From the NCBI GenBank assembly GCA_038040445.1, contig JBBPIG010000029.1, forward strand, positions 36,847-87,189: DNA of 50,343 nt. Reading direction: 5' to 3'. The translations under genes and the position numbers were made by a program. Source of the DNA: Acidobacteriota bacterium. Its GTDB lineage: Bacteria; Acidobacteriota; Blastocatellia; UBA7656. The notes beneath the pieces are model-generated. The model searched no databases, was not told the DNA's origin, and was given only the letters and a program-made list of their open reading frames with translations. Positions 1-50,343 of this stretch are shown here, piece after piece. Numbering within the stretch: position 1 is the first letter of the stretch; the number at the start of each line of letters is the position of its first letter.

Positions 1-63
1 GGCTGACTCCCAAGAGAAGTTGGCTGACTCCCAAGAGAAGTTGGCTGACTCCCAAAAGAAGAA
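1..63 (+). repeat. 21-bp tandem repeat coding for coiled-coil heptads
   Basis: Three consecutive 21-bp units (1-21, 22-42, 43-63) are visible. The first two are identical and the third differs at its 3' end. Each encodes one heptad, LADSQEK or LADSQKK, in frame with the glycosyltransferase gene. The array probably continues upstream of the window. Because the unit is a multiple of both three bases and one heptad, gain or loss of units would keep reading frame and coiled-coil register. Confidence 0.85.
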
Positions 64-2461
64 CGAGCGGCTGGCGATCTCTTATGAGGTGCTACGAGAA
101 CGGCTAACCAAGAAAGAGCAAGACAAACAGATGCTCTCATTCCGACTGGCAACCGTAGAGGCGCAGTTGGCGAAGATAGTCAACTCGCTGGGCTGGCGTT
201 TGCTGAGTTACTACGGTCGTATCAAATACCCCTATCTGCTGCCAGTTTATCGCTTGCTCGGCCTTTCGCCCGATCGATCAAAGGAAGCCGGACACTCGCA
301 AACAGCCACAACACAACCTGACAGGAACGACCAAAGCCAATTGGAGCCAGCACCGGCAGTTGAGCTAGGAGAGCAGGATTTGGCGGCAGACCCGGTGCTG
401 TCGGTTGTGTTGGAGCGAGTTGAACAGGAGCGAGAAAAACGGCTTGATCCTTACCCGTCGCTGACCCTGCTTCCTCATCTGCGTCAAGAAGAGATACCTA
501 TCATTCTAGACACGCCGTGCCCGGAAGCGCCCCTTCATCGTTCTGATGTGATCTGCTTTTCGATAATTGACTGGGAGTTCCGCTATCAGCGCCCGCAGCA
601 AATAATTTCGCAGTTCGCCGCACATGGGCATAGGGTGTTTTATGTAAGCACATCTCGCTTCCGGCCGTCCGGCGCGACTCCTCGGGTTCGGGTGAGCAAG
701 ATAAAAGAGAACGTCTTCGAGGTGCAACTGGCGGTCGATAGCCCGCCTGACGTGTACGGCGAAGTGATAGAGGGTCAGAACCGGGAGGCGTTGCTGGCGT
801 CGCTCGACGAGTTGCGCCGCACCTTTTACATTGACGAGGCGATAGCATACGTGATGATCGCTTCCTGGGGAGGCGCGGCGCTTGAGGCAAAGGAGCTTTG
901 GAACTGGCGCGTGATTTACGACTGCATGGATGAATGGGAAAACTTCCCTGGAATCAAGCGCGGCCTTCTCGATATGGAATTGGAGCTAGTGGGCCACTGC
1001 GATTTGCTTGTGGTCACGAGCCAGCTTTTATATGAGAAATGGCAGAAATACGAGCGGCCGATGGTGCTGGCCCGCAACGCTGTCGATTGGGATTTCTATG
1101 CTGAACATTGTCGCCCCAACACCATACTGGCGGAGATCAAGCATCCGGTTATAGGTTATTGTGGCGCGATTTCCGATTGGTTTGACATCGAGCTCATGAC
1201 TGAAGCGGCTCGCCGGCGGCCCGATTACACGTTCGTGCTGCTAAGCGGCGCGCTCGATGTGAACGTGACAGAGCTAAAGACCCTGCCCAATGTGCGCATT
1301 CTCGGCCAGCAGCCTTATGAGTCGATGCCTCAGTATCTATATCATTTCGATGCTTGCATAGTTCCTTTCAAGATCAATCCAATTACCGAAGCTACAGATC
1401 CAGTAAAAGTGTATGAGTACTTTAGCGCCGGGAAACCAGTGGTCACTGTCAGGCTGCCCGAACTTGAGCTCCTTCACGATTATCTGTACATAGCCGAAGA
1501 CGGGAATGATTTCATTTTTCAACTCGACAGAGCGATTGCGGAGAATGATCCGCAGTTGATCGCCCGCCGGCGCCGTTTTGCCCGACAACACACATGGAAG
1601 AAGCGCTACAAACAAATCGACGCTGCGCTTGCCAATGTTACGCCGCGCGCAAGCATCATCGTCGTCACGTACAATAACCTGGCGCTCAACAAGTTGTGCC
1701 TCGAAAGCATCATACGCAACACCGAGTATCCCAATTACGAAGTAATAGTAGTAGACAACGACTCGATCGATGGCACTCCGGCATATCTGCGATATCTGGT
1801 CGCGCAGCATCCGAACATCAATGTCATACTGAACTCACAAAACAACGGCTTTGCGCGGGCTAACAATCAGGGTATCGCGCGAAGCACCGGTGAGTACATA
1901 GTTCTGCTGAACAATGACACGATTGTGCCGCCTGGATGGTTGAGCCGATTGCTGAGACACCTGGAGCATAAGGAAGTCGGGATGGTCGGCCCTGTGACAA
2001 ACTTCGTCGGCAACGAGGCAAAGATTGAAGTGTCCTATCGCACCTGGTCCGAGTTGGAAGCGTTCGCCAGAGAGCAGACCTGGGAGCACAACGGGCAAAT
2101 AGCAGACATCCGTATGCTGGCGATGTTCTGCGTAGGAGTCAGAAGGGAAGTGTACGAAGAGATCGGCCCGCTCGATGAGCAGTTCGGGATAGGGATGTTC
2201 GAGGATGATGACTACGCGCAACGCATGAAAGCGAAGGGCTACCGAGTGATGTGCGCGCGTGATGTTTATGTTCATCACTTCGGCCAGGCTGCGTTCAAGA
2301 AGTTAATCGAGAGCGGTGATTACAAGGAGCTGTTCGACAGCAATCGGCGTCGCTATGAAACCAAATGGAACGTTAAGTGGATACCGCACAAGCACGCGCC
2401 GCTGAGGTTTGAATCCCTCATCGCATCTTCGCCCGCTCTTGAGATGGCAACTAAGAAGTAA
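2..2461 (+). CDS. Multidomain glycosyltransferase: coiled coil, GT4-like, GT2 (5' end outside window)
   Basis: This large cytoplasmic glycosyltransferase probably builds surface polysaccharide. The frame is open to the window edge. A TTG at 20 exists, but the heptad repeats continue upstream, so the true start is outside. Numbering from that TTG: residues 1-55 are coiled coil; 54-85 carry a motif SLGWRLL...IKYPYLLPVYR; about 175-540 is a GT4/TuaH-like domain (DWEFRYQRPQQI, with a late EYFSAGKPVV nucleotide-sugar motif); about 545-780 is a GT2 domain with SIIVVTYNN, VVDNDSIDG, the acidic LNNDT motif and FEDDDYAQRM. The SLGWRLL linker recurs in the giant enzyme starting at 5699, so the two are architectural relatives. 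The sugar specificities cannot be read from sequence. There is no signal peptide in the visible part. Confidence 0.85.
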   Translation, partial: ADSQEKLADSQEKLADSQKKNERLAISYEVLRERLTKKEQDKQMLSFRLATVEAQLAKIVNSLGWRLLSYYGRIKYPYLLPVYRLLGLSPDRSKEAGHSQTATTQPDRNDQSQLEPAPAVELGEQDLAADPVLSVVLERVEQEREKRLDPYPSLTLLPHLRQEEIPIILDTPCPEAPLHRSDVICFSIIDWEFRYQRPQQIISQFAAHGHRVFYVSTSRFRPSGATPRVRVSKIKENVFEVQLAVDSPPDVYGEVIEGQNREALLASLDELRRTFYIDEAIAYVMIASWGGAALEAKELWNWRVIYDCMDEWENFPGIKRGLLDMELELVGHCDLLVVTSQLLYEKWQKYERPMVLARNAVDWDFYAEHCRPNTILAEIKHPVIGYCGAISDWFDIELMTEAARRRPDYTFVLLSGALDVNVTELKTLPNVRILGQQPYESMPQYLYHFDACIVPFKINPITEATDPVKVYEYFSAGKPVVTVRLPELELLHDYLYIAEDGNDFIFQLDRAIAENDPQLIARRRRFARQHTWKKRYKQIDAALANVTPRASIIVVTYNNLALNKLCLESIIRNTEYPNYEVIVVDNDSIDGTPAYLRYLVAQHPNINVILNSQNNGFARANNQGIARSTGEYIVLLNNDTIVPPGWLSRLLRHLEHKEVGMVGPVTNFVGNEAKIEVSYRTWSELEAFAREQTWEHNGQIADIRMLAMFCVGVRREVYEEIGPLDEQFGIGMFEDDDYAQRMKAKGYRVMCARDVYVHHFGQAAFKKLIESGDYKELFDSNRRRYETKWNVKWIPHKHAPLRFESLIASSPALEMATKK

Positions 2462-2630
2462 TGATGAACCGCTCTGCCCGCAACGACCATCGGGGCGAGC
2501 TCGCATCGGAAAACAAGAAGTGAGCAGAACACCTGAATAGAGTTTACGGGAGAGCAGCTCAATGGTCCGGTCACCCATTGGTTCGCAGAACATTAACGCC
2601 ATTGTTTGCTATTAAGGTTTAGTCACGAAG

Positions 2631-4580
2631 ATGATTGATTTTCCTCTGTGGGCAATCGTCCATCTCGGCGCATGGGCGCTGATGCTTTTGTGCGCTTGGG
2701 GCATCGGAAACTTATTTCTCGGCAAATATCGCTTTCAGAACCTGGCGGAGCGTTTGGTGTTTACTATCGCCGCAGGTCTGGGCTTATGTGCTAACGTGCT
2801 TTTTATCATCGGCCTCTTCGGAATGCTCTATCGATCAGTTATCTGGGGTTTGACGTTATCAGGCGCAATGGCTACGGTTTGGAACTTCTCATACTCAAAT
2901 AAGCAGTGGCTTGCAATCGAGCAATGGAAACGACTCTTGAATGTTTGGAAGTCGAAGCATCTCTGGAGCCTGCGCAATGCAGCTATGGCCTTGTTGATAT
3001 TTCTTGCGCTGGGTTATTGGGTCCTCTTGCTGGTGACCAGTCAATATCCTCCCGTTCATTGGGATTCAATATCACATCACCTGATCATAGTCCGTGAATT
3101 CCTGGCTCAACATGGGCCTGTTGTAGTGCCGGGGATACAACAACCGCTGTTGCCCGCATTAAACCATATGTTGTTTACATGGGCGTTTGCCCTGAAAGAT
3201 GACGTGCTGGCTCAGATGGTGGAACATACTTTCTTGATGCTGACTGCTTTAGGACTCTATGCATGGGGCAAGCGTCGGAATCAACCCGCATTAGGGTTTG
3301 CTGCCGCTGCCTTCTGGGTTGCTCATCCGCTGGTTCGCTTGCTTGGGGAAGCGGCCTATGTGGACATTGCCATCACCTGCTTTGCATTTCTGGGCGTCTA
3401 CGCACTGCGCGTGTTCCGTGATAGTCGAGATGCTTTTTGGTGGTATCTGGGCATGGCGCTGCTGGCCATGTGTGCAGGTGTCAAGCTGCCGGGACTCTTT
3501 TTTGTTGGTATCGCATTTCCGCTGGGCTTGTGGGTGCTAATGAGGCCTTCCTTCAAGCGTTTCAGTCGCAGAAGCGCCGGACAAGAGTCCGAGGATGCGG
3601 GGCAGGTCGAATCTCGATTTACCTGGAAGTCGCTTGTGCTTGGCTGGACACTAGGTCTTCTCATACTGATTCCCTGGTATGGGTTTATTGCCTACCACAC
3701 CGGCAATCCCTTCTGGCCTGCATTCGCGCAATACAGCACAGGCATTTGGGGTGCCCCCTGGGTCGTCAGTGGCGCAAATGAGTTGCTGAAATCCGGTGTT
3801 AAACAAGCGACAATTCAAAACTTCATGACACTGTCTGTTGACTGGATACGTTACCCCGAGCGGTTTAATGCAGAACTCCATCAGAGTCTATTCCCGCTTA
3901 TCATGATCTGGCCGCTGGCCTGGATAGTAGCATTGTTCAACCGTTCCGTTCGCTGGTGGACTTTATGGGCGCTCGCCTACACAGTTTTCTGGTTCCTTCA
4001 AGCTCCGCTATTGAGGTATTGGCTGCCGGCCTTGCCGCTTGCGGGCCTCGCGTTGTGCGAAAGCCTTCAATGGCTTTTGGAAAGAATTCGCAAATCTCCT
4101 GCTTTTCATAACGCCGCTTGGGTGACTGCGAGCATTCTTATTCTCCTGTGGAGCGGTCGGGGAGTATATGCAGAAGTCAAAGGTAAAGGGTTGCCGCCGG
4201 CGACGCCAGATGCCCGAGAAGACTTCCTTATTCAGCTAAACGGCTACCTTGGCGTCAAGTATGTGAATGCGCATGCAGATAATAACGATACGGTCTGCGT
4301 ATTAAGCGCTAGTTGGCTGAATTACTACTTTCATCAGCGAGTCATAGATTTAAGGGGAACGCTATTCCAAAATAGGAAACCCAGTTTCCGTTGGCCTAAC
4401 GATCAGTTGTGGACGCAGTGGCTGGACTATCAGCATGTCACGTGGATATTCGTTTATTACAAAGCCCCGGAGTTGAACATACCCAAACAAAACCCGGTCG
4501 TGAATCCGTTTTGGCCGGATTATCAGCTCGTATATGCCGACAACGTGACTTGGGTATTTCGTCGCAAACCATTTACGTAG
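2631..4580 (+). CDS. Multi-spanning GT-C-type glycosyltransferase (ArnT/PMT-like)
   Basis: A 649-residue integral membrane protein with about ten or more hydrophobic helices from residue 5 to about 510, followed by a roughly 130-residue soluble C-terminal domain. The first large extracytoplasmic loop contains PPVHWDSISHH, where the Asp matches the catalytic acidic position of GT-C enzymes that use polyprenyl-phosphate sugars. Enzymes of this fold transfer sugars on the periplasmic side of the inner membrane. The ATG at 2631 is chosen because the hydrophobic N-terminus begins at once; the upstream ACGAAG is only a weak ribosome site. It lies 170 bp after the first glycosyltransferase on the same strand and probably belongs to the same cluster. 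A second protein of this type is at 10489. An O-antigen-polymerase-like function is a less likely alternative. Confidence 0.75.
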   Translation: MIDFPLWAIVHLGAWALMLLCAWGIGNLFLGKYRFQNLAERLVFTIAAGLGLCANVLFIIGLFGMLYRSVIWGLTLSGAMATVWNFSYSNKQWLAIEQWKRLLNVWKSKHLWSLRNAAMALLIFLALGYWVLLLVTSQYPPVHWDSISHHLIIVREFLAQHGPVVVPGIQQPLLPALNHMLFTWAFALKDDVLAQMVEHTFLMLTALGLYAWGKRRNQPALGFAAAAFWVAHPLVRLLGEAAYVDIAITCFAFLGVYALRVFRDSRDAFWWYLGMALLAMCAGVKLPGLFFVGIAFPLGLWVLMRPSFKRFSRRSAGQESEDAGQVESRFTWKSLVLGWTLGLLILIPWYGFIAYHTGNPFWPAFAQYSTGIWGAPWVVSGANELLKSGVKQATIQNFMTLSVDWIRYPERFNAELHQSLFPLIMIWPLAWIVALFNRSVRWWTLWALAYTVFWFLQAPLLRYWLPALPLAGLALCESLQWLLERIRKSPAFHNAAWVTASILILLWSGRGVYAEVKGKGLPPATPDAREDFLIQLNGYLGVKYVNAHADNNDTVCVLSASWLNYYFHQRVIDLRGTLFQNRKPSFRWPNDQLWTQWLDYQHVTWIFVYYKAPELNIPKQNPVVNPFWPDYQLVYADNVTWVFRRKPFT

Positions 4581-4834
4581 GAAGTTTCCTTCAATTGGGG
4601 CGGCTCGATATCGGAAGGCCTACGTACAGCAATGGCACACGAGTTCTGCCTTTTCGGAGGGAGTCGCCCCGCCCCTTATACCCAAGACTGAAGATACTTT
4701 GATTCACTGACTTGATGCTCTAATCAGTTAACGAAGACAATTGAGCAATCATCGCTCAAGAAGCTGCAGGTATTGAAGCGACCGATTCACTTTGACCATC
4801 TTGAATTAGTAGCTCCAGTAGCTCCAGTAAATGT

Positions 4835-5275
4835 TTACTGTTCGAAGTTGCAGGTGATTTCCTTGGGCGCGGTCCCCAGTTCAACGCTCGTTCCCGGGAA
4901 TTTGACTGTAATCACATGCTTCTTGCCATCTTTCATCTGAGGCGGAATAGCCCAAAATATTGCGTGCTTGCCATTGCCCTTGCCCACGTCCAGCAGATCC
5001 TGCCGGAAGGTATCTGCCGTCACCGTGCTTACCAAAAGGTTACCGTCATAAATATCAAGTTTGATCGGCTCGTTAGGGTGGTTCATATCCCAGCCCCAGG
5101 CGATAATGGCATCGCAATTAGCAATGTCGAGGTAGCCTTCATAAGCTGGCGGCGCCGAGGGAGTCGTTTGACTCGCATCGCGGGTCGGCTGATTACCGGA
5201 ACAGGCAAGCAGCGATACGCTGAGCGAGAAAAGCATGACTCCAATGCATAGTCGTACCAAGTGAACCCTCATCAC
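4835..5275 (-). CDS. Small secreted lipoprotein of unknown function
   Basis: A 146-residue protein with a short positive N-terminus, a hydrophobic segment and a lipobox ending LLAC, so it is probably a lipid-anchored periplasmic protein. The start is taken as the GTG at 5275, directly before an ATG: an AAGGAG lies 8 bases upstream. A longer frame starting at 5311 would put charged residues before the signal peptide. The mature part has a Ser/Thr/Pro-rich spacer and then one compact domain (YLDIANCDAIIAWGWD...IYDG...GKGNGKHAI...ITVKF...ITC), with a Cys near each end that may form a disulfide. I do not recognise a named family, though the pattern suggests a beta-sandwich. It is the only minus-strand gene inside the polysaccharide cluster and has its own promoter candidate. 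Confidence 0.75.
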   Translation of the reverse strand: MMRVHLVRLCIGVMLFSLSVSLLACSGNQPTRDASQTTPSAPPAYEGYLDIANCDAIIAWGWDMNHPNEPIKLDIYDGNLLVSTVTADTFRQDLLDVGKGNGKHAIFWAIPPQMKDGKKHVITVKFPGTSVELGTAPKEITCNFEQ

Positions 5276-5345
5276 GTTATGTGCTCCTTTGCGCAGTAGA
5301 CTTGCTCTCATACTTCAAGCGTAAGGGTGGAACTGAAGAAGCGGT

Positions 5346-5374
5346 ATTGTACTCATCCAACTGTGTTTTGTCTA
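5346..5374 (-). promoter_or_regulatory. Sigma-70-like promoter for the lipoprotein gene
   Basis: Read on the minus strand: TAGACA (5374-5369), a 17-base spacer, then TACAAT (5351-5346). Spacing and hexamers fit a housekeeping promoter and leave a leader of about 65 bases before the GTG at 5275. Confidence 0.5.
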
Positions 5375-5579
5375 GCGCGCTTATTAGTCGGTGAGATTTC
5401 AACCGAGTGATGCCCGGTAAGAATAGCTCTTGCTTGTAGGCATTTTTGCTGACGTTTTATACTGGCTATGCTTGCCTGGCGGCTTTCTACTACCGTGAAT
5501 TTGTATGTGGAATTTCCTCGTGAAAGAAACGATGGTTGCTTAAATCTCGCTTGTATGAATAGGAGCTAAAGCGGGCGTA

Positions 5580-5608
5580 TTGACTGATCATTCCAACAAG
5601 GCTAATCT
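5580..5608 (+). promoter_or_regulatory. Possible promoter for the giant glycosyltransferase gene
   Basis: TTGACT at 5580-5585, a 17-base spacer, then TAATCT at 5603-5608. The -10 match is mediocre, and a TATAAA further right at 5610 is an alternative. It is about 90 bases ahead of the GTG start at 5699. Confidence 0.3.
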
Positions 5609-5698
5609 TATAAAATTCTTGGAGACGTCTGTGTTAGTATTTCGGGGTCCGGTTAGGTTTCACTTCTACAAAAGTAATTTTTGTTAGTGGAGGTAGCC

Positions 5699-8600
5699 GT
5701 GGGCTGTAGGGGCGTTCTGGGACTCTCGGTCGATAATTATCAGCGCAATCGTATCATTCAGGAGTCAATCGACTTACTTCGTTGGCGGTCGTCTCTAGGT
5801 GTGCTTGATGTCGGGGACTCGGCAGGGCTTCTGGCGCGATTCTTACCCAATGACGATGTAATTATTGCGGCAGTCGCAAATAAAGGTGAATTGCAGCCAT
5901 ATGGCAGCGGCACACCCCTCCCGTTTTCCAGCGCTAGCTTTGATGTCGTGGTGTCATCGGACGCATTAAGGGACGTTCCTCCGGTTGAGCGCGAGCGGTT
6001 TCTCACGGAGCTTGCGCGAGTATCAAATGAAACGCTCATAGTATGCTCACCATTTGATGACTCGGAGGTGGTTCAGGCGGAAGATCTCTTTCAGTCTTTG
6101 ACATGGGCAGGTTATGGGGAAGGTCACAACTTCAGAGAAAAGCACCACAGATATGGACTTCCTGATTTGGCGAAAACGGAAGACTTCTTGCGCAAGCAAG
6201 GATTTCAGACCGCCATATTACCGAATGGCTATCTTTATCGATGGCTTGTCGCGATTTCTGCTTTCTTATTATTACAACGGCGATTTCCAAACGCGGAATT
6301 GAACGAGCGTACCAATGCCTACTACAACTCGACCTTTTACAGAGCGGATAATTGTGAGCCGAGTTATCGTAAGGTAATCATCGCATCTCGAACACGCGAC
6401 ATAAGCGGTCTACGCGAAAAGCTCTGCCCTGAGCCAAAGGCGACAGAAGCCGACAAGCTATTCTGCCTGCAGTTGCTCGATATGATGCTTCACGTGCTTT
6501 TTGAAGAGTGGTCTTCGCCTGCTTTATGTTTGCAGGAAAATACCTCAGGCAGGCTCGCAGAGACAGTGACGCTGGACAAGCGGGATGTCAAATGCTTAGA
6601 AGCACAATTGGCAGATAAACAACAACATATAAGGACGCTGATCTCTCAACTCAGGGTAAAGGAGCAAAGTAAAAGCGATGGGAAGGCCGTCGCCTCTGAT
6701 CTGAGATTGAAGGTGGAGGGGCTATCGAATCAGTTGAACGCGAAAGAGCGGCAGCGGCGAGAGCTAGCGTCGGGCTTCGAAGTAAAAGAGACAGAACTTC
6801 GAGCATTAGCTTCTCGGTTAGCCGCCACTGAGCGAGCAGCACAGATAGTTTCGGCCCGACTGGTAGAGAGAGTAACCGAAGTTGAAAGAATTAAGAGCTC
6901 ATTGGGCTGGCGATTACTCAGCTTGTATGGGCCGATCAAATATCGATACCTGTTGCCGATTTACAGGTTCCTGAATCTCATGCCGAAAGAGTTTGATCAT
7001 AAGCTGCAGTCGTCTCAGCCTTCTATTCTAGAGCAAATGCCTGCCGAAGGTGCGTCGATCGGCGACTCGCTTCTTCGAAGCAAGCCGCAAGAGGCGGTCT
7101 CTACATCCCGTACGCTGATGGAGTCGTTGCTGAAACAAAAGCTGAAGTTGTTCTTATCTCAGCCTGGATCTCAGCTTGTGTTCCCGCAGTTCCCAGAGCC
7201 GCTGGTCAGCATCCTAATATCGACCTTCAACAAAGCTGAATACCTCTTCCAGTGTTTGGAGACCATACTTGCTTATACTGATACCCCGTTTGAGATAATC
7301 ATTGTTGACGACTGTTCGAGCGATGGCATCCCACAATTAATGGCGAAACTCGTAAACGTGCATGCGGTCAGGAATGACAAGAATTCAGGTTTCATCAAAA
7401 GCTGCAACAAAGCAGCGCAACTCGCCAGAGGGCATTACATCCTGTTTCTAAACAATGATGTAATGGTTACCCCACGATGGCTTTCGGCTCTCGTTGAAAC
7501 CGTGGGGCGCTACCCGCAATGCGGTGCAGTCGGAGGGCGGCTCGTTCGACCGGACGGAACTTTGCAGGAGGCCGGATCGATAATCTGGCAAGATGGTTCG
7601 GCGCTGGGATATGGGCGCGGCGATGATCCATCTAAACCTGAATACTGTTACGTCCGCGAAGTAGACTACGTCTCAGGGGCTTACCTGCTCGTTCGCGCGG
7701 GCGATTTTCGGAAGCTGGGCGGCTTTGACGAGCGCTATGTCCCAGCTTATTACGAAGATTCAGATTTGTGCATGGGCATAAGGAAGCTCGGCCACAAAGT
7801 CGTTTATCAACCGCAGGCGGCCATTATTCATTACGAGTTTGGCAGTCACTCTATGGAACGGGCCACGGCGCTTTGTGAGAAGAACTATCCTGAGTTTAAA
7901 AAGAAGTGGGCGGTGAGGCTTCAACGGCATGTTCCCCATGGGAACGTGCTGCGCGGGCGTGACAAACGTGAAGGCAAGCGCGTTCTGGTAATCAACGATC
8001 AGATTCCTGCTCCATACCTCGGCTCAGGATTCCCGCGCGACAATAAGATGCTGGAGTATCTCTCACAACTAGGGTATGTGGTGACCTTCGTTCCTACGGC
8101 CTCTCGTGCCGCCTGGCAGCCGAGCACGGAACAATTGCAGCAGATGGGCATTGAGCTATTCTACGGGAATAGCTTCAGCATAGAAGAGCTCTTACGGGCC
8201 AGAACAGGACTGTACGATATCGTGATTATCAGCAGACCGCACAATGGAGAGAGATTCCTAAAACTTGCCCGACAAGCGTTCCCAAAAGCCAGGCTCATCT
8301 ACGACGCCGAGGCGCTATTCTCAAAACGAGAGATCCTAAGGGCCCAGATAGAAGGACGCGACCTCTCTGAGGCGGAAAAGAAAAGACTGACCAGGCGCGA
8401 GATCGATGTTCTCAGCGAGGCTGATACGATTATTTCGGTCTCAGACGCGGAGCGGGAAAGTATACTAAGCGAGAGTCCCGATAGCAGAGTCGTAGTATGG
8501 GGTCACACCCACGATTTGCAAATACCGGCGACCAGTTTTTCAGAAAGGCGAGACTTGCTGTTCGTCGGCGGGTTCACGCACGGGCATCCGCCGAATACAG

Positions 8601-9106
8601 ATGCGGTTCTTCACTTTGCCAACAACCTGTTCCCGAAAATCCGACAAGAATTGTCTGATGTTCGTTTCATAATCGTGGGCTCCGAGCCCTCCGAAGTCAT
8701 ACAAGCACTCGCGTCTCAATACGTCATGGTGACCGGCTTTGTAGAAGACCTGAGTGAGTATTACCAGAAGTGCCGCCTTTTTGTTGTGCCGCTTCGCTTC
8801 GGCGCGGGGATTAACTACAAACTTACAGAAGCGATGAGCTACGGGATTCCGTCGGTTGTATCGCCTTTGGCAGCTTCAGGACTGAATATACAGGATGGGC
8901 GAGAAGCGCTGGTTGGAAATAGCGATGATGAGATCATCGCCAAAGTCATTCGGCTTTACAAGGATGAGACCTTGTGGCATTCAATCCAACAGGCTGAGAG
9001 GAAATACATAAAGCAACATTGCTCCCCCGGCGCGATGAAGAAGAGTCTGGCCGATATACTTCAGTCATCTGCTAGAGAGCACGGGAGAGTTATGGAGGTA
9101 AAGTGA
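5699..9106 (+). CDS. Giant methyltransferase / coiled-coil / GT2 / GT4 fusion enzyme
   Basis: A 1135-residue multifunctional enzyme of glycan assembly. The GTG at 5699 is preferred over the upstream TTG because GGAGG ends 5 bases before it. Approximate order: 20-230, a SAM-methyltransferase-like domain (VLDVGDSAGLLARF, then SSASFDVVVSSDALRDV); 285-395, a long coiled coil; 400-430, an SLGWRLL...IKYRYLLPIYR linker shared with the gene at 2; 495-735, GT2 (SILISTFNKAEY, IVDDCSSDG, LNNDVMV, YEDSDLCMGI); 760-1120, GT4 (LLFVGGFTHGHPPN, FGAGINYKLTEAMSYG). The methyltransferase glycine motif is less canonical than in the free methyltransferase at 9103. A methyltransferase joined to a coiled coil recalls WbdD-type chain terminators that measure polymer length, but here the stalk leads into two transferases. 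The stop overlaps the next gene by four bases (GTGA), indicating translational coupling. Confidence 0.85.
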   Translation: MGCRGVLGLSVDNYQRNRIIQESIDLLRWRSSLGVLDVGDSAGLLARFLPNDDVIIAAVANKGELQPYGSGTPLPFSSASFDVVVSSDALRDVPPVERERFLTELARVSNETLIVCSPFDDSEVVQAEDLFQSLTWAGYGEGHNFREKHHRYGLPDLAKTEDFLRKQGFQTAILPNGYLYRWLVAISAFLLLQRRFPNAELNERTNAYYNSTFYRADNCEPSYRKVIIASRTRDISGLREKLCPEPKATEADKLFCLQLLDMMLHVLFEEWSSPALCLQENTSGRLAETVTLDKRDVKCLEAQLADKQQHIRTLISQLRVKEQSKSDGKAVASDLRLKVEGLSNQLNAKERQRRELASGFEVKETELRALASRLAATERAAQIVSARLVERVTEVERIKSSLGWRLLSLYGPIKYRYLLPIYRFLNLMPKEFDHKLQSSQPSILEQMPAEGASIGDSLLRSKPQEAVSTSRTLMESLLKQKLKLFLSQPGSQLVFPQFPEPLVSILISTFNKAEYLFQCLETILAYTDTPFEIIIVDDCSSDGIPQLMAKLVNVHAVRNDKNSGFIKSCNKAAQLARGHYILFLNNDVMVTPRWLSALVETVGRYPQCGAVGGRLVRPDGTLQEAGSIIWQDGSALGYGRGDDPSKPEYCYVREVDYVSGAYLLVRAGDFRKLGGFDERYVPAYYEDSDLCMGIRKLGHKVVYQPQAAIIHYEFGSHSMERATALCEKNYPEFKKKWAVRLQRHVPHGNVLRGRDKREGKRVLVINDQIPAPYLGSGFPRDNKMLEYLSQLGYVVTFVPTASRAAWQPSTEQLQQMGIELFYGNSFSIEELLRARTGLYDIVIISRPHNGERFLKLARQAFPKARLIYDAEALFSKREILRAQIEGRDLSEAEKKRLTRREIDVLSEADTIISVSDAERESILSESPDSRVVVWGHTHDLQIPATSFSERRDLLFVGGFTHGHPPNTDAVLHFANNLFPKIRQELSDVRFIIVGSEPSEVIQALASQYVMVTGFVEDLSEYYQKCRLFVVPLRFGAGINYKLTEAMSYGIPSVVSPLAASGLNIQDGREALVGNSDDEIIAKVIRLYKDETLWHSIQQAERKYIKQHCSPGAMKKSLADILQSSAREHGRVMEVK

Positions 9107-9885
9107 CGGCAGAAAACATCGATTACTCAAATGAGGAGAGCCCTGCATCAAGCTCCATCTCCTTTAGAGAGTGGCTTAGATCCCAGATTGAAAACGAAGG
9201 ATACTGGTTTCATCGAATTGAGCTTGCTCCTGATCTGGTTACTCCCGGATGGTCGGATCCAAAGGTGGATAAGTTGCCGCATTACGGTTTGCCCGACGAT
9301 ATGACCGGAATGCGCGTGCTAGACGTCGGGTGCGCCGAGGGCTTCTTTTCGTTTGAAGCGGAGCGCCGAGGAGCCAGAGAAGTCGTCGCTATCGACTCTT
9401 TTCCAGACTCTGTTCGCAGGTTCAACATCTGTAGGAGCGCTTTACGGTCAAAAGCGGTTGCATTCCTGTGCAGCGTCTATGATCTGAACCCAAGGGCATT
9501 TGGCACTTTTGATATGGTCTGTTTCTATGGCGTGCTATACCATCTGCGAAACCCTATTATGGCTCTCGAAAGAATATTGACTGTTTGCACCGGCACGATG
9601 TTGTTGCAAACGATGACTTATGAAGTACCTGGCCAAACTGAGATTCCTCTGGCTAAGTTTCATCCTTTTGGACTAAAGAGCGGGCCGCCTGAAAATCCAA
9701 TGTGGGATCCGACAGTTTTCTGGACGCCGAATGCGGAGTGCGTCAGGGCGATGGTGGCTCATGCAGGCTTTCAGAATATTGAAACCATCTCGACTGACCC
9801 AAAGATAAGCATAGTCGTCCGTTCCGAGTCTCCGACACAAGCACTTGGTCAGGCCCCCGATCAGACTAAGGCACCGTGGTGCTGA
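9103..9885 (+). CDS. CmoB/DUF1698-like SAM-dependent methyltransferase
   Basis: A 260-residue class I methyltransferase. The SAM-binding motif LDVGCAEGFFSFEAERRGA is near residue 72, followed by the acidic VVAIDSF and the CFYGVLYHLRNP motif typical of the CmoB-like/DUF1698 group. N-terminal WFHRIELAPDLVTPGW is also seen in that group, which includes tRNA carboxymethyltransferases and many polysaccharide-cluster methyltransferases. Given its place in a glycan cluster and the four-base GTGA overlap with the giant transferase before it, sugar O-methylation is the likelier role. The catalytic substrate cannot be told from sequence. The last 20 residues are Gln/Pro-rich and look disordered. Confidence 0.8.
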   Translation: MTAENIDYSNEESPASSSISFREWLRSQIENEGYWFHRIELAPDLVTPGWSDPKVDKLPHYGLPDDMTGMRVLDVGCAEGFFSFEAERRGAREVVAIDSFPDSVRRFNICRSALRSKAVAFLCSVYDLNPRAFGTFDMVCFYGVLYHLRNPIMALERILTVCTGTMLLQTMTYEVPGQTEIPLAKFHPFGLKSGPPENPMWDPTVFWTPNAECVRAMVAHAGFQNIETISTDPKISIVVRSESPTQALGQAPDQTKAPWC

Positions 9886-9991
9886 AACAAGCTAATGGTC
9901 CTTGATTAGAAGCGAGACTTAACTCCCTGGCTTAGTCAACTGGCCGTTTACTGGCGCCTCATGGATACGAGCGCTTGCTGAGAAGGCCGAA

Positions 9992-10492
9992 ATGGAATTT
10001 ACCACGTTGAAAAAAGATTACTCCGGGCAGACGAATGTCCTTGTGCGAAATATCAAGCGCCTCACGCCCATCAGTCTCAAGTTTGATTATCCATCGCGAG
10101 TAAAAGTGGGAGTATTAGTTCTAGCTTTCTTTTCTTTGCTTTCAAGCTGGGAGCTATTCACGGCTAATCGAAAGGAGTTTGATCTGAAGTCCAGTCTTCA
10201 AGGTCGTGACGGTGTAACTCTGTACGAGCAACGCTTCGTAGGTGTTAAAGCTACGTTGTCCACGCAGGGCGTTGTTGGTTATGTGAGTGATGCTCAACCC
10301 GACGGCGCCGAGTTCTATTTGACGCAATATACGCTTTCACCTCTCATCGTCGACCCAACTCAACCACATCAGTTTGTCATAGGCAACTTCGCCAATAGAA
10401 CCGTCGATGTCAACAAACTAACAACTATGAGGTTGACTCAGCGTGGGGACTTCGGCAACGGCATAAAACTATTCACGGTCGACTCGAAATGA
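9992..10492 (+). CDS. Single-pass membrane protein of unknown function, coupled to a GT-C enzyme
   Basis: A 166-residue protein with a cytoplasmic basic N-terminus of about 35 residues, one membrane helix at about 38-58 (VGVLVLAFFSLLSSWELF) and a roughly 105-residue extracytoplasmic domain. No family is recognised. The outer domain reads like a small alpha/beta fold (YEQRFVGVKATLSTQGVVGYV...FYLTQYTLSPLIV). Its stop overlaps the start of the GT-C gene at 10489, so the two are probably made together, and it may be an accessory or regulatory subunit of that enzyme. This is inference from gene order only. Confidence 0.65.
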   Translation: MEFTTLKKDYSGQTNVLVRNIKRLTPISLKFDYPSRVKVGVLVLAFFSLLSSWELFTANRKEFDLKSSLQGRDGVTLYEQRFVGVKATLSTQGVVGYVSDAQPDGAEFYLTQYTLSPLIVDPTQPHQFVIGNFANRTVDVNKLTTMRLTQRGDFGNGIKLFTVDSK

Positions 10493-11934
10493 TGGCTCCA
10501 ATTTTATTCTCGCTTCTCGTACCTCTGTTAATGGGCCTAATTCTCGTTCTCTTGTTCTGGCCGAATCAAAGGTCGCTAACGTCGCATCTAGTGATTAAGA
10601 TTTTCTTTGCTATAGGAATTGGGCTTGGAGTTTTCTCGTGCTTCTTTTTCATCTGGCTGTTGATCTTTGGCCCAGCGAGCAGCGGACTTATCCCTTCGTT
10701 GATTGCATTGCTCATTCTAATGGCTGCGATACTGATCTACAGAATCCGAAAGCTAAACCACTTTCCCGCTCTGGAAATATCGAGCGACTCGTTTCCAAAG
10801 CCCAAGTTTCACCGGATACTTGCAATACTATTTTTTGCTGCGCTCGCTTTCGGTCTTGCTTCCTTCACATTCACCTCAATCAAGAAGCCGCATGGAGATT
10901 GGGACGCATGGGCAATTTGGAATCTGCGAGCAAGATTTCTGTTCAGAGGCGGCGACCAATGGACGACCGCTTTTTCTGGCCTTCTGGAAAAATCACGCCC
11001 GGATTATCCTTTGCTCATTCCCGGAACGATAGCCGGGCTTTGGACTTCCATAGGTAACGACACCGTGCTTATACCGGTCCTGCTATCCATGCTCTTTACT
11101 CTTGCTACCGTAGGCTTAACAGTTTCCTCACTGTATGTTCTTCGGGGTAAAAGCCAGGCCTATTTGGCAGGCCTCATCTTAGTAGGCACTCCTTTTCTCA
11201 TTACGCATGGAGCGTCTCAGTATGCGGATGTTCCCGTTGGTTTCTTCTTTTTAGCGACTCTCGTACTGCTGACTCTGCAAGACAAGTTGTCAAAGAACAA
11301 TAACAACTTGCTTGTTCTGGCAGGAATCACAGCGGGACTTTCTGCCTGGACCAAGAATGAAGGACTCATATTCATAGCGGCAATAGCAATCAGTCGATTT
11401 ATCACCATCGCTCGGGTCAATGGGTTGAAATTCTATCTCCGGCAAATGCTTGCGTTTGGCTTGGGGGTTGCGCCAACATTGATAATCTTAATTTATTTCA
11501 AAACGCGGCTCGCCCCGCGAAACTATTTGATTTCTCAAGGGTTGGAAACAACATTGCACAAACTGATGGATGTTTCCAGACACTTGCAGGTGTGGAATGC
11601 CTTCGCAAGGCAGATGACGGATTTCGGCGGCTGGGCTGTTAGCATCCCGCTTCTCTTGATTTTCTATATCCTGCTCTCAGGAATAAGGATTGAGCAAAGG
11701 GAAAAGTTAAGCACTCTCGCCTCGCTAATCACGGTAGGCTTAATGATATTGGCATACGCTTTGACATTTGTGGTGACGCCTTTTGATATTTCCTGGCAAT
11801 TAGGCACTTCTCTGAGTCGGCTGCTTTTGCAACTCTGGCCGAGCCTCATATTCGTTTACTTTCTGATCGCACGCACTATTGAACAAGCTGTGGCGGAAAA
11901 TGAGAGTCGGGCAGCAGAATTCTGCCCGCCATGA
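10489..11934 (+). CDS. Multi-spanning GT-C-type glycosyltransferase (PMT/ArnT-like)
   Basis: A 481-residue polytopic membrane protein with about twelve hydrophobic segments. The first major extracytoplasmic loop has PHGDWDAWAIWNLRARFLF and then PDYPLLIP, a layout typical of GT39/PMT-like enzymes in which the loop Asp binds the polyprenyl-phosphate sugar. ATG codons at 10489 and 10492 are both possible; the first overlaps the preceding stop (ATGA). It is shorter than the protein at 2631 and lacks that protein's soluble tail. The DPM1-like gene at 12068 could supply its polyprenyl-linked donor. The acceptor is unknown. Confidence 0.75.
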   Translation: MMAPILFSLLVPLLMGLILVLLFWPNQRSLTSHLVIKIFFAIGIGLGVFSCFFFIWLLIFGPASSGLIPSLIALLILMAAILIYRIRKLNHFPALEISSDSFPKPKFHRILAILFFAALAFGLASFTFTSIKKPHGDWDAWAIWNLRARFLFRGGDQWTTAFSGLLEKSRPDYPLLIPGTIAGLWTSIGNDTVLIPVLLSMLFTLATVGLTVSSLYVLRGKSQAYLAGLILVGTPFLITHGASQYADVPVGFFFLATLVLLTLQDKLSKNNNNLLVLAGITAGLSAWTKNEGLIFIAAIAISRFITIARVNGLKFYLRQMLAFGLGVAPTLIILIYFKTRLAPRNYLISQGLETTLHKLMDVSRHLQVWNAFARQMTDFGGWAVSIPLLLIFYILLSGIRIEQREKLSTLASLITVGLMILAYALTFVVTPFDISWQLGTSLSRLLLQLWPSLIFVYFLIARTIEQAVAENESRAAEFCPP

Positions 11935-12067
11935 ATTACACGGGAAGAAGGGCAGGGCCTTAGTCTGATGAGGCGGTGATGTTACAAGCTTACCGGTTCT
12001 GGTCAGACTCCCGCCGAGATTGCACAATGTTTAGCCTTATTGCTCCTGGGAATATCAAAGAAGCCTT

Positions 12068-13069
12068 ATGAACGCATTGAGCGAGATTGCAACCGTTCCG
12101 GGCGAGAATACTCCCGGCCAGCCAAATATCGCCGTGCTCATACCCTGCTACCAGGAGGAGTTAACCATCGCTGATGTTGTCCATCAGTTCCGGGCGCAGC
12201 TGCCTTACGCAAATATTTATGTCTTCGATAACAACTCTTCTGATCGCACAGTCGAGGAAGCTCTTCGCGCGGGCGCGACAGTTCATTACGAGAAACGGCA
12301 GGGCAAAGGCTATGTAGTGCAGGCTATGTTTCAAAAAGTTGAGGCGGACATTTACGTGATGGTCGACGGTGATGGCACTTATCCCGCAAATGTCGTAAAC
12401 ATCTTAATCGAACCGATCAGGCGAGGCGAAGCCGATATGGTCATTGGCTCCCGCCTGCATAAAGGATCGAGCAGTCAGTTTCGCTTTCTAAATCGTCTGG
12501 GGAATCATATTTTTCTCCTATTGTTAAACTCAATGTTCGGAGTTCGGCTGACTGACCTGCTGTCAGGTTACCGCGTCTTTAGCCTGCGATTGGTGCGTAG
12601 CCTGGCGCTGTTCGGCGGCGGCTTCGAGACCGAAACCGAGGTGACGATAAAAGCTCTTCAGCGCGGGTTTTCGATTGTCGAGCTGCCTGTGAATTTGAGC
12701 CCTCGTCCAGAGGGTAGCCATTCAAAAATCCGAATGGTGCAGGACAGCCTGTGGATACTACGCACTATTATGACGCTATTCCGTGACTACAGGCCTCTCA
12801 TGTTCTTCGGTGGGTTGGGGCTTCTATTAATGGCGTTGAGCCTCGTACCCGGCATCTGGGTCTTCGTAGACTATTACGAGAGCGGATATGTGCATCGCAT
12901 ACCATCCGCTGTGCTGGCAGTGGGCCTGGTATTGACCGGTGTCCTGTCCGTTTGTGTAGGCTTGATCTTGCACACAATCAGTCGGCGCTTCCAGGAATTG
13001 GAGTTTCAGCTTGGAACAGTTGCCGAAGACCTGCGTCAGGAGCGCAGGGCTAAGAGAAAAGCAAGTTAA
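12068..13069 (+). CDS. DPM1-like GT2 polyprenyl-phosphate glycosyltransferase
   Basis: A 333-residue protein. Residues about 22-235 form a GT2 catalytic domain: IAVLIPCYQEE, FDNNSSDRT, a GKGYVV region, and the acidic metal-binding site VMVDGDGTYP near residue 98, followed by VIGSRL and LSGYRVFS. Two C-terminal membrane helices follow at about 245-268 and 280-303. Related enzymes transfer a sugar from a nucleotide donor to polyprenyl phosphate on the cytoplasmic face of the inner membrane, and the product feeds GT-C transferases such as those at 2631 and 10489. The ATG at 12068 fits the family N-terminus, although its ribosome site is weak. The sugar could be glucose or mannose; sequence alone does not decide. 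Confidence 0.8.
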   Translation: MNALSEIATVPGENTPGQPNIAVLIPCYQEELTIADVVHQFRAQLPYANIYVFDNNSSDRTVEEALRAGATVHYEKRQGKGYVVQAMFQKVEADIYVMVDGDGTYPANVVNILIEPIRRGEADMVIGSRLHKGSSSQFRFLNRLGNHIFLLLLNSMFGVRLTDLLSGYRVFSLRLVRSLALFGGGFETETEVTIKALQRGFSIVELPVNLSPRPEGSHSKIRMVQDSLWILRTIMTLFRDYRPLMFFGGLGLLLMALSLVPGIWVFVDYYESGYVHRIPSAVLAVGLVLTGVLSVCVGLILHTISRRFQELEFQLGTVAEDLRQERRAKRKAS

Positions 13070-13105
13070 GCTATAGAATCAGACGGCAGGTTTTCAATTG
13101 TTCAA

Positions 13106-14224
13106 ATGCTTGAAATGCCCAACAGCGTACTCACAGATGACAACAAAGAAACATACTCGCGCCGCGCAGACCCGACGCCGGTCTCGGTAATAGTAGTAAA
13201 TTACAATGGTGCGGAGCGCCTGGCCAGTTGTCTGGATTCACTGATCGCCGACACGTATCCGACGCAACAAATCATTGTTGTAGACAATGGTTCGACCGAT
13301 GATAGCCGAGAAGTTTTAGACCACCTGGCATCGCTTCATTCGGAAGTAAATCTGCTTTGGAGCGATAGAAATCTCGGATACGCTGGTGGTGTAAACTTTG
13401 CGCTCGGCTCGGCGCATGGGGAATTCATTGCCGTGTTGAACATGGATATGACGGTGAAGGCCGGCTGGCTAGCGCCGCTGGTCGCGTTCCTCAAACAGCG
13501 CCCAGAGGTGGGAGCAGTGAACCCGCTCATAGCTCTAGCAGATGGCAAGCGCATAAATGCGGTCGGACAGGACATTCACGTTACCGGTCTTGGCTTTAAT
13601 CGTTGGCTTGGCAGACCCGTTGAGGACATCGGGCACACACCCTTTCGCGTGTCTGGAATCCAAGGCGGCGCCTTTCTCATTCGTCGCACAGTGCTCGAGA
13701 GAATGGGCGGAATGGATACGACCGGCTTCCTCTATCATGAAGACGTGAATCTGTCCTGGCTATTGCGGCTTATGGGATTTGATCTCTATTGCGTTCCGGA
13801 ATCGGTGGTCTATCACGATTACTTTCTTACGATGTACCCTGGAAAGCTGCACTTACTCGAGCGCAACCGTTGGGCGATGCTGCTAGCCTATTTGCACTGG
13901 TCAAGCTTGATTCTCCTGTCGCCGATCTTTCTGATCACCGAATCTCTCTTATGGGGCTACTGCCTTTTGCGAGGATGGGAATTTACGCGAGCGAAATTCG
14001 CATCGTATCGGTGGGCCTTCCGGCAGTGGTCGCAGATCAAAGAACGGCGGCGGCTGGCCGAATCCGTGCGCGTTATATCTGACTGGAAACTCTTGAGGAC
14101 GCTGCGTTGGTTGTATGCTGTAGATCAGTTTCTGATTTTAGGGCGTGAGCGCGGCGATTCACGTCGGCAGCCGGCCGGCGGCCTTCCTAAAGAGGCTGTC
14201 AACGATTGGGGAAAGGTCGAATGA
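13106..14224 (+). CDS. GT2 glycosyltransferase (rhamnosyltransferase-like)
   Basis: A 372-residue protein. Residues 25-245 form a GT2 domain: VSVIVVNYNGAERL, VVDNGSTDDS, the acidic LNMDMTV near 111, GGAFLIRR and YHEDVNLSWLLRLMG. A hydrophobic stretch at about 255-297 (SLILLSPIFLITESLLWGY) suggests membrane attachment. The overall order resembles the rhamnosyltransferase-like GT2 subgroup. It starts 36 bases after the DPM1-like gene, with no clear promoter between. ATG at 13106 and at 13115 are both possible starts. It probably adds one residue of the repeat unit from a nucleotide sugar on the cytoplasmic side. Confidence 0.78.
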   Translation: MLEMPNSVLTDDNKETYSRRADPTPVSVIVVNYNGAERLASCLDSLIADTYPTQQIIVVDNGSTDDSREVLDHLASLHSEVNLLWSDRNLGYAGGVNFALGSAHGEFIAVLNMDMTVKAGWLAPLVAFLKQRPEVGAVNPLIALADGKRINAVGQDIHVTGLGFNRWLGRPVEDIGHTPFRVSGIQGGAFLIRRTVLERMGGMDTTGFLYHEDVNLSWLLRLMGFDLYCVPESVVYHDYFLTMYPGKLHLLERNRWAMLLAYLHWSSLILLSPIFLITESLLWGYCLLRGWEFTRAKFASYRWAFRQWSQIKERRRLAESVRVISDWKLLRTLRWLYAVDQFLILGRERGDSRRQPAGGLPKEAVNDWGKVE

Positions 14225-14272
14225 GCACTTTGTTGCTGGTTCGTTCTCGAAGTACACATCCGAACGAGGTTC

Positions 14273-14899
14273 ATGAAAGCAAAGCTGCGCGATACGAAAC
14301 AGGCTGAGACTCTGAATACTCGAGACGGGAAATATACTGCCCGACTCGTAGCGGTGCAGTTGGCGCGGTGGAAGAAAGTTTTGGACGTGCAGGCTCCGTA
14401 TCGCTGGAACCTTCGACGTCTCAACCTTGGCTTTACACTGGATGTTGGGTGTGGCCTTGGCAGAAACCTGATCAACCTGAGAGGAAATGGAGTCGGAATA
14501 GACCACAACTCGGATTTCGTCGAAATAGCAAAATCGCACGGTCTCAGCGCATTCACCCCTAAGGAGTTTGAAGCTTCACCGTTCAACGTCCCTGATAGTT
14601 TTGACTCAATTCTATTGGCGCATGTCGTGGAACATATGACCGAGCAAGAAGCTCTAGAGCTGTTAAGCGATTATCTCTACCTATTGAAGCCAAGAGGAAG
14701 GGTCATCCTTATTGCGCCGCAGGAAGCCGGTTATCGCACAGATCCGACGCACATTGAATTTATGGACTTTGAGACTCTAAGGAGAATTGGTCGCGAGGCC
14801 GGTTTGATACCGGTAAAGGAATACTCTTTTCCGTTTCCGAGAATCTTTGGGCGCCTGTTCAGGCATAACGAGTTCGTGTCTGTTAGTGAAAAAAGTTAA
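14273..14899 (+). CDS. Class I SAM-dependent methyltransferase
   Basis: A 208-residue protein. The SAM motif LDVGCGLGRNL is near residue 57, followed by GVGIDHN, FDSILLAHVVEHM and LKPRGRVILIAP, the usual motif order for a class I methyltransferase. The N-terminal block (TRDGKYTARLV, QAPYRWNLRRLNLG) is shared by methyltransferases often found in glycan clusters. It starts 48 bases after the GT2 gene on the same strand and closes the cluster. A short ATGA overlap ORF at 14221 in another frame stops after 28 codons and is not used. Methylation of a sugar or lipid intermediate is likely; the substrate is unknown. Confidence 0.78.
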   Translation: MKAKLRDTKQAETLNTRDGKYTARLVAVQLARWKKVLDVQAPYRWNLRRLNLGFTLDVGCGLGRNLINLRGNGVGIDHNSDFVEIAKSHGLSAFTPKEFEASPFNVPDSFDSILLAHVVEHMTEQEALELLSDYLYLLKPRGRVILIAPQEAGYRTDPTHIEFMDFETLRRIGREAGLIPVKEYSFPFPRIFGRLFRHNEFVSVSEKS

Positions 14900-14993
14900 C
14901 ACTCATCGGAACCGAAGCCGGGCATGAGCTTACGCCGAGATCATCACCATTAGGAAGATTGAGAGTTGCAGTTGCTTGGGCTACGACGCAAGG

Positions 14994-15825
14994 TCATCGT
15001 ATGAAAACTGAAGGCACGGGCACATCGCCGTTGATTCCCCAGTTCTGGATTTTGACCGAGCCATTCGAGCTATTGATGATCCACCAGTTTCCATCTGATG
15101 GTCTCCATATTGCCAGGTCAGTCTTGCCATCGCCGTCGTAGTCTCCCGGCACAAGCTCATCTGTGCTCACGCCCCAGCCCTGGAGTCTGCCCCCTCCCGT
15201 GGAGCTGTTGATGATGTACCAGAATCCATCCGAGGGTCGCCAAACAGCCAGGTCTGTCTTCCCGTCTCCGTCATAATCTCCTGGCGCCGGCACATCGCCA
15301 TTGATGCCCCAGTTCTGAATTCTCACAGATCCATTTGAGCTGTTGATTATCCACCAGTTGCCATCCGAAGGTCGCCATATCGCCAGATCAGCCTTGCCGT
15401 CTCCATCGTAGTCTCCTGGAACAACCTTATCGGTGCTCACACCCCAACCTTGGAGTCTTCCTCCTCCTGTAGAACTGTTGATGATGTACCAGAACCCATC
15501 GGACGGTCTCCATACCGCGAGATCAGCTTTGCCGTCTCCGTCGTAATCTGCTGGGACGGGTACATCTCCATTGAGGCCCCAGTTCTGAATTCTGACCGAG
15601 CCGTCGGAGCTATTGATGATCCACCAATTGCCGTCTGACGGCCTCCATATAGCCAAGTCAGTCTTGCCATCTCCGTCATAATCCGCCGGAACGAGCTTAT
15701 CGGTGCTGAGGCCCCAGCCCTGGAACCTACCTCCACCGGTGGAACTATTGATGATGTACCAGAATCCATCCGATGGTCGCCAAACGGCTAGTTCGGTCTT
15801 TGTGTCACCGTCAAATTCGAATGGT
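14994..15825 (-). repeat. Six-unit FG-GAP-like repeat array 1
   Basis: Six tandem 135-bp units code for 45 residues each. Odd units contain [15 protein letters not shown] and QGWG; even units contain [10 protein letters not shown] and QNWG. Each begins with a calcium-loop motif DxDGDGKxDLA. The array ends VPSVFIR, identical to array 3. Confidence 0.9.
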
Positions 15826-16793
15826 GTTCTCCCGCCAGATGCTCCTGCCTGCGCCTGTGTCACCGTGAACACGTGGCCGGCGACGGTCATTGTCCCTGTG
15901 CGAACAGGACCTGTGTTGGCCTCCAGAAAGTAGGTGACTATTCCGTTGCCAATGCCGCCGCTGCCGGAGTTGATGGTGATAAAATCGTTATTTGCTACTG
16001 CTGTCCAATTGCATTCATTTGGCACAGTCACGCTGATGGTGCCGCTGCCTGCGCTAGATGCAAAAGCCCGACTCGCCGGAGAGATTGCCGACTGAAGCGA
16101 CAGCATCGTCTGTGCGGAAACGTCTACTGCGTTGGCCAACTGCTCGCTACGCGCCACGCCTTCACCCTTAACCGCGACGATCGCCCAGGAATTACGAAAG
16201 CAGTAATTGCGAATCTGCGTACTTCCCAATGCTTCTAGCGCTTGATAAAAAGGCTCAATCCACGGAAAAGAGAAGTGCGTACAGGAGTTATCTTGCGTCA
16301 AGCCCGCTTCATCTCCGACTGCCAGCATCACGAGGCCTCCATTTGATAGGCCATCTAAGAAATTGGTTAGATTAGTCATCGCTGTGCCCGTGGTACGGGT
16401 ACCCCAGGTATCGAAATTTTGCGGTGGATGCAGGAAGGCACCTGTGCACGGATCAATCACGACTACATTAAATCCGCGTCCTCCGCCCCCACCGCCCGAC
16501 GCGGAATAGAATTCACCGTTACTCTTAAAAAACTTGGCGAACCCACACGATGTGGATGGGACGGCGCATCCTGCTGAAGTGGCCCGAAATATTGCCGTTT
16601 GAGCAATGGGCGGTTGATAGGCCGGCGCGAAGGCGTTTGTTAATGTGTTGTAGAGCATACGTGGCAGGCGATTCACATTCATAGGGTCGAGAGCAACGAT
16701 TCCAAAGTACTCCTCATTCCCAAAGTTATCAGGGTGCCCGTTGCAGTTCACTTGGTCACAGCCGTCGTTCTGCTGCGAACCAGGGGGCGACAC
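14994..16793 (-). CDS. ILEI/FAM3-like domain, BACON domain and FG-GAP-like repeats (lower half of a broken gene)
   Basis: A 599-codon frame opened by a GTG at 16793, with no signal peptide of its own. Residues about 100-215 resemble the ILEI domain of animal FAM3/POMGNT1/CEMIP proteins: RGFNVVVIDPCTG, FDTWG, TNFLDGL, a DE pair, then ALGSTQIRN and FRNSWAIVAVKG. Residues 236-317 are a BACON beta-sandwich (CNWTAVANNDFITI...RTGTMTVAGHVFTVTQ). Residues 325-599 are six FG-GAP-like repeats. The frame overlaps the upstream gene by 46 bp in the -1 frame, so the two are probably one secreted protein interrupted by an indel, or a chimera of two genes. ILEI domains bind carbohydrate in some animal proteins, which would suit a surface glycan binder; that is inference. 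Confidence 0.7.
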   Translation of the reverse strand: MSPPGSQQNDGCDQVNCNGHPDNFGNEEYFGIVALDPMNVNRLPRMLYNTLTNAFAPAYQPPIAQTAIFRATSAGCAVPSTSCGFAKFFKSNGEFYSASGGGGGGRGFNVVVIDPCTGAFLHPPQNFDTWGTRTTGTAMTNLTNFLDGLSNGGLVMLAVGDEAGLTQDNSCTHFSFPWIEPFYQALEALGSTQIRNYCFRNSWAIVAVKGEGVARSEQLANAVDVSAQTMLSLQSAISPASRAFASSAGSGTISVTVPNECNWTAVANNDFITINSGSGGIGNGIVTYFLEANTGPVRTGTMTVAGHVFTVTQAQAGASGGRTPFEFDGDTKTELAVWRPSDGFWYIINSSTGGGRFQGWGLSTDKLVPADYDGDGKTDLAIWRPSDGNWWIINSSDGSVRIQNWGLNGDVPVPADYDGDGKADLAVWRPSDGFWYIINSSTGGGRLQGWGVSTDKVVPGDYDGDGKADLAIWRPSDGNWWIINSSNGSVRIQNWGINGDVPAPGDYDGDGKTDLAVWRPSDGFWYIINSSTGGGRLQGWGVSTDELVPGDYDGDGKTDLAIWRPSDGNWWIINSSNGSVKIQNWGINGDVPVPSVFIR

Positions 16794-18928
16794 TTTCCAC
16801 CATTGATCAGGTCATGGTCAAAAGTGTGAGTAATGAACAACGACACGGTAAGCTGAGAGATGGCGCTGGCTACCCCCGAGACTGTCACTGGTGATTCAAC
16901 TGTAGACAGATCGGGGATCGGCAGAGTGGTATTGTTGTTGATCCTTACCGGCCCGCTGGGCGAGCCCGTCGCCATTTGGAACGGGATTATGGAGGTCCCG
17001 CCGCTGACGGTCGTTACCGTCAGTGTCAAAGCGATCGTACTTCCACATGGGAAACTAGGCGAGGTGCTCAGCTGAAATGGGGTTGTATTTGTGTCCTTTG
17101 CATTGACGGCGATGTCCGGGTAGGCAGACAGCGCCTGTGAAACGCTGACGCCGGGGGTCGTAGTCGATAGGGTTGCCGAGACTCCGGTAGCAGGGCTCGA
17201 CCCGAAGTTCCTAAGAGTAAAATTCAGGTTGTTGCATTCGTTCCTGTCGATTACACCGTTTCCGTTGCCCCCAGTCGGCAGCCCAGTCCCGGCTAGTGTA
17301 AGGATAGCACCCGGTCCTACTATCGGTATCTTGGCCGAGCGGACGTTTGCGTTCTTGCGCGATGGCGCAGCTATGCTCTGGTCTCGATTATCCCCCCACG
17401 TCGTGTAGAAGAAGTTGCTGTCTGCTGCCATCATGTCGTAGTCGCCCATGTAGGTTGTGTTCACCGCTGGATCTACTCCACGCACCACTGGGAAGGATTG
17501 GTTGGTGATCAGGAAATTAGGTCCGAAAGTAATTGCCGAACCTGAAATACTGCCAATGACTCCGAACCTGTCGATCTGAGAGTTAAAAGGATCGCGTCGC
17601 CGATCATAGAAAGTAATGCACAATGAGGCGCCGTCCGGTGTTAGCGCCAAAGCCGGCATGTACTGATCGTTTATCGTTCCGTCGGTATTGACTGTAACTG
17701 GCCCGCTCCACGTCGAGCCGCCATCGGTTGACTGGGCGAACAAGATATTCGCACGATCCGACCCAGTTGTGCGGTCATTGTAGACCACGTATAGATTCCC
17801 ATTTACCGGGTTTACCGCAGCTTGGGGAAAGGAGTTGGTGCGGAAGCCGCCATTCAGCCCCAGATCTCCGTTTCCGCCAACGCCCAACAGGGTCGCTACG
17901 GCTGTAATTGGTCCGAACGTCGCGCCTTGGTCAGTGGATTTACGCATCGTGATTCGGAAGGGGCTGCTATTGGCATTCCACCAGAATAGGTACACCGCGT
18001 GGTCCGGCCCGACCGTAAGAAACGTGCCCTGGCCCAAGCTATCTATCAGAGTGCCGCCGGTCGGACCCCAAGACAGCCCGTCGTCGGTGGAACGGGTAAA
18101 CGTGATGCCATTCCGTTGGGCGGTATTCGAGAAGTTGCGCCACGCCGCGTATACATTTCCTTGCCCAGGTCCTGGGAAGTTATCTACCGCCAGCCATTCT
18201 TTGTCCTGGAAATCGACGCCGGCAGAAAACCCGGGCGCGGCATTGACCGGCGGTTGGAAAGTCGCCCCGTCGTCCGTCGAGCGAAAGATCAGTAAGTTCT
18301 GCCGTGTGTTGAAGGACAGAGTCGACAGAAATATAGTGGCGGTCGAGTTGCTTCGCGCAAGATTTGGATCTCCCACGTCACCGTCTGAGCCACTAGGGAG
18401 ACTTCCCTTATCGGTCCATGTCGCCGCGCCATCGGTTGATCGCGAGTAGCCAGTGAACTTTCTAGCCGCGCCCAAGAAGGAGCCAGAATCATTAAATGCC
18501 GCGATCACATTCGAGCCGGACCCAATCACCAATGCGGTCTCGCTCTGAGTGTCTTGAGAGGTCACGTCCGCGTTTGGGTCGTTCACCAAAGTATTCCCGA
18601 GCGGGGAAAGTGGGTCATTCCCCACCGGCGTCCCGGGCGCTTCGGTCACCCCAGAGTTCCCAACTATCTTTTTTGAACCCTGGGTCTTTGGACGGAGTGG
18701 TTTGTTCTTGGTGTCCTTGAGATTCACTTTCTTACCAAACTTGACCTCCAAGCCGCTTCTTGCAGCGCCCGAAAGCTGGTTGAACAGCTCGTCGTTGTCG
18801 TACAACCATCTATACTCGTCATCCACTTGTGCCGACGCGCCAGGGATGCTTCGACCTATTAGTGCGAGCAAAGCCCCTGATATGATCAGTATTAAAGCGA
18901 GCACCAGTTGGCGAGATAAATGTTTCAT
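16748..18928 (-). CDS. Secreted sialidase-like (Asp-box) protein with truncated P-domain
   Basis: A 726-residue secreted protein. The ATG at 18928 has GGAGG 9 bases upstream and opens a signal peptide (LSRQLVLALILIISGALLALIG). Residues about 110-490 form a beta-propeller of exo-sialidase type with at least five Asp-boxes (STDGAATW, STDDGATF, STDDGLSW, STDQGATF, STDGGSTW). Residues about 505-640 look like a CARDB-type sandwich. From about 645 a proprotein-convertase P-domain begins (PIPDLSTVESPVTVSG, LFITHTFDHDL) but stops after some 45 of the usual 85-90 residues, and a short out-of-family tail ends at 16748. The catalytic Arg triad of true sialidases is not evident, so this may be a binding propeller. 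The downstream frame at 16793 continues in the -1 phase. Confidence 0.72.
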   Translation of the reverse strand: MKHLSRQLVLALILIISGALLALIGRSIPGASAQVDDEYRWLYDNDELFNQLSGAARSGLEVKFGKKVNLKDTKNKPLRPKTQGSKKIVGNSGVTEAPGTPVGNDPLSPLGNTLVNDPNADVTSQDTQSETALVIGSGSNVIAAFNDSGSFLGAARKFTGYSRSTDGAATWTDKGSLPSGSDGDVGDPNLARSNSTATIFLSTLSFNTRQNLLIFRSTDDGATFQPPVNAAPGFSAGVDFQDKEWLAVDNFPGPGQGNVYAAWRNFSNTAQRNGITFTRSTDDGLSWGPTGGTLIDSLGQGTFLTVGPDHAVYLFWWNANSSPFRITMRKSTDQGATFGPITAVATLLGVGGNGDLGLNGGFRTNSFPQAAVNPVNGNLYVVYNDRTTGSDRANILFAQSTDGGSTWSGPVTVNTDGTINDQYMPALALTPDGASLCITFYDRRRDPFNSQIDRFGVIGSISGSAITFGPNFLITNQSFPVVRGVDPAVNTTYMGDYDMMAADSNFFYTTWGDNRDQSIAAPSRKNANVRSAKIPIVGPGAILTLAGTGLPTGGNGNGVIDRNECNNLNFTLRNFGSSPATGVSATLSTTTPGVSVSQALSAYPDIAVNAKDTNTTPFQLSTSPSFPCGSTIALTLTVTTVSGGTSIIPFQMATGSPSGPVRINNNTTLPIPDLSTVESPVTVSGVASAISQLTVSLFITHTFDHDLINGGKCRPLVRSRTTAVTK

Positions 18929-18978
18929 TAGCAAAAGCCTCCACGGAGGGCGGTGCCGATAATCACGCCCACCTGCGA

Positions 18979-20238
18979 TTGTCATCAACGAGGACTACAG
19001 AGCTGCAATTCGCAACCGGACGCAAGACCACCGATCGAGCCATCAAATTCCTGTTAACGGGGCTCATTGCGTCGATGGCGGGCGTCGCAGTACACAACTT
19101 TTTCATTTTCGATCAGATCCCAACCGGACTCTATTTTTTTGCCTTCCTCGCTTTCGCTCGGGCCGCTTCCAACGTAGCGGACTCACACAACGGTGAGGGG
19201 GAGCGGTCTGGGACCGGAAAAGGGCAGGACAGCGGCTCCCGAATCAAACGCGGCTCCGTGCCGCCACCCAGTGGCCGCAATATGGCAAACAAGAAAGACT
19301 CGATAGGCAGGCGAGCCGCTTCCTGGACTGGATACCTGACCGCTCGTTTGACATTCGCTGTGAGCGCGGCATCAGTTATTCTCGCTTCGTGGTATTCAGT
19401 GTCCCTTTTGGCTGCAGACTCACATATTATGCGCGCATCTGACCCTGCTAGCTCAGGGGAGCTGGATGCGGTCGTGTACCATGGAACCCACGCGACCAAA
19501 AGCGCAGATCCAACGCATGCCTACGACTTCATCTTTGCACGAAGTCTTGCTGTTTGCGCTGATCATCTCGAAGAAGGGCTTGATGCCGATCCTGAAGACC
19601 TGGGCGCAGCACGAAGAGTTGCGCGAGCCAGAGCACTCGAGCTCGCATACAGACACGCACGCCTCTCGCTGACCCACACCTTCGCCCCTGACTCAAGCCT
19701 TGAGCTCTTAGCATATGTGGCTTTGACTTCGGGCGATATTCCGAAGTTGAAGAGGTTTGCGTCGGAAGCGGTGGAATGGGACCCAAACTATTATGCCGCA
19801 CGCTGGCTCCTGGGTGAAGCTTATCTTGCTGAAGGGGAGCGGGAGCTAGCGCGCGAGCAGGCCGAGATCGCTCTAAGTCTTAACCCCACATCGCGCGAAG
19901 CCGGCGCTTTGCTCAAGCGCGCCAGTGAGGACCAGTGTGTGCCAGACCGCCCTCCTGAAGAGGTGGTGCGGCGGTGCCGCGCGCTGACCCAGTCAGGCAA
20001 CACACAGAAGGCACTCCTTAAGTTGCTTCGCACTATCGACGAGTTAAGGGATGCTCGCGAAAGGTGCCCTGATGAATTACAACCCCGATATGAAACAACA
20101 CCACTTTACGAAGAGGTAATGGCCGAATGGCAAACACTCATTCGAGATGAGCCTGACGCACCGCGGCTGGAAACGATTCGTAAGAGGATCGAGGTGCTAA
20201 AGAAGAGTAACCTTTTGCGAGCCGCTGGACACTACTGA
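18979..20238 (+). pseudogene. C-terminal remnant of an O-antigen ligase-like protein with TPRs
   Basis: A 419-codon frame beginning at a TTG (18979). It opens in the middle of a recognisable fold: LLTGLIASMAGVAVHNFFIF...LYFFAFLAFARAASNVA matches the last membrane helices of Wzy/WaaL-type O-antigen ligase proteins. One more helix (about 118-140) and a TPR-like helical domain follow (about 170-320; SLELLAYVALTSGD, NYYAARWLLGEAYLAEGE). The expected eight to ten N-terminal helices are missing. Only 50 bp separate its start from the divergent gene at 18928, leaving little room for a promoter. It is therefore probably a 5'-truncated relic of the polysaccharide cluster. It has no internal stops, so recent loss or a residual function is possible. 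Confidence 0.65.
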
Positions 20239-20340
20239 ACCAATCGCAGGGCCGCGCGCGACGATGCAGCCATGGTCTCAAGGTTTTGTGATCGAAGGGA
20301 ATGTGTTGACATCATTCCCGAAATCACTCCATCAGCACGT

Positions 20341-20374
20341 CGGTTCTCTCGACGTTGAACCGTTCCGAGAACCG
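20341..20374. terminator. Hairpin between convergent genes
   Basis: CGGTTCTC (20341-20348) pairs with GAGAACCG (20367-20374) across an 18-base loop, in the 149-bp gap between the convergent genes ending at 20238 and 20388. A short T-rich stretch follows on the plus strand. It may act as a bidirectional terminator; the long loop makes it weak. Confidence 0.3.
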
Positions 20375-20387
20375 TTTGGTGCTTTGA

Positions 20388-21209
20388 TCACTCAGATGCT
20401 GGCACGGGTTTATCTGAGCTCAGACCCCACTGCTGGGTCCGGACAGAACCATTCGAGCTGTTTATGATCCACCAGTTTCCATCTGATGGTCGCCATATTG
20501 CCAGGTCAGTCTTGCCATCTCCATCGTAGTCTCCAGGTACAAGCTTATCGGTGCTCACGCCCCAGCCCTGGAATCTTACTCCTCCTGTAGAGCTGTTGAT
20601 GATGTACCAGAATCCATCCGATGGCCGCCATACGGCAAGGTCTGCCTTGCCATCGCCATCATAATCTCCTGGAACAGGCTTATCTCCGTTCAGTCCCCAG
20701 CTAAAGACTCTGACACTGCCGTTTGAGCTATTGATGATCCACCAATTGCCATCTGAAGGTCGCCATATCGCTAAATCAGTCTTGCCATCTCCATCGTGGT
20801 CTGCAGGAACAACCTTATCGGTGCTCACACCCCAGCCCTGGGATCTGCCTCCTCCTGTAGAACTGTTGATGATGTACCAGAACCCATCGGACGGTCTCCA
20901 TACCGCGAGATCAGCTTTGCCGTCTCCATCGTAATCCGCAGGAACAGGCACGTCGCCGCTGAGCCCCCAGTTTTGGACCCTTGCAGTACCATTCGAGCTG
21001 TTTATGATGTACCAATTTCCTTCCGACGGACGCCATACAGCAAGATCGGTTTTGCCGTCTCCGTCGTAATCGGCGGGGACGAGCTTATCGGTGCTCACGC
21101 CCCAGCCCTGGAACCTGCCTCCCCCAGTCGAGCTGTTAATGATGTACCAGAAGCCATCGGACGGTCTCCACACTGCTAAATCGGTTTTTGTATCGCCGTC
21201 GAAGTCGAA
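20388..21209 (-). repeat. Six-unit FG-GAP-like repeat array 2
   Basis: Same 6 x 135 bp organisation as array 1, again alternating two unit types. The second unit is an intermediate form (EGNWYIINSSNGTAR). It ends with the tail KPVPASE instead of VFIR. Confidence 0.9.
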
Positions 21210-24200
21210 GAGATTGCTGCCGAAAATGCCCTTCTGTGTTACGGTGAAAGTCTGGTTGGCAACACTCATAGTTCCCGTGCGCGTGCTTCCTGTATTGGGC
21301 GCGACCATATAGGCTACCGTGCCGTTGCCGCTGCCGCTGTTGCCAGATGATATGGTGATCCAGCTATCATTGCTTGAGGCTGTCCAAGTGCATCCAGTCG
21401 GCGCTGTTACATTGGTCGCGCCCACTCCGCCGCCGCTACCGTAGCCCGCGCTGGTCGGCGAGATACTCGCGGTACAAACCCCTGCCTGAATCACTGTGAA
21501 GGTTTGACCGGCGATGGTCATAGTACCTGTACGCATCACTCCCGTATTAGCTGCTACATTGTAGAATACCGACCCATTGCAGCAGTTGGAACTGAAAGTG
21601 ATGGTGATCCAACTAGCGTTGCTGGTAGACGTCCACGCGCAATTGGCTCCCCTATTCACGAACACGTTGCCGCTGCTACTGGCGGAGGAGAACGATTGAC
21701 TCATTGGAGATAGAGTTGTCGCCGGATTGGTAGCAGTAGTTGTCGCCATCGCAGAGTTATCGCTGGTATCGGGATCAGTGGCCGAAGACTCTACTGTGGC
21801 AGTATTGGTGATCATCACACTGCTAGGAATTGAACAGCTAACTATCGCACCGATCGTCATGTTCACGGATGCGTCAACATCCAGGGAGTTGAAAGTAAAG
21901 GTAACATTGTTACCGGCATGGTTGCAGGAACCAAATGACGAACTACAGAAATTGAATATTGTCGATGACGGAAGGTCGTCGCTCACTATGACTGATGAAG
22001 CCGGCTCAGGGCCCATGTTAGTGACCGTAATGTTATAGCTAATATTCGAGCCTGCTACGCCCGAGTCTGGCGCAGTCATAGTGATCGTAAGGTTAGACGC
22101 GAGACTCGGCGTGACGACGAGTTTAGTGATGAACGCATCGGGGCTGAAACCAACTAAACCGTCTTGGAAGACTTCGGGGGTTGCCGGAAAATTCTGTGAC
22201 TGAGTCGTTCCAGTGACGTAGGCGCTACCGGGCGAGTCGACAGCGATGCCGAGCCCTTGATCGAAGCTAGAGCCACCGAGATATGTGGAGTAAACGAAAG
22301 CCGTTGCGTCCGCATTCAGCTTTGTTATGAATGCATCAGTACTAAAGCTGCTGATGGTCTGGAAGACGCCAGCCGTTGTAGGAAAGTTACCCGAGCTGGT
22401 CTGACCTGTCACGTAGGCATTGCCCGAACTATCAATGGCGATCGCAGAGGCCGCGTCAAAAGAGCTTCCTCCGAGAAGTGTTGAGTAAACCAGCGCTGTG
22501 CCTGCCGCATTTAACTTTGTGACGAAGGCGTCGGTGCTGCCGGCGGCGGCGCCGGAATAAATAATAGTCGCATTGATAGGATCGATAGCGAGTGTGTTGA
22601 CAAACGCACCGGCCAAACCATTGTTCACGGGGCTCCACGCGCTTCCGCCGTTGGTAGATTTGAACACACCGTTTCCTGTACCGGCATAGATGGTGGATGA
22701 GTCCGCCGGGGAAATAACCAGAACATTCACAGATCTGTTAGTGAGGCCCGTGTTGATGCCGCTCCAAGTCGTGCCGCCATCAGTGCTCTTAAGCGCACCA
22801 TTATCTGTGGCTGCATATAAAGTAGAAGGGATTAATGGGTCGATAACCAGGCTTGTAATATTGGTATTGGTCAAACCGGTGACGTTCCAGTTACTGCCGC
22901 CGTTCGTGCTCTTGTAAACGCCGCCGAAACTGAGGCCCACGTAAATGTTGGACGTGGTAGTAGGATCTATGGCCAGCACATTGATAAAAAGGCCCTGATT
23001 CAGACCGACATTGGCGCTCGTCCAACTGGCGCCGCCATTGGTGGTCTTAAAGACACCCTGGTCTGTGCCTGCATAGATAACGGAGTGATTCGCAGGATCG
23101 ATATTCAAAGCATTTACGGTCATGCCGTTCTCGCCAGTGTTTATGGCTTTCCATGTGCTCCCGCCATTTGTGCTCCGGAAAACGCCGCGATTGGTGGTGC
23201 CGAGATAAAGGAGTGATGAGCTCGCGGAATCAACCGTGACGGTCCTGATTTGGAGGTCAGTCAAGCCAGAGTTGATGGCGCTCCAGTTATCGCCTCCGTT
23301 CGTGCTTTTGAAAATGCCGCTGCCTGCTGTGCCTGCAAAAACAGTTGTTGGATTCGAAGGATCGACAGCCAGCGAGGTGATTGTCCAGTTAGTTAGGCCG
23401 GTGTTAATTGCCCTCCAACTGGCTCCGCTGTTGGTCGTCTTTGCCGCTCCCCCATTACCAACGCGCACCACGCCGGTCGTTGTCGGGAAACTGCTCGAGG
23501 TCGTAGACCCCGTTATGTAAACCTCGCCTGAAGCTGTCTGAGCGATGCTGAAGCCGGTCTCATCACCGCTGCCGCCGAGGTATGTAGAATAAAGCAGAGC
23601 CGTGCCTGTGTTGTTGATCCTCGTAATGAAACTATCAGAGGAGCCACCGAACGTGGCCTGGTAAGCGCCCACACTTACGGGGAAGTTAGTCGAAAAAGTA
23701 ACGCCCGCGACTACAGCGTTACCGGATGTATCTATAGCGATGCCGTTGGCCCCATCGGAGTTTGATCCCCCGAGATATGTAGAATAAGCGAGAGCCGTGC
23801 CGGCGCTGTTAAGCTTGGTGACAAAGGCATCACTGCTGAATCCGTTAAGACTAGTCTGGTAAGCGCCGGCAGTTGTCGGAAAGGTGGTCGAATTCGTGAG
23901 GCCAGCAATAAAAGCGTTGCCGGATGGATCTATAGCAATGCTATTCCCCTGGTCGCCGCCCGATCCTCCAAGATATGTAGAATAGACCAGAGCTGTGCCT
24001 GTGCTATTGAGCTTGGTGACGAAGGCATCATTGGCGAATGAACTGCTCAACGCAACCTGGAAAGCGCCGGGCGTCGTCGGGTAGTCGCTCGAACTCGTAA
24101 AGCCTGTGACAAAGGCATTGCCTGTAGAATCCACGGCGATGCTATTGCCATTATCATCCGAAGCCCCGCCTAGATATGTCGAATAGATGAGCGCTGTTCC

Positions 24201-25301
24201 ATCAGCATTCATTTTTGTTACGAATACATCACTACCGTTTCTATATGTCGTGCTAAAGGCATCTATTGTCGTTGGAAAGTTGAATGAGAAGGTCCTGCCT
24301 GTCACATAGGCGTTGCCGCCGGAATCCACGGCGATGGCCCTACCATCGTCCGTGCTGTTGCCGCCCAGGAATGTAGAGTAGCTAAGCACAGGGTCGATTA
24401 CTAAAGCCTTACTCCTGTCGTATTCAGCAATTTCAAAGCCGACTTGATGTTTACCCTTGAGCGCGTAACGACCCGCGATGGCCTGCCTTATTCCGTCTAT
24501 TTCTTGATAGACCGATGGCTTGTGCATACTAATATCGGCGCTCGCCGTGTGCAACACCAAATCGCCTTTGGCGTCCACCCAAATCCTCAGAGCGCCTTCA
24601 AACGCCATCTTGATAAGTTTCGGATCGGCCCCGGGAGCTACCGCAAAATCATATTCGAGTTGGCGATGGTTGCCGTAGTAGACGAGATCCACTCCCGGAT
24701 ATATGTCCTGATACTGCGCCCTTGCATAAGTAGGTATGTTGCGGCGCCATTTATTAGTGTCTTTTCCTACCAGGTAGTTGCTAAAACCGGGTAGTTGATC
24801 GACTCCTTTGATGCTCGATTTGGGATTTGCGCCAAGCATCCTAACCCGAAGCACGCTCGCCGCCGCGCGGTGTCCTCGTTCCCTTGTGTTCTTCGTTGCA
24901 GACCTACGCGACGTACGCTTTTTTTGCGCCAGGGCCAATACAGCTTCCCGGGAGGTTAAGAAAAGAGCAGCCCCGCTGCCGCGAGACATAAATTTGACCT
25001 GAGGATCGGTCTGCCCATAGTTGGGTTCAAACCCCAATGGCAGTCTGGCATATGATTCGTTGATCCTCATTTGAGCCTTTTGGTTGAGTTCGACTCCGCG
25101 CGACGTGTTGCGCAGATCCGGCGGGTCGGTCAGGCCCGAATGGCTTGCTTCCACCGCATGCTGTTCAAACACTGCCGCGCTCGGATGGCTGCCCGGCGAG
25201 GCGATGAAAGTTGTGAGACTAAGTGACGCCGCAATTATGACGGCCAAATCCTTGACGCAGGTTTTCGAGTATTTCATTGGTGCCCCACGGTGGCGGTTCA
25301 T
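20388..25301 (-). CDS. Giant secreted protein: nested SBBP and Asp-box propellers, DUF11, two BACON, FG-GAP-like tail
   Basis: A 1637-residue secreted or surface protein. An ATG at 25301 or one at 25277 (MKYSK..., more typical for a signal peptide) can start it. Approximate order: 30-300, an N-terminal domain of the DUF7948 type (LPLGFEPNYGQTDPQVKF, VDLVYYGNHRQLEYDF); 305-1065, seven SBBP blades (YSTYLGG...GNAYVTG...FPTT...DAFVTKLN); within blade five, at about 612-920, an inserted block of seven Asp-box repeats (KSTNGGDNW type, about 43 residues each); 1067-1190, DUF11-like; 1194-1270 and 1274-1355, two BACON domains; 1363-1637, the six-repeat FG-GAP-like tail. No catalytic motif is seen, so adhesion, scaffolding or matrix function is likely. 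Confidence 0.8.
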   Translation of the reverse strand: MNRHRGAPMKYSKTCVKDLAVIIAASLSLTTFIASPGSHPSAAVFEQHAVEASHSGLTDPPDLRNTSRGVELNQKAQMRINESYARLPLGFEPNYGQTDPQVKFMSRGSGAALFLTSREAVLALAQKKRTSRRSATKNTRERGHRAAASVLRVRMLGANPKSSIKGVDQLPGFSNYLVGKDTNKWRRNIPTYARAQYQDIYPGVDLVYYGNHRQLEYDFAVAPGADPKLIKMAFEGALRIWVDAKGDLVLHTASADISMHKPSVYQEIDGIRQAIAGRYALKGKHQVGFEIAEYDRSKALVIDPVLSYSTFLGGNSTDDGRAIAVDSGGNAYVTGRTFSFNFPTTIDAFSTTYRNGSDVFVTKMNADGTALIYSTYLGGASDDNGNSIAVDSTGNAFVTGFTSSSDYPTTPGAFQVALSSSFANDAFVTKLNSTGTALVYSTYLGGSGGDQGNSIAIDPSGNAFIAGLTNSTTFPTTAGAYQTSLNGFSSDAFVTKLNSAGTALAYSTYLGGSNSDGANGIAIDTSGNAVVAGVTFSTNFPVSVGAYQATFGGSSDSFITRINNTGTALLYSTYLGGSGDETGFSIAQTASGEVYITGSTTSSSFPTTTGVVRVGNGGAAKTTNSGASWRAINTGLTNWTITSLAVDPSNPTTVFAGTAGSGIFKSTNGGDNWSAINSGLTDLQIRTVTVDSASSSLLYLGTTNRGVFRSTNGGSTWKAINTGENGMTVNALNIDPANHSVIYAGTDQGVFKTTNGGASWTSANVGLNQGLFINVLAIDPTTTSNIYVGLSFGGVYKSTNGGSNWNVTGLTNTNITSLVIDPLIPSTLYAATDNGALKSTDGGTTWSGINTGLTNRSVNVLVISPADSSTIYAGTGNGVFKSTNGGSAWSPVNNGLAGAFVNTLAIDPINATIIYSGAAAGSTDAFVTKLNAAGTALVYSTLLGGSSFDAASAIAIDSSGNAYVTGQTSSGNFPTTAGVFQTISSFSTDAFITKLNADATAFVYSTYLGGSSFDQGLGIAVDSPGSAYVTGTTQSQNFPATPEVFQDGLVGFSPDAFITKLVVTPSLASNLTITMTAPDSGVAGSNISYNITVTNMGPEPASSVIVSDDLPSSTIFNFCSSSFGSCNHAGNNVTFTFNSLDVDASVNMTIGAIVSCSIPSSVMITNTATVESSATDPDTSDNSAMATTTATNPATTLSPMSQSFSSASSSGNVFVNRGANCAWTSTSNASWITITFSSNCCNGSVFYNVAANTGVMRTGTMTIAGQTFTVIQAGVCTASISPTSAGYGSGGGVGATNVTAPTGCTWTASSNDSWITISSGNSGSGNGTVAYMVAPNTGSTRTGTMSVANQTFTVTQKGIFGSNLFDFDGDTKTDLAVWRPSDGFWYIINSSTGGGRFQGWGVSTDKLVPADYDGDGKTDLAVWRPSEGNWYIINSSNGTARVQNWGLSGDVPVPADYDGDGKADLAVWRPSDGFWYIINSSTGGGRSQGWGVSTDKVVPADHDGDGKTDLAIWRPSDGNWWIINSSNGSVRVFSWGLNGDKPVPGDYDGDGKADLAVWRPSDGFWYIINSSTGGVRFQGWGVSTDKLVPGDYDGDGKTDLAIWRPSDGNWWIINSSNGSVRTQQWGLSSDKPVPASE
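22530..23465 (-). repeat. Seven Asp-box (BNR-type) repeats inserted in an SBBP propeller
   Basis: Seven tandem units, each with a (S/T)T(N/D)GG or TTNSG motif followed by xxW, at a period of roughly 43 codons (129 bp). They sit between the FPTTTGVV half and the STDAFVTKLN half of the fifth SBBP blade of the gene at 20388. Confidence 0.8.
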
Positions 25302-25779
25302 TGGTACCTTGGCACAAACCGCTCCCTATCTAATAAACAAGTGCCGCCTGATATTTACGGCAAGCAGAAGTTTTGACTCGGCGACTCCTGTCAGATCATC
25401 TTCTATCGAACTTGAAAATGAGCGGCCAGAGTTACTGTGAGAGGATTCCAAGCTCGTCAGACCTTCCCCAAACTGACAAAAAGACCTGTCGCCGAGTTTT
25501 CGCGATCGCTCCAAACAACTGGATCACGTTCAATTCAATTTGCGTCCTTCAGAAAAGTATACCCTGGGAAGGGCCAGAGCGGTGCATCGTATGCGAGGTC
25601 AATAGGACTGTCAAGGGGACTCTCGCCAGCCTCAATCTCGCCGAGCACCCGTAAGGATGACGCCCTCTATTGTTCGGCGCCGATGCCGAGAATGCGGAGG
25701 CCGGCGCGTGGCCAACCCAATCATAGCCGGGAACAGTGGTAGAACATTAAGTTGTCCGACCATTTACGACAGTACTACA
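25302..25779. other. Intergenic spacer between two giant genes
   Basis: This 478-bp spacer lies between two minus-strand genes. It contains the short gene-end remnant at 25667-25717. I see no other coding signal, RNA or clear promoter for the gene starting at 25301. Confidence 0.5.
25667..25717 (-). pseudogene. Remnant of the 3' end of a GT2-methyltransferase gene
   Basis: The minus strand encodes WPRAGLRILGIGAEQ followed by a stop, closely matching the last residues WPWTGLSIIGIGIKE of the gene ending at 28470. By eye about 30 of 40 bases match. An upstream stop follows within a few codons, so only the tail survives. It lies on the far side of the sugar dehydrogenase gene from the intact copy. 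Confidence 0.5.
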
Positions 25780-26609
25780 TCATCTAATGAAAACTGAAGG
25801 CAGAGGCACATCGCTACTCAGACCCCAGTTCTGTATTTTGACCGTGCCGGTCGAGCTGTTAATGATCCACCAGTTTCCATCTGATGGTCGCCATATTGCC
25901 ACGTCAGTCTTGCCGTCGCCATCGTAGTCTCCCGGTACAAGCTTATCAGTGCTCAGGCCCCAGCCCTGAAACCTTCCTCCGCCCGTTGAGCTGTTTATGA
26001 TGTACCAGATTCCATCCGATGGACGCCAAACAGCCAGGTCTGTCCTCCCGTCTCCGTCATAATCTCCTGGAACAGGCACATCTCCATTGAGCCCCCAGTT
26101 CTGAACTTTCACGGATCCATTTGAGCTGTTGATTATCCACCAGTTTCCATCTGAAGGTCGCCATATTGCCAAATCAGTCTTGCCATCGCCATCGTAGTCT
26201 CCCGGAACCAGCTTATCGGTGCTCACACCCCAGCCCTGGAATCTTCCTCCTCCTGTAGAACTGTTGATGATGTACCAGAATCCATCCGATGGTCGCCACA
26301 CAGCCAAGTCTATCTTACCGTCTCCGTCGTAATCTGCCGGGACGGGTACATCTCCATTGAGGCCCCAGTTCTGGAGTCTCAATGAACTGTCGGAGCTATT
26401 TATGATCCACCAATTGCCGTCTGATGGTCGCCATATTGCTAGATCGGTGTTGCCGTCGCCATCGTAGTCACCGGGAACAAGCTCATCGGTGCTGAGGCCC
26501 CAGCCTTGGAATCTGCCACCTCCAGTAGAACTGTTGATGATGTTCCAAAATCCATCTAATGGTCGCCATACTGCTATGTCCGTCCTGCTATCTCCATCGA
26601 AGTCATATA
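25780..26609 (-). repeat. Six-unit FG-GAP-like repeat array 3
   Basis: Same 6 x 135 bp alternating organisation as arrays 1, 2 and 4. The first unit has diverged ([11 protein letters not shown]). The terminal VPLPSVFIR is nearly identical to the end of array 1. Confidence 0.9.
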
Positions 26610-28047
26610 GGTTTCCCTTGGCGGTCTGCGAGACTATGAAAGTTTCGCCGGCTATGGTTATCGTGCCGGTGCGAGATCCTCCGGGGTTAGCCGCCACGGA
26701 ATAGTTGACCGCTCCGGTGCCTGTCCCGGCGCTTCCGGCCGTGATGGTGATGAAGCTAGCGTTGCTTATAGCAGTCCAACTGCAGTTCTCGGGCGCAGTG
26801 ACGACCGTGCTTGCAGGTCCTCCGCGTGCGTTGAAAACTCGACTCGATGGCGAAACAAAAAAGGAACAGGGTGAATCGGGATTAACAATCCGGTGAACTG
26901 TGCCTCCAAGCCCGACGACGTAAATCTCACCAGCTTCGTCTTCGCCAAACGACGATATAGTGAGAGCCGTATCGAGCAACACACTCTGGGAGCCGTTCTG
27001 CAGCACGAATATCTCGCCCGTACAAAGGTCACCATACACATAGGCTCCGCTCGGCAGTGTCCCGATGGGCCCGCGGTATACATATCCGCCAACTATTGAA
27101 CAGCCTACTGCGTGCCCGTATTCGGCTATCGGGAAAACAAAACCGCTCCCGCTGCACAGAGGAGGGTCAATATTGGTACAGTGGTTGCCCTCAAACACGC
27201 GCCAGCCAAAATTGCCTCCTCGAGTGACAATATCGATCTCTTCGAATGCATTCTGTCCGACGTCTGCAACGTAGAGTTGGCCCGTATTCCGGTCGAACGA
27301 AAAGCGCCACGGGTTCCGCAGCCCGTAAGCAAAGATCTCGTCGCGACCGGGAGTGGGGCCGAAGAATGGATTGTCTGAGGGTGATGAATAGGGCACCGAA
27401 CCATTCGGATGATCGATGTCTATCCGAAGTATCTTGCCTAAAAGCTCGTCGATATTCTGCGCGCGGTTGCCGGGATCGTTGCCCGATCCTCCATCGCCCA
27501 TCGCCACGTAAAGAAAACCATCGGCCCCGAATTCAATCATGCCGCCGTTGTGATTTGCGAAAGGCTGAGCGATCGTAAGAATCACGGTCTCTTCCGTGTC
27601 TGCTATGTTCGGATTACTCTGCGATACGTGATACTCGGCAATCACAGTCGCGCCATCAGGCTGACGGGTGTAGTCGACGAACAAACGGCCATTGATTCCG
27701 AACCGCGGATGAAAGGCGAGACCTAGCAGACCTTGCTCCCCACCAAACAAGACTTTTGATGTGATGTCCAGGAACACTGTGGGCGAGTTCTGTCCCGGCT
27801 GGAGCATCGTGATCCTGCCGGGCTGTTCCACTATTAAGAGCCGATTACTGCCGTCGTGTGCATTCGTCACATAAAGCGGGGAGGACAGGCCTGTCGTAAC
27901 TACTGGCTGAAGTTGAATAGTTGTCAGCGGCGTTGAAGCAAGCGACGCAGTCGATCGATCTGGGCTCTCCATTAGAGAGATTAGTATCAAAAAGATGGTA
28001 GATGAATGCGCAAGCCATCGGACTTTTCTAATCCCTGGTTTAGCCAT
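25780..28047 (-). CDS. Secreted PQQ-type sugar dehydrogenase with BACON and FG-GAP-like tail
   Basis: A 755-residue protein started by an ATG with AGGAG five to six bases upstream. An N-terminal hydrophobic segment at about 12-25 is a likely signal peptide. Residues about 45-395 are a six-bladed glucose/sorbosone dehydrogenase-type propeller: [68 protein letters not shown] and [11 protein letters not shown]. Family members oxidise sugars with PQQ in the periplasm; some homologues have no known substrate. The family's catalytic-type His is the one in NHNGG. Residues about 402-480 are a BACON domain and 486-755 are six FG-GAP-like repeats. Neither the cofactor genes nor an electron acceptor gene are in this window. 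Confidence 0.82.
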
Positions 28048-28469
28048 TCTAACTCTCCTCCGGTGTCATTAGGTTGGGGGCAACCGACCAGTCTACGAAG
28101 GCGGGGCGACCAGAAGCGTTCGTTTTGCGATTCTATCTTTCAAGTCAGTCCCCGTTCCCACGCAGTGTTCAGTTTCGTTGCCGAGGACTTGGCTTGTTCC
28201 AATGCGATTGTACCAAAGAAGCATCGAAAGTACAGAAAAAGCGTTTCGACTCTGGCTATCGAGGTCAAACAATCAAGAGGAAACCCCTTGCGAGAACCAA
28301 GCTCGCTAGAGAAGGCGGCCAAAGGCATCAACGTTGTGCCTACCGTCAACTCCGAAGGCAACGCCGAGTGCTACTTACTGCTGTTTTTGAAAAGATCGGA
28401 CGCGTAAAGGAGAGCTCGAAATGAATTATCGCGCAGTCTCGCCGGAGAGTCTTTAGCAGATTAGAAGGT
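28048..28469. other. Intergenic spacer, nothing recognised
   Basis: This 422-bp spacer is upstream of the sugar dehydrogenase gene and downstream of the GT2-methyltransferase gene, both on the minus strand. Several short frames exist on both strands but none shows a conserved motif or a good ribosome site. The promoter of the gene starting at 28047 must lie here, but I cannot assign it. Confidence 0.4.
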
Positions 28470-29939
28470 CTATTCTTTGATGCCGATGCCGATGATGCTG
28501 AGGCCGGTCCAAGGCCATATGTGATCAATGCCTCTCAGGATTGGCATCATCGTGTCTATTATTTTGAGTTGCACGCGAGAAAATCTTCTTCGGCGCAGCA
28601 GCTTGCCGTTAAGCCACCAGCCCGGGACAGAAAAACGGTTGAAGTCGAATATCCTCTCAATGCGAAACCCGGTGGTGGTGAGTGCCTGCTCTAGCCCGGC
28701 GACTGTGTACCGCTCGCGGTGTTCCAGCGCCTCGTCTAGCGTGCCGTACAGCGCGGGGTGGTGCGGAACTAGTATGATTGCTCGCCCGCCCGGTTCAAGC
28801 GCAGACCACAGATTACTTAACGCCTGCCGCTCATCGGGCAGGTGCTCAAGCACGTTGAGCATCACCACCGTATCGAACTGACCTTCCAAGCCGGCGAAGT
28901 GTTCTCGGTTCCCAGCATCAATATGCATCACCCGCAGATAAGGCTTGCCGATAGAATACGAACGCAGGTAGTGCAGATAGTTAGGATTTATGTCCGAGGC
29001 AACGTATAACTCGCGAGGAATGAATTGGTTTGTCAGATTCCCGATGCCGGCGCCTATTTCCAACACTCGATCGCCAATATGCGGGCGCAATACATCGGCC
29101 GTGTACATATTAAATCGCCGCGCCCGCTCAAGCTTTATGAGTATGTGCGATCCGTATTGGTCTTCCTTATAAAGATCATCTATTAGCCAAAAACGGATCA
29201 TCGCAAGAAGAGCGAGTATGCCGTCGCGGGCGCGAATCTTCTTTCCTTCTTCGTAGCTTCGCGGCAAGTAGCGAATTGGCGCTTCAAAGATGCGGGCGCG
29301 GCGCTTCGCTAGCTTGAACACGATTTCTACTTCGAAACGAAAGTCACTGCTACGCAGAGGGATGGATTTTAACAGTGTCGCGTTCACCGCCTTGTAGCAA
29401 GTCTCTATGTCGGTCAGCGTAAGATCAGTGAACCAGTTACCTAGGGTCGTCAGCCACTTGTTAAGCATAGTATGCCGATACATCAAGGCTCGGCGATAGG
29501 GTGCCGAGAGGTAGCGCGAACCGAATACAGCATCAGCGCCCTCTTTAGCGAACGGCACGAGCAAAGATGGAATATCCGCAGGATTATATTCAAGATCGGC
29601 GTCGTGGATGATGATGATGTCGCCCGTCGCTTCCTGGATTGCAGTGCGAATCGCAGCGCCTTTGCCTTGATTGCGCCCGTGGCGAAGCAAGGTAATGCGG
29701 TCGTCTTCATTGGCCATCCGTTCCAGAATCTCGCGCGTGCCGTCGGTGCTGCAATCGTCCACTACAATCAGTTCGAGATTGCTGATAACCTCGTGTCCCA
29801 GCGCCAGCACGCGGCGCAAGCTCGCCTCGACCACGTGACGCTCGTTGTACACGGGCACCAAAACACTCAGCCGAAATGAGGTTGCAATGGTGTCCTCATA
29901 TATTGGCAATTGATAAAGGAGCGAATCGGTAGCTTTCAT
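28470..29939 (-). CDS. GT2 glycosyltransferase fused to a SAM methyltransferase
   Basis: A 489-residue cytoplasmic fusion. Residues about 20-240 are a DPM1-like GT2 domain (LSVLVPVYNERHVV, VVDDCSTDGTRE, GKGAAIRTAI, the metal site HDADLEYNP, then VFGSRYL). Residues about 268-460 are a class I methyltransferase (VLEIGAGIGNLTNQF, YVASDINPNYL, FDTVVMLNVLEHLPDE, LEPGGRAIILVPHHPAL). GT2 enzymes of this subgroup charge polyprenyl phosphate; the attached methyltransferase suggests coupled sugar transfer and methylation. There is no C-terminal membrane pair, unlike the gene at 12068. The gene stands alone among secreted-protein genes, over 10 kb from the main glycan cluster. Its start has only a weak ribosome site. 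Confidence 0.8.
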   Translation of the reverse strand: MKATDSLLYQLPIYEDTIATSFRLSVLVPVYNERHVVEASLRRVLALGHEVISNLELIVVDDCSTDGTREILERMANEDDRITLLRHGRNQGKGAAIRTAIQEATGDIIIIHDADLEYNPADIPSLLVPFAKEGADAVFGSRYLSAPYRRALMYRHTMLNKWLTTLGNWFTDLTLTDIETCYKAVNATLLKSIPLRSSDFRFEVEIVFKLAKRRARIFEAPIRYLPRSYEEGKKIRARDGILALLAMIRFWLIDDLYKEDQYGSHILIKLERARRFNMYTADVLRPHIGDRVLEIGAGIGNLTNQFIPRELYVASDINPNYLHYLRSYSIGKPYLRVMHIDAGNREHFAGLEGQFDTVVMLNVLEHLPDERQALSNLWSALEPGGRAIILVPHHPALYGTLDEALEHRERYTVAGLEQALTTTGFRIERIFDFNRFSVPGWWLNGKLLRRRRFSRVQLKIIDTMMPILRGIDHIWPWTGLSIIGIGIKE

Positions 29940-30546
29940 CTTAGATTAAGTTCAACTTCTCGCCCTGGTTTACGACCTTAGCGCAATCATCGAAGTACAC
30001 TAACCCCCTCCGGTGAAGACCTGGTCAATTCTCTTGCTTGTAATCGAATCAAGCCCGCAAACCCATACGCTTATATAAAAGCGTGGTGGGGTACTAAAGG
30101 AGTTCGTATTCTATTAGCATGAATAATGCGTTGTCTAGATGGAGATGAGATGGAGATGGGATGCTGCCTAAACCCGAACTAGGGCCGTAGCTCAAGTATT
30201 GGCAGTTCTAAAGTTTAATTCTGAACAGCGAATGGGGTTCGAGTCGTCGTCGGACTTTGACGCTGATTCGATCCTTCTGGGTTTAACTAGTGGGATCATC
30301 GCAGCATTGTGGAGGGAGGCTTTACTCGGAATCCGGCGTCCAAAGAGTTTCGAGCGCGTGATAATGACCCCGTTCCACCAGTCAAACGGCTGATGAGCTT
30401 ATTCCGCGACGTCGCGCTTGTCACCGACGGCCGCTTCTCGGGTGCGACGCGGGCTGCGTTTTCCTGCAGAGGCTGCTACCGACGAACGGGCCGCATCGGC
30501 CGAGCAGGTATACAAAGCTTTAAGCTACATCAGCGTCCGCTTCGGA
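29940..30546. other. Long spacer with gene debris
   Basis: This 607-bp spacer lies between two minus-strand genes. It contains an ilvD-like fragment (30408-30480) and a small hairpin (ACGCTT 30067-30072 with AAGCGT 30079-30084). No intact gene is recognisable. Confidence 0.45.
30408..30480 (+). pseudogene. Fragment of a dihydroxy-acid / phosphogluconate dehydratase gene
   Basis: Plus-strand codons 30408-30452 read DVALVTDGRFSGATR, the highly conserved signature of the IlvD/Edd dehydratase family. In the next frame, 30451-30477 reads GLRFPAEAA, which can be aligned with the family continuation GL...SPEAA after a frameshift and small deletion. No other part of such a gene is present, so this is a fossil of roughly 70 bp. 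Confidence 0.5.
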
Positions 30547-31368
30547 CTATGGAACTCCGGGCACTGGCTTATCTGCGGTCATGCCCCATTGCTTTGTTGT
30601 CACAGAGCCATTCGAACTGTTTATGATCCACCAGTTGCCATCTGACGGACGCCATACTGCCAGGTCGGACTTTCCGTCTCCGTCATAATCTGCCGGCACC
30701 AGAACATCAGTGACGAGGCCCCAACCTTGGAATCTGCCGCCGCCAGTGGAACTGTTGATGATGTACCAGAATCCGTCCGAGGGACGCCATACTGCAAGAT
30801 CAGCGTTGCCGTCTCCATCATAATCTGAGGGCACTGGCTGGTCTCCGCTCGCGCCCCATTGCTTTGTAGTAACAGAGCCATTCGAACTGTTTATGATCCA
30901 CCAGGTCCCGGTTGATGGACGCCATATGCCCAAGTCGGTCTTTCCGTCTCCATTGTAGTCTGCCGGCACCGGAATATCGGTACTGACACCCCAGCCTTGG
31001 GATCTGCCTCCACCAGTCGAGCTATCGATGATGTACCAAAACCCGTTTGATGGTCGCCATACTGCTAAGTCTGTCTTTCCCTCTCCATCGTAATCTCCTG
31101 GCACTGGCTTATCTCCAGCCAGGCCCCATTGCTGGGATTTGACAGCGCCATCGGAGCTGTTGATGATCCACCAAACTCCAGTGGAAGGACGCCATATCGC
31201 CAGATCAGACTTTCCATCGCCGTCGTAATCGCCTGGCACGGGTATGTCGTTGCTCTCGCCCCAGCCTTGAATTCTACCTCCGCCGGTCGAGCTATTGATT
31301 ATGTACCAGAATCCGTCTGAGGGTCGCCATACGGAAACATCGACCTTTTTGTCCGCGTCGAAATCGCA
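30547..31368 (-). repeat. Six-unit FG-GAP-like repeat array 4
   Basis: Six alternating 45-residue units, the most diverged of the four arrays (first unit [18 protein letters not shown]; even units have TGVWWIINSS or TGTWWIINSS with TKQWG or SQQWG). It ends DKPVPGVP. Confidence 0.9.
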
Positions 31369-33603
31369 AAGTGATTTCGCTAAAGACACGTTAACCGAAA
31401 CGTTTGTCGACATAGCTCCAAAATAGCCCACGCCATCTTGAGCCATTTGCCACTGAAAATTGTAGGCTGCGAGAGTTGTAGGAGCGTTGACGTTGAAAGC
31501 GAAGGTGACATCGGAGCCTGGGGCAACAGACGAACCAAGATCGACTCTATTCAAAGACCAGGTATAGTTGCCTTGCGAATTCTGCGAGCCGAGATAGTAA
31601 CTGCCCGCAGCCCAGGTGCTAGTGCCGCTGTTCCGCATTGTGACGGAAACGCTGTAAGTCCGACCTGCGCCCATCGATGTAGGCACCGTCTGCGAAAGGA
31701 AGACCGCGTTGTTTGTGGGAGGAGGTGCGCTTCCCACTTGAATCGCTACGTTTGTCGACATCTGTCCAAAGAATCCCGTCCCATCATTCTTGTATAGCTG
31801 CCATTGGAAGTTGTGTGTGCCGGATACCGACGGCGCCGTGGCGGTGAAAGTGAGGTCAAGCTGTTGGCCGGGACCGATAGAGAGGTTGACTAACGAGACC
31901 CCGTTGCCGCCCCAGCTTGAGTTGAGCGCCGGGTTCTGCGAAGCCAGGTAGAATACCGAACCTCCCCATGTCTCGGTGCCCGTGTTTAAGAACTTCATGT
32001 TTACGCTCATTGACTGACCGGGTGTTGCAGTCGTGGGCGTCGTCTGCGAAACGAACTGTGAGGCAAGCGGAACGCCAGCCACCACTACGGCAATTGACAA
32101 GGCCTTCTGCGCCGTAGCCGGCACGGCGTCAGTCACCTTGACGGTGAAATTGTAGGTTCCAACTGTAGTGGGGTTGCCGCTGATGACTCCTCCACTGCTC
32201 AGGCCCAGGCCCGGCGGTAACGAGCCCAGACCGGCAACCAGGCTCCAGCCATAGGGCAACGTCCCCCCAGATCCCGTGAGCGTTTGCGAATACGAGGTTC
32301 CGACCGTGCCGCCGGGCAGTGAAGAAGTCACAACCGCCAACGGGCCTGGTCCGCTCGATCCGGGATAGAGGAAAGCAGCGCCGTTGGAGTCGTCCGATCG
32401 GAGTGACGCGCATCGGCCGTCGAAGTGTGCGAACGCGGCCATCGTCGCGGTTGAATCGGCCGAGTGTCCAAACCCCAGCGCGTGGCCGATCTCATGGGTG
32501 GCGACTTCACGAAGGTTGCAGGCATTGCTGAAGTAACAACTCGCCCAAGGATTAAAAGACACGAATCCCTGGGTTATTTGGCCGAATGTTATACCTCCGA
32601 GGACCCTGGTCTGAGAACCACCTCCACTCCATCCTCCGATCGCCAGTATGTTGGCGCAACCAGATGTGGCCTGGTTCATCCCGTCGCAATTGTTGGAGAC
32701 GAGGTTTATGGCGGGAGTGCCGGTTTGCGTGTAGCAACTGTCGAGATTACCGGAAGGGGTCAAATTCAAAGAGCAGCCCGGCACACCTGACCAGGCGCCT
32801 GCAGCGGCCGCCATATCGGCGGCGTTAAGTACAACTGCCGGTGATCCAGGATTAGGATTGATCGTATAGGGAACAGGCTGACCGGAATCGGGCTGAAACC
32901 ATCGTCTGTTCCCCAGAAATGTGTACTCCGGCTGCAACTGATGCTTAGAGCCGACGAAGCCGGGCGGCGAGGCCAGCACGGGAGTGTTCTTGAAGTAAGC
33001 TTCCTCAAAAGCCTGCGAACGTTCCAGATTGACCGCGAGTTTGGTTCGCACCATTTCAGCGTAAGCTAAGAGCTCCATGCGGTCGGTGGTATCACCCTGC
33101 GGCTGGCCTTGAGGGGCCCCTATCACAGTTACGTTTTCGCCGCCGGTATCCCGCACCGCAAATCTATTACCGGTCGTGTCGTCTATCACAAGAGAGAACT
33201 TGCCGAGAAATAATTGATAAGTGCGTAAGCTCCCATCATCGCGAGTGCTCAGATAGAGCAAAACTTTTTCGCCACGCTTAAACTGAGGACTACCGTAGAC
33301 GACGCTGACGCGATCGCCGACAACGCCCCCGAGTTCTTTGATAGTGATTCTCCGCTCGGCTATCTGCCCTTTGATAACCTCACTGACCCGAACTGTTATG
33401 TAGGTGTAAATGCGATCTTCCTGCTCGTCAAGGGAACTCTGGATCTCGACAACTTTGCCGGTGACGATCGCCCTCGCCCCAACGATCATGTCGTCGTCGA
33501 GCGGGCGAATCACTGTAGTCGCCAGCGCAGACTGCGCCGACCACAACAGACATATAGATAGAATTATAGCTTTGAACGAAACTCGATTCAGAACGCGTTC
33601 CAT
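30547..33603 (-). CDS. Secreted matrixin-type metalloprotease with Ig modules and FG-GAP-like tail
   Basis: A 1018-residue secreted protein. The ATG at 33603 is chosen because GGAGG lies 5 bases upstream; a GTG four codons earlier overlaps that site. After a signal peptide, an N-terminal domain (GARAIVTGKVVEI, GEKVLLYLSTR, FLGKFSLV) precedes a zinc metallopeptidase domain with HEIGHALGFGH near residue 370 and a nearby Met (STATMAAF), the metzincin/matrixin pattern. Then come one He_PIG-type Ig domain (about 425-510), two NBR1-type Ig domains (about 525-625 and 640-740) and six FG-GAP-like repeats (about 748-1018). Its first 700 residues are paralogous to the protein at 37449, which lacks the repeat tail. 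Likely role: an extracellular protease held at or outside the cell surface. Confidence 0.85.
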   Translation of the reverse strand: MERVLNRVSFKAIILSICLLWSAQSALATTVIRPLDDDMIVGARAIVTGKVVEIQSSLDEQEDRIYTYITVRVSEVIKGQIAERRITIKELGGVVGDRVSVVYGSPQFKRGEKVLLYLSTRDDGSLRTYQLFLGKFSLVIDDTTGNRFAVRDTGGENVTVIGAPQGQPQGDTTDRMELLAYAEMVRTKLAVNLERSQAFEEAYFKNTPVLASPPGFVGSKHQLQPEYTFLGNRRWFQPDSGQPVPYTINPNPGSPAVVLNAADMAAAAGAWSGVPGCSLNLTPSGNLDSCYTQTGTPAINLVSNNCDGMNQATSGCANILAIGGWSGGGSQTRVLGGITFGQITQGFVSFNPWASCYFSNACNLREVATHEIGHALGFGHSADSTATMAAFAHFDGRCASLRSDDSNGAAFLYPGSSGPGPLAVVTSSLPGGTVGTSYSQTLTGSGGTLPYGWSLVAGLGSLPPGLGLSSGGVISGNPTTVGTYNFTVKVTDAVPATAQKALSIAVVVAGVPLASQFVSQTTPTTATPGQSMSVNMKFLNTGTETWGGSVFYLASQNPALNSSWGGNGVSLVNLSIGPGQQLDLTFTATAPSVSGTHNFQWQLYKNDGTGFFGQMSTNVAIQVGSAPPPTNNAVFLSQTVPTSMGAGRTYSVSVTMRNSGTSTWAAGSYYLGSQNSQGNYTWSLNRVDLGSSVAPGSDVTFAFNVNAPTTLAAYNFQWQMAQDGVGYFGAMSTNVSVNVSLAKSLCDFDADKKVDVSVWRPSDGFWYIINSSTGGGRIQGWGESNDIPVPGDYDGDGKSDLAIWRPSTGVWWIINSSDGAVKSQQWGLAGDKPVPGDYDGEGKTDLAVWRPSNGFWYIIDSSTGGGRSQGWGVSTDIPVPADYNGDGKTDLGIWRPSTGTWWIINSSNGSVTTKQWGASGDQPVPSDYDGDGNADLAVWRPSDGFWYIINSSTGGGRFQGWGLVTDVLVPADYDGDGKSDLAVWRPSDGNWWIINSSNGSVTTKQWGMTADKPVPGVP

Positions 33604-34048
33604 ACTTGCCTCCACCAGAAGGTTCGCGGGCGCTCGCCTTCAGTTAAACTCACAAGCTTGGACAGTAGTTAGGACTTGACGCGTTCCCACAGCTAGGCAG
33701 GGCTCGAAGATCACGGTAGAAAAGGGAGCCAACTGGCCAGCGTCGCCTCTTGTCACAGACAGTCGCTGCTTGATCTTGGATACCTATTTGTCAACCTGCA
33801 AGGGGCTTGCCCGAAAAATGCGCCAGGCACGTTAAATCGGACTTCAGGTCTAAAGCTCAGTGAGGGTTGAACCAGCTCAACCGGGTCAATACCTTCACAA
33901 CACTCTGAGGGGCTTAGCGAGCTTCAGTAGCGGCATTCAAACATAGCACCGTACCATTGTCAACACTTTTGAATAGGACCACACTCTTGATTTGGGATGT
34001 GCGTTCATCTGTTAAAGACGCGTAAGTAAGGTCGGTCCCTGCGCGGCA
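33604..34048. other. Intergenic spacer upstream of the matrixin gene
   Basis: This 445-bp spacer lies between two minus-strand genes and contains direct-repeat copy A (33907-33965). I see no ORF with support and no clear terminator after the epimerase gene. Confidence 0.4.
33907..33965 (-). repeat. Direct repeat copy A flanking the epimerase gene
   Basis: A 59-bp element that matches 35359-35415 with a 2-base gap and only a handful of substitutions. On the minus strand both copies start with TTGACA followed, 9 bases on, by TGCTATG. Each is upstream of a minus-strand gene (matrixin protease here, epimerase for copy B), so a promoter or regulator-binding role is possible; the 12-base gap from TTGACA to TATG is too short for a normal sigma-70 promoter. 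Confidence 0.7.
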
Positions 34049-35164
34049 TCAAAAACATCGAGACAATATGTCCGCAATGCGTTCGGCCGCGTGCCCGTCA
34101 CCGAACGGATTCTCGACCGCCGACATACTTGTGTATTCCGCTGCGTCCGTCAGCAGACGCGCAGCAGCATCCACAATCGCCGTAGTTTCCGTGCCAACCA
34201 TCCTTCCCGCATTCGCTTCGATCAGTTCCGGGCGCTCTGTTACTTCTCGGAGCACAAGCACGGGTTTGCGAAACGACGGAGCCTCTTCCTGTACGCCACC
34301 CGAATCCGTCAAAATCAGGTAGCAGCGCTTCATCAGCCTCAACATATCAGCATAAGAGAGAGGATCGACAAGGTGAATTCTGTCGTTATCGCCCAGTTCC
34401 TCTCGCACCACCGCCGCTACGTTGGGATTCAAGTGTACTGGATAAACCACCTCAAGATCGGCGAAGCTGCTCGTGAGAATCTTCAGGGCATTGCAGATTG
34501 AACGCAGTGGCTGCCCGTGATTTTCCCTGCGATGCGCAGTGACAAGCAGCACACGGTTGCCATTGCGATCCAAGCCCGCCAGGCTGTGATCGTCAAAACT
34601 CGCTCCAGGAGAAATAGAGTTGAGAGCGTCAACTATTGTGTTTCCGGTGATGAAGATGTTCTCCTCGGGCACTCCTTCTCGCAACAGGTTAAGACGCGCG
34701 CGCGGGGTCGGTGCAAAGTGCATAGTGGCGAGACAGCTCGCGAGCCGGCGATTAATCTCCTCTGGGAACGGCTGATACCGATCGAACGATCTCAAGCCAG
34801 CCTCGACGTGTCCCACTCGAATGCCCTTATAAAACGCCGCCAGAGCCGCCGTCATCACGGTTGTCGTATCGCCCTGAACCAGAACGGCGTCCGGCTTAAC
34901 CTCCGAAAACAGGTTTGAAAGCGCTAGCAGTGAGCGCGAGGCAAACCCGGCAAGATCCTGGTTCGGCTCCATCAGTCCCAGATCGATGTCTGGCTCGATT
35001 GCGAACGCTTCAAGAACCTGGTCAAGCATCTGGCGGTGCTGCGCCGTGGTGACGATCGTGTGCTCGAAGATGGACTTGCGTCGCTCAATCTCACGAATGA
35101 CCGGCGCCATCTTGATGACTTCAGGACGTGTCCCCACAATCGTGACAATCTTGCGTCGCATCAT
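34049..35164 (-). CDS. wecB: UDP-N-acetylglucosamine 2-epimerase (non-hydrolysing)
   Basis: A 371-residue cytoplasmic enzyme interconverting UDP-GlcNAc and UDP-ManNAc, feeding ManNAc-type residues into surface polysaccharide. Family landmarks are all present: IVTIVGTRPEVIKMAPV at the N-terminus, TAQHRQMLDQVLEAF, VQGDTTT, GHVEAGLRSFDRYQPFPEEINR, GNTIVDAL, TAHRRENHG, and LTDSGGVQEEAPSFRKPVLVLR with RPE. The length is normal. Two ATG codons in a row (35164 and 35161) follow a GAGAAG. No ManNAcA dehydrogenase is adjacent. The gene is bracketed by a 59-bp direct repeat, which may mean it was duplicated or moved as a unit with its promoter. Confidence 0.93.
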   Translation of the reverse strand: MMRRKIVTIVGTRPEVIKMAPVIREIERRKSIFEHTIVTTAQHRQMLDQVLEAFAIEPDIDLGLMEPNQDLAGFASRSLLALSNLFSEVKPDAVLVQGDTTTVMTAALAAFYKGIRVGHVEAGLRSFDRYQPFPEEINRRLASCLATMHFAPTPRARLNLLREGVPEENIFITGNTIVDALNSISPGASFDDHSLAGLDRNGNRVLLVTAHRRENHGQPLRSICNALKILTSSFADLEVVYPVHLNPNVAAVVREELGDNDRIHLVDPLSYADMLRLMKRCYLILTDSGGVQEEAPSFRKPVLVLREVTERPELIEANAGRMVGTETTAIVDAAARLLTDAAEYTSMSAVENPFGDGHAAERIADILSRCF

Positions 35165-35358
35165 CTTCTCTTACGAGCCTGCCGGTCCTGAGTTATTCAT
35201 TGCGCCGCCGTGCCTGGCATCGGCCCTCCTTACAGACAACTGCTTATGTTCTCCGATGTTTGTTCCAACACTGAACACGCCAGGCCCATCGCGAACGACT
35301 CGTCCGAAGCTCAGCGACGCCCGAACCATTCAAACTTGATCAGGCTCCGCGACACCTT

Positions 35359-35415
35359 GAGGGTTAGCGAGCTTCAGTAGCGGGACTCAACCATAGCATC
35401 ATACCGTTGTCAACG
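35359..35415 (-). repeat. Direct repeat copy B upstream of the epimerase gene
   Basis: The partner of 33907-33965. It lies about 195 bp upstream of the epimerase start and carries TTGACA and TGCTATG on the minus strand. Confidence 0.7.
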
Positions 35416-35553
35416 CTACGAAAGGAGCGCGCTATTAAGGGGCAGCTCAGGAGTGAGTGAGTATTCTCTCCCTGTCGACCGTCTGCCAGGCGCGCCGTGA
35501 ATTCGGATGCATATGTGAAGCAGGCTGATAGGCCCTTGAGAATTGGGATCTCA

Positions 35554-35569
35554 TGGAATTGCAATTCCA
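35554..35569. promoter_or_regulatory. Perfect 16-bp palindrome, possible operator
   Basis: TGGAATTGCAATTCCA is its own reverse complement and lies 165-180 bp upstream of the LigB-like gene. Perfect short palindromes like this are typical dimeric regulator sites; no regulator is identified. Confidence 0.35.
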
Positions 35570-35733
35570 AAATTCCGAGGGTTATCATCTGACTTGAGCA
35601 AGTCGGCCATACAAACGGGGGTGGCGAGGACAAGGTTCACTGCGGCTCGACGAAACGCAGTTTGTGCTCGCCGTTTTGTTGAATGATCTCCACAAACGCG
35701 CTGAAACCCTTCAAAAGTTAGAAGGAGTACATC

Positions 35734-36552
35734 GTGCTCGGCTCAATCGTATTCGCAGGAATAGCGCCGCATCCGCCACTTCTCGTGCCCGAAGTCGGCG
35801 GCAGGCGAATCGAGCAGGTGGCCGAGTCACAACGCGCCCTGCGGGAGTTCTCCCGCCGACTCATACAAGCCCGGCCTGAGACCGTCGTCGTTATCTCTCC
35901 ACATTCGCCGCTCGACGCTCGCGCGTTTACTGCGCGTTCTACTGCGGCCCTCATTGGTGACTTCCGTGAGTTTTCTGCGCCCGCGGTCAAGCTGACCTTT
36001 CCAAATGACCTCGAGATGCTTGGCGCAATTAAACACGCGGCGTCGGTCGAAGGCGTCGAGTTGCGCGAGCTTGTTGGAGACTATCCGCTCGATCACGGAG
36101 CGCTTGTGCCTTTGTATTATCTCCACGAAGCAGGTTGGCGCGGGCGAACAGTCGTCATCGGCTTCACGCTTCAATCGAACGACGAGCATCTGGCATTCGG
36201 GCGCGCGATCGCCGGGGCCGCCGGCGCGATCAATCGACGCGTAGCTCTGGTCGCAAGCGGAGACCTTAGCCATCGTTTGGTTGTAGACGGGCCATACGAG
36301 TACGAGCCGACTGCACACTTGTTTGATGAGCAGATCGTCAGCGCAATCGCGCGTGGCGATGCCAATGGTGTAATCGACGTCGATCCCGATCTGAGGAACC
36401 GAGCCGGCGAATGTGGATACAGGTCTATCGTGATCGCACTCGGGACCGTAGGTCAGCACCTGCGCGATCATGAAGTTCTGAGCTACGAGGGCCCATTCGG
36501 CGTCGGCTACATGGTCGCAGTGCTCGCCGACGCGAACCGAACCGATGAGTGA
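35734..36552 (+). CDS. LigB/MEMO-like protein (AmmeMemoRadiSam protein B-like)
   Basis: A 272-residue cytoplasmic protein of the class III extradiol dioxygenase/MEMO superfamily. The GTG at 35734 has AAGGAG 6 bases upstream. Conserved points: APHPPLLVP with His13, VVVISPHSPLD with His about 56, DYPLDHGALVPLYYL, ALVASGDLSHRL and GECGYRSIVIALG. The His residues match metal positions of LigB-type enzymes. It is followed 80 bp later by an AMMECR1-domain gene; these two families plus a radical SAM protein form the AmmeMemoRadiSam gene set, whose reaction is unknown. No radical SAM gene is in the window. A simple aromatic ring-cleaving dioxygenase is a less likely alternative given the neighbour. 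Confidence 0.78.
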   Translation: MLGSIVFAGIAPHPPLLVPEVGGRRIEQVAESQRALREFSRRLIQARPETVVVISPHSPLDARAFTARSTAALIGDFREFSAPAVKLTFPNDLEMLGAIKHAASVEGVELRELVGDYPLDHGALVPLYYLHEAGWRGRTVVIGFTLQSNDEHLAFGRAIAGAAGAINRRVALVASGDLSHRLVVDGPYEYEPTAHLFDEQIVSAIARGDANGVIDVDPDLRNRAGECGYRSIVIALGTVGQHLRDHEVLSYEGPFGVGYMVAVLADANRTDE

Positions 36553-36593
36553 TCCGTGATCGCGAAACGTGATTCGTAGTGCGTGATTCGTGA
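36547..36593. repeat. Short imperfect repeats between the two genes
   Basis: CGTGATTCG occurs at 36568-36576 and 36582-36590, with a variant CGTGATCGC at 36555. This may be local slippage. No hairpin strong enough for a terminator is visible. Confidence 0.4.
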
Positions 36594-36632
36594 CCCCGTT
36601 TCATTTCGTCGCCCTGACACATCAGGGGTGCT

Positions 36633-37190
36633 ATGAGCAAAAAGACAATGAACCGCCCGCCCAATGACATATTACCGCAAGAACTCGCAAGGATGGCGAT
36701 CGAGACATTCGTAAGTTATGGAACCGTCATCGAGCCGCCCGTTGACCCTTGCGGCGTGCTTGCGACGCGAGCTGGCGCGTTCGTTACGCTGAGGTCCTCA
36801 GAAGGTCAACTGCGAGGGTGCATCGGAACCATCGAACCCGCGCACTCGAACGTCGCCGAAGAGATAGTTCATAACGCAATCAGCGCGGCGACGCGCGATC
36901 CTCGGTTTCCCCCGATATCAACAACTGAACTGTCTCACTTGAGATATGGCGTGGACGTACTCTCGACGCCCGAACCAGCGCGCGGACCGGATGACCTTGA
37001 TCATTTAGTCTATGGGGTCATCATAGAGACTTTGGACGGATTGCGCCGCGGCCTCTTGCTCCCTCGAATTCACGGCATAGATTCGGTAGAAGAGCAGTGG
37101 CTTGCTGTGCATTCTAAAGCCGGAATCAGACCGGGCACTCCGGTTCGCACCGAGCGATTCTCCATCACGCGCTTCGGAGGAGAAGACTGA
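36633..37190 (+). CDS. AMMECR1-domain protein (AmmeMemoRadiSam protein A-like)
   Basis: A 185-residue cytoplasmic protein consisting of one AMMECR1 domain: FVTLRSSEGQLRGCIGTIEPAH is the family signature (LRGCIG), followed by NAISAATRDPRFPPIS, YGVDVLSTPEPARG, YGVIIE and LLLPRIHGIDSVEEQWLAVHSKAGI. The length is typical. It is downstream of the LigB/MEMO-like gene on the same strand, so they probably act together, but the biochemical role is not established for the family. Confidence 0.88.
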   Translation: MSKKTMNRPPNDILPQELARMAIETFVSYGTVIEPPVDPCGVLATRAGAFVTLRSSEGQLRGCIGTIEPAHSNVAEEIVHNAISAATRDPRFPPISTTELSHLRYGVDVLSTPEPARGPDDLDHLVYGVIIETLDGLRRGLLLPRIHGIDSVEEQWLAVHSKAGIRPGTPVRTERFSITRFGGED

Positions 37191-37234
37191 CCGCCCGCCA
37201 GGTGAGTCCCTGAATCGTCGGTCAGACTATTGAA

Positions 37235-37264
37235 TTGACACCGCAACGGTTTAACGAGTATTTT
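37235..37264 (+). promoter_or_regulatory. Promoter candidate for the second matrixin gene
   Basis: A perfect TTGACA at 37235-37240, an 18-base spacer, and TATTTT at 37259-37264. The predicted leader before the ATG at 37449 is about 180 bases. Confidence 0.5.
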
Positions 37265-37448
37265 ATTGCCCGGAATACGATAGCCCTTCGTCAGCAGGCT
37301 CAGGAAGAGCAAAGCCCCTGATTTCGATGCGGCACCCGAAGTACCGATTTGGTATTGACCTACTTCGATAATCCGCAAGGTCACATTCAGACGCGGCTCC
37401 CACTCGTCAGTGACTCTTAAGCGATGCCCCCCTTTTAACGGAGGCTGC

Positions 37449-40367
37449 ATGTCGACATACATGAAAGCCGGCACGAGGTTGCTGGCGCTCTACCTGGTGT
37501 TCTTCTGCGCCGCTAGCGCTCAAGCGTCCACTTTTACTATCCCCACCGATGACGATCTGATAATCGGGGCGCGGGCAATTGTACGGGGAAAGGTCCTCTC
37601 CGTAAGCTGTCAAGCTGACGATCAAACGGGTCGCATCTTCACCTACGTGCGGCTGCGCGTCCGGGAGGTGCTCAAAGGACAAGTGTCCGAGCGCGAGATC
37701 GTACTGAAGGAAAACGGCGGGCAAGCAGGCAATCGGGGGAGCATCGTTTTCGGCACGCCCGGGTTCGAGAAGGGCGAGAACGTCCTGCTTTACCTCGATA
37801 CATGGCGCGACGGGAGTCTGCGGGTCTACCAGATGTTTCTGGGCAAGTTCTCCATCATCGACGACGCCGCAACCGGCAAACAAATCGTTGTTCGCGCCTC
37901 TCCCGACAAAAACACATCGGTACTACAAAGCGGATCTCATACGGCTGGCGGCGTAGCCACGAGCCGGATGGAATTGTCAGCTTATCGCGAGATGGTGAAG
38001 AGGCGGCTAAAGGCGAATCGAGAACGATCTGAGAATTTTGACGGGACTCATTACAGAAACACTCCAATGCTCGCCGCGCCCTCCGAGTATAACCACGGCA
38101 GTGCCGGCGAGCTCGAGCCGCAGTTCACTTTCATAACGTCACCGCCGCCGCGATGGTTTGAGCCCGATCTCGGCCAGCCCGTTGTTTTTATGGTTAACCC
38201 CGATGGAGCGCCAAGTCCGCTGATAATGGATGACATTTCCGCTGCGATGGAAGCCTGGTCGACGGTACCCGCCTGCTCTCTGAGGGTCGTAAACGGCGGC
38301 CCGGACGGCGGCTGCTATCCGCGCGACGTGAACACCATAGTGTTTAACAATTGTGACGGACAGTTTCCGCCCAGTCCCAATTGTGCGAGTGTTCTCGCGA
38401 TCGGAGGCGTGAGCTGGGACTCCAGTCAAACCAAGGTAATTAACGGAACAACTTTTGTCAGGGCCGCCACCGGCCACATATCGTTCAACCCTTACGCAAG
38501 CTGCGATTTTGGCGAGCATTGTATTGTTCGCGAGATAGCCACACACGAACTGGGTCACGCGCTCGGTTTAGGGCACTCACAGTTTTCCGACGCCACAATG
38601 GCTGGCCGTGCTCACTTCGATGGCCGTTGCGCGTCAATTCGTCAAGACGACATAAACGCAATCACCTTCGTTTACCCGGCCACTGGCGATGGCGCCGGGC
38701 CTTTGACAATTCTTAGTACCTCGCCACTGGGAATCGCCACGGTTGGAAGCACTTTCTCGAGACAGCTTCTTGCTTCCGGAGGCGCGACTCCCTATAGCTG
38801 GAGCTTGATTTCAGGCTCGCTGCCCGACGGTCTCAACCTGTTCCCAAACGGCGTCATCAGCGGCACACCGACTGCAATCGGAACTTCCGACTTCACCGTC
38901 AAGGTGACGGACCCTCAAAATGTGTCCGCTCAGAAGCCCCTTTCCATTACGGTGATCGCACCTTCGTCAGGAGTAGATTCGCAGTTTGTTTCGCAGAACG
39001 TACCGGCAAAGCTGAATCCAGACCAGGCATTTTTCGCTACCATCAGATGGATCAATACCGGCTCGAAAACGTGGGACGGAGCGGCCGGGTTCGGAGTGTT
39101 CTCACAGAATCCTGCTAACAACGTGACTTGGGGAGGCAACGCCGTGCCCTGGTTTGGTTCGCCTGTCGCTCCAGGCGAGCAGATGGAGTTGTTGTTTCAA
39201 GCGTTCGCGCCCAGTCGAGCAGGTATTTACGATTTTCAGTGGCAGTTATATCAGCAAGGCCCCGGCTTGTTTGGCCAGATGTCGGCGAACGTTACCATCA
39301 CAGTAGGCGACCCGGGCCCGCCGTCACCCCCGCCATCAATAGACGGCCCTTCATCTCTTGCACCGGTGATGGGAACATTCTTCACGCATGTCTTTACGGC
39401 AACCGGAGGCACGCCGTCCTACAATTGGCAAGTAGCATCGGGCACGCTTGCGCCGGGGCTCAGCTTGAATCCCAACACGGGGGCTCTCACTGGCACGCCT
39501 ACTGCGACCGGCAATTCTGCTGTCACCTTGCAGGTGACCGATTCAAAATCTCAAACGGCACAGAAGGCTTTGACGATCTCGGTGACCGCTCCGGTTGTTC
39601 CGCCAGTCGAGATAACAACATCTTCGCTTCCCTCGGCCATTAAGGGAGTAGCTTTCAGTCAGCAATTGAATGCAACCGGAGGCAAGCCGCCTTATTCGTG
39701 GGCGGTGACTGCGGGCGCGCTTCCCGCAGGGCTTAGCCTCGCGACTGCGACGGGAATGATATCGGGCACACCCGTTGCGACCGGGGGATTCGGCTTTAGT
39801 GCGATGGCAGCCGACGCTGAGTCGCGCACGGGCAGCAAGGCTTTGTCGATTACGGTAGTCGCGCCACCGCTCCTGGCGTCCACTGTGCCCCCTCTTGAAG
39901 GGCTGAAAGGGTCATCGTTCAGCTACCAGCTCAAGGCAACAGGGGGAACGCCTTCGTACACGTGGTCGGTCACTTCGGGAGCGCTCCCCTCCGGATTGAA
40001 TCTTAATTCAACCGGGGGCCTTATCTCAGGTGTTCCAACTGTCGCCGGTGTGTTCACGCTGATCGTAACCGTTCGCGATCAAGCGTCTGTTAGCGCGACG
40101 GCCAACATACAAATCGCTTTGATAGATCCTGAAACGATACCAGCGATCAGGAAAGTGAAATATAAAGGCGGGAGAAAGCTGATCGTGCTGGGAGACAGAA
40201 TCAATCCCGCAGCGGTGTTGCTGGTAGACGGCAACCAAACTTCAGCCACAGTAAGCGATGGTTCGTTTGTTCTGAAGCCGATTGCGCTCGCACAGGGGAG
40301 TCACCAAATAAGGATAGTCAATCCGGGCGGGGTGTTCTCGGCGCCCTTCTCATTCACCGTCGAGTAA
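37449..40367 (+). CDS. Secreted matrixin-type metalloprotease with Ig-like modules
   Basis: A 972-residue secreted protein. The ATG at 37449 is preferred (GGAGG four bases upstream) over a GTG at 37410. After a signal peptide (AGTRLLALYLVFFCAASAQA), the N-terminal domain (GARAIVRGKVLSV, GENVLLYLDTW, FLGKFSII) and the zinc site HELGHALGLGH near residue 366 with DATMAG mirror the protein at 30547. Then come one He_PIG-type Ig domain, one NBR1-type Ig domain (about 515-620), three more He_PIG-type Ig domains (about 630-890), and a C-terminal IPT/TIG-like sandwich (about 900-972) in place of the FG-GAP-like repeats. It is likely an extracellular protease. The pair shows that the catalytic front end has been combined with different surface modules. 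Confidence 0.85.
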   Translation: MSTYMKAGTRLLALYLVFFCAASAQASTFTIPTDDDLIIGARAIVRGKVLSVSCQADDQTGRIFTYVRLRVREVLKGQVSEREIVLKENGGQAGNRGSIVFGTPGFEKGENVLLYLDTWRDGSLRVYQMFLGKFSIIDDAATGKQIVVRASPDKNTSVLQSGSHTAGGVATSRMELSAYREMVKRRLKANRERSENFDGTHYRNTPMLAAPSEYNHGSAGELEPQFTFITSPPPRWFEPDLGQPVVFMVNPDGAPSPLIMDDISAAMEAWSTVPACSLRVVNGGPDGGCYPRDVNTIVFNNCDGQFPPSPNCASVLAIGGVSWDSSQTKVINGTTFVRAATGHISFNPYASCDFGEHCIVREIATHELGHALGLGHSQFSDATMAGRAHFDGRCASIRQDDINAITFVYPATGDGAGPLTILSTSPLGIATVGSTFSRQLLASGGATPYSWSLISGSLPDGLNLFPNGVISGTPTAIGTSDFTVKVTDPQNVSAQKPLSITVIAPSSGVDSQFVSQNVPAKLNPDQAFFATIRWINTGSKTWDGAAGFGVFSQNPANNVTWGGNAVPWFGSPVAPGEQMELLFQAFAPSRAGIYDFQWQLYQQGPGLFGQMSANVTITVGDPGPPSPPPSIDGPSSLAPVMGTFFTHVFTATGGTPSYNWQVASGTLAPGLSLNPNTGALTGTPTATGNSAVTLQVTDSKSQTAQKALTISVTAPVVPPVEITTSSLPSAIKGVAFSQQLNATGGKPPYSWAVTAGALPAGLSLATATGMISGTPVATGGFGFSAMAADAESRTGSKALSITVVAPPLLASTVPPLEGLKGSSFSYQLKATGGTPSYTWSVTSGALPSGLNLNSTGGLISGVPTVAGVFTLIVTVRDQASVSATANIQIALIDPETIPAIRKVKYKGGRKLIVLGDRINPAAVLLVDGNQTSATVSDGSFVLKPIALAQGSHQIRIVNPGGVFSAPFSFTVE

Positions 40368-40368
40368 A

Positions 40369-40390
40369 GCGCCGGGGTCTCGACCGGCGC
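40369..40390. terminator. GC-rich hairpin between convergent genes
   Basis: GCGCCGG (40369-40375) pairs with CCGGCGC (40384-40390), with an 8-base loop, starting directly after the stop at 40367 and ahead of the convergent lptD stop. There is no T-run, so if it terminates transcription it is not a classic intrinsic terminator. Confidence 0.4.
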
Positions 40391-40422
40391 CTCGTGAGTC
40401 ATCGGCACGTCCACGGACCGTC

Positions 40423-43389
40423 TCACGGGAAATCATCACCCATTCGCTTTCCGCGTTTGCGGGCCCCGCGGCCGCCGCCCAATTGAGAAAACTGGTCCGT
40501 TCCGTAACTCCCCAATCCCGCCAGCGTGAATGTGAACGACCACGCGCCCTCGCTGCGGAGCCCGGCCTTGAACGTGTTGTAGTTGAACTGCACTCCGCAG
40601 CAGTCCCAGGCATAGCCTACGTAGCTGCGCGAGTTCATCAGCCGGCCCCGTGACAGATCCGTCTCGCTGATGAATCGGTTCGTGAAATCGTAGCTTACCC
40701 GCGCGCCCCCGTACATTCCGCGAAGATCATCTCCCAACTGCACCGTCGTCGAGACCTGATCGCCAGGGAATGTACCCGGCTCGAATCCATTCGGCTCGAG
40801 CCTGGTTTGACGCGAGAGGTAATAGCTGGCCGAGACCGTCAACTTGTCTGTTCTCATCCCACCGCCGACTGTGACGTTTCGAACGCCGTCGTCGCTCCCT
40901 ACGTCCATTCTCAGATCTGCATACACCGACGAGATCGGCCGGTAGCGGACGGCAACATTAACCGGCGAGAAATTGCGCGCGCGGCCGCCAAACGTAAAAC
41001 CCGACAGCGTGTTGATGGGATAGAACTGGTTGCGGCGTCCTTCGATCAACGCGCCGCCAAAGCTCCGGTCGAAGAAATACTTCTGCGCAACTTTGACGGT
41101 TAAGACTTCATAAGCCTGTGGTGTCGCGTTCTCGTTGCTGGCAATAGTTTCGGTTGATCTGGTCTGCTTGTTATCGTTGTCTGCGCCCTTCTTCGTCTCT
41201 TGCTTCTGCTGGTCCACGCGGTCTTTAGCGTTCAATTCAGCCTTTTGACCCGTCTCGAGCTGTGATTTCTTCTCCGAGGTTTGCGCCGGCTCGGGGTTGC
41301 TCTGCTCCTTTTGCAAAGCCGCTGGAGTCTCGGTCGCCGGCGGTTCGGTCTTAGTCTCTGCTGCTTCGCGTGCCCCGTCCTTCTCGCGATCGGCTTTGTC
41401 TCGCTTGCCCGGCCGCACTGGGTTCATATCCTGCGGCGCGCGAGGTCCTCTGAAACGCTTCCGGGTCAAATCGGAAGCAAACTGCCTGGTGAAGAATCGG
41501 TTTACTATCGCGTACTCGAACTCGTTAGTGTTCGCCACCGCGTCGCGATCGTCGAACCGGATGACCTTGTTGAACTCATCTCCGATTCCGCGGATCAGCC
41601 GATAGGTGATGTAAGGCTCAATCAGGTGCTTGAACCGCGCGGCGCCATCCTCGTTCGTGTACGTTTTCTCGAGTGAGGGCGGCCTGATGTCAATTTCGGC
41701 CTCCGCGTAGTGGCGAGAGATTGCCTCGACGCTGATCGGGTCGAGTTGGTTGCGGTCGAACAGCTTTAGTTGGGGTTTGAACTCAATGCGGGTCGGATTA
41801 AGTCTTGGATCTTTTGGATCAAATGTGAACACCTCCGGATCAAAGGCCGGCACGCTGGGATCAAGGCTGCTGTTGTAGAAGGTTTCTCGCAGGGTCAGGC
41901 TCGGAGTAATTGCGACGCCGGCGATAGTCGCAAGTGGCACGGTGATCTTCGGCTGGAAGTCGAATCGCTGAACCGCCGCCGGTGTGACCAGCTTGACGTT
42001 GGAGTCGATCGTCTCCTCCCGCTTGAGCGCGCCAATCGTCGAGGCGAACGAAAAATAGACCGGCTTGCCTTCGAAGATGCGCCGCGGATACACGGTCATA
42101 TTGATCTCCGGCGCTTGGCGAATCTTGATGTCAAAGTTGGTTCCTGCCCCGGGCGTCTGAGGATCCCGACTTGGCCTGAAAAGCGTGGTGGTTTCGTTCG
42201 CCGCTAGAAAGTTGAAGCTGAACCCGCCCGTGTTGTTGTTCGCATAGAAAGTGGATTCGCGTCTCGGGTCGATGACTTGAGCAATGTCGTCGGAGAACAC
42301 CTGGCGAAAGGCGAGGCTCGAAACCAGCGAAACGTTTCCTACTGCCAGCCAGCCGTGCCCGAGGTGCTGCACGCCTTCGCCGATGAACGCAGTGCCGCCC
42401 TGATTTTCGCCCGCAGGTCCGAACAGCCTGTCCTTCACCGAGAATACGCCGAGCCTCAAGTATGAATTCTCGTCCGTCTGCGCGCGAAACTCGGCGCCCA
42501 TTCCTATCCCGCGCTGAGTGTAGATATCGCCGCGAAACGTGATGTCGGCCGATTCGCCCAGCGTCTGGTAGTAGGCGAGCTTGAGCGTGCGGCCTTTCTG
42601 ATTCGAGTTGCCGGTGCTCGGCAACAAAAAGCCGGACTTGCGCTCTCTCCTTGTCGCCGGTATCCACACATAGGGCAGCACGAACGCGGGAAGCGTCTTC
42701 ACTTTAAACACTGCGTTGCGCATGACCACGCGATCGCCCATCTTTAACTCGGCGCGTCTGGTCTTGAAGCTCCACTTGGGAATCACGTCTTCGCAGGCGG
42801 TCACCTCCGCATCATATAACTCGTAGGTGTCTGGTCCTGTCTTCTCGACTCGCGCGGCGGTGAAGAAAACATAATCGCCGGTCTGCGTTCGATTGGTGAA
42901 ACCGGTCGTCTCCCAGAATATGCCTTTCTTAGTCGTCCAATTGATCTCAGCCCGGCGCGCGGTAACTCGCTGGTCGGCGCCCTGATCGAAGATCACGTTG
43001 CCTTCGGCGATCATATCGGCTGTTGTGTTGTTGAAGGTCACGCGATCAGCCTGCAAACGAACCTCGCCTTGCGTCGCGTTCACGTAACCCTCGTGCAAGA
43101 AAAGATCGCCGTTCTTGGATTGCTTGTCAGAGATGATCTCAACTGTTTCCTCGTCGGTAGCTGCGCCCGGCGGCGCGGGCGAGGCGGTTTCCTTTTCAGC
43201 ATCCGCTGCCTTCCTGCGCTCAGCCTTCCGAGCGCGTTTGTCCTTTTGAGTCTCCGATTCCTCCTGAACCTTCGGCGCCTGTTGGGATTGTTGCCTGACG
43301 ACCTGGCGCGCGAGGATCGGCCCCGAGTTAAGCGCGATCAGAAGAAAGAGAGACAAGGTGATAGAAAGCTGCTTCGGGAAGCGGACCAT
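40423..43389 (-). CDS. lptD: LPS-assembly protein LptD (OstA)
   Basis: A 988-residue outer-membrane protein that inserts lipopolysaccharide into the outer leaflet together with LptE. The ATG at 43389 opens a signal peptide (FPKQLSITLSLFLLIALNSG). Residues about 80-190 form the LptA-like jellyroll (SDKQSKNGDLFLHEGYVNATQG, LQADRVTF, AEGNVIF, VTARRAEINWTTKKGIFW). The rest is the beta-barrel domain, ending with alternating aromatic strands. A Cys-Cys pair near the C-terminus (WDCCGVQFNYN) matches the position of the disulfide-forming pair in known LptD; one N-terminal Cys (TACEDVIPKW) is the obvious partner. A highly charged Lys/Glu/Gln-rich stretch of about 100 residues (about 645-745) sits within the barrel region, probably as an external or periplasmic loop. 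LptD confirms an LPS-bearing outer membrane. Confidence 0.88.
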   Translation of the reverse strand: MVRFPKQLSITLSLFLLIALNSGPILARQVVRQQSQQAPKVQEESETQKDKRARKAERRKAADAEKETASPAPPGAATDEETVEIISDKQSKNGDLFLHEGYVNATQGEVRLQADRVTFNNTTADMIAEGNVIFDQGADQRVTARRAEINWTTKKGIFWETTGFTNRTQTGDYVFFTAARVEKTGPDTYELYDAEVTACEDVIPKWSFKTRRAELKMGDRVVMRNAVFKVKTLPAFVLPYVWIPATRRERKSGFLLPSTGNSNQKGRTLKLAYYQTLGESADITFRGDIYTQRGIGMGAEFRAQTDENSYLRLGVFSVKDRLFGPAGENQGGTAFIGEGVQHLGHGWLAVGNVSLVSSLAFRQVFSDDIAQVIDPRRESTFYANNNTGGFSFNFLAANETTTLFRPSRDPQTPGAGTNFDIKIRQAPEINMTVYPRRIFEGKPVYFSFASTIGALKREETIDSNVKLVTPAAVQRFDFQPKITVPLATIAGVAITPSLTLRETFYNSSLDPSVPAFDPEVFTFDPKDPRLNPTRIEFKPQLKLFDRNQLDPISVEAISRHYAEAEIDIRPPSLEKTYTNEDGAARFKHLIEPYITYRLIRGIGDEFNKVIRFDDRDAVANTNEFEYAIVNRFFTRQFASDLTRKRFRGPRAPQDMNPVRPGKRDKADREKDGAREAAETKTEPPATETPAALQKEQSNPEPAQTSEKKSQLETGQKAELNAKDRVDQQKQETKKGADNDNKQTRSTETIASNENATPQAYEVLTVKVAQKYFFDRSFGGALIEGRRNQFYPINTLSGFTFGGRARNFSPVNVAVRYRPISSVYADLRMDVGSDDGVRNVTVGGGMRTDKLTVSASYYLSRQTRLEPNGFEPGTFPGDQVSTTVQLGDDLRGMYGGARVSYDFTNRFISETDLSRGRLMNSRSYVGYAWDCCGVQFNYNTFKAGLRSEGAWSFTFTLAGLGSYGTDQFSQLGGGRGARKRGKRMGDDFP

Positions 43390-43556
43390 TGAGTTAAAGA
43401 AACCTCCGCACGAGTAGGTCGATACTAACACGCGGTTTTTGCGAACGGCAATGTCGGTGGGCTAACGCCAATTGAACGGGAGCGCGCGCGGCGGCCCTTT
43501 CCAATACTGCACTAATCTACGATCACCCATGCGCTGAAGGGCACGACTCGCATGTG

Positions 43557-43586
43557 TTGACTTCGTCGACGAGTAGCGCTCATACT
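43557..43586 (+). promoter_or_regulatory. Weak promoter candidate for the peptidase-TPR gene
   Basis: TTGACT at 43557-43562, an 18-base spacer, then CATACT at 43581-43586, about 70 bases before the ATG at 43659. The -10 element matches only partly. Confidence 0.28.
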
Positions 43587-43658
43587 TTTCGCTCAGACAG
43601 CAGTAGTTGAAACAACTGCCGGTCAATCCCTCGCTCAATCCGTGCCCAGGAGTTCTTT

Positions 43659-45530
43659 ATGAAGAGACTTCACGTGAAAACCGTGCTGTTGGCTTCTATG
43701 GTGCTTGCTCTGTTGGCGACGCCCGCTCAAGCCAAGGACAAGTGGATCAACCTCACCACCAAGAACTTCAACATCATCAGCAATGCTGACGAGGGCGGAA
43801 CTCGCAGGCTTGCGCTCAAGCTCGAGCAGTTTCATTTCGTCTTCTCAAAACTTTTCAATCTCCCCCTGAAGCGTTCACTCCCGACGACCGTGATGGTGTT
43901 CAAGCACGACGGCTCCTTCAAACCCTACAAGCCTCTGTACAACGGGAAGCCGGCAAACCTTGCGGGTTATTTCCAGTCCGGGCAGGACGAAAACCTCATC
44001 GCTGTGGACATCAGCGCTAACCAGGAACGTCCGATGTCCCTCATCTACCACGAGTACACACATCTGCTGACAAGCGCTACCCCGCGTCAGTGGCCGGTGT
44101 GGCTGAAGGAAGGCCTCGCAGAGCTTTACTCGAGCTTCGATGTGGACGACAACGAGGTGACGCTTGGGTCCCCAATATCGCGGCATGTTCTGCTGTTGCG
44201 CGACAAAACTTTCATACCGCTTCAGGATCTCATAGCCGTTCGCCACGGTTCGCCCATTTACAACGAGCGCGACAAACAAAGTATCTTCTACGCCGAATCG
44301 TGGGCGCTTTGCCACTATATGATGTTCGGCGACAAGAGCGTTCGCCAACCACAGATGGCCGACTTCGCCAGGCTGATCAACCAGGGCGTCGCCGACGATC
44401 GCGCATTCGCTCAGGCGTTCAAGGTGAGCCCGGTAGAAATGGAAAAGCAGATCCGGTCTTACATCGGCAGGAGTTCGTATACGGCCAACATCTACACGCT
44501 CGCGAGCACTGAAGGCGAGAAGGACATTGCAGTAAGACCGATTTCAGAAGGCGAAGCGCAGTCTTACCTGGGCAACCTGTTGGCGCGCACCAATCGAATG
44601 GACGAGGCTGAAGCGCTCTTCAAGCAAGCGGTCGCGGCCGAACCTGAGCTGGCGCGGCCCTACGAAGGCCTTGGGTTTGTCGCGATGCGGCGCAACAACT
44701 ACACTGAAGCGCTGGAGCACTACAAGCAGGCAGCAACGCGCGGCTCGATGAGTCATCTTGCACATTACTACTACGCTCAGGCGCTGCAGCAGCAGGCGCC
44801 AGGCGGCATCACACCGGCGCTCGCGCAGACGATCTCAGAGGAGCTGCGGACTTCGATCAAGCTCATGCCCGGCTTTGCGCACTCGCATGCCGCACTTGGC
44901 TTCTTGTCGCTGGCCACCGGGCAGAACCTTAAGGAGGGCGCGGAGAGCTTAAAGACCGCTATTCGACTTGAACCGCAAACCAAACACTTCCTTCTTAACC
45001 TCGCGCTGCTTCAGGCGCGGATGCAGGATTACGCGGCGGCGAAAAAGACGCTTGAACCGCTGCTCTCCGCCGATGCCGATCCTGGGTTGAAAACCTCCGC
45101 CGAGTCGACAATGAAAATGATTGAGTACGCCACGCGGCCGGCCCCGACTCCTTCCGAGCTGGCTCGATCAGGGACGGATGCCGACAGGAGCACCGAGCCT
45201 CAAACGAGCACTCCGGGTCAGCCGGCTCCTCCACGCCTCATTAGAAGACCGACGTTGAAGATCGAGGGCGCACAGACGATTCGCGGCGTGCTCGTTTCGA
45301 TCGAATGCAAAGCGGGAAAGTGGACGTTGGTCGTCAACACGAAGGATGATCTGTTGCGCTTCGCGGTCAGCGACAAAGACAAGTTGGAGTTTTATAGTCA
45401 GGACCCACAGTTTGAGGGAAAAGTGAATTGCGGAAGCGTTAATAAGATCGCGTACATTTACTTCAAGCCAATCGCCGGCCAATCCAAATTCGCGGGCGAT
45501 GCGGTCGCCGTCGAGTTCACGAGAGACTAA
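43659..45530 (+). CDS. Secreted gluzincin-type (peptidase MA-like) TPR protein
   Basis: A 623-residue protein with AGGAG 6 bases before its ATG. A signal peptide (VLLASMVLALLATPAQA) is followed at about 25-280 by a zinc-peptidase domain: YHEYTHLLTS near residue 131 supplies HExxH, and WLKEGLAELYSS about 18 residues on supplies the third ligand Glu. This is the DUF1570/peptidase MA pattern. TPRs follow at about 295-480 (YLGNLLARTNRMDEAEALFKQA, YEGLGFVAMRRNNYTEALEHYKQA). After a Pro/Ser/Thr-rich linker, a C-terminal domain of about 90 residues (RGVLVSIECKAGKWTLVV) is found in similar proteins. It is divergent from lptD. A periplasmic role in protein turnover or envelope assembly is plausible; substrates are unknown. 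Confidence 0.8.
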   Translation: MKRLHVKTVLLASMVLALLATPAQAKDKWINLTTKNFNIISNADEGGTRRLALKLEQFHFVFSKLFNLPLKRSLPTTVMVFKHDGSFKPYKPLYNGKPANLAGYFQSGQDENLIAVDISANQERPMSLIYHEYTHLLTSATPRQWPVWLKEGLAELYSSFDVDDNEVTLGSPISRHVLLLRDKTFIPLQDLIAVRHGSPIYNERDKQSIFYAESWALCHYMMFGDKSVRQPQMADFARLINQGVADDRAFAQAFKVSPVEMEKQIRSYIGRSSYTANIYTLASTEGEKDIAVRPISEGEAQSYLGNLLARTNRMDEAEALFKQAVAAEPELARPYEGLGFVAMRRNNYTEALEHYKQAATRGSMSHLAHYYYAQALQQQAPGGITPALAQTISEELRTSIKLMPGFAHSHAALGFLSLATGQNLKEGAESLKTAIRLEPQTKHFLLNLALLQARMQDYAAAKKTLEPLLSADADPGLKTSAESTMKMIEYATRPAPTPSELARSGTDADRSTEPQTSTPGQPAPPRLIRRPTLKIEGAQTIRGVLVSIECKAGKWTLVVNTKDDLLRFAVSDKDKLEFYSQDPQFEGKVNCGSVNKIAYIYFKPIAGQSKFAGDAVAVEFTRD

Positions 45531-45571
45531 CTCTTTAGCTTCAACTCAAAAATATCCAGACGCGAATAAGG

Positions 45572-45672
45572 TTATCACGTTGCCGTTTACGTGCAGCACG
45601 AGCCTCGTGCTCAGGCGGTCGCTCAGGTAATACCTCGATATCCAAGCCCACGTGCTACTGCTCGAGCCAAGC
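45572..45672 (-). pseudogene. RHS core remnant
   Basis: About 100 bp aligned to 47296-47390 of the neighbouring RHS copy. The minus strand reads YYLSDRLSTRLVLHVNGNVI, matching YYLSDRLSTRLVLDGLGNVI. No flanking RHS sequence remains. It lies just beyond the ankyrin gene and shows that a further RHS copy once stood here. Confidence 0.75.
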
Positions 45673-45756
45673 GGAGTGATCTTAGGAGCATCGTTCAGAA
45701 TTGCAATATTGCAAGCCCGGCACCATCTTGGGGCCCCATCTTGGTGTTGGGTTTGT

Positions 45757-46803
45757 TTATTCTTTGGCGCCAGCCTTTTTCAGCAGATCCGCTACGGCTA
45801 CTTGATTGCGCTCTCTAGCCACAATCAATGCCGTTTTGCCCCCATCGCTCTTCAGATTTACATTGGCACCGCGCGCCAACAGTTCCTTTACGATCTCCGA
45901 ATTTCCGGTTGCCGCTGCTTCCATCAGAGAAGTAACTCCAGAATTGTCCTTTGCGTCAACCTTAGCCCCATTGTCCAAAAGCACTTTAACTATTTGAACG
46001 TGCCCCTTGTAAGCCGCCGAAAGGAGCGCCGAATTACCGTTTGGATCCTTAACATTCACTTCTGCGCCCATATTTAACAACTGCTGCACAATTTCGAGAT
46101 CGCCACGCGAAGCCTCTATCATCAGGAGTGTCCAACCCCCCTCCGTCTGGGTTCGTACGTCTATCGCTTCTTTTAACAGTATTCTTACAACGTCGTCATG
46201 CCCATTTAATGCTGCACGTAGAATCGCTATCGACTTGGTTTTCGCGCTGACTCTACTATCAGCATAGCTGGCTAGTATCGAGCGTATCTTTGAGATATCA
46301 CCTTCTTGGGCCGCGAGTAATAAATCCGTGCTGATGTTCTCTGTGTATTGAATAGTCTTGGACTTTATCGTAATGGTCCGATACTCCTGCGTTGTTGGAT
46401 CCTCATAGTGAAAAACTTCCTCGCCCTGCATTCGAGAATACTCGGCCCGGAGCGAGGAATCTATGCGACCCGCCGCCGAGAGGCTCGGAGCCGCTCCTTC
46501 GCGATCGGTCGAAGCTCCAACATCGATTATCACATTAGATAGGGCCGCGCGAATTTCTTCGCTCGCTTCTTTTTGATCTGTGTGTGCATCTATGGAGAGC
46601 AAGTCCGGCTCACTATACTCAGACGCGAGAGCCGTGAACACTTTTGTCAAATCCTCTTCGTTGAAATATCGCGAATTGAGCAACAGCACAATTCTGCGCA
46701 CCGCAACGCCTTCATCACCCCCCACTGAATTCAATCCGACTAAGACGGGAACACCAAGGCAGCGCTTGGCTCGCCACTGACGGTTACTCGGCTTTATGGA
46801 CAA
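45757..46803 (-). CDS. Ankyrin-repeat protein downstream of an orphan RHS gene
   Basis: A frame of 348 residues. The TTG at 46803 overlaps the RHS stop by 20 bp; a better start may be the GTG at 46701, which has GAAGG 7 bases upstream and gives 314 residues. After an N-terminal alpha/beta-looking region (RRIVLLLNSRYFNEEDLTKVF) and a variable middle, residues about 165-345 hold five ankyrin repeats (GGWTLLMIEASRGDLEIVQQLLNMGAEVN type, roughly 33 residues each). Ankyrin proteins placed directly after RHS or other polymorphic toxins often serve as immunity or accessory proteins; that is the leading idea here, from position only. No signal peptide is seen. Confidence 0.7.
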   Translation of the reverse strand: MSIKPSNRQWRAKRCLGVPVLVGLNSVGGDEGVAVRRIVLLLNSRYFNEEDLTKVFTALASEYSEPDLLSIDAHTDQKEASEEIRAALSNVIIDVGASTDREGAAPSLSAAGRIDSSLRAEYSRMQGEEVFHYEDPTTQEYRTITIKSKTIQYTENISTDLLLAAQEGDISKIRSILASYADSRVSAKTKSIAILRAALNGHDDVVRILLKEAIDVRTQTEGGWTLLMIEASRGDLEIVQQLLNMGAEVNVKDPNGNSALLSAAYKGHVQIVKVLLDNGAKVDAKDNSGVTSLMEAAATGNSEIVKELLARGANVNLKSDGGKTALIVARERNQVAVADLLKKAGAKE

Positions 46804-48060
46804 TCTTATTTGTGGCGTTTGGTCCGAAAATATTCCTCAAGGCCTGTGCACATGGTGTTCTATCGAAGAATGATTTTATTCGTTCGCTGGTCTCACCCGG
46901 CCGCAGCGGAGTACTAGGAGCTGCACCCCCACCCGGTCCCTTTGCATCAGGTGGAGTGGTGTCTGTTGGAGTGGTGTCTGTGTCAGGATGCGTAATAATG
47001 ACGACGTCGTAGGGAAACCTTGGGGCCAACATGAACAACCCCGTAGGATCGGTGAAATTTACCGGATCATTCTGTACGTAACTATACCGGTTCCAACTTT
47101 CTGGGTCTATCAAATATGCACTTGGTTTGTACGGATCAGCAGTCATGAACCTCCCTACGTTTCCTGAGTGCTGGCGACTCACCGCATAGTCTGTACTACT
47201 CTCACCATCCCTCTCATAACTGGTGAAATGATGCTTCTCCTGCGTGCCGCTCTCCGCGAAATCCTCCCCGAACGGCAAGTGAGCCTGCCGGCCTATCACG
47301 TTGCCGAGACCGTCCAGCACAAGCCTCGTGCTCAGACGGTCGCTCAGGTAATACCTCTCTGACCAGGCGCCAGTGCTGCTCGTCCGCTGCCTGCTGTACA
47401 CCATCTTGCCACCCGCATACACATAGTCCACTCGCGCTGACTGCACTTGATAGGGCGGCTGCCCGTACCCCGGCAATGGTGTCGTCGCGTCGTGCTCGGC
47501 TATCACTTGCGAGCCCTGCCACACATAATGAGTCAAGCTTGATCCGACTGCCTTGCTCACTCGGCGATTCTGATGATCGTACTTGTAGGAGGCAGTCGCT
47601 CCATTGTCCACGCTCACCACGCGGTTCTCTGCGTCGTAGCTGTAAGTGTGCGCGCCATCATTCGTAACATTTCCTGCTGCATCGTAGCTGTAATTGGTCG
47701 CCGATTGATACGCCTCTATCTCTGTAACATGGCTGTGCGCCTCGGCCGCATTCGTCACATATACTCTGATCTTGCTCGTGGTTATGTCCGAGAACCTGAA
47801 CTTCCTCCACACCTTGTTGTTGGCGGTTACGCTTCCTCCAGACACTGTTTGCCAGGAAGACCCATTCCAGTACTGCACCTGATATTCGGTTACACCGTAC
47901 AGGCTGAAGGTCATCTGCTCGGTCGGCTCTTGTGGATTGCTGAAATTATCCTGCAAGGTGAATACATCTATCTCGTGATCGTTTTGCTCCCGCTGAAGTC
48001 CACTTGTATCCAATCCGGGTAGCCGCCAGTTGCATCGGCCCATCCTCCCCCGTTGCCCCA
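46784..48060 (-). pseudogene. Orphan RHS core gene, 5'-truncated and frameshifted
   Basis: Similarity to RHS proteins starts abruptly at about 48060 (WGNGGGWADATGGYPDW), preceded by a stop two codons upstream. A one-base loss near 47977 breaks the F5/8-type C domain: the first frame ends SGSKTITR-stop, while EIDVFTLQDNF resumes in the next frame, where codons run on to 46784. What follows is the discoidin-like domain, YD-repeats (YDAENRVVSVDNG, YKYDHQNRRVSKAVG) and the RHS core end (GRFMTADP, WNRYSYVQNDPVNFTDPTGL), then a unique C-terminal tip of about 85 residues that is Pro/Thr-rich and ends with FFDRTPCAQALRNIFG. No toxin family is recognised in the tip, which is short. It may serve as a donor cassette for the intact RHS gene at 48863. 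Confidence 0.75.
47430..47619 (-). repeat. 190-bp block identical to 49800-49989
   Basis: I read every base of this block as identical to 49800-49989, while the surrounding RHS sequences differ at many positions. It covers the YD-repeat part of the RHS core. Confidence 0.88.
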
Positions 48061-48084
48061 ATGTCAACAAAGTCAAGCCAGACC

Positions 48085-48123
48085 CCTCCCGACGCTGTTT
48101 GCTGTTCCTCCCGACGCTGTTTG
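48085..48123. repeat. Two copies of a 17-bp direct repeat at the RHS truncation point
   Basis: CCTCCCGACGCTGTTTG occurs at 48085-48101 and 48107-48123, 25 bp beyond the point where RHS similarity ends. It may mark the recombination junction that removed the 5' part of the orphan RHS gene. Confidence 0.7.
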
Positions 48124-48241
48124 ACTGATAAGGCCCAACAGTCAAAGAGGGGAAATTGCAGAATCGCAGGCCTGGCCCTCATTCTTGGACAACCTGGGTT
48201 GGTTTGCGTTGTTTGACTCTCTTCGGTTCGCGATCTTCAGT

Positions 48242-48697
48242 TCAACGCTCAGTTTCCACGGTGACCTCTTTGTTCAATCCCATGCTGATCCTATACCGCT
48301 TGCCAGTTATTAATAGCGGCATTGGCGACAAACCGGGATGCCAGTTCTCATTGACAGGTTCCCACCTTGTATACTCTAGGATATCATCGCCCTCAGTATG
48401 TACCAGAACATAAACCTCGTAGTCTCGAGGCGGGGCTATGTCCTCCAATTTCGTTAATAACGCAGGAGGAATAGCTAGAGACCTCAAGGGGCGACCGTAA
48501 CCGTAAAGCAGTACGTAGCGCTCTTCTGGTTCTAACTCGTCTCTAATCTCGGCTATCTTCCCTTCAGCCAAGCTTATCAACTCGTCGCGTAGTTTAACGA
48601 CCTTGCTTGAGGGGTCATTGGTCACTCTGTGATCTTGTCTGCAACCTATACACAAAGAAGTAGCGAGCAATAGAATACTGCAAGAGGTTCTAAGCAA
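48242..48697 (-). CDS. Small lipoprotein downstream of RHS; immunity protein candidate
   Basis: A 151-residue protein. The TTG at 48697 has AAGGAG 8 bases upstream, a good ribosome site. The N-terminus is a lipoprotein signal (ILLLATSLCIGC) with Cys19 as the likely lipidated residue. The remaining 130 residues form one soluble domain with no recognised family (EERYVLLYGYGRPLRSLAIP, DYEVYVLVHTEGDDILEYTRWEPV). It follows the RHS gene at 48863 by 165 bp on the same strand, the usual place for an immunity gene. A periplasmic lipoprotein would fit protection against a toxin arriving in, or acting on, the cell envelope. This role is inferred from position. Confidence 0.65.
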   Translation of the reverse strand: MLRTSCSILLLATSLCIGCRQDHRVTNDPSSKVVKLRDELISLAEGKIAEIRDELEPEERYVLLYGYGRPLRSLAIPPALLTKLEDIAPPRDYEVYVLVHTEGDDILEYTRWEPVNENWHPGLSPMPLLITGKRYRISMGLNKEVTVETER

Positions 48698-48862
48698 AGT
48701 CTAAACTCCTTTCTCGCCAAAATGCTACGTCAGATAACAAGGCAAAGGTCTCATGATCTCTATGCCGATTTTTACCCGCAAATTAGGCGGAGGTTTCGTT
48801 TTGGAAGTTTCAGGACAATACTACCTCTCGCAGCTAATGATCCTCATTCAGTCAGACAATTC

Positions 48863-50343
48863 TCAAGGGCTCGTTTGGATATCCTTGCACCGTGAGCAGA
48901 GCGTCGCGCAGGAGCCTTCGCTCTCAGGTTTCTTGGCAAGCTCTCGTCCCACTGCATTGTTATGAAGATCCATCAGCGCGCTCCTATCCCTGTCCTTTCT
49001 TCCCTTCTTATCGCATTCGTGAGCGGTTCCCCATTGCTCAGCCCAATATTGATTTGTTCTTCTTGCCATTTCGCAACTCCATGTGCAGTGCTTCACAGCG
49101 TTGCCATAGTCATTATCTTGGTCACCAAACGCCTTGGCGACCTTTTGCGCTATTCTCTCAGCTTCTACGATCCCTTCGAGAAAAGGGAACGGAGTATTCA
49201 TCGCCGCTGTTTTTTCACAAGGATTCAGATCCCAGAATTTCTTCAAGAGATCAAGGAGATCGGGGCCGCTGGAGCCCTCGCCTCTGCTCATGCCAGCGTC
49301 GGCGACGATCATGCAGAATGAATTCGCGCTCACGGAAACTCCAAGTATAATACCCTCGTATCGCCAGATACTTCCGGAAATGGTTGTTGAACATATCACT
49401 CTCAGCAGCCCAAGCGGATCGAATCCGTTGATTGGATCATTCTGCGAATAAGAGTATCGGTTCAGGCTCTGAGCGTTGCCTGTCTGACTACTTCCGCTGA
49501 ACGGATCCACGCGTATGAATCTACCTGTGCTTTGTGAGTACTGCCTGTTGATCGCATAGTCGCTTCCGTTCTCTCCGTCCCTTTCATATGAGGTGAAATG
49601 ATGCTTCTCCTGCGTGCCGCTCTCTGCGAAGTCCTCCCCGAACGGCAAGTGTCCCTGCCGGCCTAACACATTGCCGCTCGCGTCCAGCACAACCCTCGTG
49701 CTCAGTCGGTCGCCCAGGTAATACCTCTCCATCCAGGCGCCAGTGCTGCTCGTTCGCTGCGTGCTGTACACCATCTTGCCGCCCGCATAGACGTAGTCGA
49801 CTCGCGCTGACTGCACTTGATAGGGCGGCTGCCCGTACCCCGGCAATGGTGTCGTCGCGTCGTGCTCGGCTATCACTTGCGAGCCCTGCCACACATAATG
49901 AGTCAAGCTTGATCCGACTGCCTTGCTCACTCGGCGATTCTGATGATCGTACTTGTAGGAGGCAGTCGCTCCATTGTCCACGCTCACCAGTCGGTTCTCT
50001 GCGTCGTAGCTGTAGCTGTGTACTCCGTCGTTAGTGACATTGCCCGCCGCGTCATAGGCGGAGTTGTTCGGCTGGTAGGCCTCGATCTCAGTGACTCGGC
50101 TGTAACTGGCCAATGCGCTGGTTACTCGCACCCTGATCTGGTCGGTGGTGATGTTTGAGAAAGAGAACTTCCTCCACACCTTGTTGTTGCCGGTAACCAC
50201 TCCGTCAGTCACCGCAGTCCAGGCCGTTCCGTTCCAGTACTGGACCTTGAAATCCACTATGCCGTATTGACTGAAGGTCATCGCTTCAGTGGGCTCAGCG
50301 GGATTTGTGTAGTTATCCTGAAGCGTGAATACGTCGATCTCAT
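48863..50343 (-). CDS. RHS-repeat protein with distinct C-terminal toxin-like domain (5' end outside window)
   Basis: The frame is open to the window edge, so the protein starts outside; about 492 residues are visible. They comprise an F5/8-type C (discoidin-like) domain, YD repeats (YDAAGNVTNDG, YDAENRLVSVDNG), and the RHS-associated core end (DRLSTRVVLDASGN, HLPFGEDF, GRFIRVDP, LNRYSYSQNDPINGFDPLGL). After this hinge lies a C-terminal tip of about 180 residues. Its last part has GNAVKHCTWSCEMAR, WGTAHE and MDLHNNAVGREL, a His/Glu/Asp-rich pattern that resembles a small domain annotated in secreted and RHS proteins (I believe DUF6973). RHS cores form a shell that carries such a tip as an effector. 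The tip activity is unknown. Confidence 0.8.
   Translation of the reverse strand, partial: EIDVFTLQDNYTNPAEPTEAMTFSQYGIVDFKVQYWNGTAWTAVTDGVVTGNNKVWRKFSFSNITTDQIRVRVTSALASYSRVTEIEAYQPNNSAYDAAGNVTNDGVHSYSYDAENRLVSVDNGATASYKYDHQNRRVSKAVGSSLTHYVWQGSQVIAEHDATTPLPGYGQPPYQVQSARVDYVYAGGKMVYSTQRTSSTGAWMERYYLGDRLSTRVVLDASGNVLGRQGHLPFGEDFAESGTQEKHHFTSYERDGENGSDYAINRQYSQSTGRFIRVDPFSGSSQTGNAQSLNRYSYSQNDPINGFDPLGLLRVICSTTISGSIWRYEGIILGVSVSANSFCMIVADAGMSRGEGSSGPDLLDLLKKFWDLNPCEKTAAMNTPFPFLEGIVEAERIAQKVAKAFGDQDNDYGNAVKHCTWSCEMARRTNQYWAEQWGTAHECDKKGRKDRDRSALMDLHNNAVGRELAKKPESEGSCATLCSRCKDIQTSP
49800..49989 (-). repeat. 190-bp block identical to 47430-47619
   Basis: The partner of the block in the orphan RHS copy, offset by 2370 bp. 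It probably reflects recent recombination between the copies. Confidence 0.88.

Follow-up and report, generated by a model that had tools for sequence, protein, structure and literature searches.

This locus raises the question of why proteins with unrelated front domains should end in one and the same repeat array, and what such a tail might do for the cell. The window, meaning the whole stretch of 50,343 nucleotides that was analysed, contains four such arrays. An earlier note, made from the letters alone, had described them as fixed six-unit tails on four unrelated secreted proteins and proposed a closed fold serving as a common anchoring or sorting module.

Four window proteins and their tails

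We found four arrays of six FG-GAP-type units (T1-T4), with a unit-to-unit step of exactly 45 residues and the order ABABAB, at the places and with the alternation described earlier. Stop codons lie directly beyond the array limits. The features concerned are the following.

14994..16793, minus strand: ORF P0001 (599 aa), with an ILEI domain (about 16164-16478), a BACON-like domain and tail T1
14997..15821, minus strand: tail T1, six FG-GAP-type blades (ABABAB), C-terminus of the ILEI ORF P0001
15852..16007, minus strand: BACON-like domain preceding T1, under the Pfam cut-off (E 0.0027); DNA homology with T2 starts about here
16748..18988, minus strand: ORF P0005, a BNR_2 protein; its P-domain-like C-terminal region ends partway and overlaps the start of P0001
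20388..25301, minus strand: ORF P0002 (1637 aa), with DUF7948, SBBP, Sortilin-Vps10 and DUF11 (Pfam) and tail T2
20391..21209, minus strand: tail T2, six blades (ABABAB), C-terminus of P0002
21231..21389, minus strand: the second of two BACON domains, preceding T2
25780..28047, minus strand: ORF P0003 (755 aa), with a glucose/sorbosone dehydrogenase domain, GSDH (about 27067-27882), BACON and tail T3
25783..26607, minus strand: tail T3, six blades (ABABAB), C-terminus of P0003; structure modelled
26626..26778, minus strand: BACON domain preceding T3
30547..33615, minus strand: ORF P0004 (1022 aa), with matrixin (about 32365-32532), two NBR1-like Ig domains and tail T4
30550..31368, minus strand: tail T4, six blades (ABABAB), C-terminus of the matrixin-type metalloprotease P0004
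31414..31680, minus strand: NBR1-like Ig domain preceding T4, in BACON's place

Mean protein identity between units was 82-85% for A-A, 76-80% for B-B and 64% for A-B comparisons, alike within and between the window proteins. Tandem Repeats Finder scored the four arrays at 1007, 914, 999 and 891 for a 270-bp period, against 540, 623, 488 and 368, respectively, for a 135-bp period, and an exact partition test ranked the AB split first among the 10 possible ones in every array. The unit identities, the 45-residue steps and the repeat scores speak against a chance or artefactual origin. Whole arrays are 72-85% identical to one another at the DNA level, in line with the strong similarity claimed earlier. 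Moreover, in three of the four proteins the common block exceeds the array and includes the BACON domain.

Pfam assigned the four front ends as follows: ILEI; DUF7948, SBBP, Sortilin-Vps10 and DUF11; GSDH; and matrixin. Under a rough test, a signal-peptide-like start was present in P0002, P0003 and P0004 and absent in P0001, which is apparently 5'-truncated, so that no more than three of the four can be described as secreted proteins. The C-terminal region of P0005 reads by eye like a proprotein-convertase P-domain, with no Pfam match there. That P0005 and P0001 form one frameshifted gene was rejected, since by eye the P-domain-like reading ends early and the next frame does not continue it. 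An ILEI homologue in another genome (G006) has its own signal-peptide-like start, another C-terminus and no match to P0005, which makes a deletion junction likelier than a frameshift; the overlap is therefore a probable deletion junction.

Blade number, blade order and fronts in relatives

A profile search counting units showed that the copy number per array in relatives is near-fixed at six and not freely varying, in keeping with the constancy proposed earlier: of 173 complete arrays, 168 contain six units and one (L091) contains seven. This set derives from 190 arrays found, after removal of six with a mean unit score below 30 bits (five of them six-unit) and of 11 in which the first unit lay beyond the ORF start or the ORF was 3'-open; a step of 80-115 residues was taken as one missed unit, which applies to two of the 168. 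The array ends within 15 residues of the stop in 163 of the 168 six-unit arrays, a share that is somewhat flattering because the internal arrays L044, L123, L137 and L212 (also L217) are among the 11 removed. Internal arrays precede a P-domain-like end (L052, L167), RHS-like repeats (L044, L123) or other long regions (L137, L212), the last four lying outside the 173 set.

Most loci came from score-ordered matches to a model of six units, a choice biased towards six; we therefore carried out a census in three genomes. Of 54 matches listed for G012, G028 and G032, all above 100 bits (lowest 115), 47 gave 44 arrays; of the seven left out, two are pieces of counted arrays, four lie at contig ends and one lacks a run of units. 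Six units were counted in 42 of the 44 arrays (11, 16 and 15, respectively). One exception is severed by a contig end, and the other was scored as five, with a degenerate sixth unit visible by eye. In the class and phylum searches, which scored up to 15 and 6 candidates per genome, respectively, there are at least as many tails per genome as counted.

The inner order is another matter. The earlier note had taken a 90-residue pair as the true unit, and this stands for the window arrays, with their 270-bp period and best AB split. As a general rule it fails: (AB)x3 occurs in 13 of 170 arrays, about the chance rate of 1 in 10, whereas (ABC)x2 occurs in 63 against a chance of 1 in 15, in a test with simple cut-offs that counts related arrays separately and one array twice (L212 = L217). 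Hence, the pair was rejected as a universal unit; the kept feature is the blade and the number six, not the inner pattern.

Tails of six units, mostly C-terminal, sit on diverse fronts, are present or absent on homologous fronts and are alike within a genome. Clustering by sequence placed 131 fronts in 37 groups. Pfam matches, to 84 families in all, were obtained for 58 of these fronts, and they include proteases, dehydrogenases and di-haem peroxidases. Of 110 tail ORFs, 101 had a signal-peptide-like start; among 134 neighbouring ORFs the figure was 62, and the test is crude, with 46% of control ORFs passing it. The claim of unrelated, mostly secreted fronts thus extends beyond the window. The closest homologue of P0003 comes from another genus; its front is 70% identical, but its (ABC)x2 tail only 39%, so that the ring is built 3x2 and 2x3 on homologous proteins. 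At their ends, homologues of this front carry a tail, BACON domains or neither, as surveyed with a BACON pattern insensitive enough to miss the one in P0003; a separate check confirmed five BACONs in a protein of G005. Homologous fronts lacking the tail are found both within the same genome and in other genera. The tails of the window genome are near one sequence type, and this likeness within a genome supports recombination or homogenisation, as the earlier note had suggested. Spread by mobile elements is unsupported: tblastn of T3 yielded no phage and, among plasmids, two weak records at about 39% identity.

Predicted fold and conserved blade positions

The tail belongs to the VCBS / FG-GAP propeller superfamily, with FG-GAP_3 (Pfam) scoring 68-82 bits in all four window proteins against a cut-off of 26.9. 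We found no dedicated curated family for it in NCBIfam: five families were matched by 85 tails, none of them a sorting-domain model, namely XAC2610_fam, with weak E-values in 81 of 85 (best 6.5e-14) and below cut-off in the window proteins, and four unrelated names. The structure model of T3 is a predicted closed six-bladed propeller (mean pLDDT 97.8, pTM 0.92). A second tail, of the (ABC)x2 type, was modelled with a pLDDT of 88.9. Among the best 1000 chains by Foldseek rank, realigned with VIA-align, both models found their best alignment, over the full length, in 9oee_A, the chain holding the six-bladed C-terminal propeller of UmbA4 (T3: 274 residues, rmsd 2.9, Z 24.3, 23% identity; (ABC)x2 tail: 291 residues, rmsd 2.9, Z 24.9). 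Both predictions thus favour the closed fold proposed earlier. The next rows among these chains were the GlcNAc lectins PVL, AAL2 and PAL, with Z about 15-16. A sequence profile from the 85 tails agreed, matching 9oee at E 7e-16, after a strong composition-bias correction to the score, and PVL at E 1.5e-5. UmbA/PVL-like lectins are therefore the closest solved proteins, in fold among the same 1000 chains and also in sequence. 9oee is absent from Foldseek's own best 50 rows, which mix many propellers.

Nearly every unit of a 1020-unit set has the calcium-type loop described earlier, DxDGDGxxD, a putative cation site; Asp stands at unit positions 4, 8 and 45 in 99% (of 1010), 98% (of 1019) and 100% (of 828) of the units having a residue there. 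A second conserved feature is an aromatic column. In the sequence alignment with 9oee, UmbA4 Tyr551 pairs with position 156 of the tail profile, which is a Trp column, and Trp668 lies outside the aligned stretch. Each of the six equivalent columns holds an aromatic residue in 83-85 of the 85 tails, and Trp fills this column in 94% of the 1020 units; inspected by eye, ordinary FG-GAP arrays from the same genome show Val at this place. By alignment, every tail blade would thus carry an aromatic at a glycan-contact position of UmbA4, although this Trp could be structural rather than ligand-contacting. According to PMC13274773, the UmbA4 propeller binds a surface glycopolymer, changes of Tyr551, Trp668 or Asn633 weaken the particle, two of the six sites make significant contact and calcium was not resolved.

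UmbA4, from the umbrella particles of Streptomyces coelicolor, shares with the tail six blades, a C-terminal position and DxDGDG-type loops. It differs in its longer blades, in pocket positions that diverge between blades where the tails keep Trp in all six, and in being the lectin of one antibacterial particle targeting other species, whereas the tail is common to many unrelated fronts. PVL-type GlcNAc lectins (2bwr, 4up4, 4tqm, 5mb4) have a VCBS-type propeller, a DxDxDG loop and carbohydrate binding, which the tail may share, but they are about 400 residues long. They are seven-bladed, free-standing fungal proteins. Bacterial integrin-type propellers, as outlined in PMC3192720, resemble the tail in an FG-GAP/Cage and calcium motif per blade; they have seven blades, against six in all but a few of the tail arrays. 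PMC9218822 describes highly repetitive VCBS propellers with ongoing amplification from blades and a family median of six, as here. In that study, blade number varies within a lineage (3, 4, 6 and 9 in cyanobacterial chitinases) and a single case of amplification from a two-blade piece is given; the tails, by contrast, keep to six and can be made up of two-blade or three-blade pieces.

Proposed glycan retention and its alternatives

Genes of glycan biosynthesis flank the tails.

2..14899, plus strand: region of glycan biosynthesis in which five ORFs match glycosyltransferases or PMT_2, with two methyltransferase ORFs besides
28470..29939, minus strand: glycosyltransferase-2 / methyltransferase gene between T3 and T4
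34049..35164, minus strand: UDP-N-acetylglucosamine 2-epimerase gene adjoining T4

Tail genes lie close to such genes in two genera, but tail-rich genomes scatter their tails over many contigs, so that this neighbourhood may be local to the family of the window genome. Altogether, we favour, at a probability of roughly 55%, the reading that the tail is an exchangeable, mostly C-terminal lectin-like propeller that would retain secreted proteins on glycan. The signal peptide of the front would export the protein; the tail would then fold, probably on calcium, into a complete six-bladed VCBS/FG-GAP propeller with one unit per blade, and the ring would bind repeated sugar units of a polysaccharide. 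The ligand would most simply be the surface or capsular glycan of the cell itself, which the neighbouring genes would make, and binding would keep many different proteins near the cell. Six may be fixed because five or seven blades of such geometry would close badly; the inner order would be free, and unequal exchange and gene conversion among the tails that a genome carries would rewrite it.

The same lectin might instead be aimed at foreign polysaccharide or other cells, as a carbohydrate-binding module bringing secreted proteins to their substrate. We regard this as unlikely, though a serious contender: the closest solved relatives bind sugars beyond the producer's own wall, UmbA4 binding target Streptomyces (PMC13274773), the titles of the PVL-group entries name GlcNAc-binding lectins, and proteases, dehydrogenases and di-haem peroxidases are among the fronts. 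However, a tail near one sequence type in the window genome, carried by fronts with unlike substrates, fits a shared self ligand better, as does its proximity to glycan-biosynthesis genes in two genera. Type IX secretion uses C-terminal domains as sorting signals that an outer-membrane export machine reads, and a tail with near-fixed length, many copies per genome, many unrelated fronts and a C-terminal place in 163 of 168 six-unit arrays (the somewhat flattering share given above) could be another, its fold mattering mainly for recognition. This is improbable given the tail-less homologous fronts, the internal arrays, the lectins as nearest structures and the NCBIfam matches of the 85 tails, which include no sorting domain. 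Regarding the earlier alternative of anchoring or sorting, the evidence points toward glycan binding and away from a signal read by a secretion machine. Many propellers are scaffolds, and a docking or stabilising ring without sugar binding would accommodate the A/B pattern as two kinds of contact, as well as Foldseek's top rows by E-value, which are scaffold-type propellers such as KICSTOR subunits. Yet the overlap with those rows is poor (TM about 0.55, rmsd 6-8), whereas lectins give the best matches over the full length, and one of them has an aromatic where the tail has its Trp column; we give this option the smallest weight.

Type IX CTDs, PEP-CTERM and dockerins likewise place one C-terminal module on many unrelated secreted fronts. 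They are short signals, short folds or docking pairs, whereas the tail is a whole propeller with a lectin-like face. Our literature search found no description of this six-bladed C-terminal tail.

More tentatively, and with doubt outweighing belief, one bacterial class may use a six-bladed lectin propeller as a general surface tag, placed C-terminally on many unrelated secreted proteins in its richest genomes and holding them on the cell's own glycan, with tails kept alike by gene conversion and co-evolving with that glycan, and with the closed ring pinning six whether rebuilt from single blades, pairs or triplets. If glycan retention is true, a whole class would have a glycan-based way to keep secreted proteins at the cell, and the tail sequence would be a searchable mark suggesting what many unnamed secreted proteins of the class do. 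The 3x2 and 2x3 rings on homologous proteins offer a natural test of ring evolution and a direct measure of how strongly closure fixes blade number.

Six-unit tails in the window and among relatives

The window spans positions 36847-87189 of contig C29 in a genome of 6.75 Mb (G000), and the genes that matter here are the following.

P0001, 14994-16793, minus strand: ORF ending in six repeats (tail T1); ILEI front (Pfam)
P0002, 20388-25301, minus strand: ORF with six-repeat end (T2); DUF7948/SBBP/Sortilin-Vps10/DUF11 front (Pfam)
P0003, 25780-28047, minus strand: ORF with six-repeat end (T3); GSDH front (Pfam)
P0004, 30547-33615, minus strand: ORF with six-repeat end (T4); matrixin front (Pfam)
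Second matrixin gene, 37410-40367: Ig-like domains in place of the tail

The earlier note described four arrays of six 45-residue units alternating between two types, A and B, and our measurements confirm this: all inner steps are 45 residues and the alternation is strict. Mean identity is 82-85% between A units, 76-80% between B units and 64% between A and B, in the same protein or across proteins, and 90-residue pairs average 82% in one gene and 80% across genes. The proposal that this pair, repeated three times, is the true unit holds for the four window arrays, all (AB)x3, but not generally, as this pattern occurs in 13 of 170 arrays. The rest of the genome holds one further array of this kind (contig C6) and a three-unit remnant (contig C50). 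The C6 locus (L044, 199800-205000; ORF 438-2672, minus strand) has units of the same A/B kind followed, by eye, by RHS-type repeats, and its array starts out of frame; an array in another genome (L123, G032:C29) likewise precedes RHS-type repeats by eye. The remnant (L045, G000:C50:1500-4500) has no recognisable front and is apparently a decayed copy of the tail.

The constancy of copy number that had been claimed extends to relatives. Among complete arrays from loci of many genera, within and beyond the class Blastocatellia, 168 of 173 have six units, a set that leaves out four internal arrays, and 163 of these 168 end no more than 15 residues from the stop. The deviating loci are L045 (three units), L091 (seven), L129 (five scored), and L208 and L225 (four scored); L091 (G019:C41:13500-18000, ORF 979-3390, plus strand) is the sole array scored at seven. 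Counting from the match lists of three genomes gave six units in 42 of 44 arrays; in an earlier pass the figure was 95 of 106, and most of the exceptions read as truncated loci or weaker arrays. An exact partition test on 170 six-unit arrays assigned 63 to (ABC)x2, 13 to (AB)x3 and 94 to neither. Hence, the number six is conserved and the inner repeat is not. PMC9218822 reports amplification from a two-blade piece in just one case, which makes the (AB)x3 and (ABC)x2 rings of interest. FG-GAP paired with Blastocatellia or Acidobacteriota matched no open-access paper, and among the papers listed for wider topics no title or opening abstract describes this tail.

At E 1e-40 or better, the tail is present in 89 of 162 genomes of the class and in two of seven of the window's family; the sole other member of the window's genus examined has none at this cut-off. 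In the phylum sample it occurs in 40 of 396 genomes, 30 of them within the class. Numbers peak in family f3, with up to 70 matches at E 1e-3, and in G019, an f6 genome, with 88, counts that take in pieces and weaker kinds; in the three f3 genomes of the census there are 11, 16 and 17 arrays. Of the genomes with related tails, four are named: the label is Acidobacteria or Aridibacter famidurans in three cases and Bdellovibrionales in the fourth.

Fronts and the age of the fusions

The fused N-terminal domains, which the earlier note had proposed to follow across the group, are diverse: 131 fronts fall into 37 clusters, and 58 chosen from them match 84 Pfam families. The commonest are di-haem peroxidase and BACON (five each), GSDH, He_PIG, Rax2 and LVIVD (four each), and fungalysin, DUF5122, Calx-beta and DUF11 (three each). 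A rough signal-peptide test was passed by 101 of 110 tail ORFs vs 62 of 134 control ORFs.

GSDH fronts gave 30 matches in 22 of 39 genomes, six of which end in a six-unit tail (window, G003, G012, G024, G028 and G032). The closest homologue of P0003, in G003 (same family, another genus), is 70% identical in the front and is a probable orthologue. Its tail has six units with steps of 47, 55, 48, 46 and 55 residues and halves 68% identical, and is 39% identical to T3; thus, on one kind of gene, six is conserved and the inner repeat has changed. Another homologue (L233, G005:C46) carries five BACON-like domains where P0003 has one BACON domain and the tail, so that C-terminal modules look interchangeable. 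In three cases almost nothing follows the front, and in G006 it is followed by three related repeats. For the remaining 19, the stretch examined shows short or other ends, and two of them run off its edge. One of the two, on G019:C41, probably bears a tail, because a tail match exists on that contig in an open frame of equal length. Contig C14 of G000, the genome of the window, encodes a tail-less GSDH paralogue with 70% identity.

For all four window tails, the nearest tail is another window tail. Compared with tailed GSDH proteins from four further genomes, P0003 is 48-56% identical in the front and 44-50% in the tail (37% and 49% for a fifth, from G019), vs 88% for its best match among own-genome tails. 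P0004 and a tailed protein of G027 share 46% in the front and 51% in the tail, vs 79% for the best own-genome tail. Judging from these identities, the fusions appear to predate the tail sequences they now carry. In G019, the nearest tail is in the same genome for 18 of 20 sampled tails; in other genomes this share is smaller and tails often track their homologous fronts.

DNA homology of T1 with T2, and of T2 with T3, starts approximately at the preceding BACON domain. For the T1-T3 pair, DNA similarity starts with the array and protein homology extends back across BACON, and T4 has little beyond the tail in common with T1-T3. At 16700-16820, a truncated P-domain-like ORF (P0005) meets the signal-less ILEI ORF P0001, a junction that is probably a deletion fusing two secreted-protein genes. 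At 45757-50343, two ORFs matching RHS repeats, one also matching DUF6973, and an ankyrin-repeat ORF resemble a locus of the polymorphic-toxin type.

Predicted fold and possible glycan link

Structure prediction of T3, using an alignment of 85 tails, gave a model with 18 strands in six repeats (pLDDT 97.8, pTM 0.92). In a second look with VIA-align, the chain of UmbA4, a six-bladed Streptomyces propeller lectin (PDB 9oee), ranks first, at Z 24.3 over 274 residues (rmsd 2.9, 23% identity), followed by PVL-type GlcNAc lectins (Z 15-16). A G003 tail of the other pattern (pLDDT 88.9) again retrieves 9oee first, with Z 24.9 across 291 residues, and a sequence-profile search places the same two lectin groups on top. 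The overlay of the T3 model on UmbA4 is full-length, suggesting that the predicted ring is closed.

Within positions 2-14899 of the window, five ORFs match glycosyltransferases or PMT_2 and two are methyltransferase ORFs. Between T3 and T4 there is a glycosyltransferase/methyltransferase gene, and T4 is adjoined by a UDP-GlcNAc 2-epimerase. On a G003 contig with three tail matches, the first glycosyltransferase of the window and the epimerase also have homologues, at 60% and 66%. Of 23 window genes compared with 60 kb of this contig, those two and the GSDH front reach at least 60%, three others give 28-32%, and the remaining ones have no match at E 1e-15.

According to PMC13274773, the UmbA4 ligand is a wall glycopolymer, contacted by Asn633 and, at equivalent blade positions, by Tyr551 and Trp668. 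This numbering equals the chain index plus 31, and indices 520 and 602 are Tyr and Asn, as that account requires. By sequence alignment, index 520 corresponds to position 156 of the tail profile, a conserved Trp, and the six equivalent columns, blades 1-6, are aromatic in 83, 85, 85, 85, 85 and 84 of 85 tails. The earlier note's interpretation, a closed fold serving as a common anchoring or sorting module, is supported in part. Conservation of aromatics at the UmbA4 ligand-contact position leads us to prefer a lectin-like role for the tail, which is likely but unproven.
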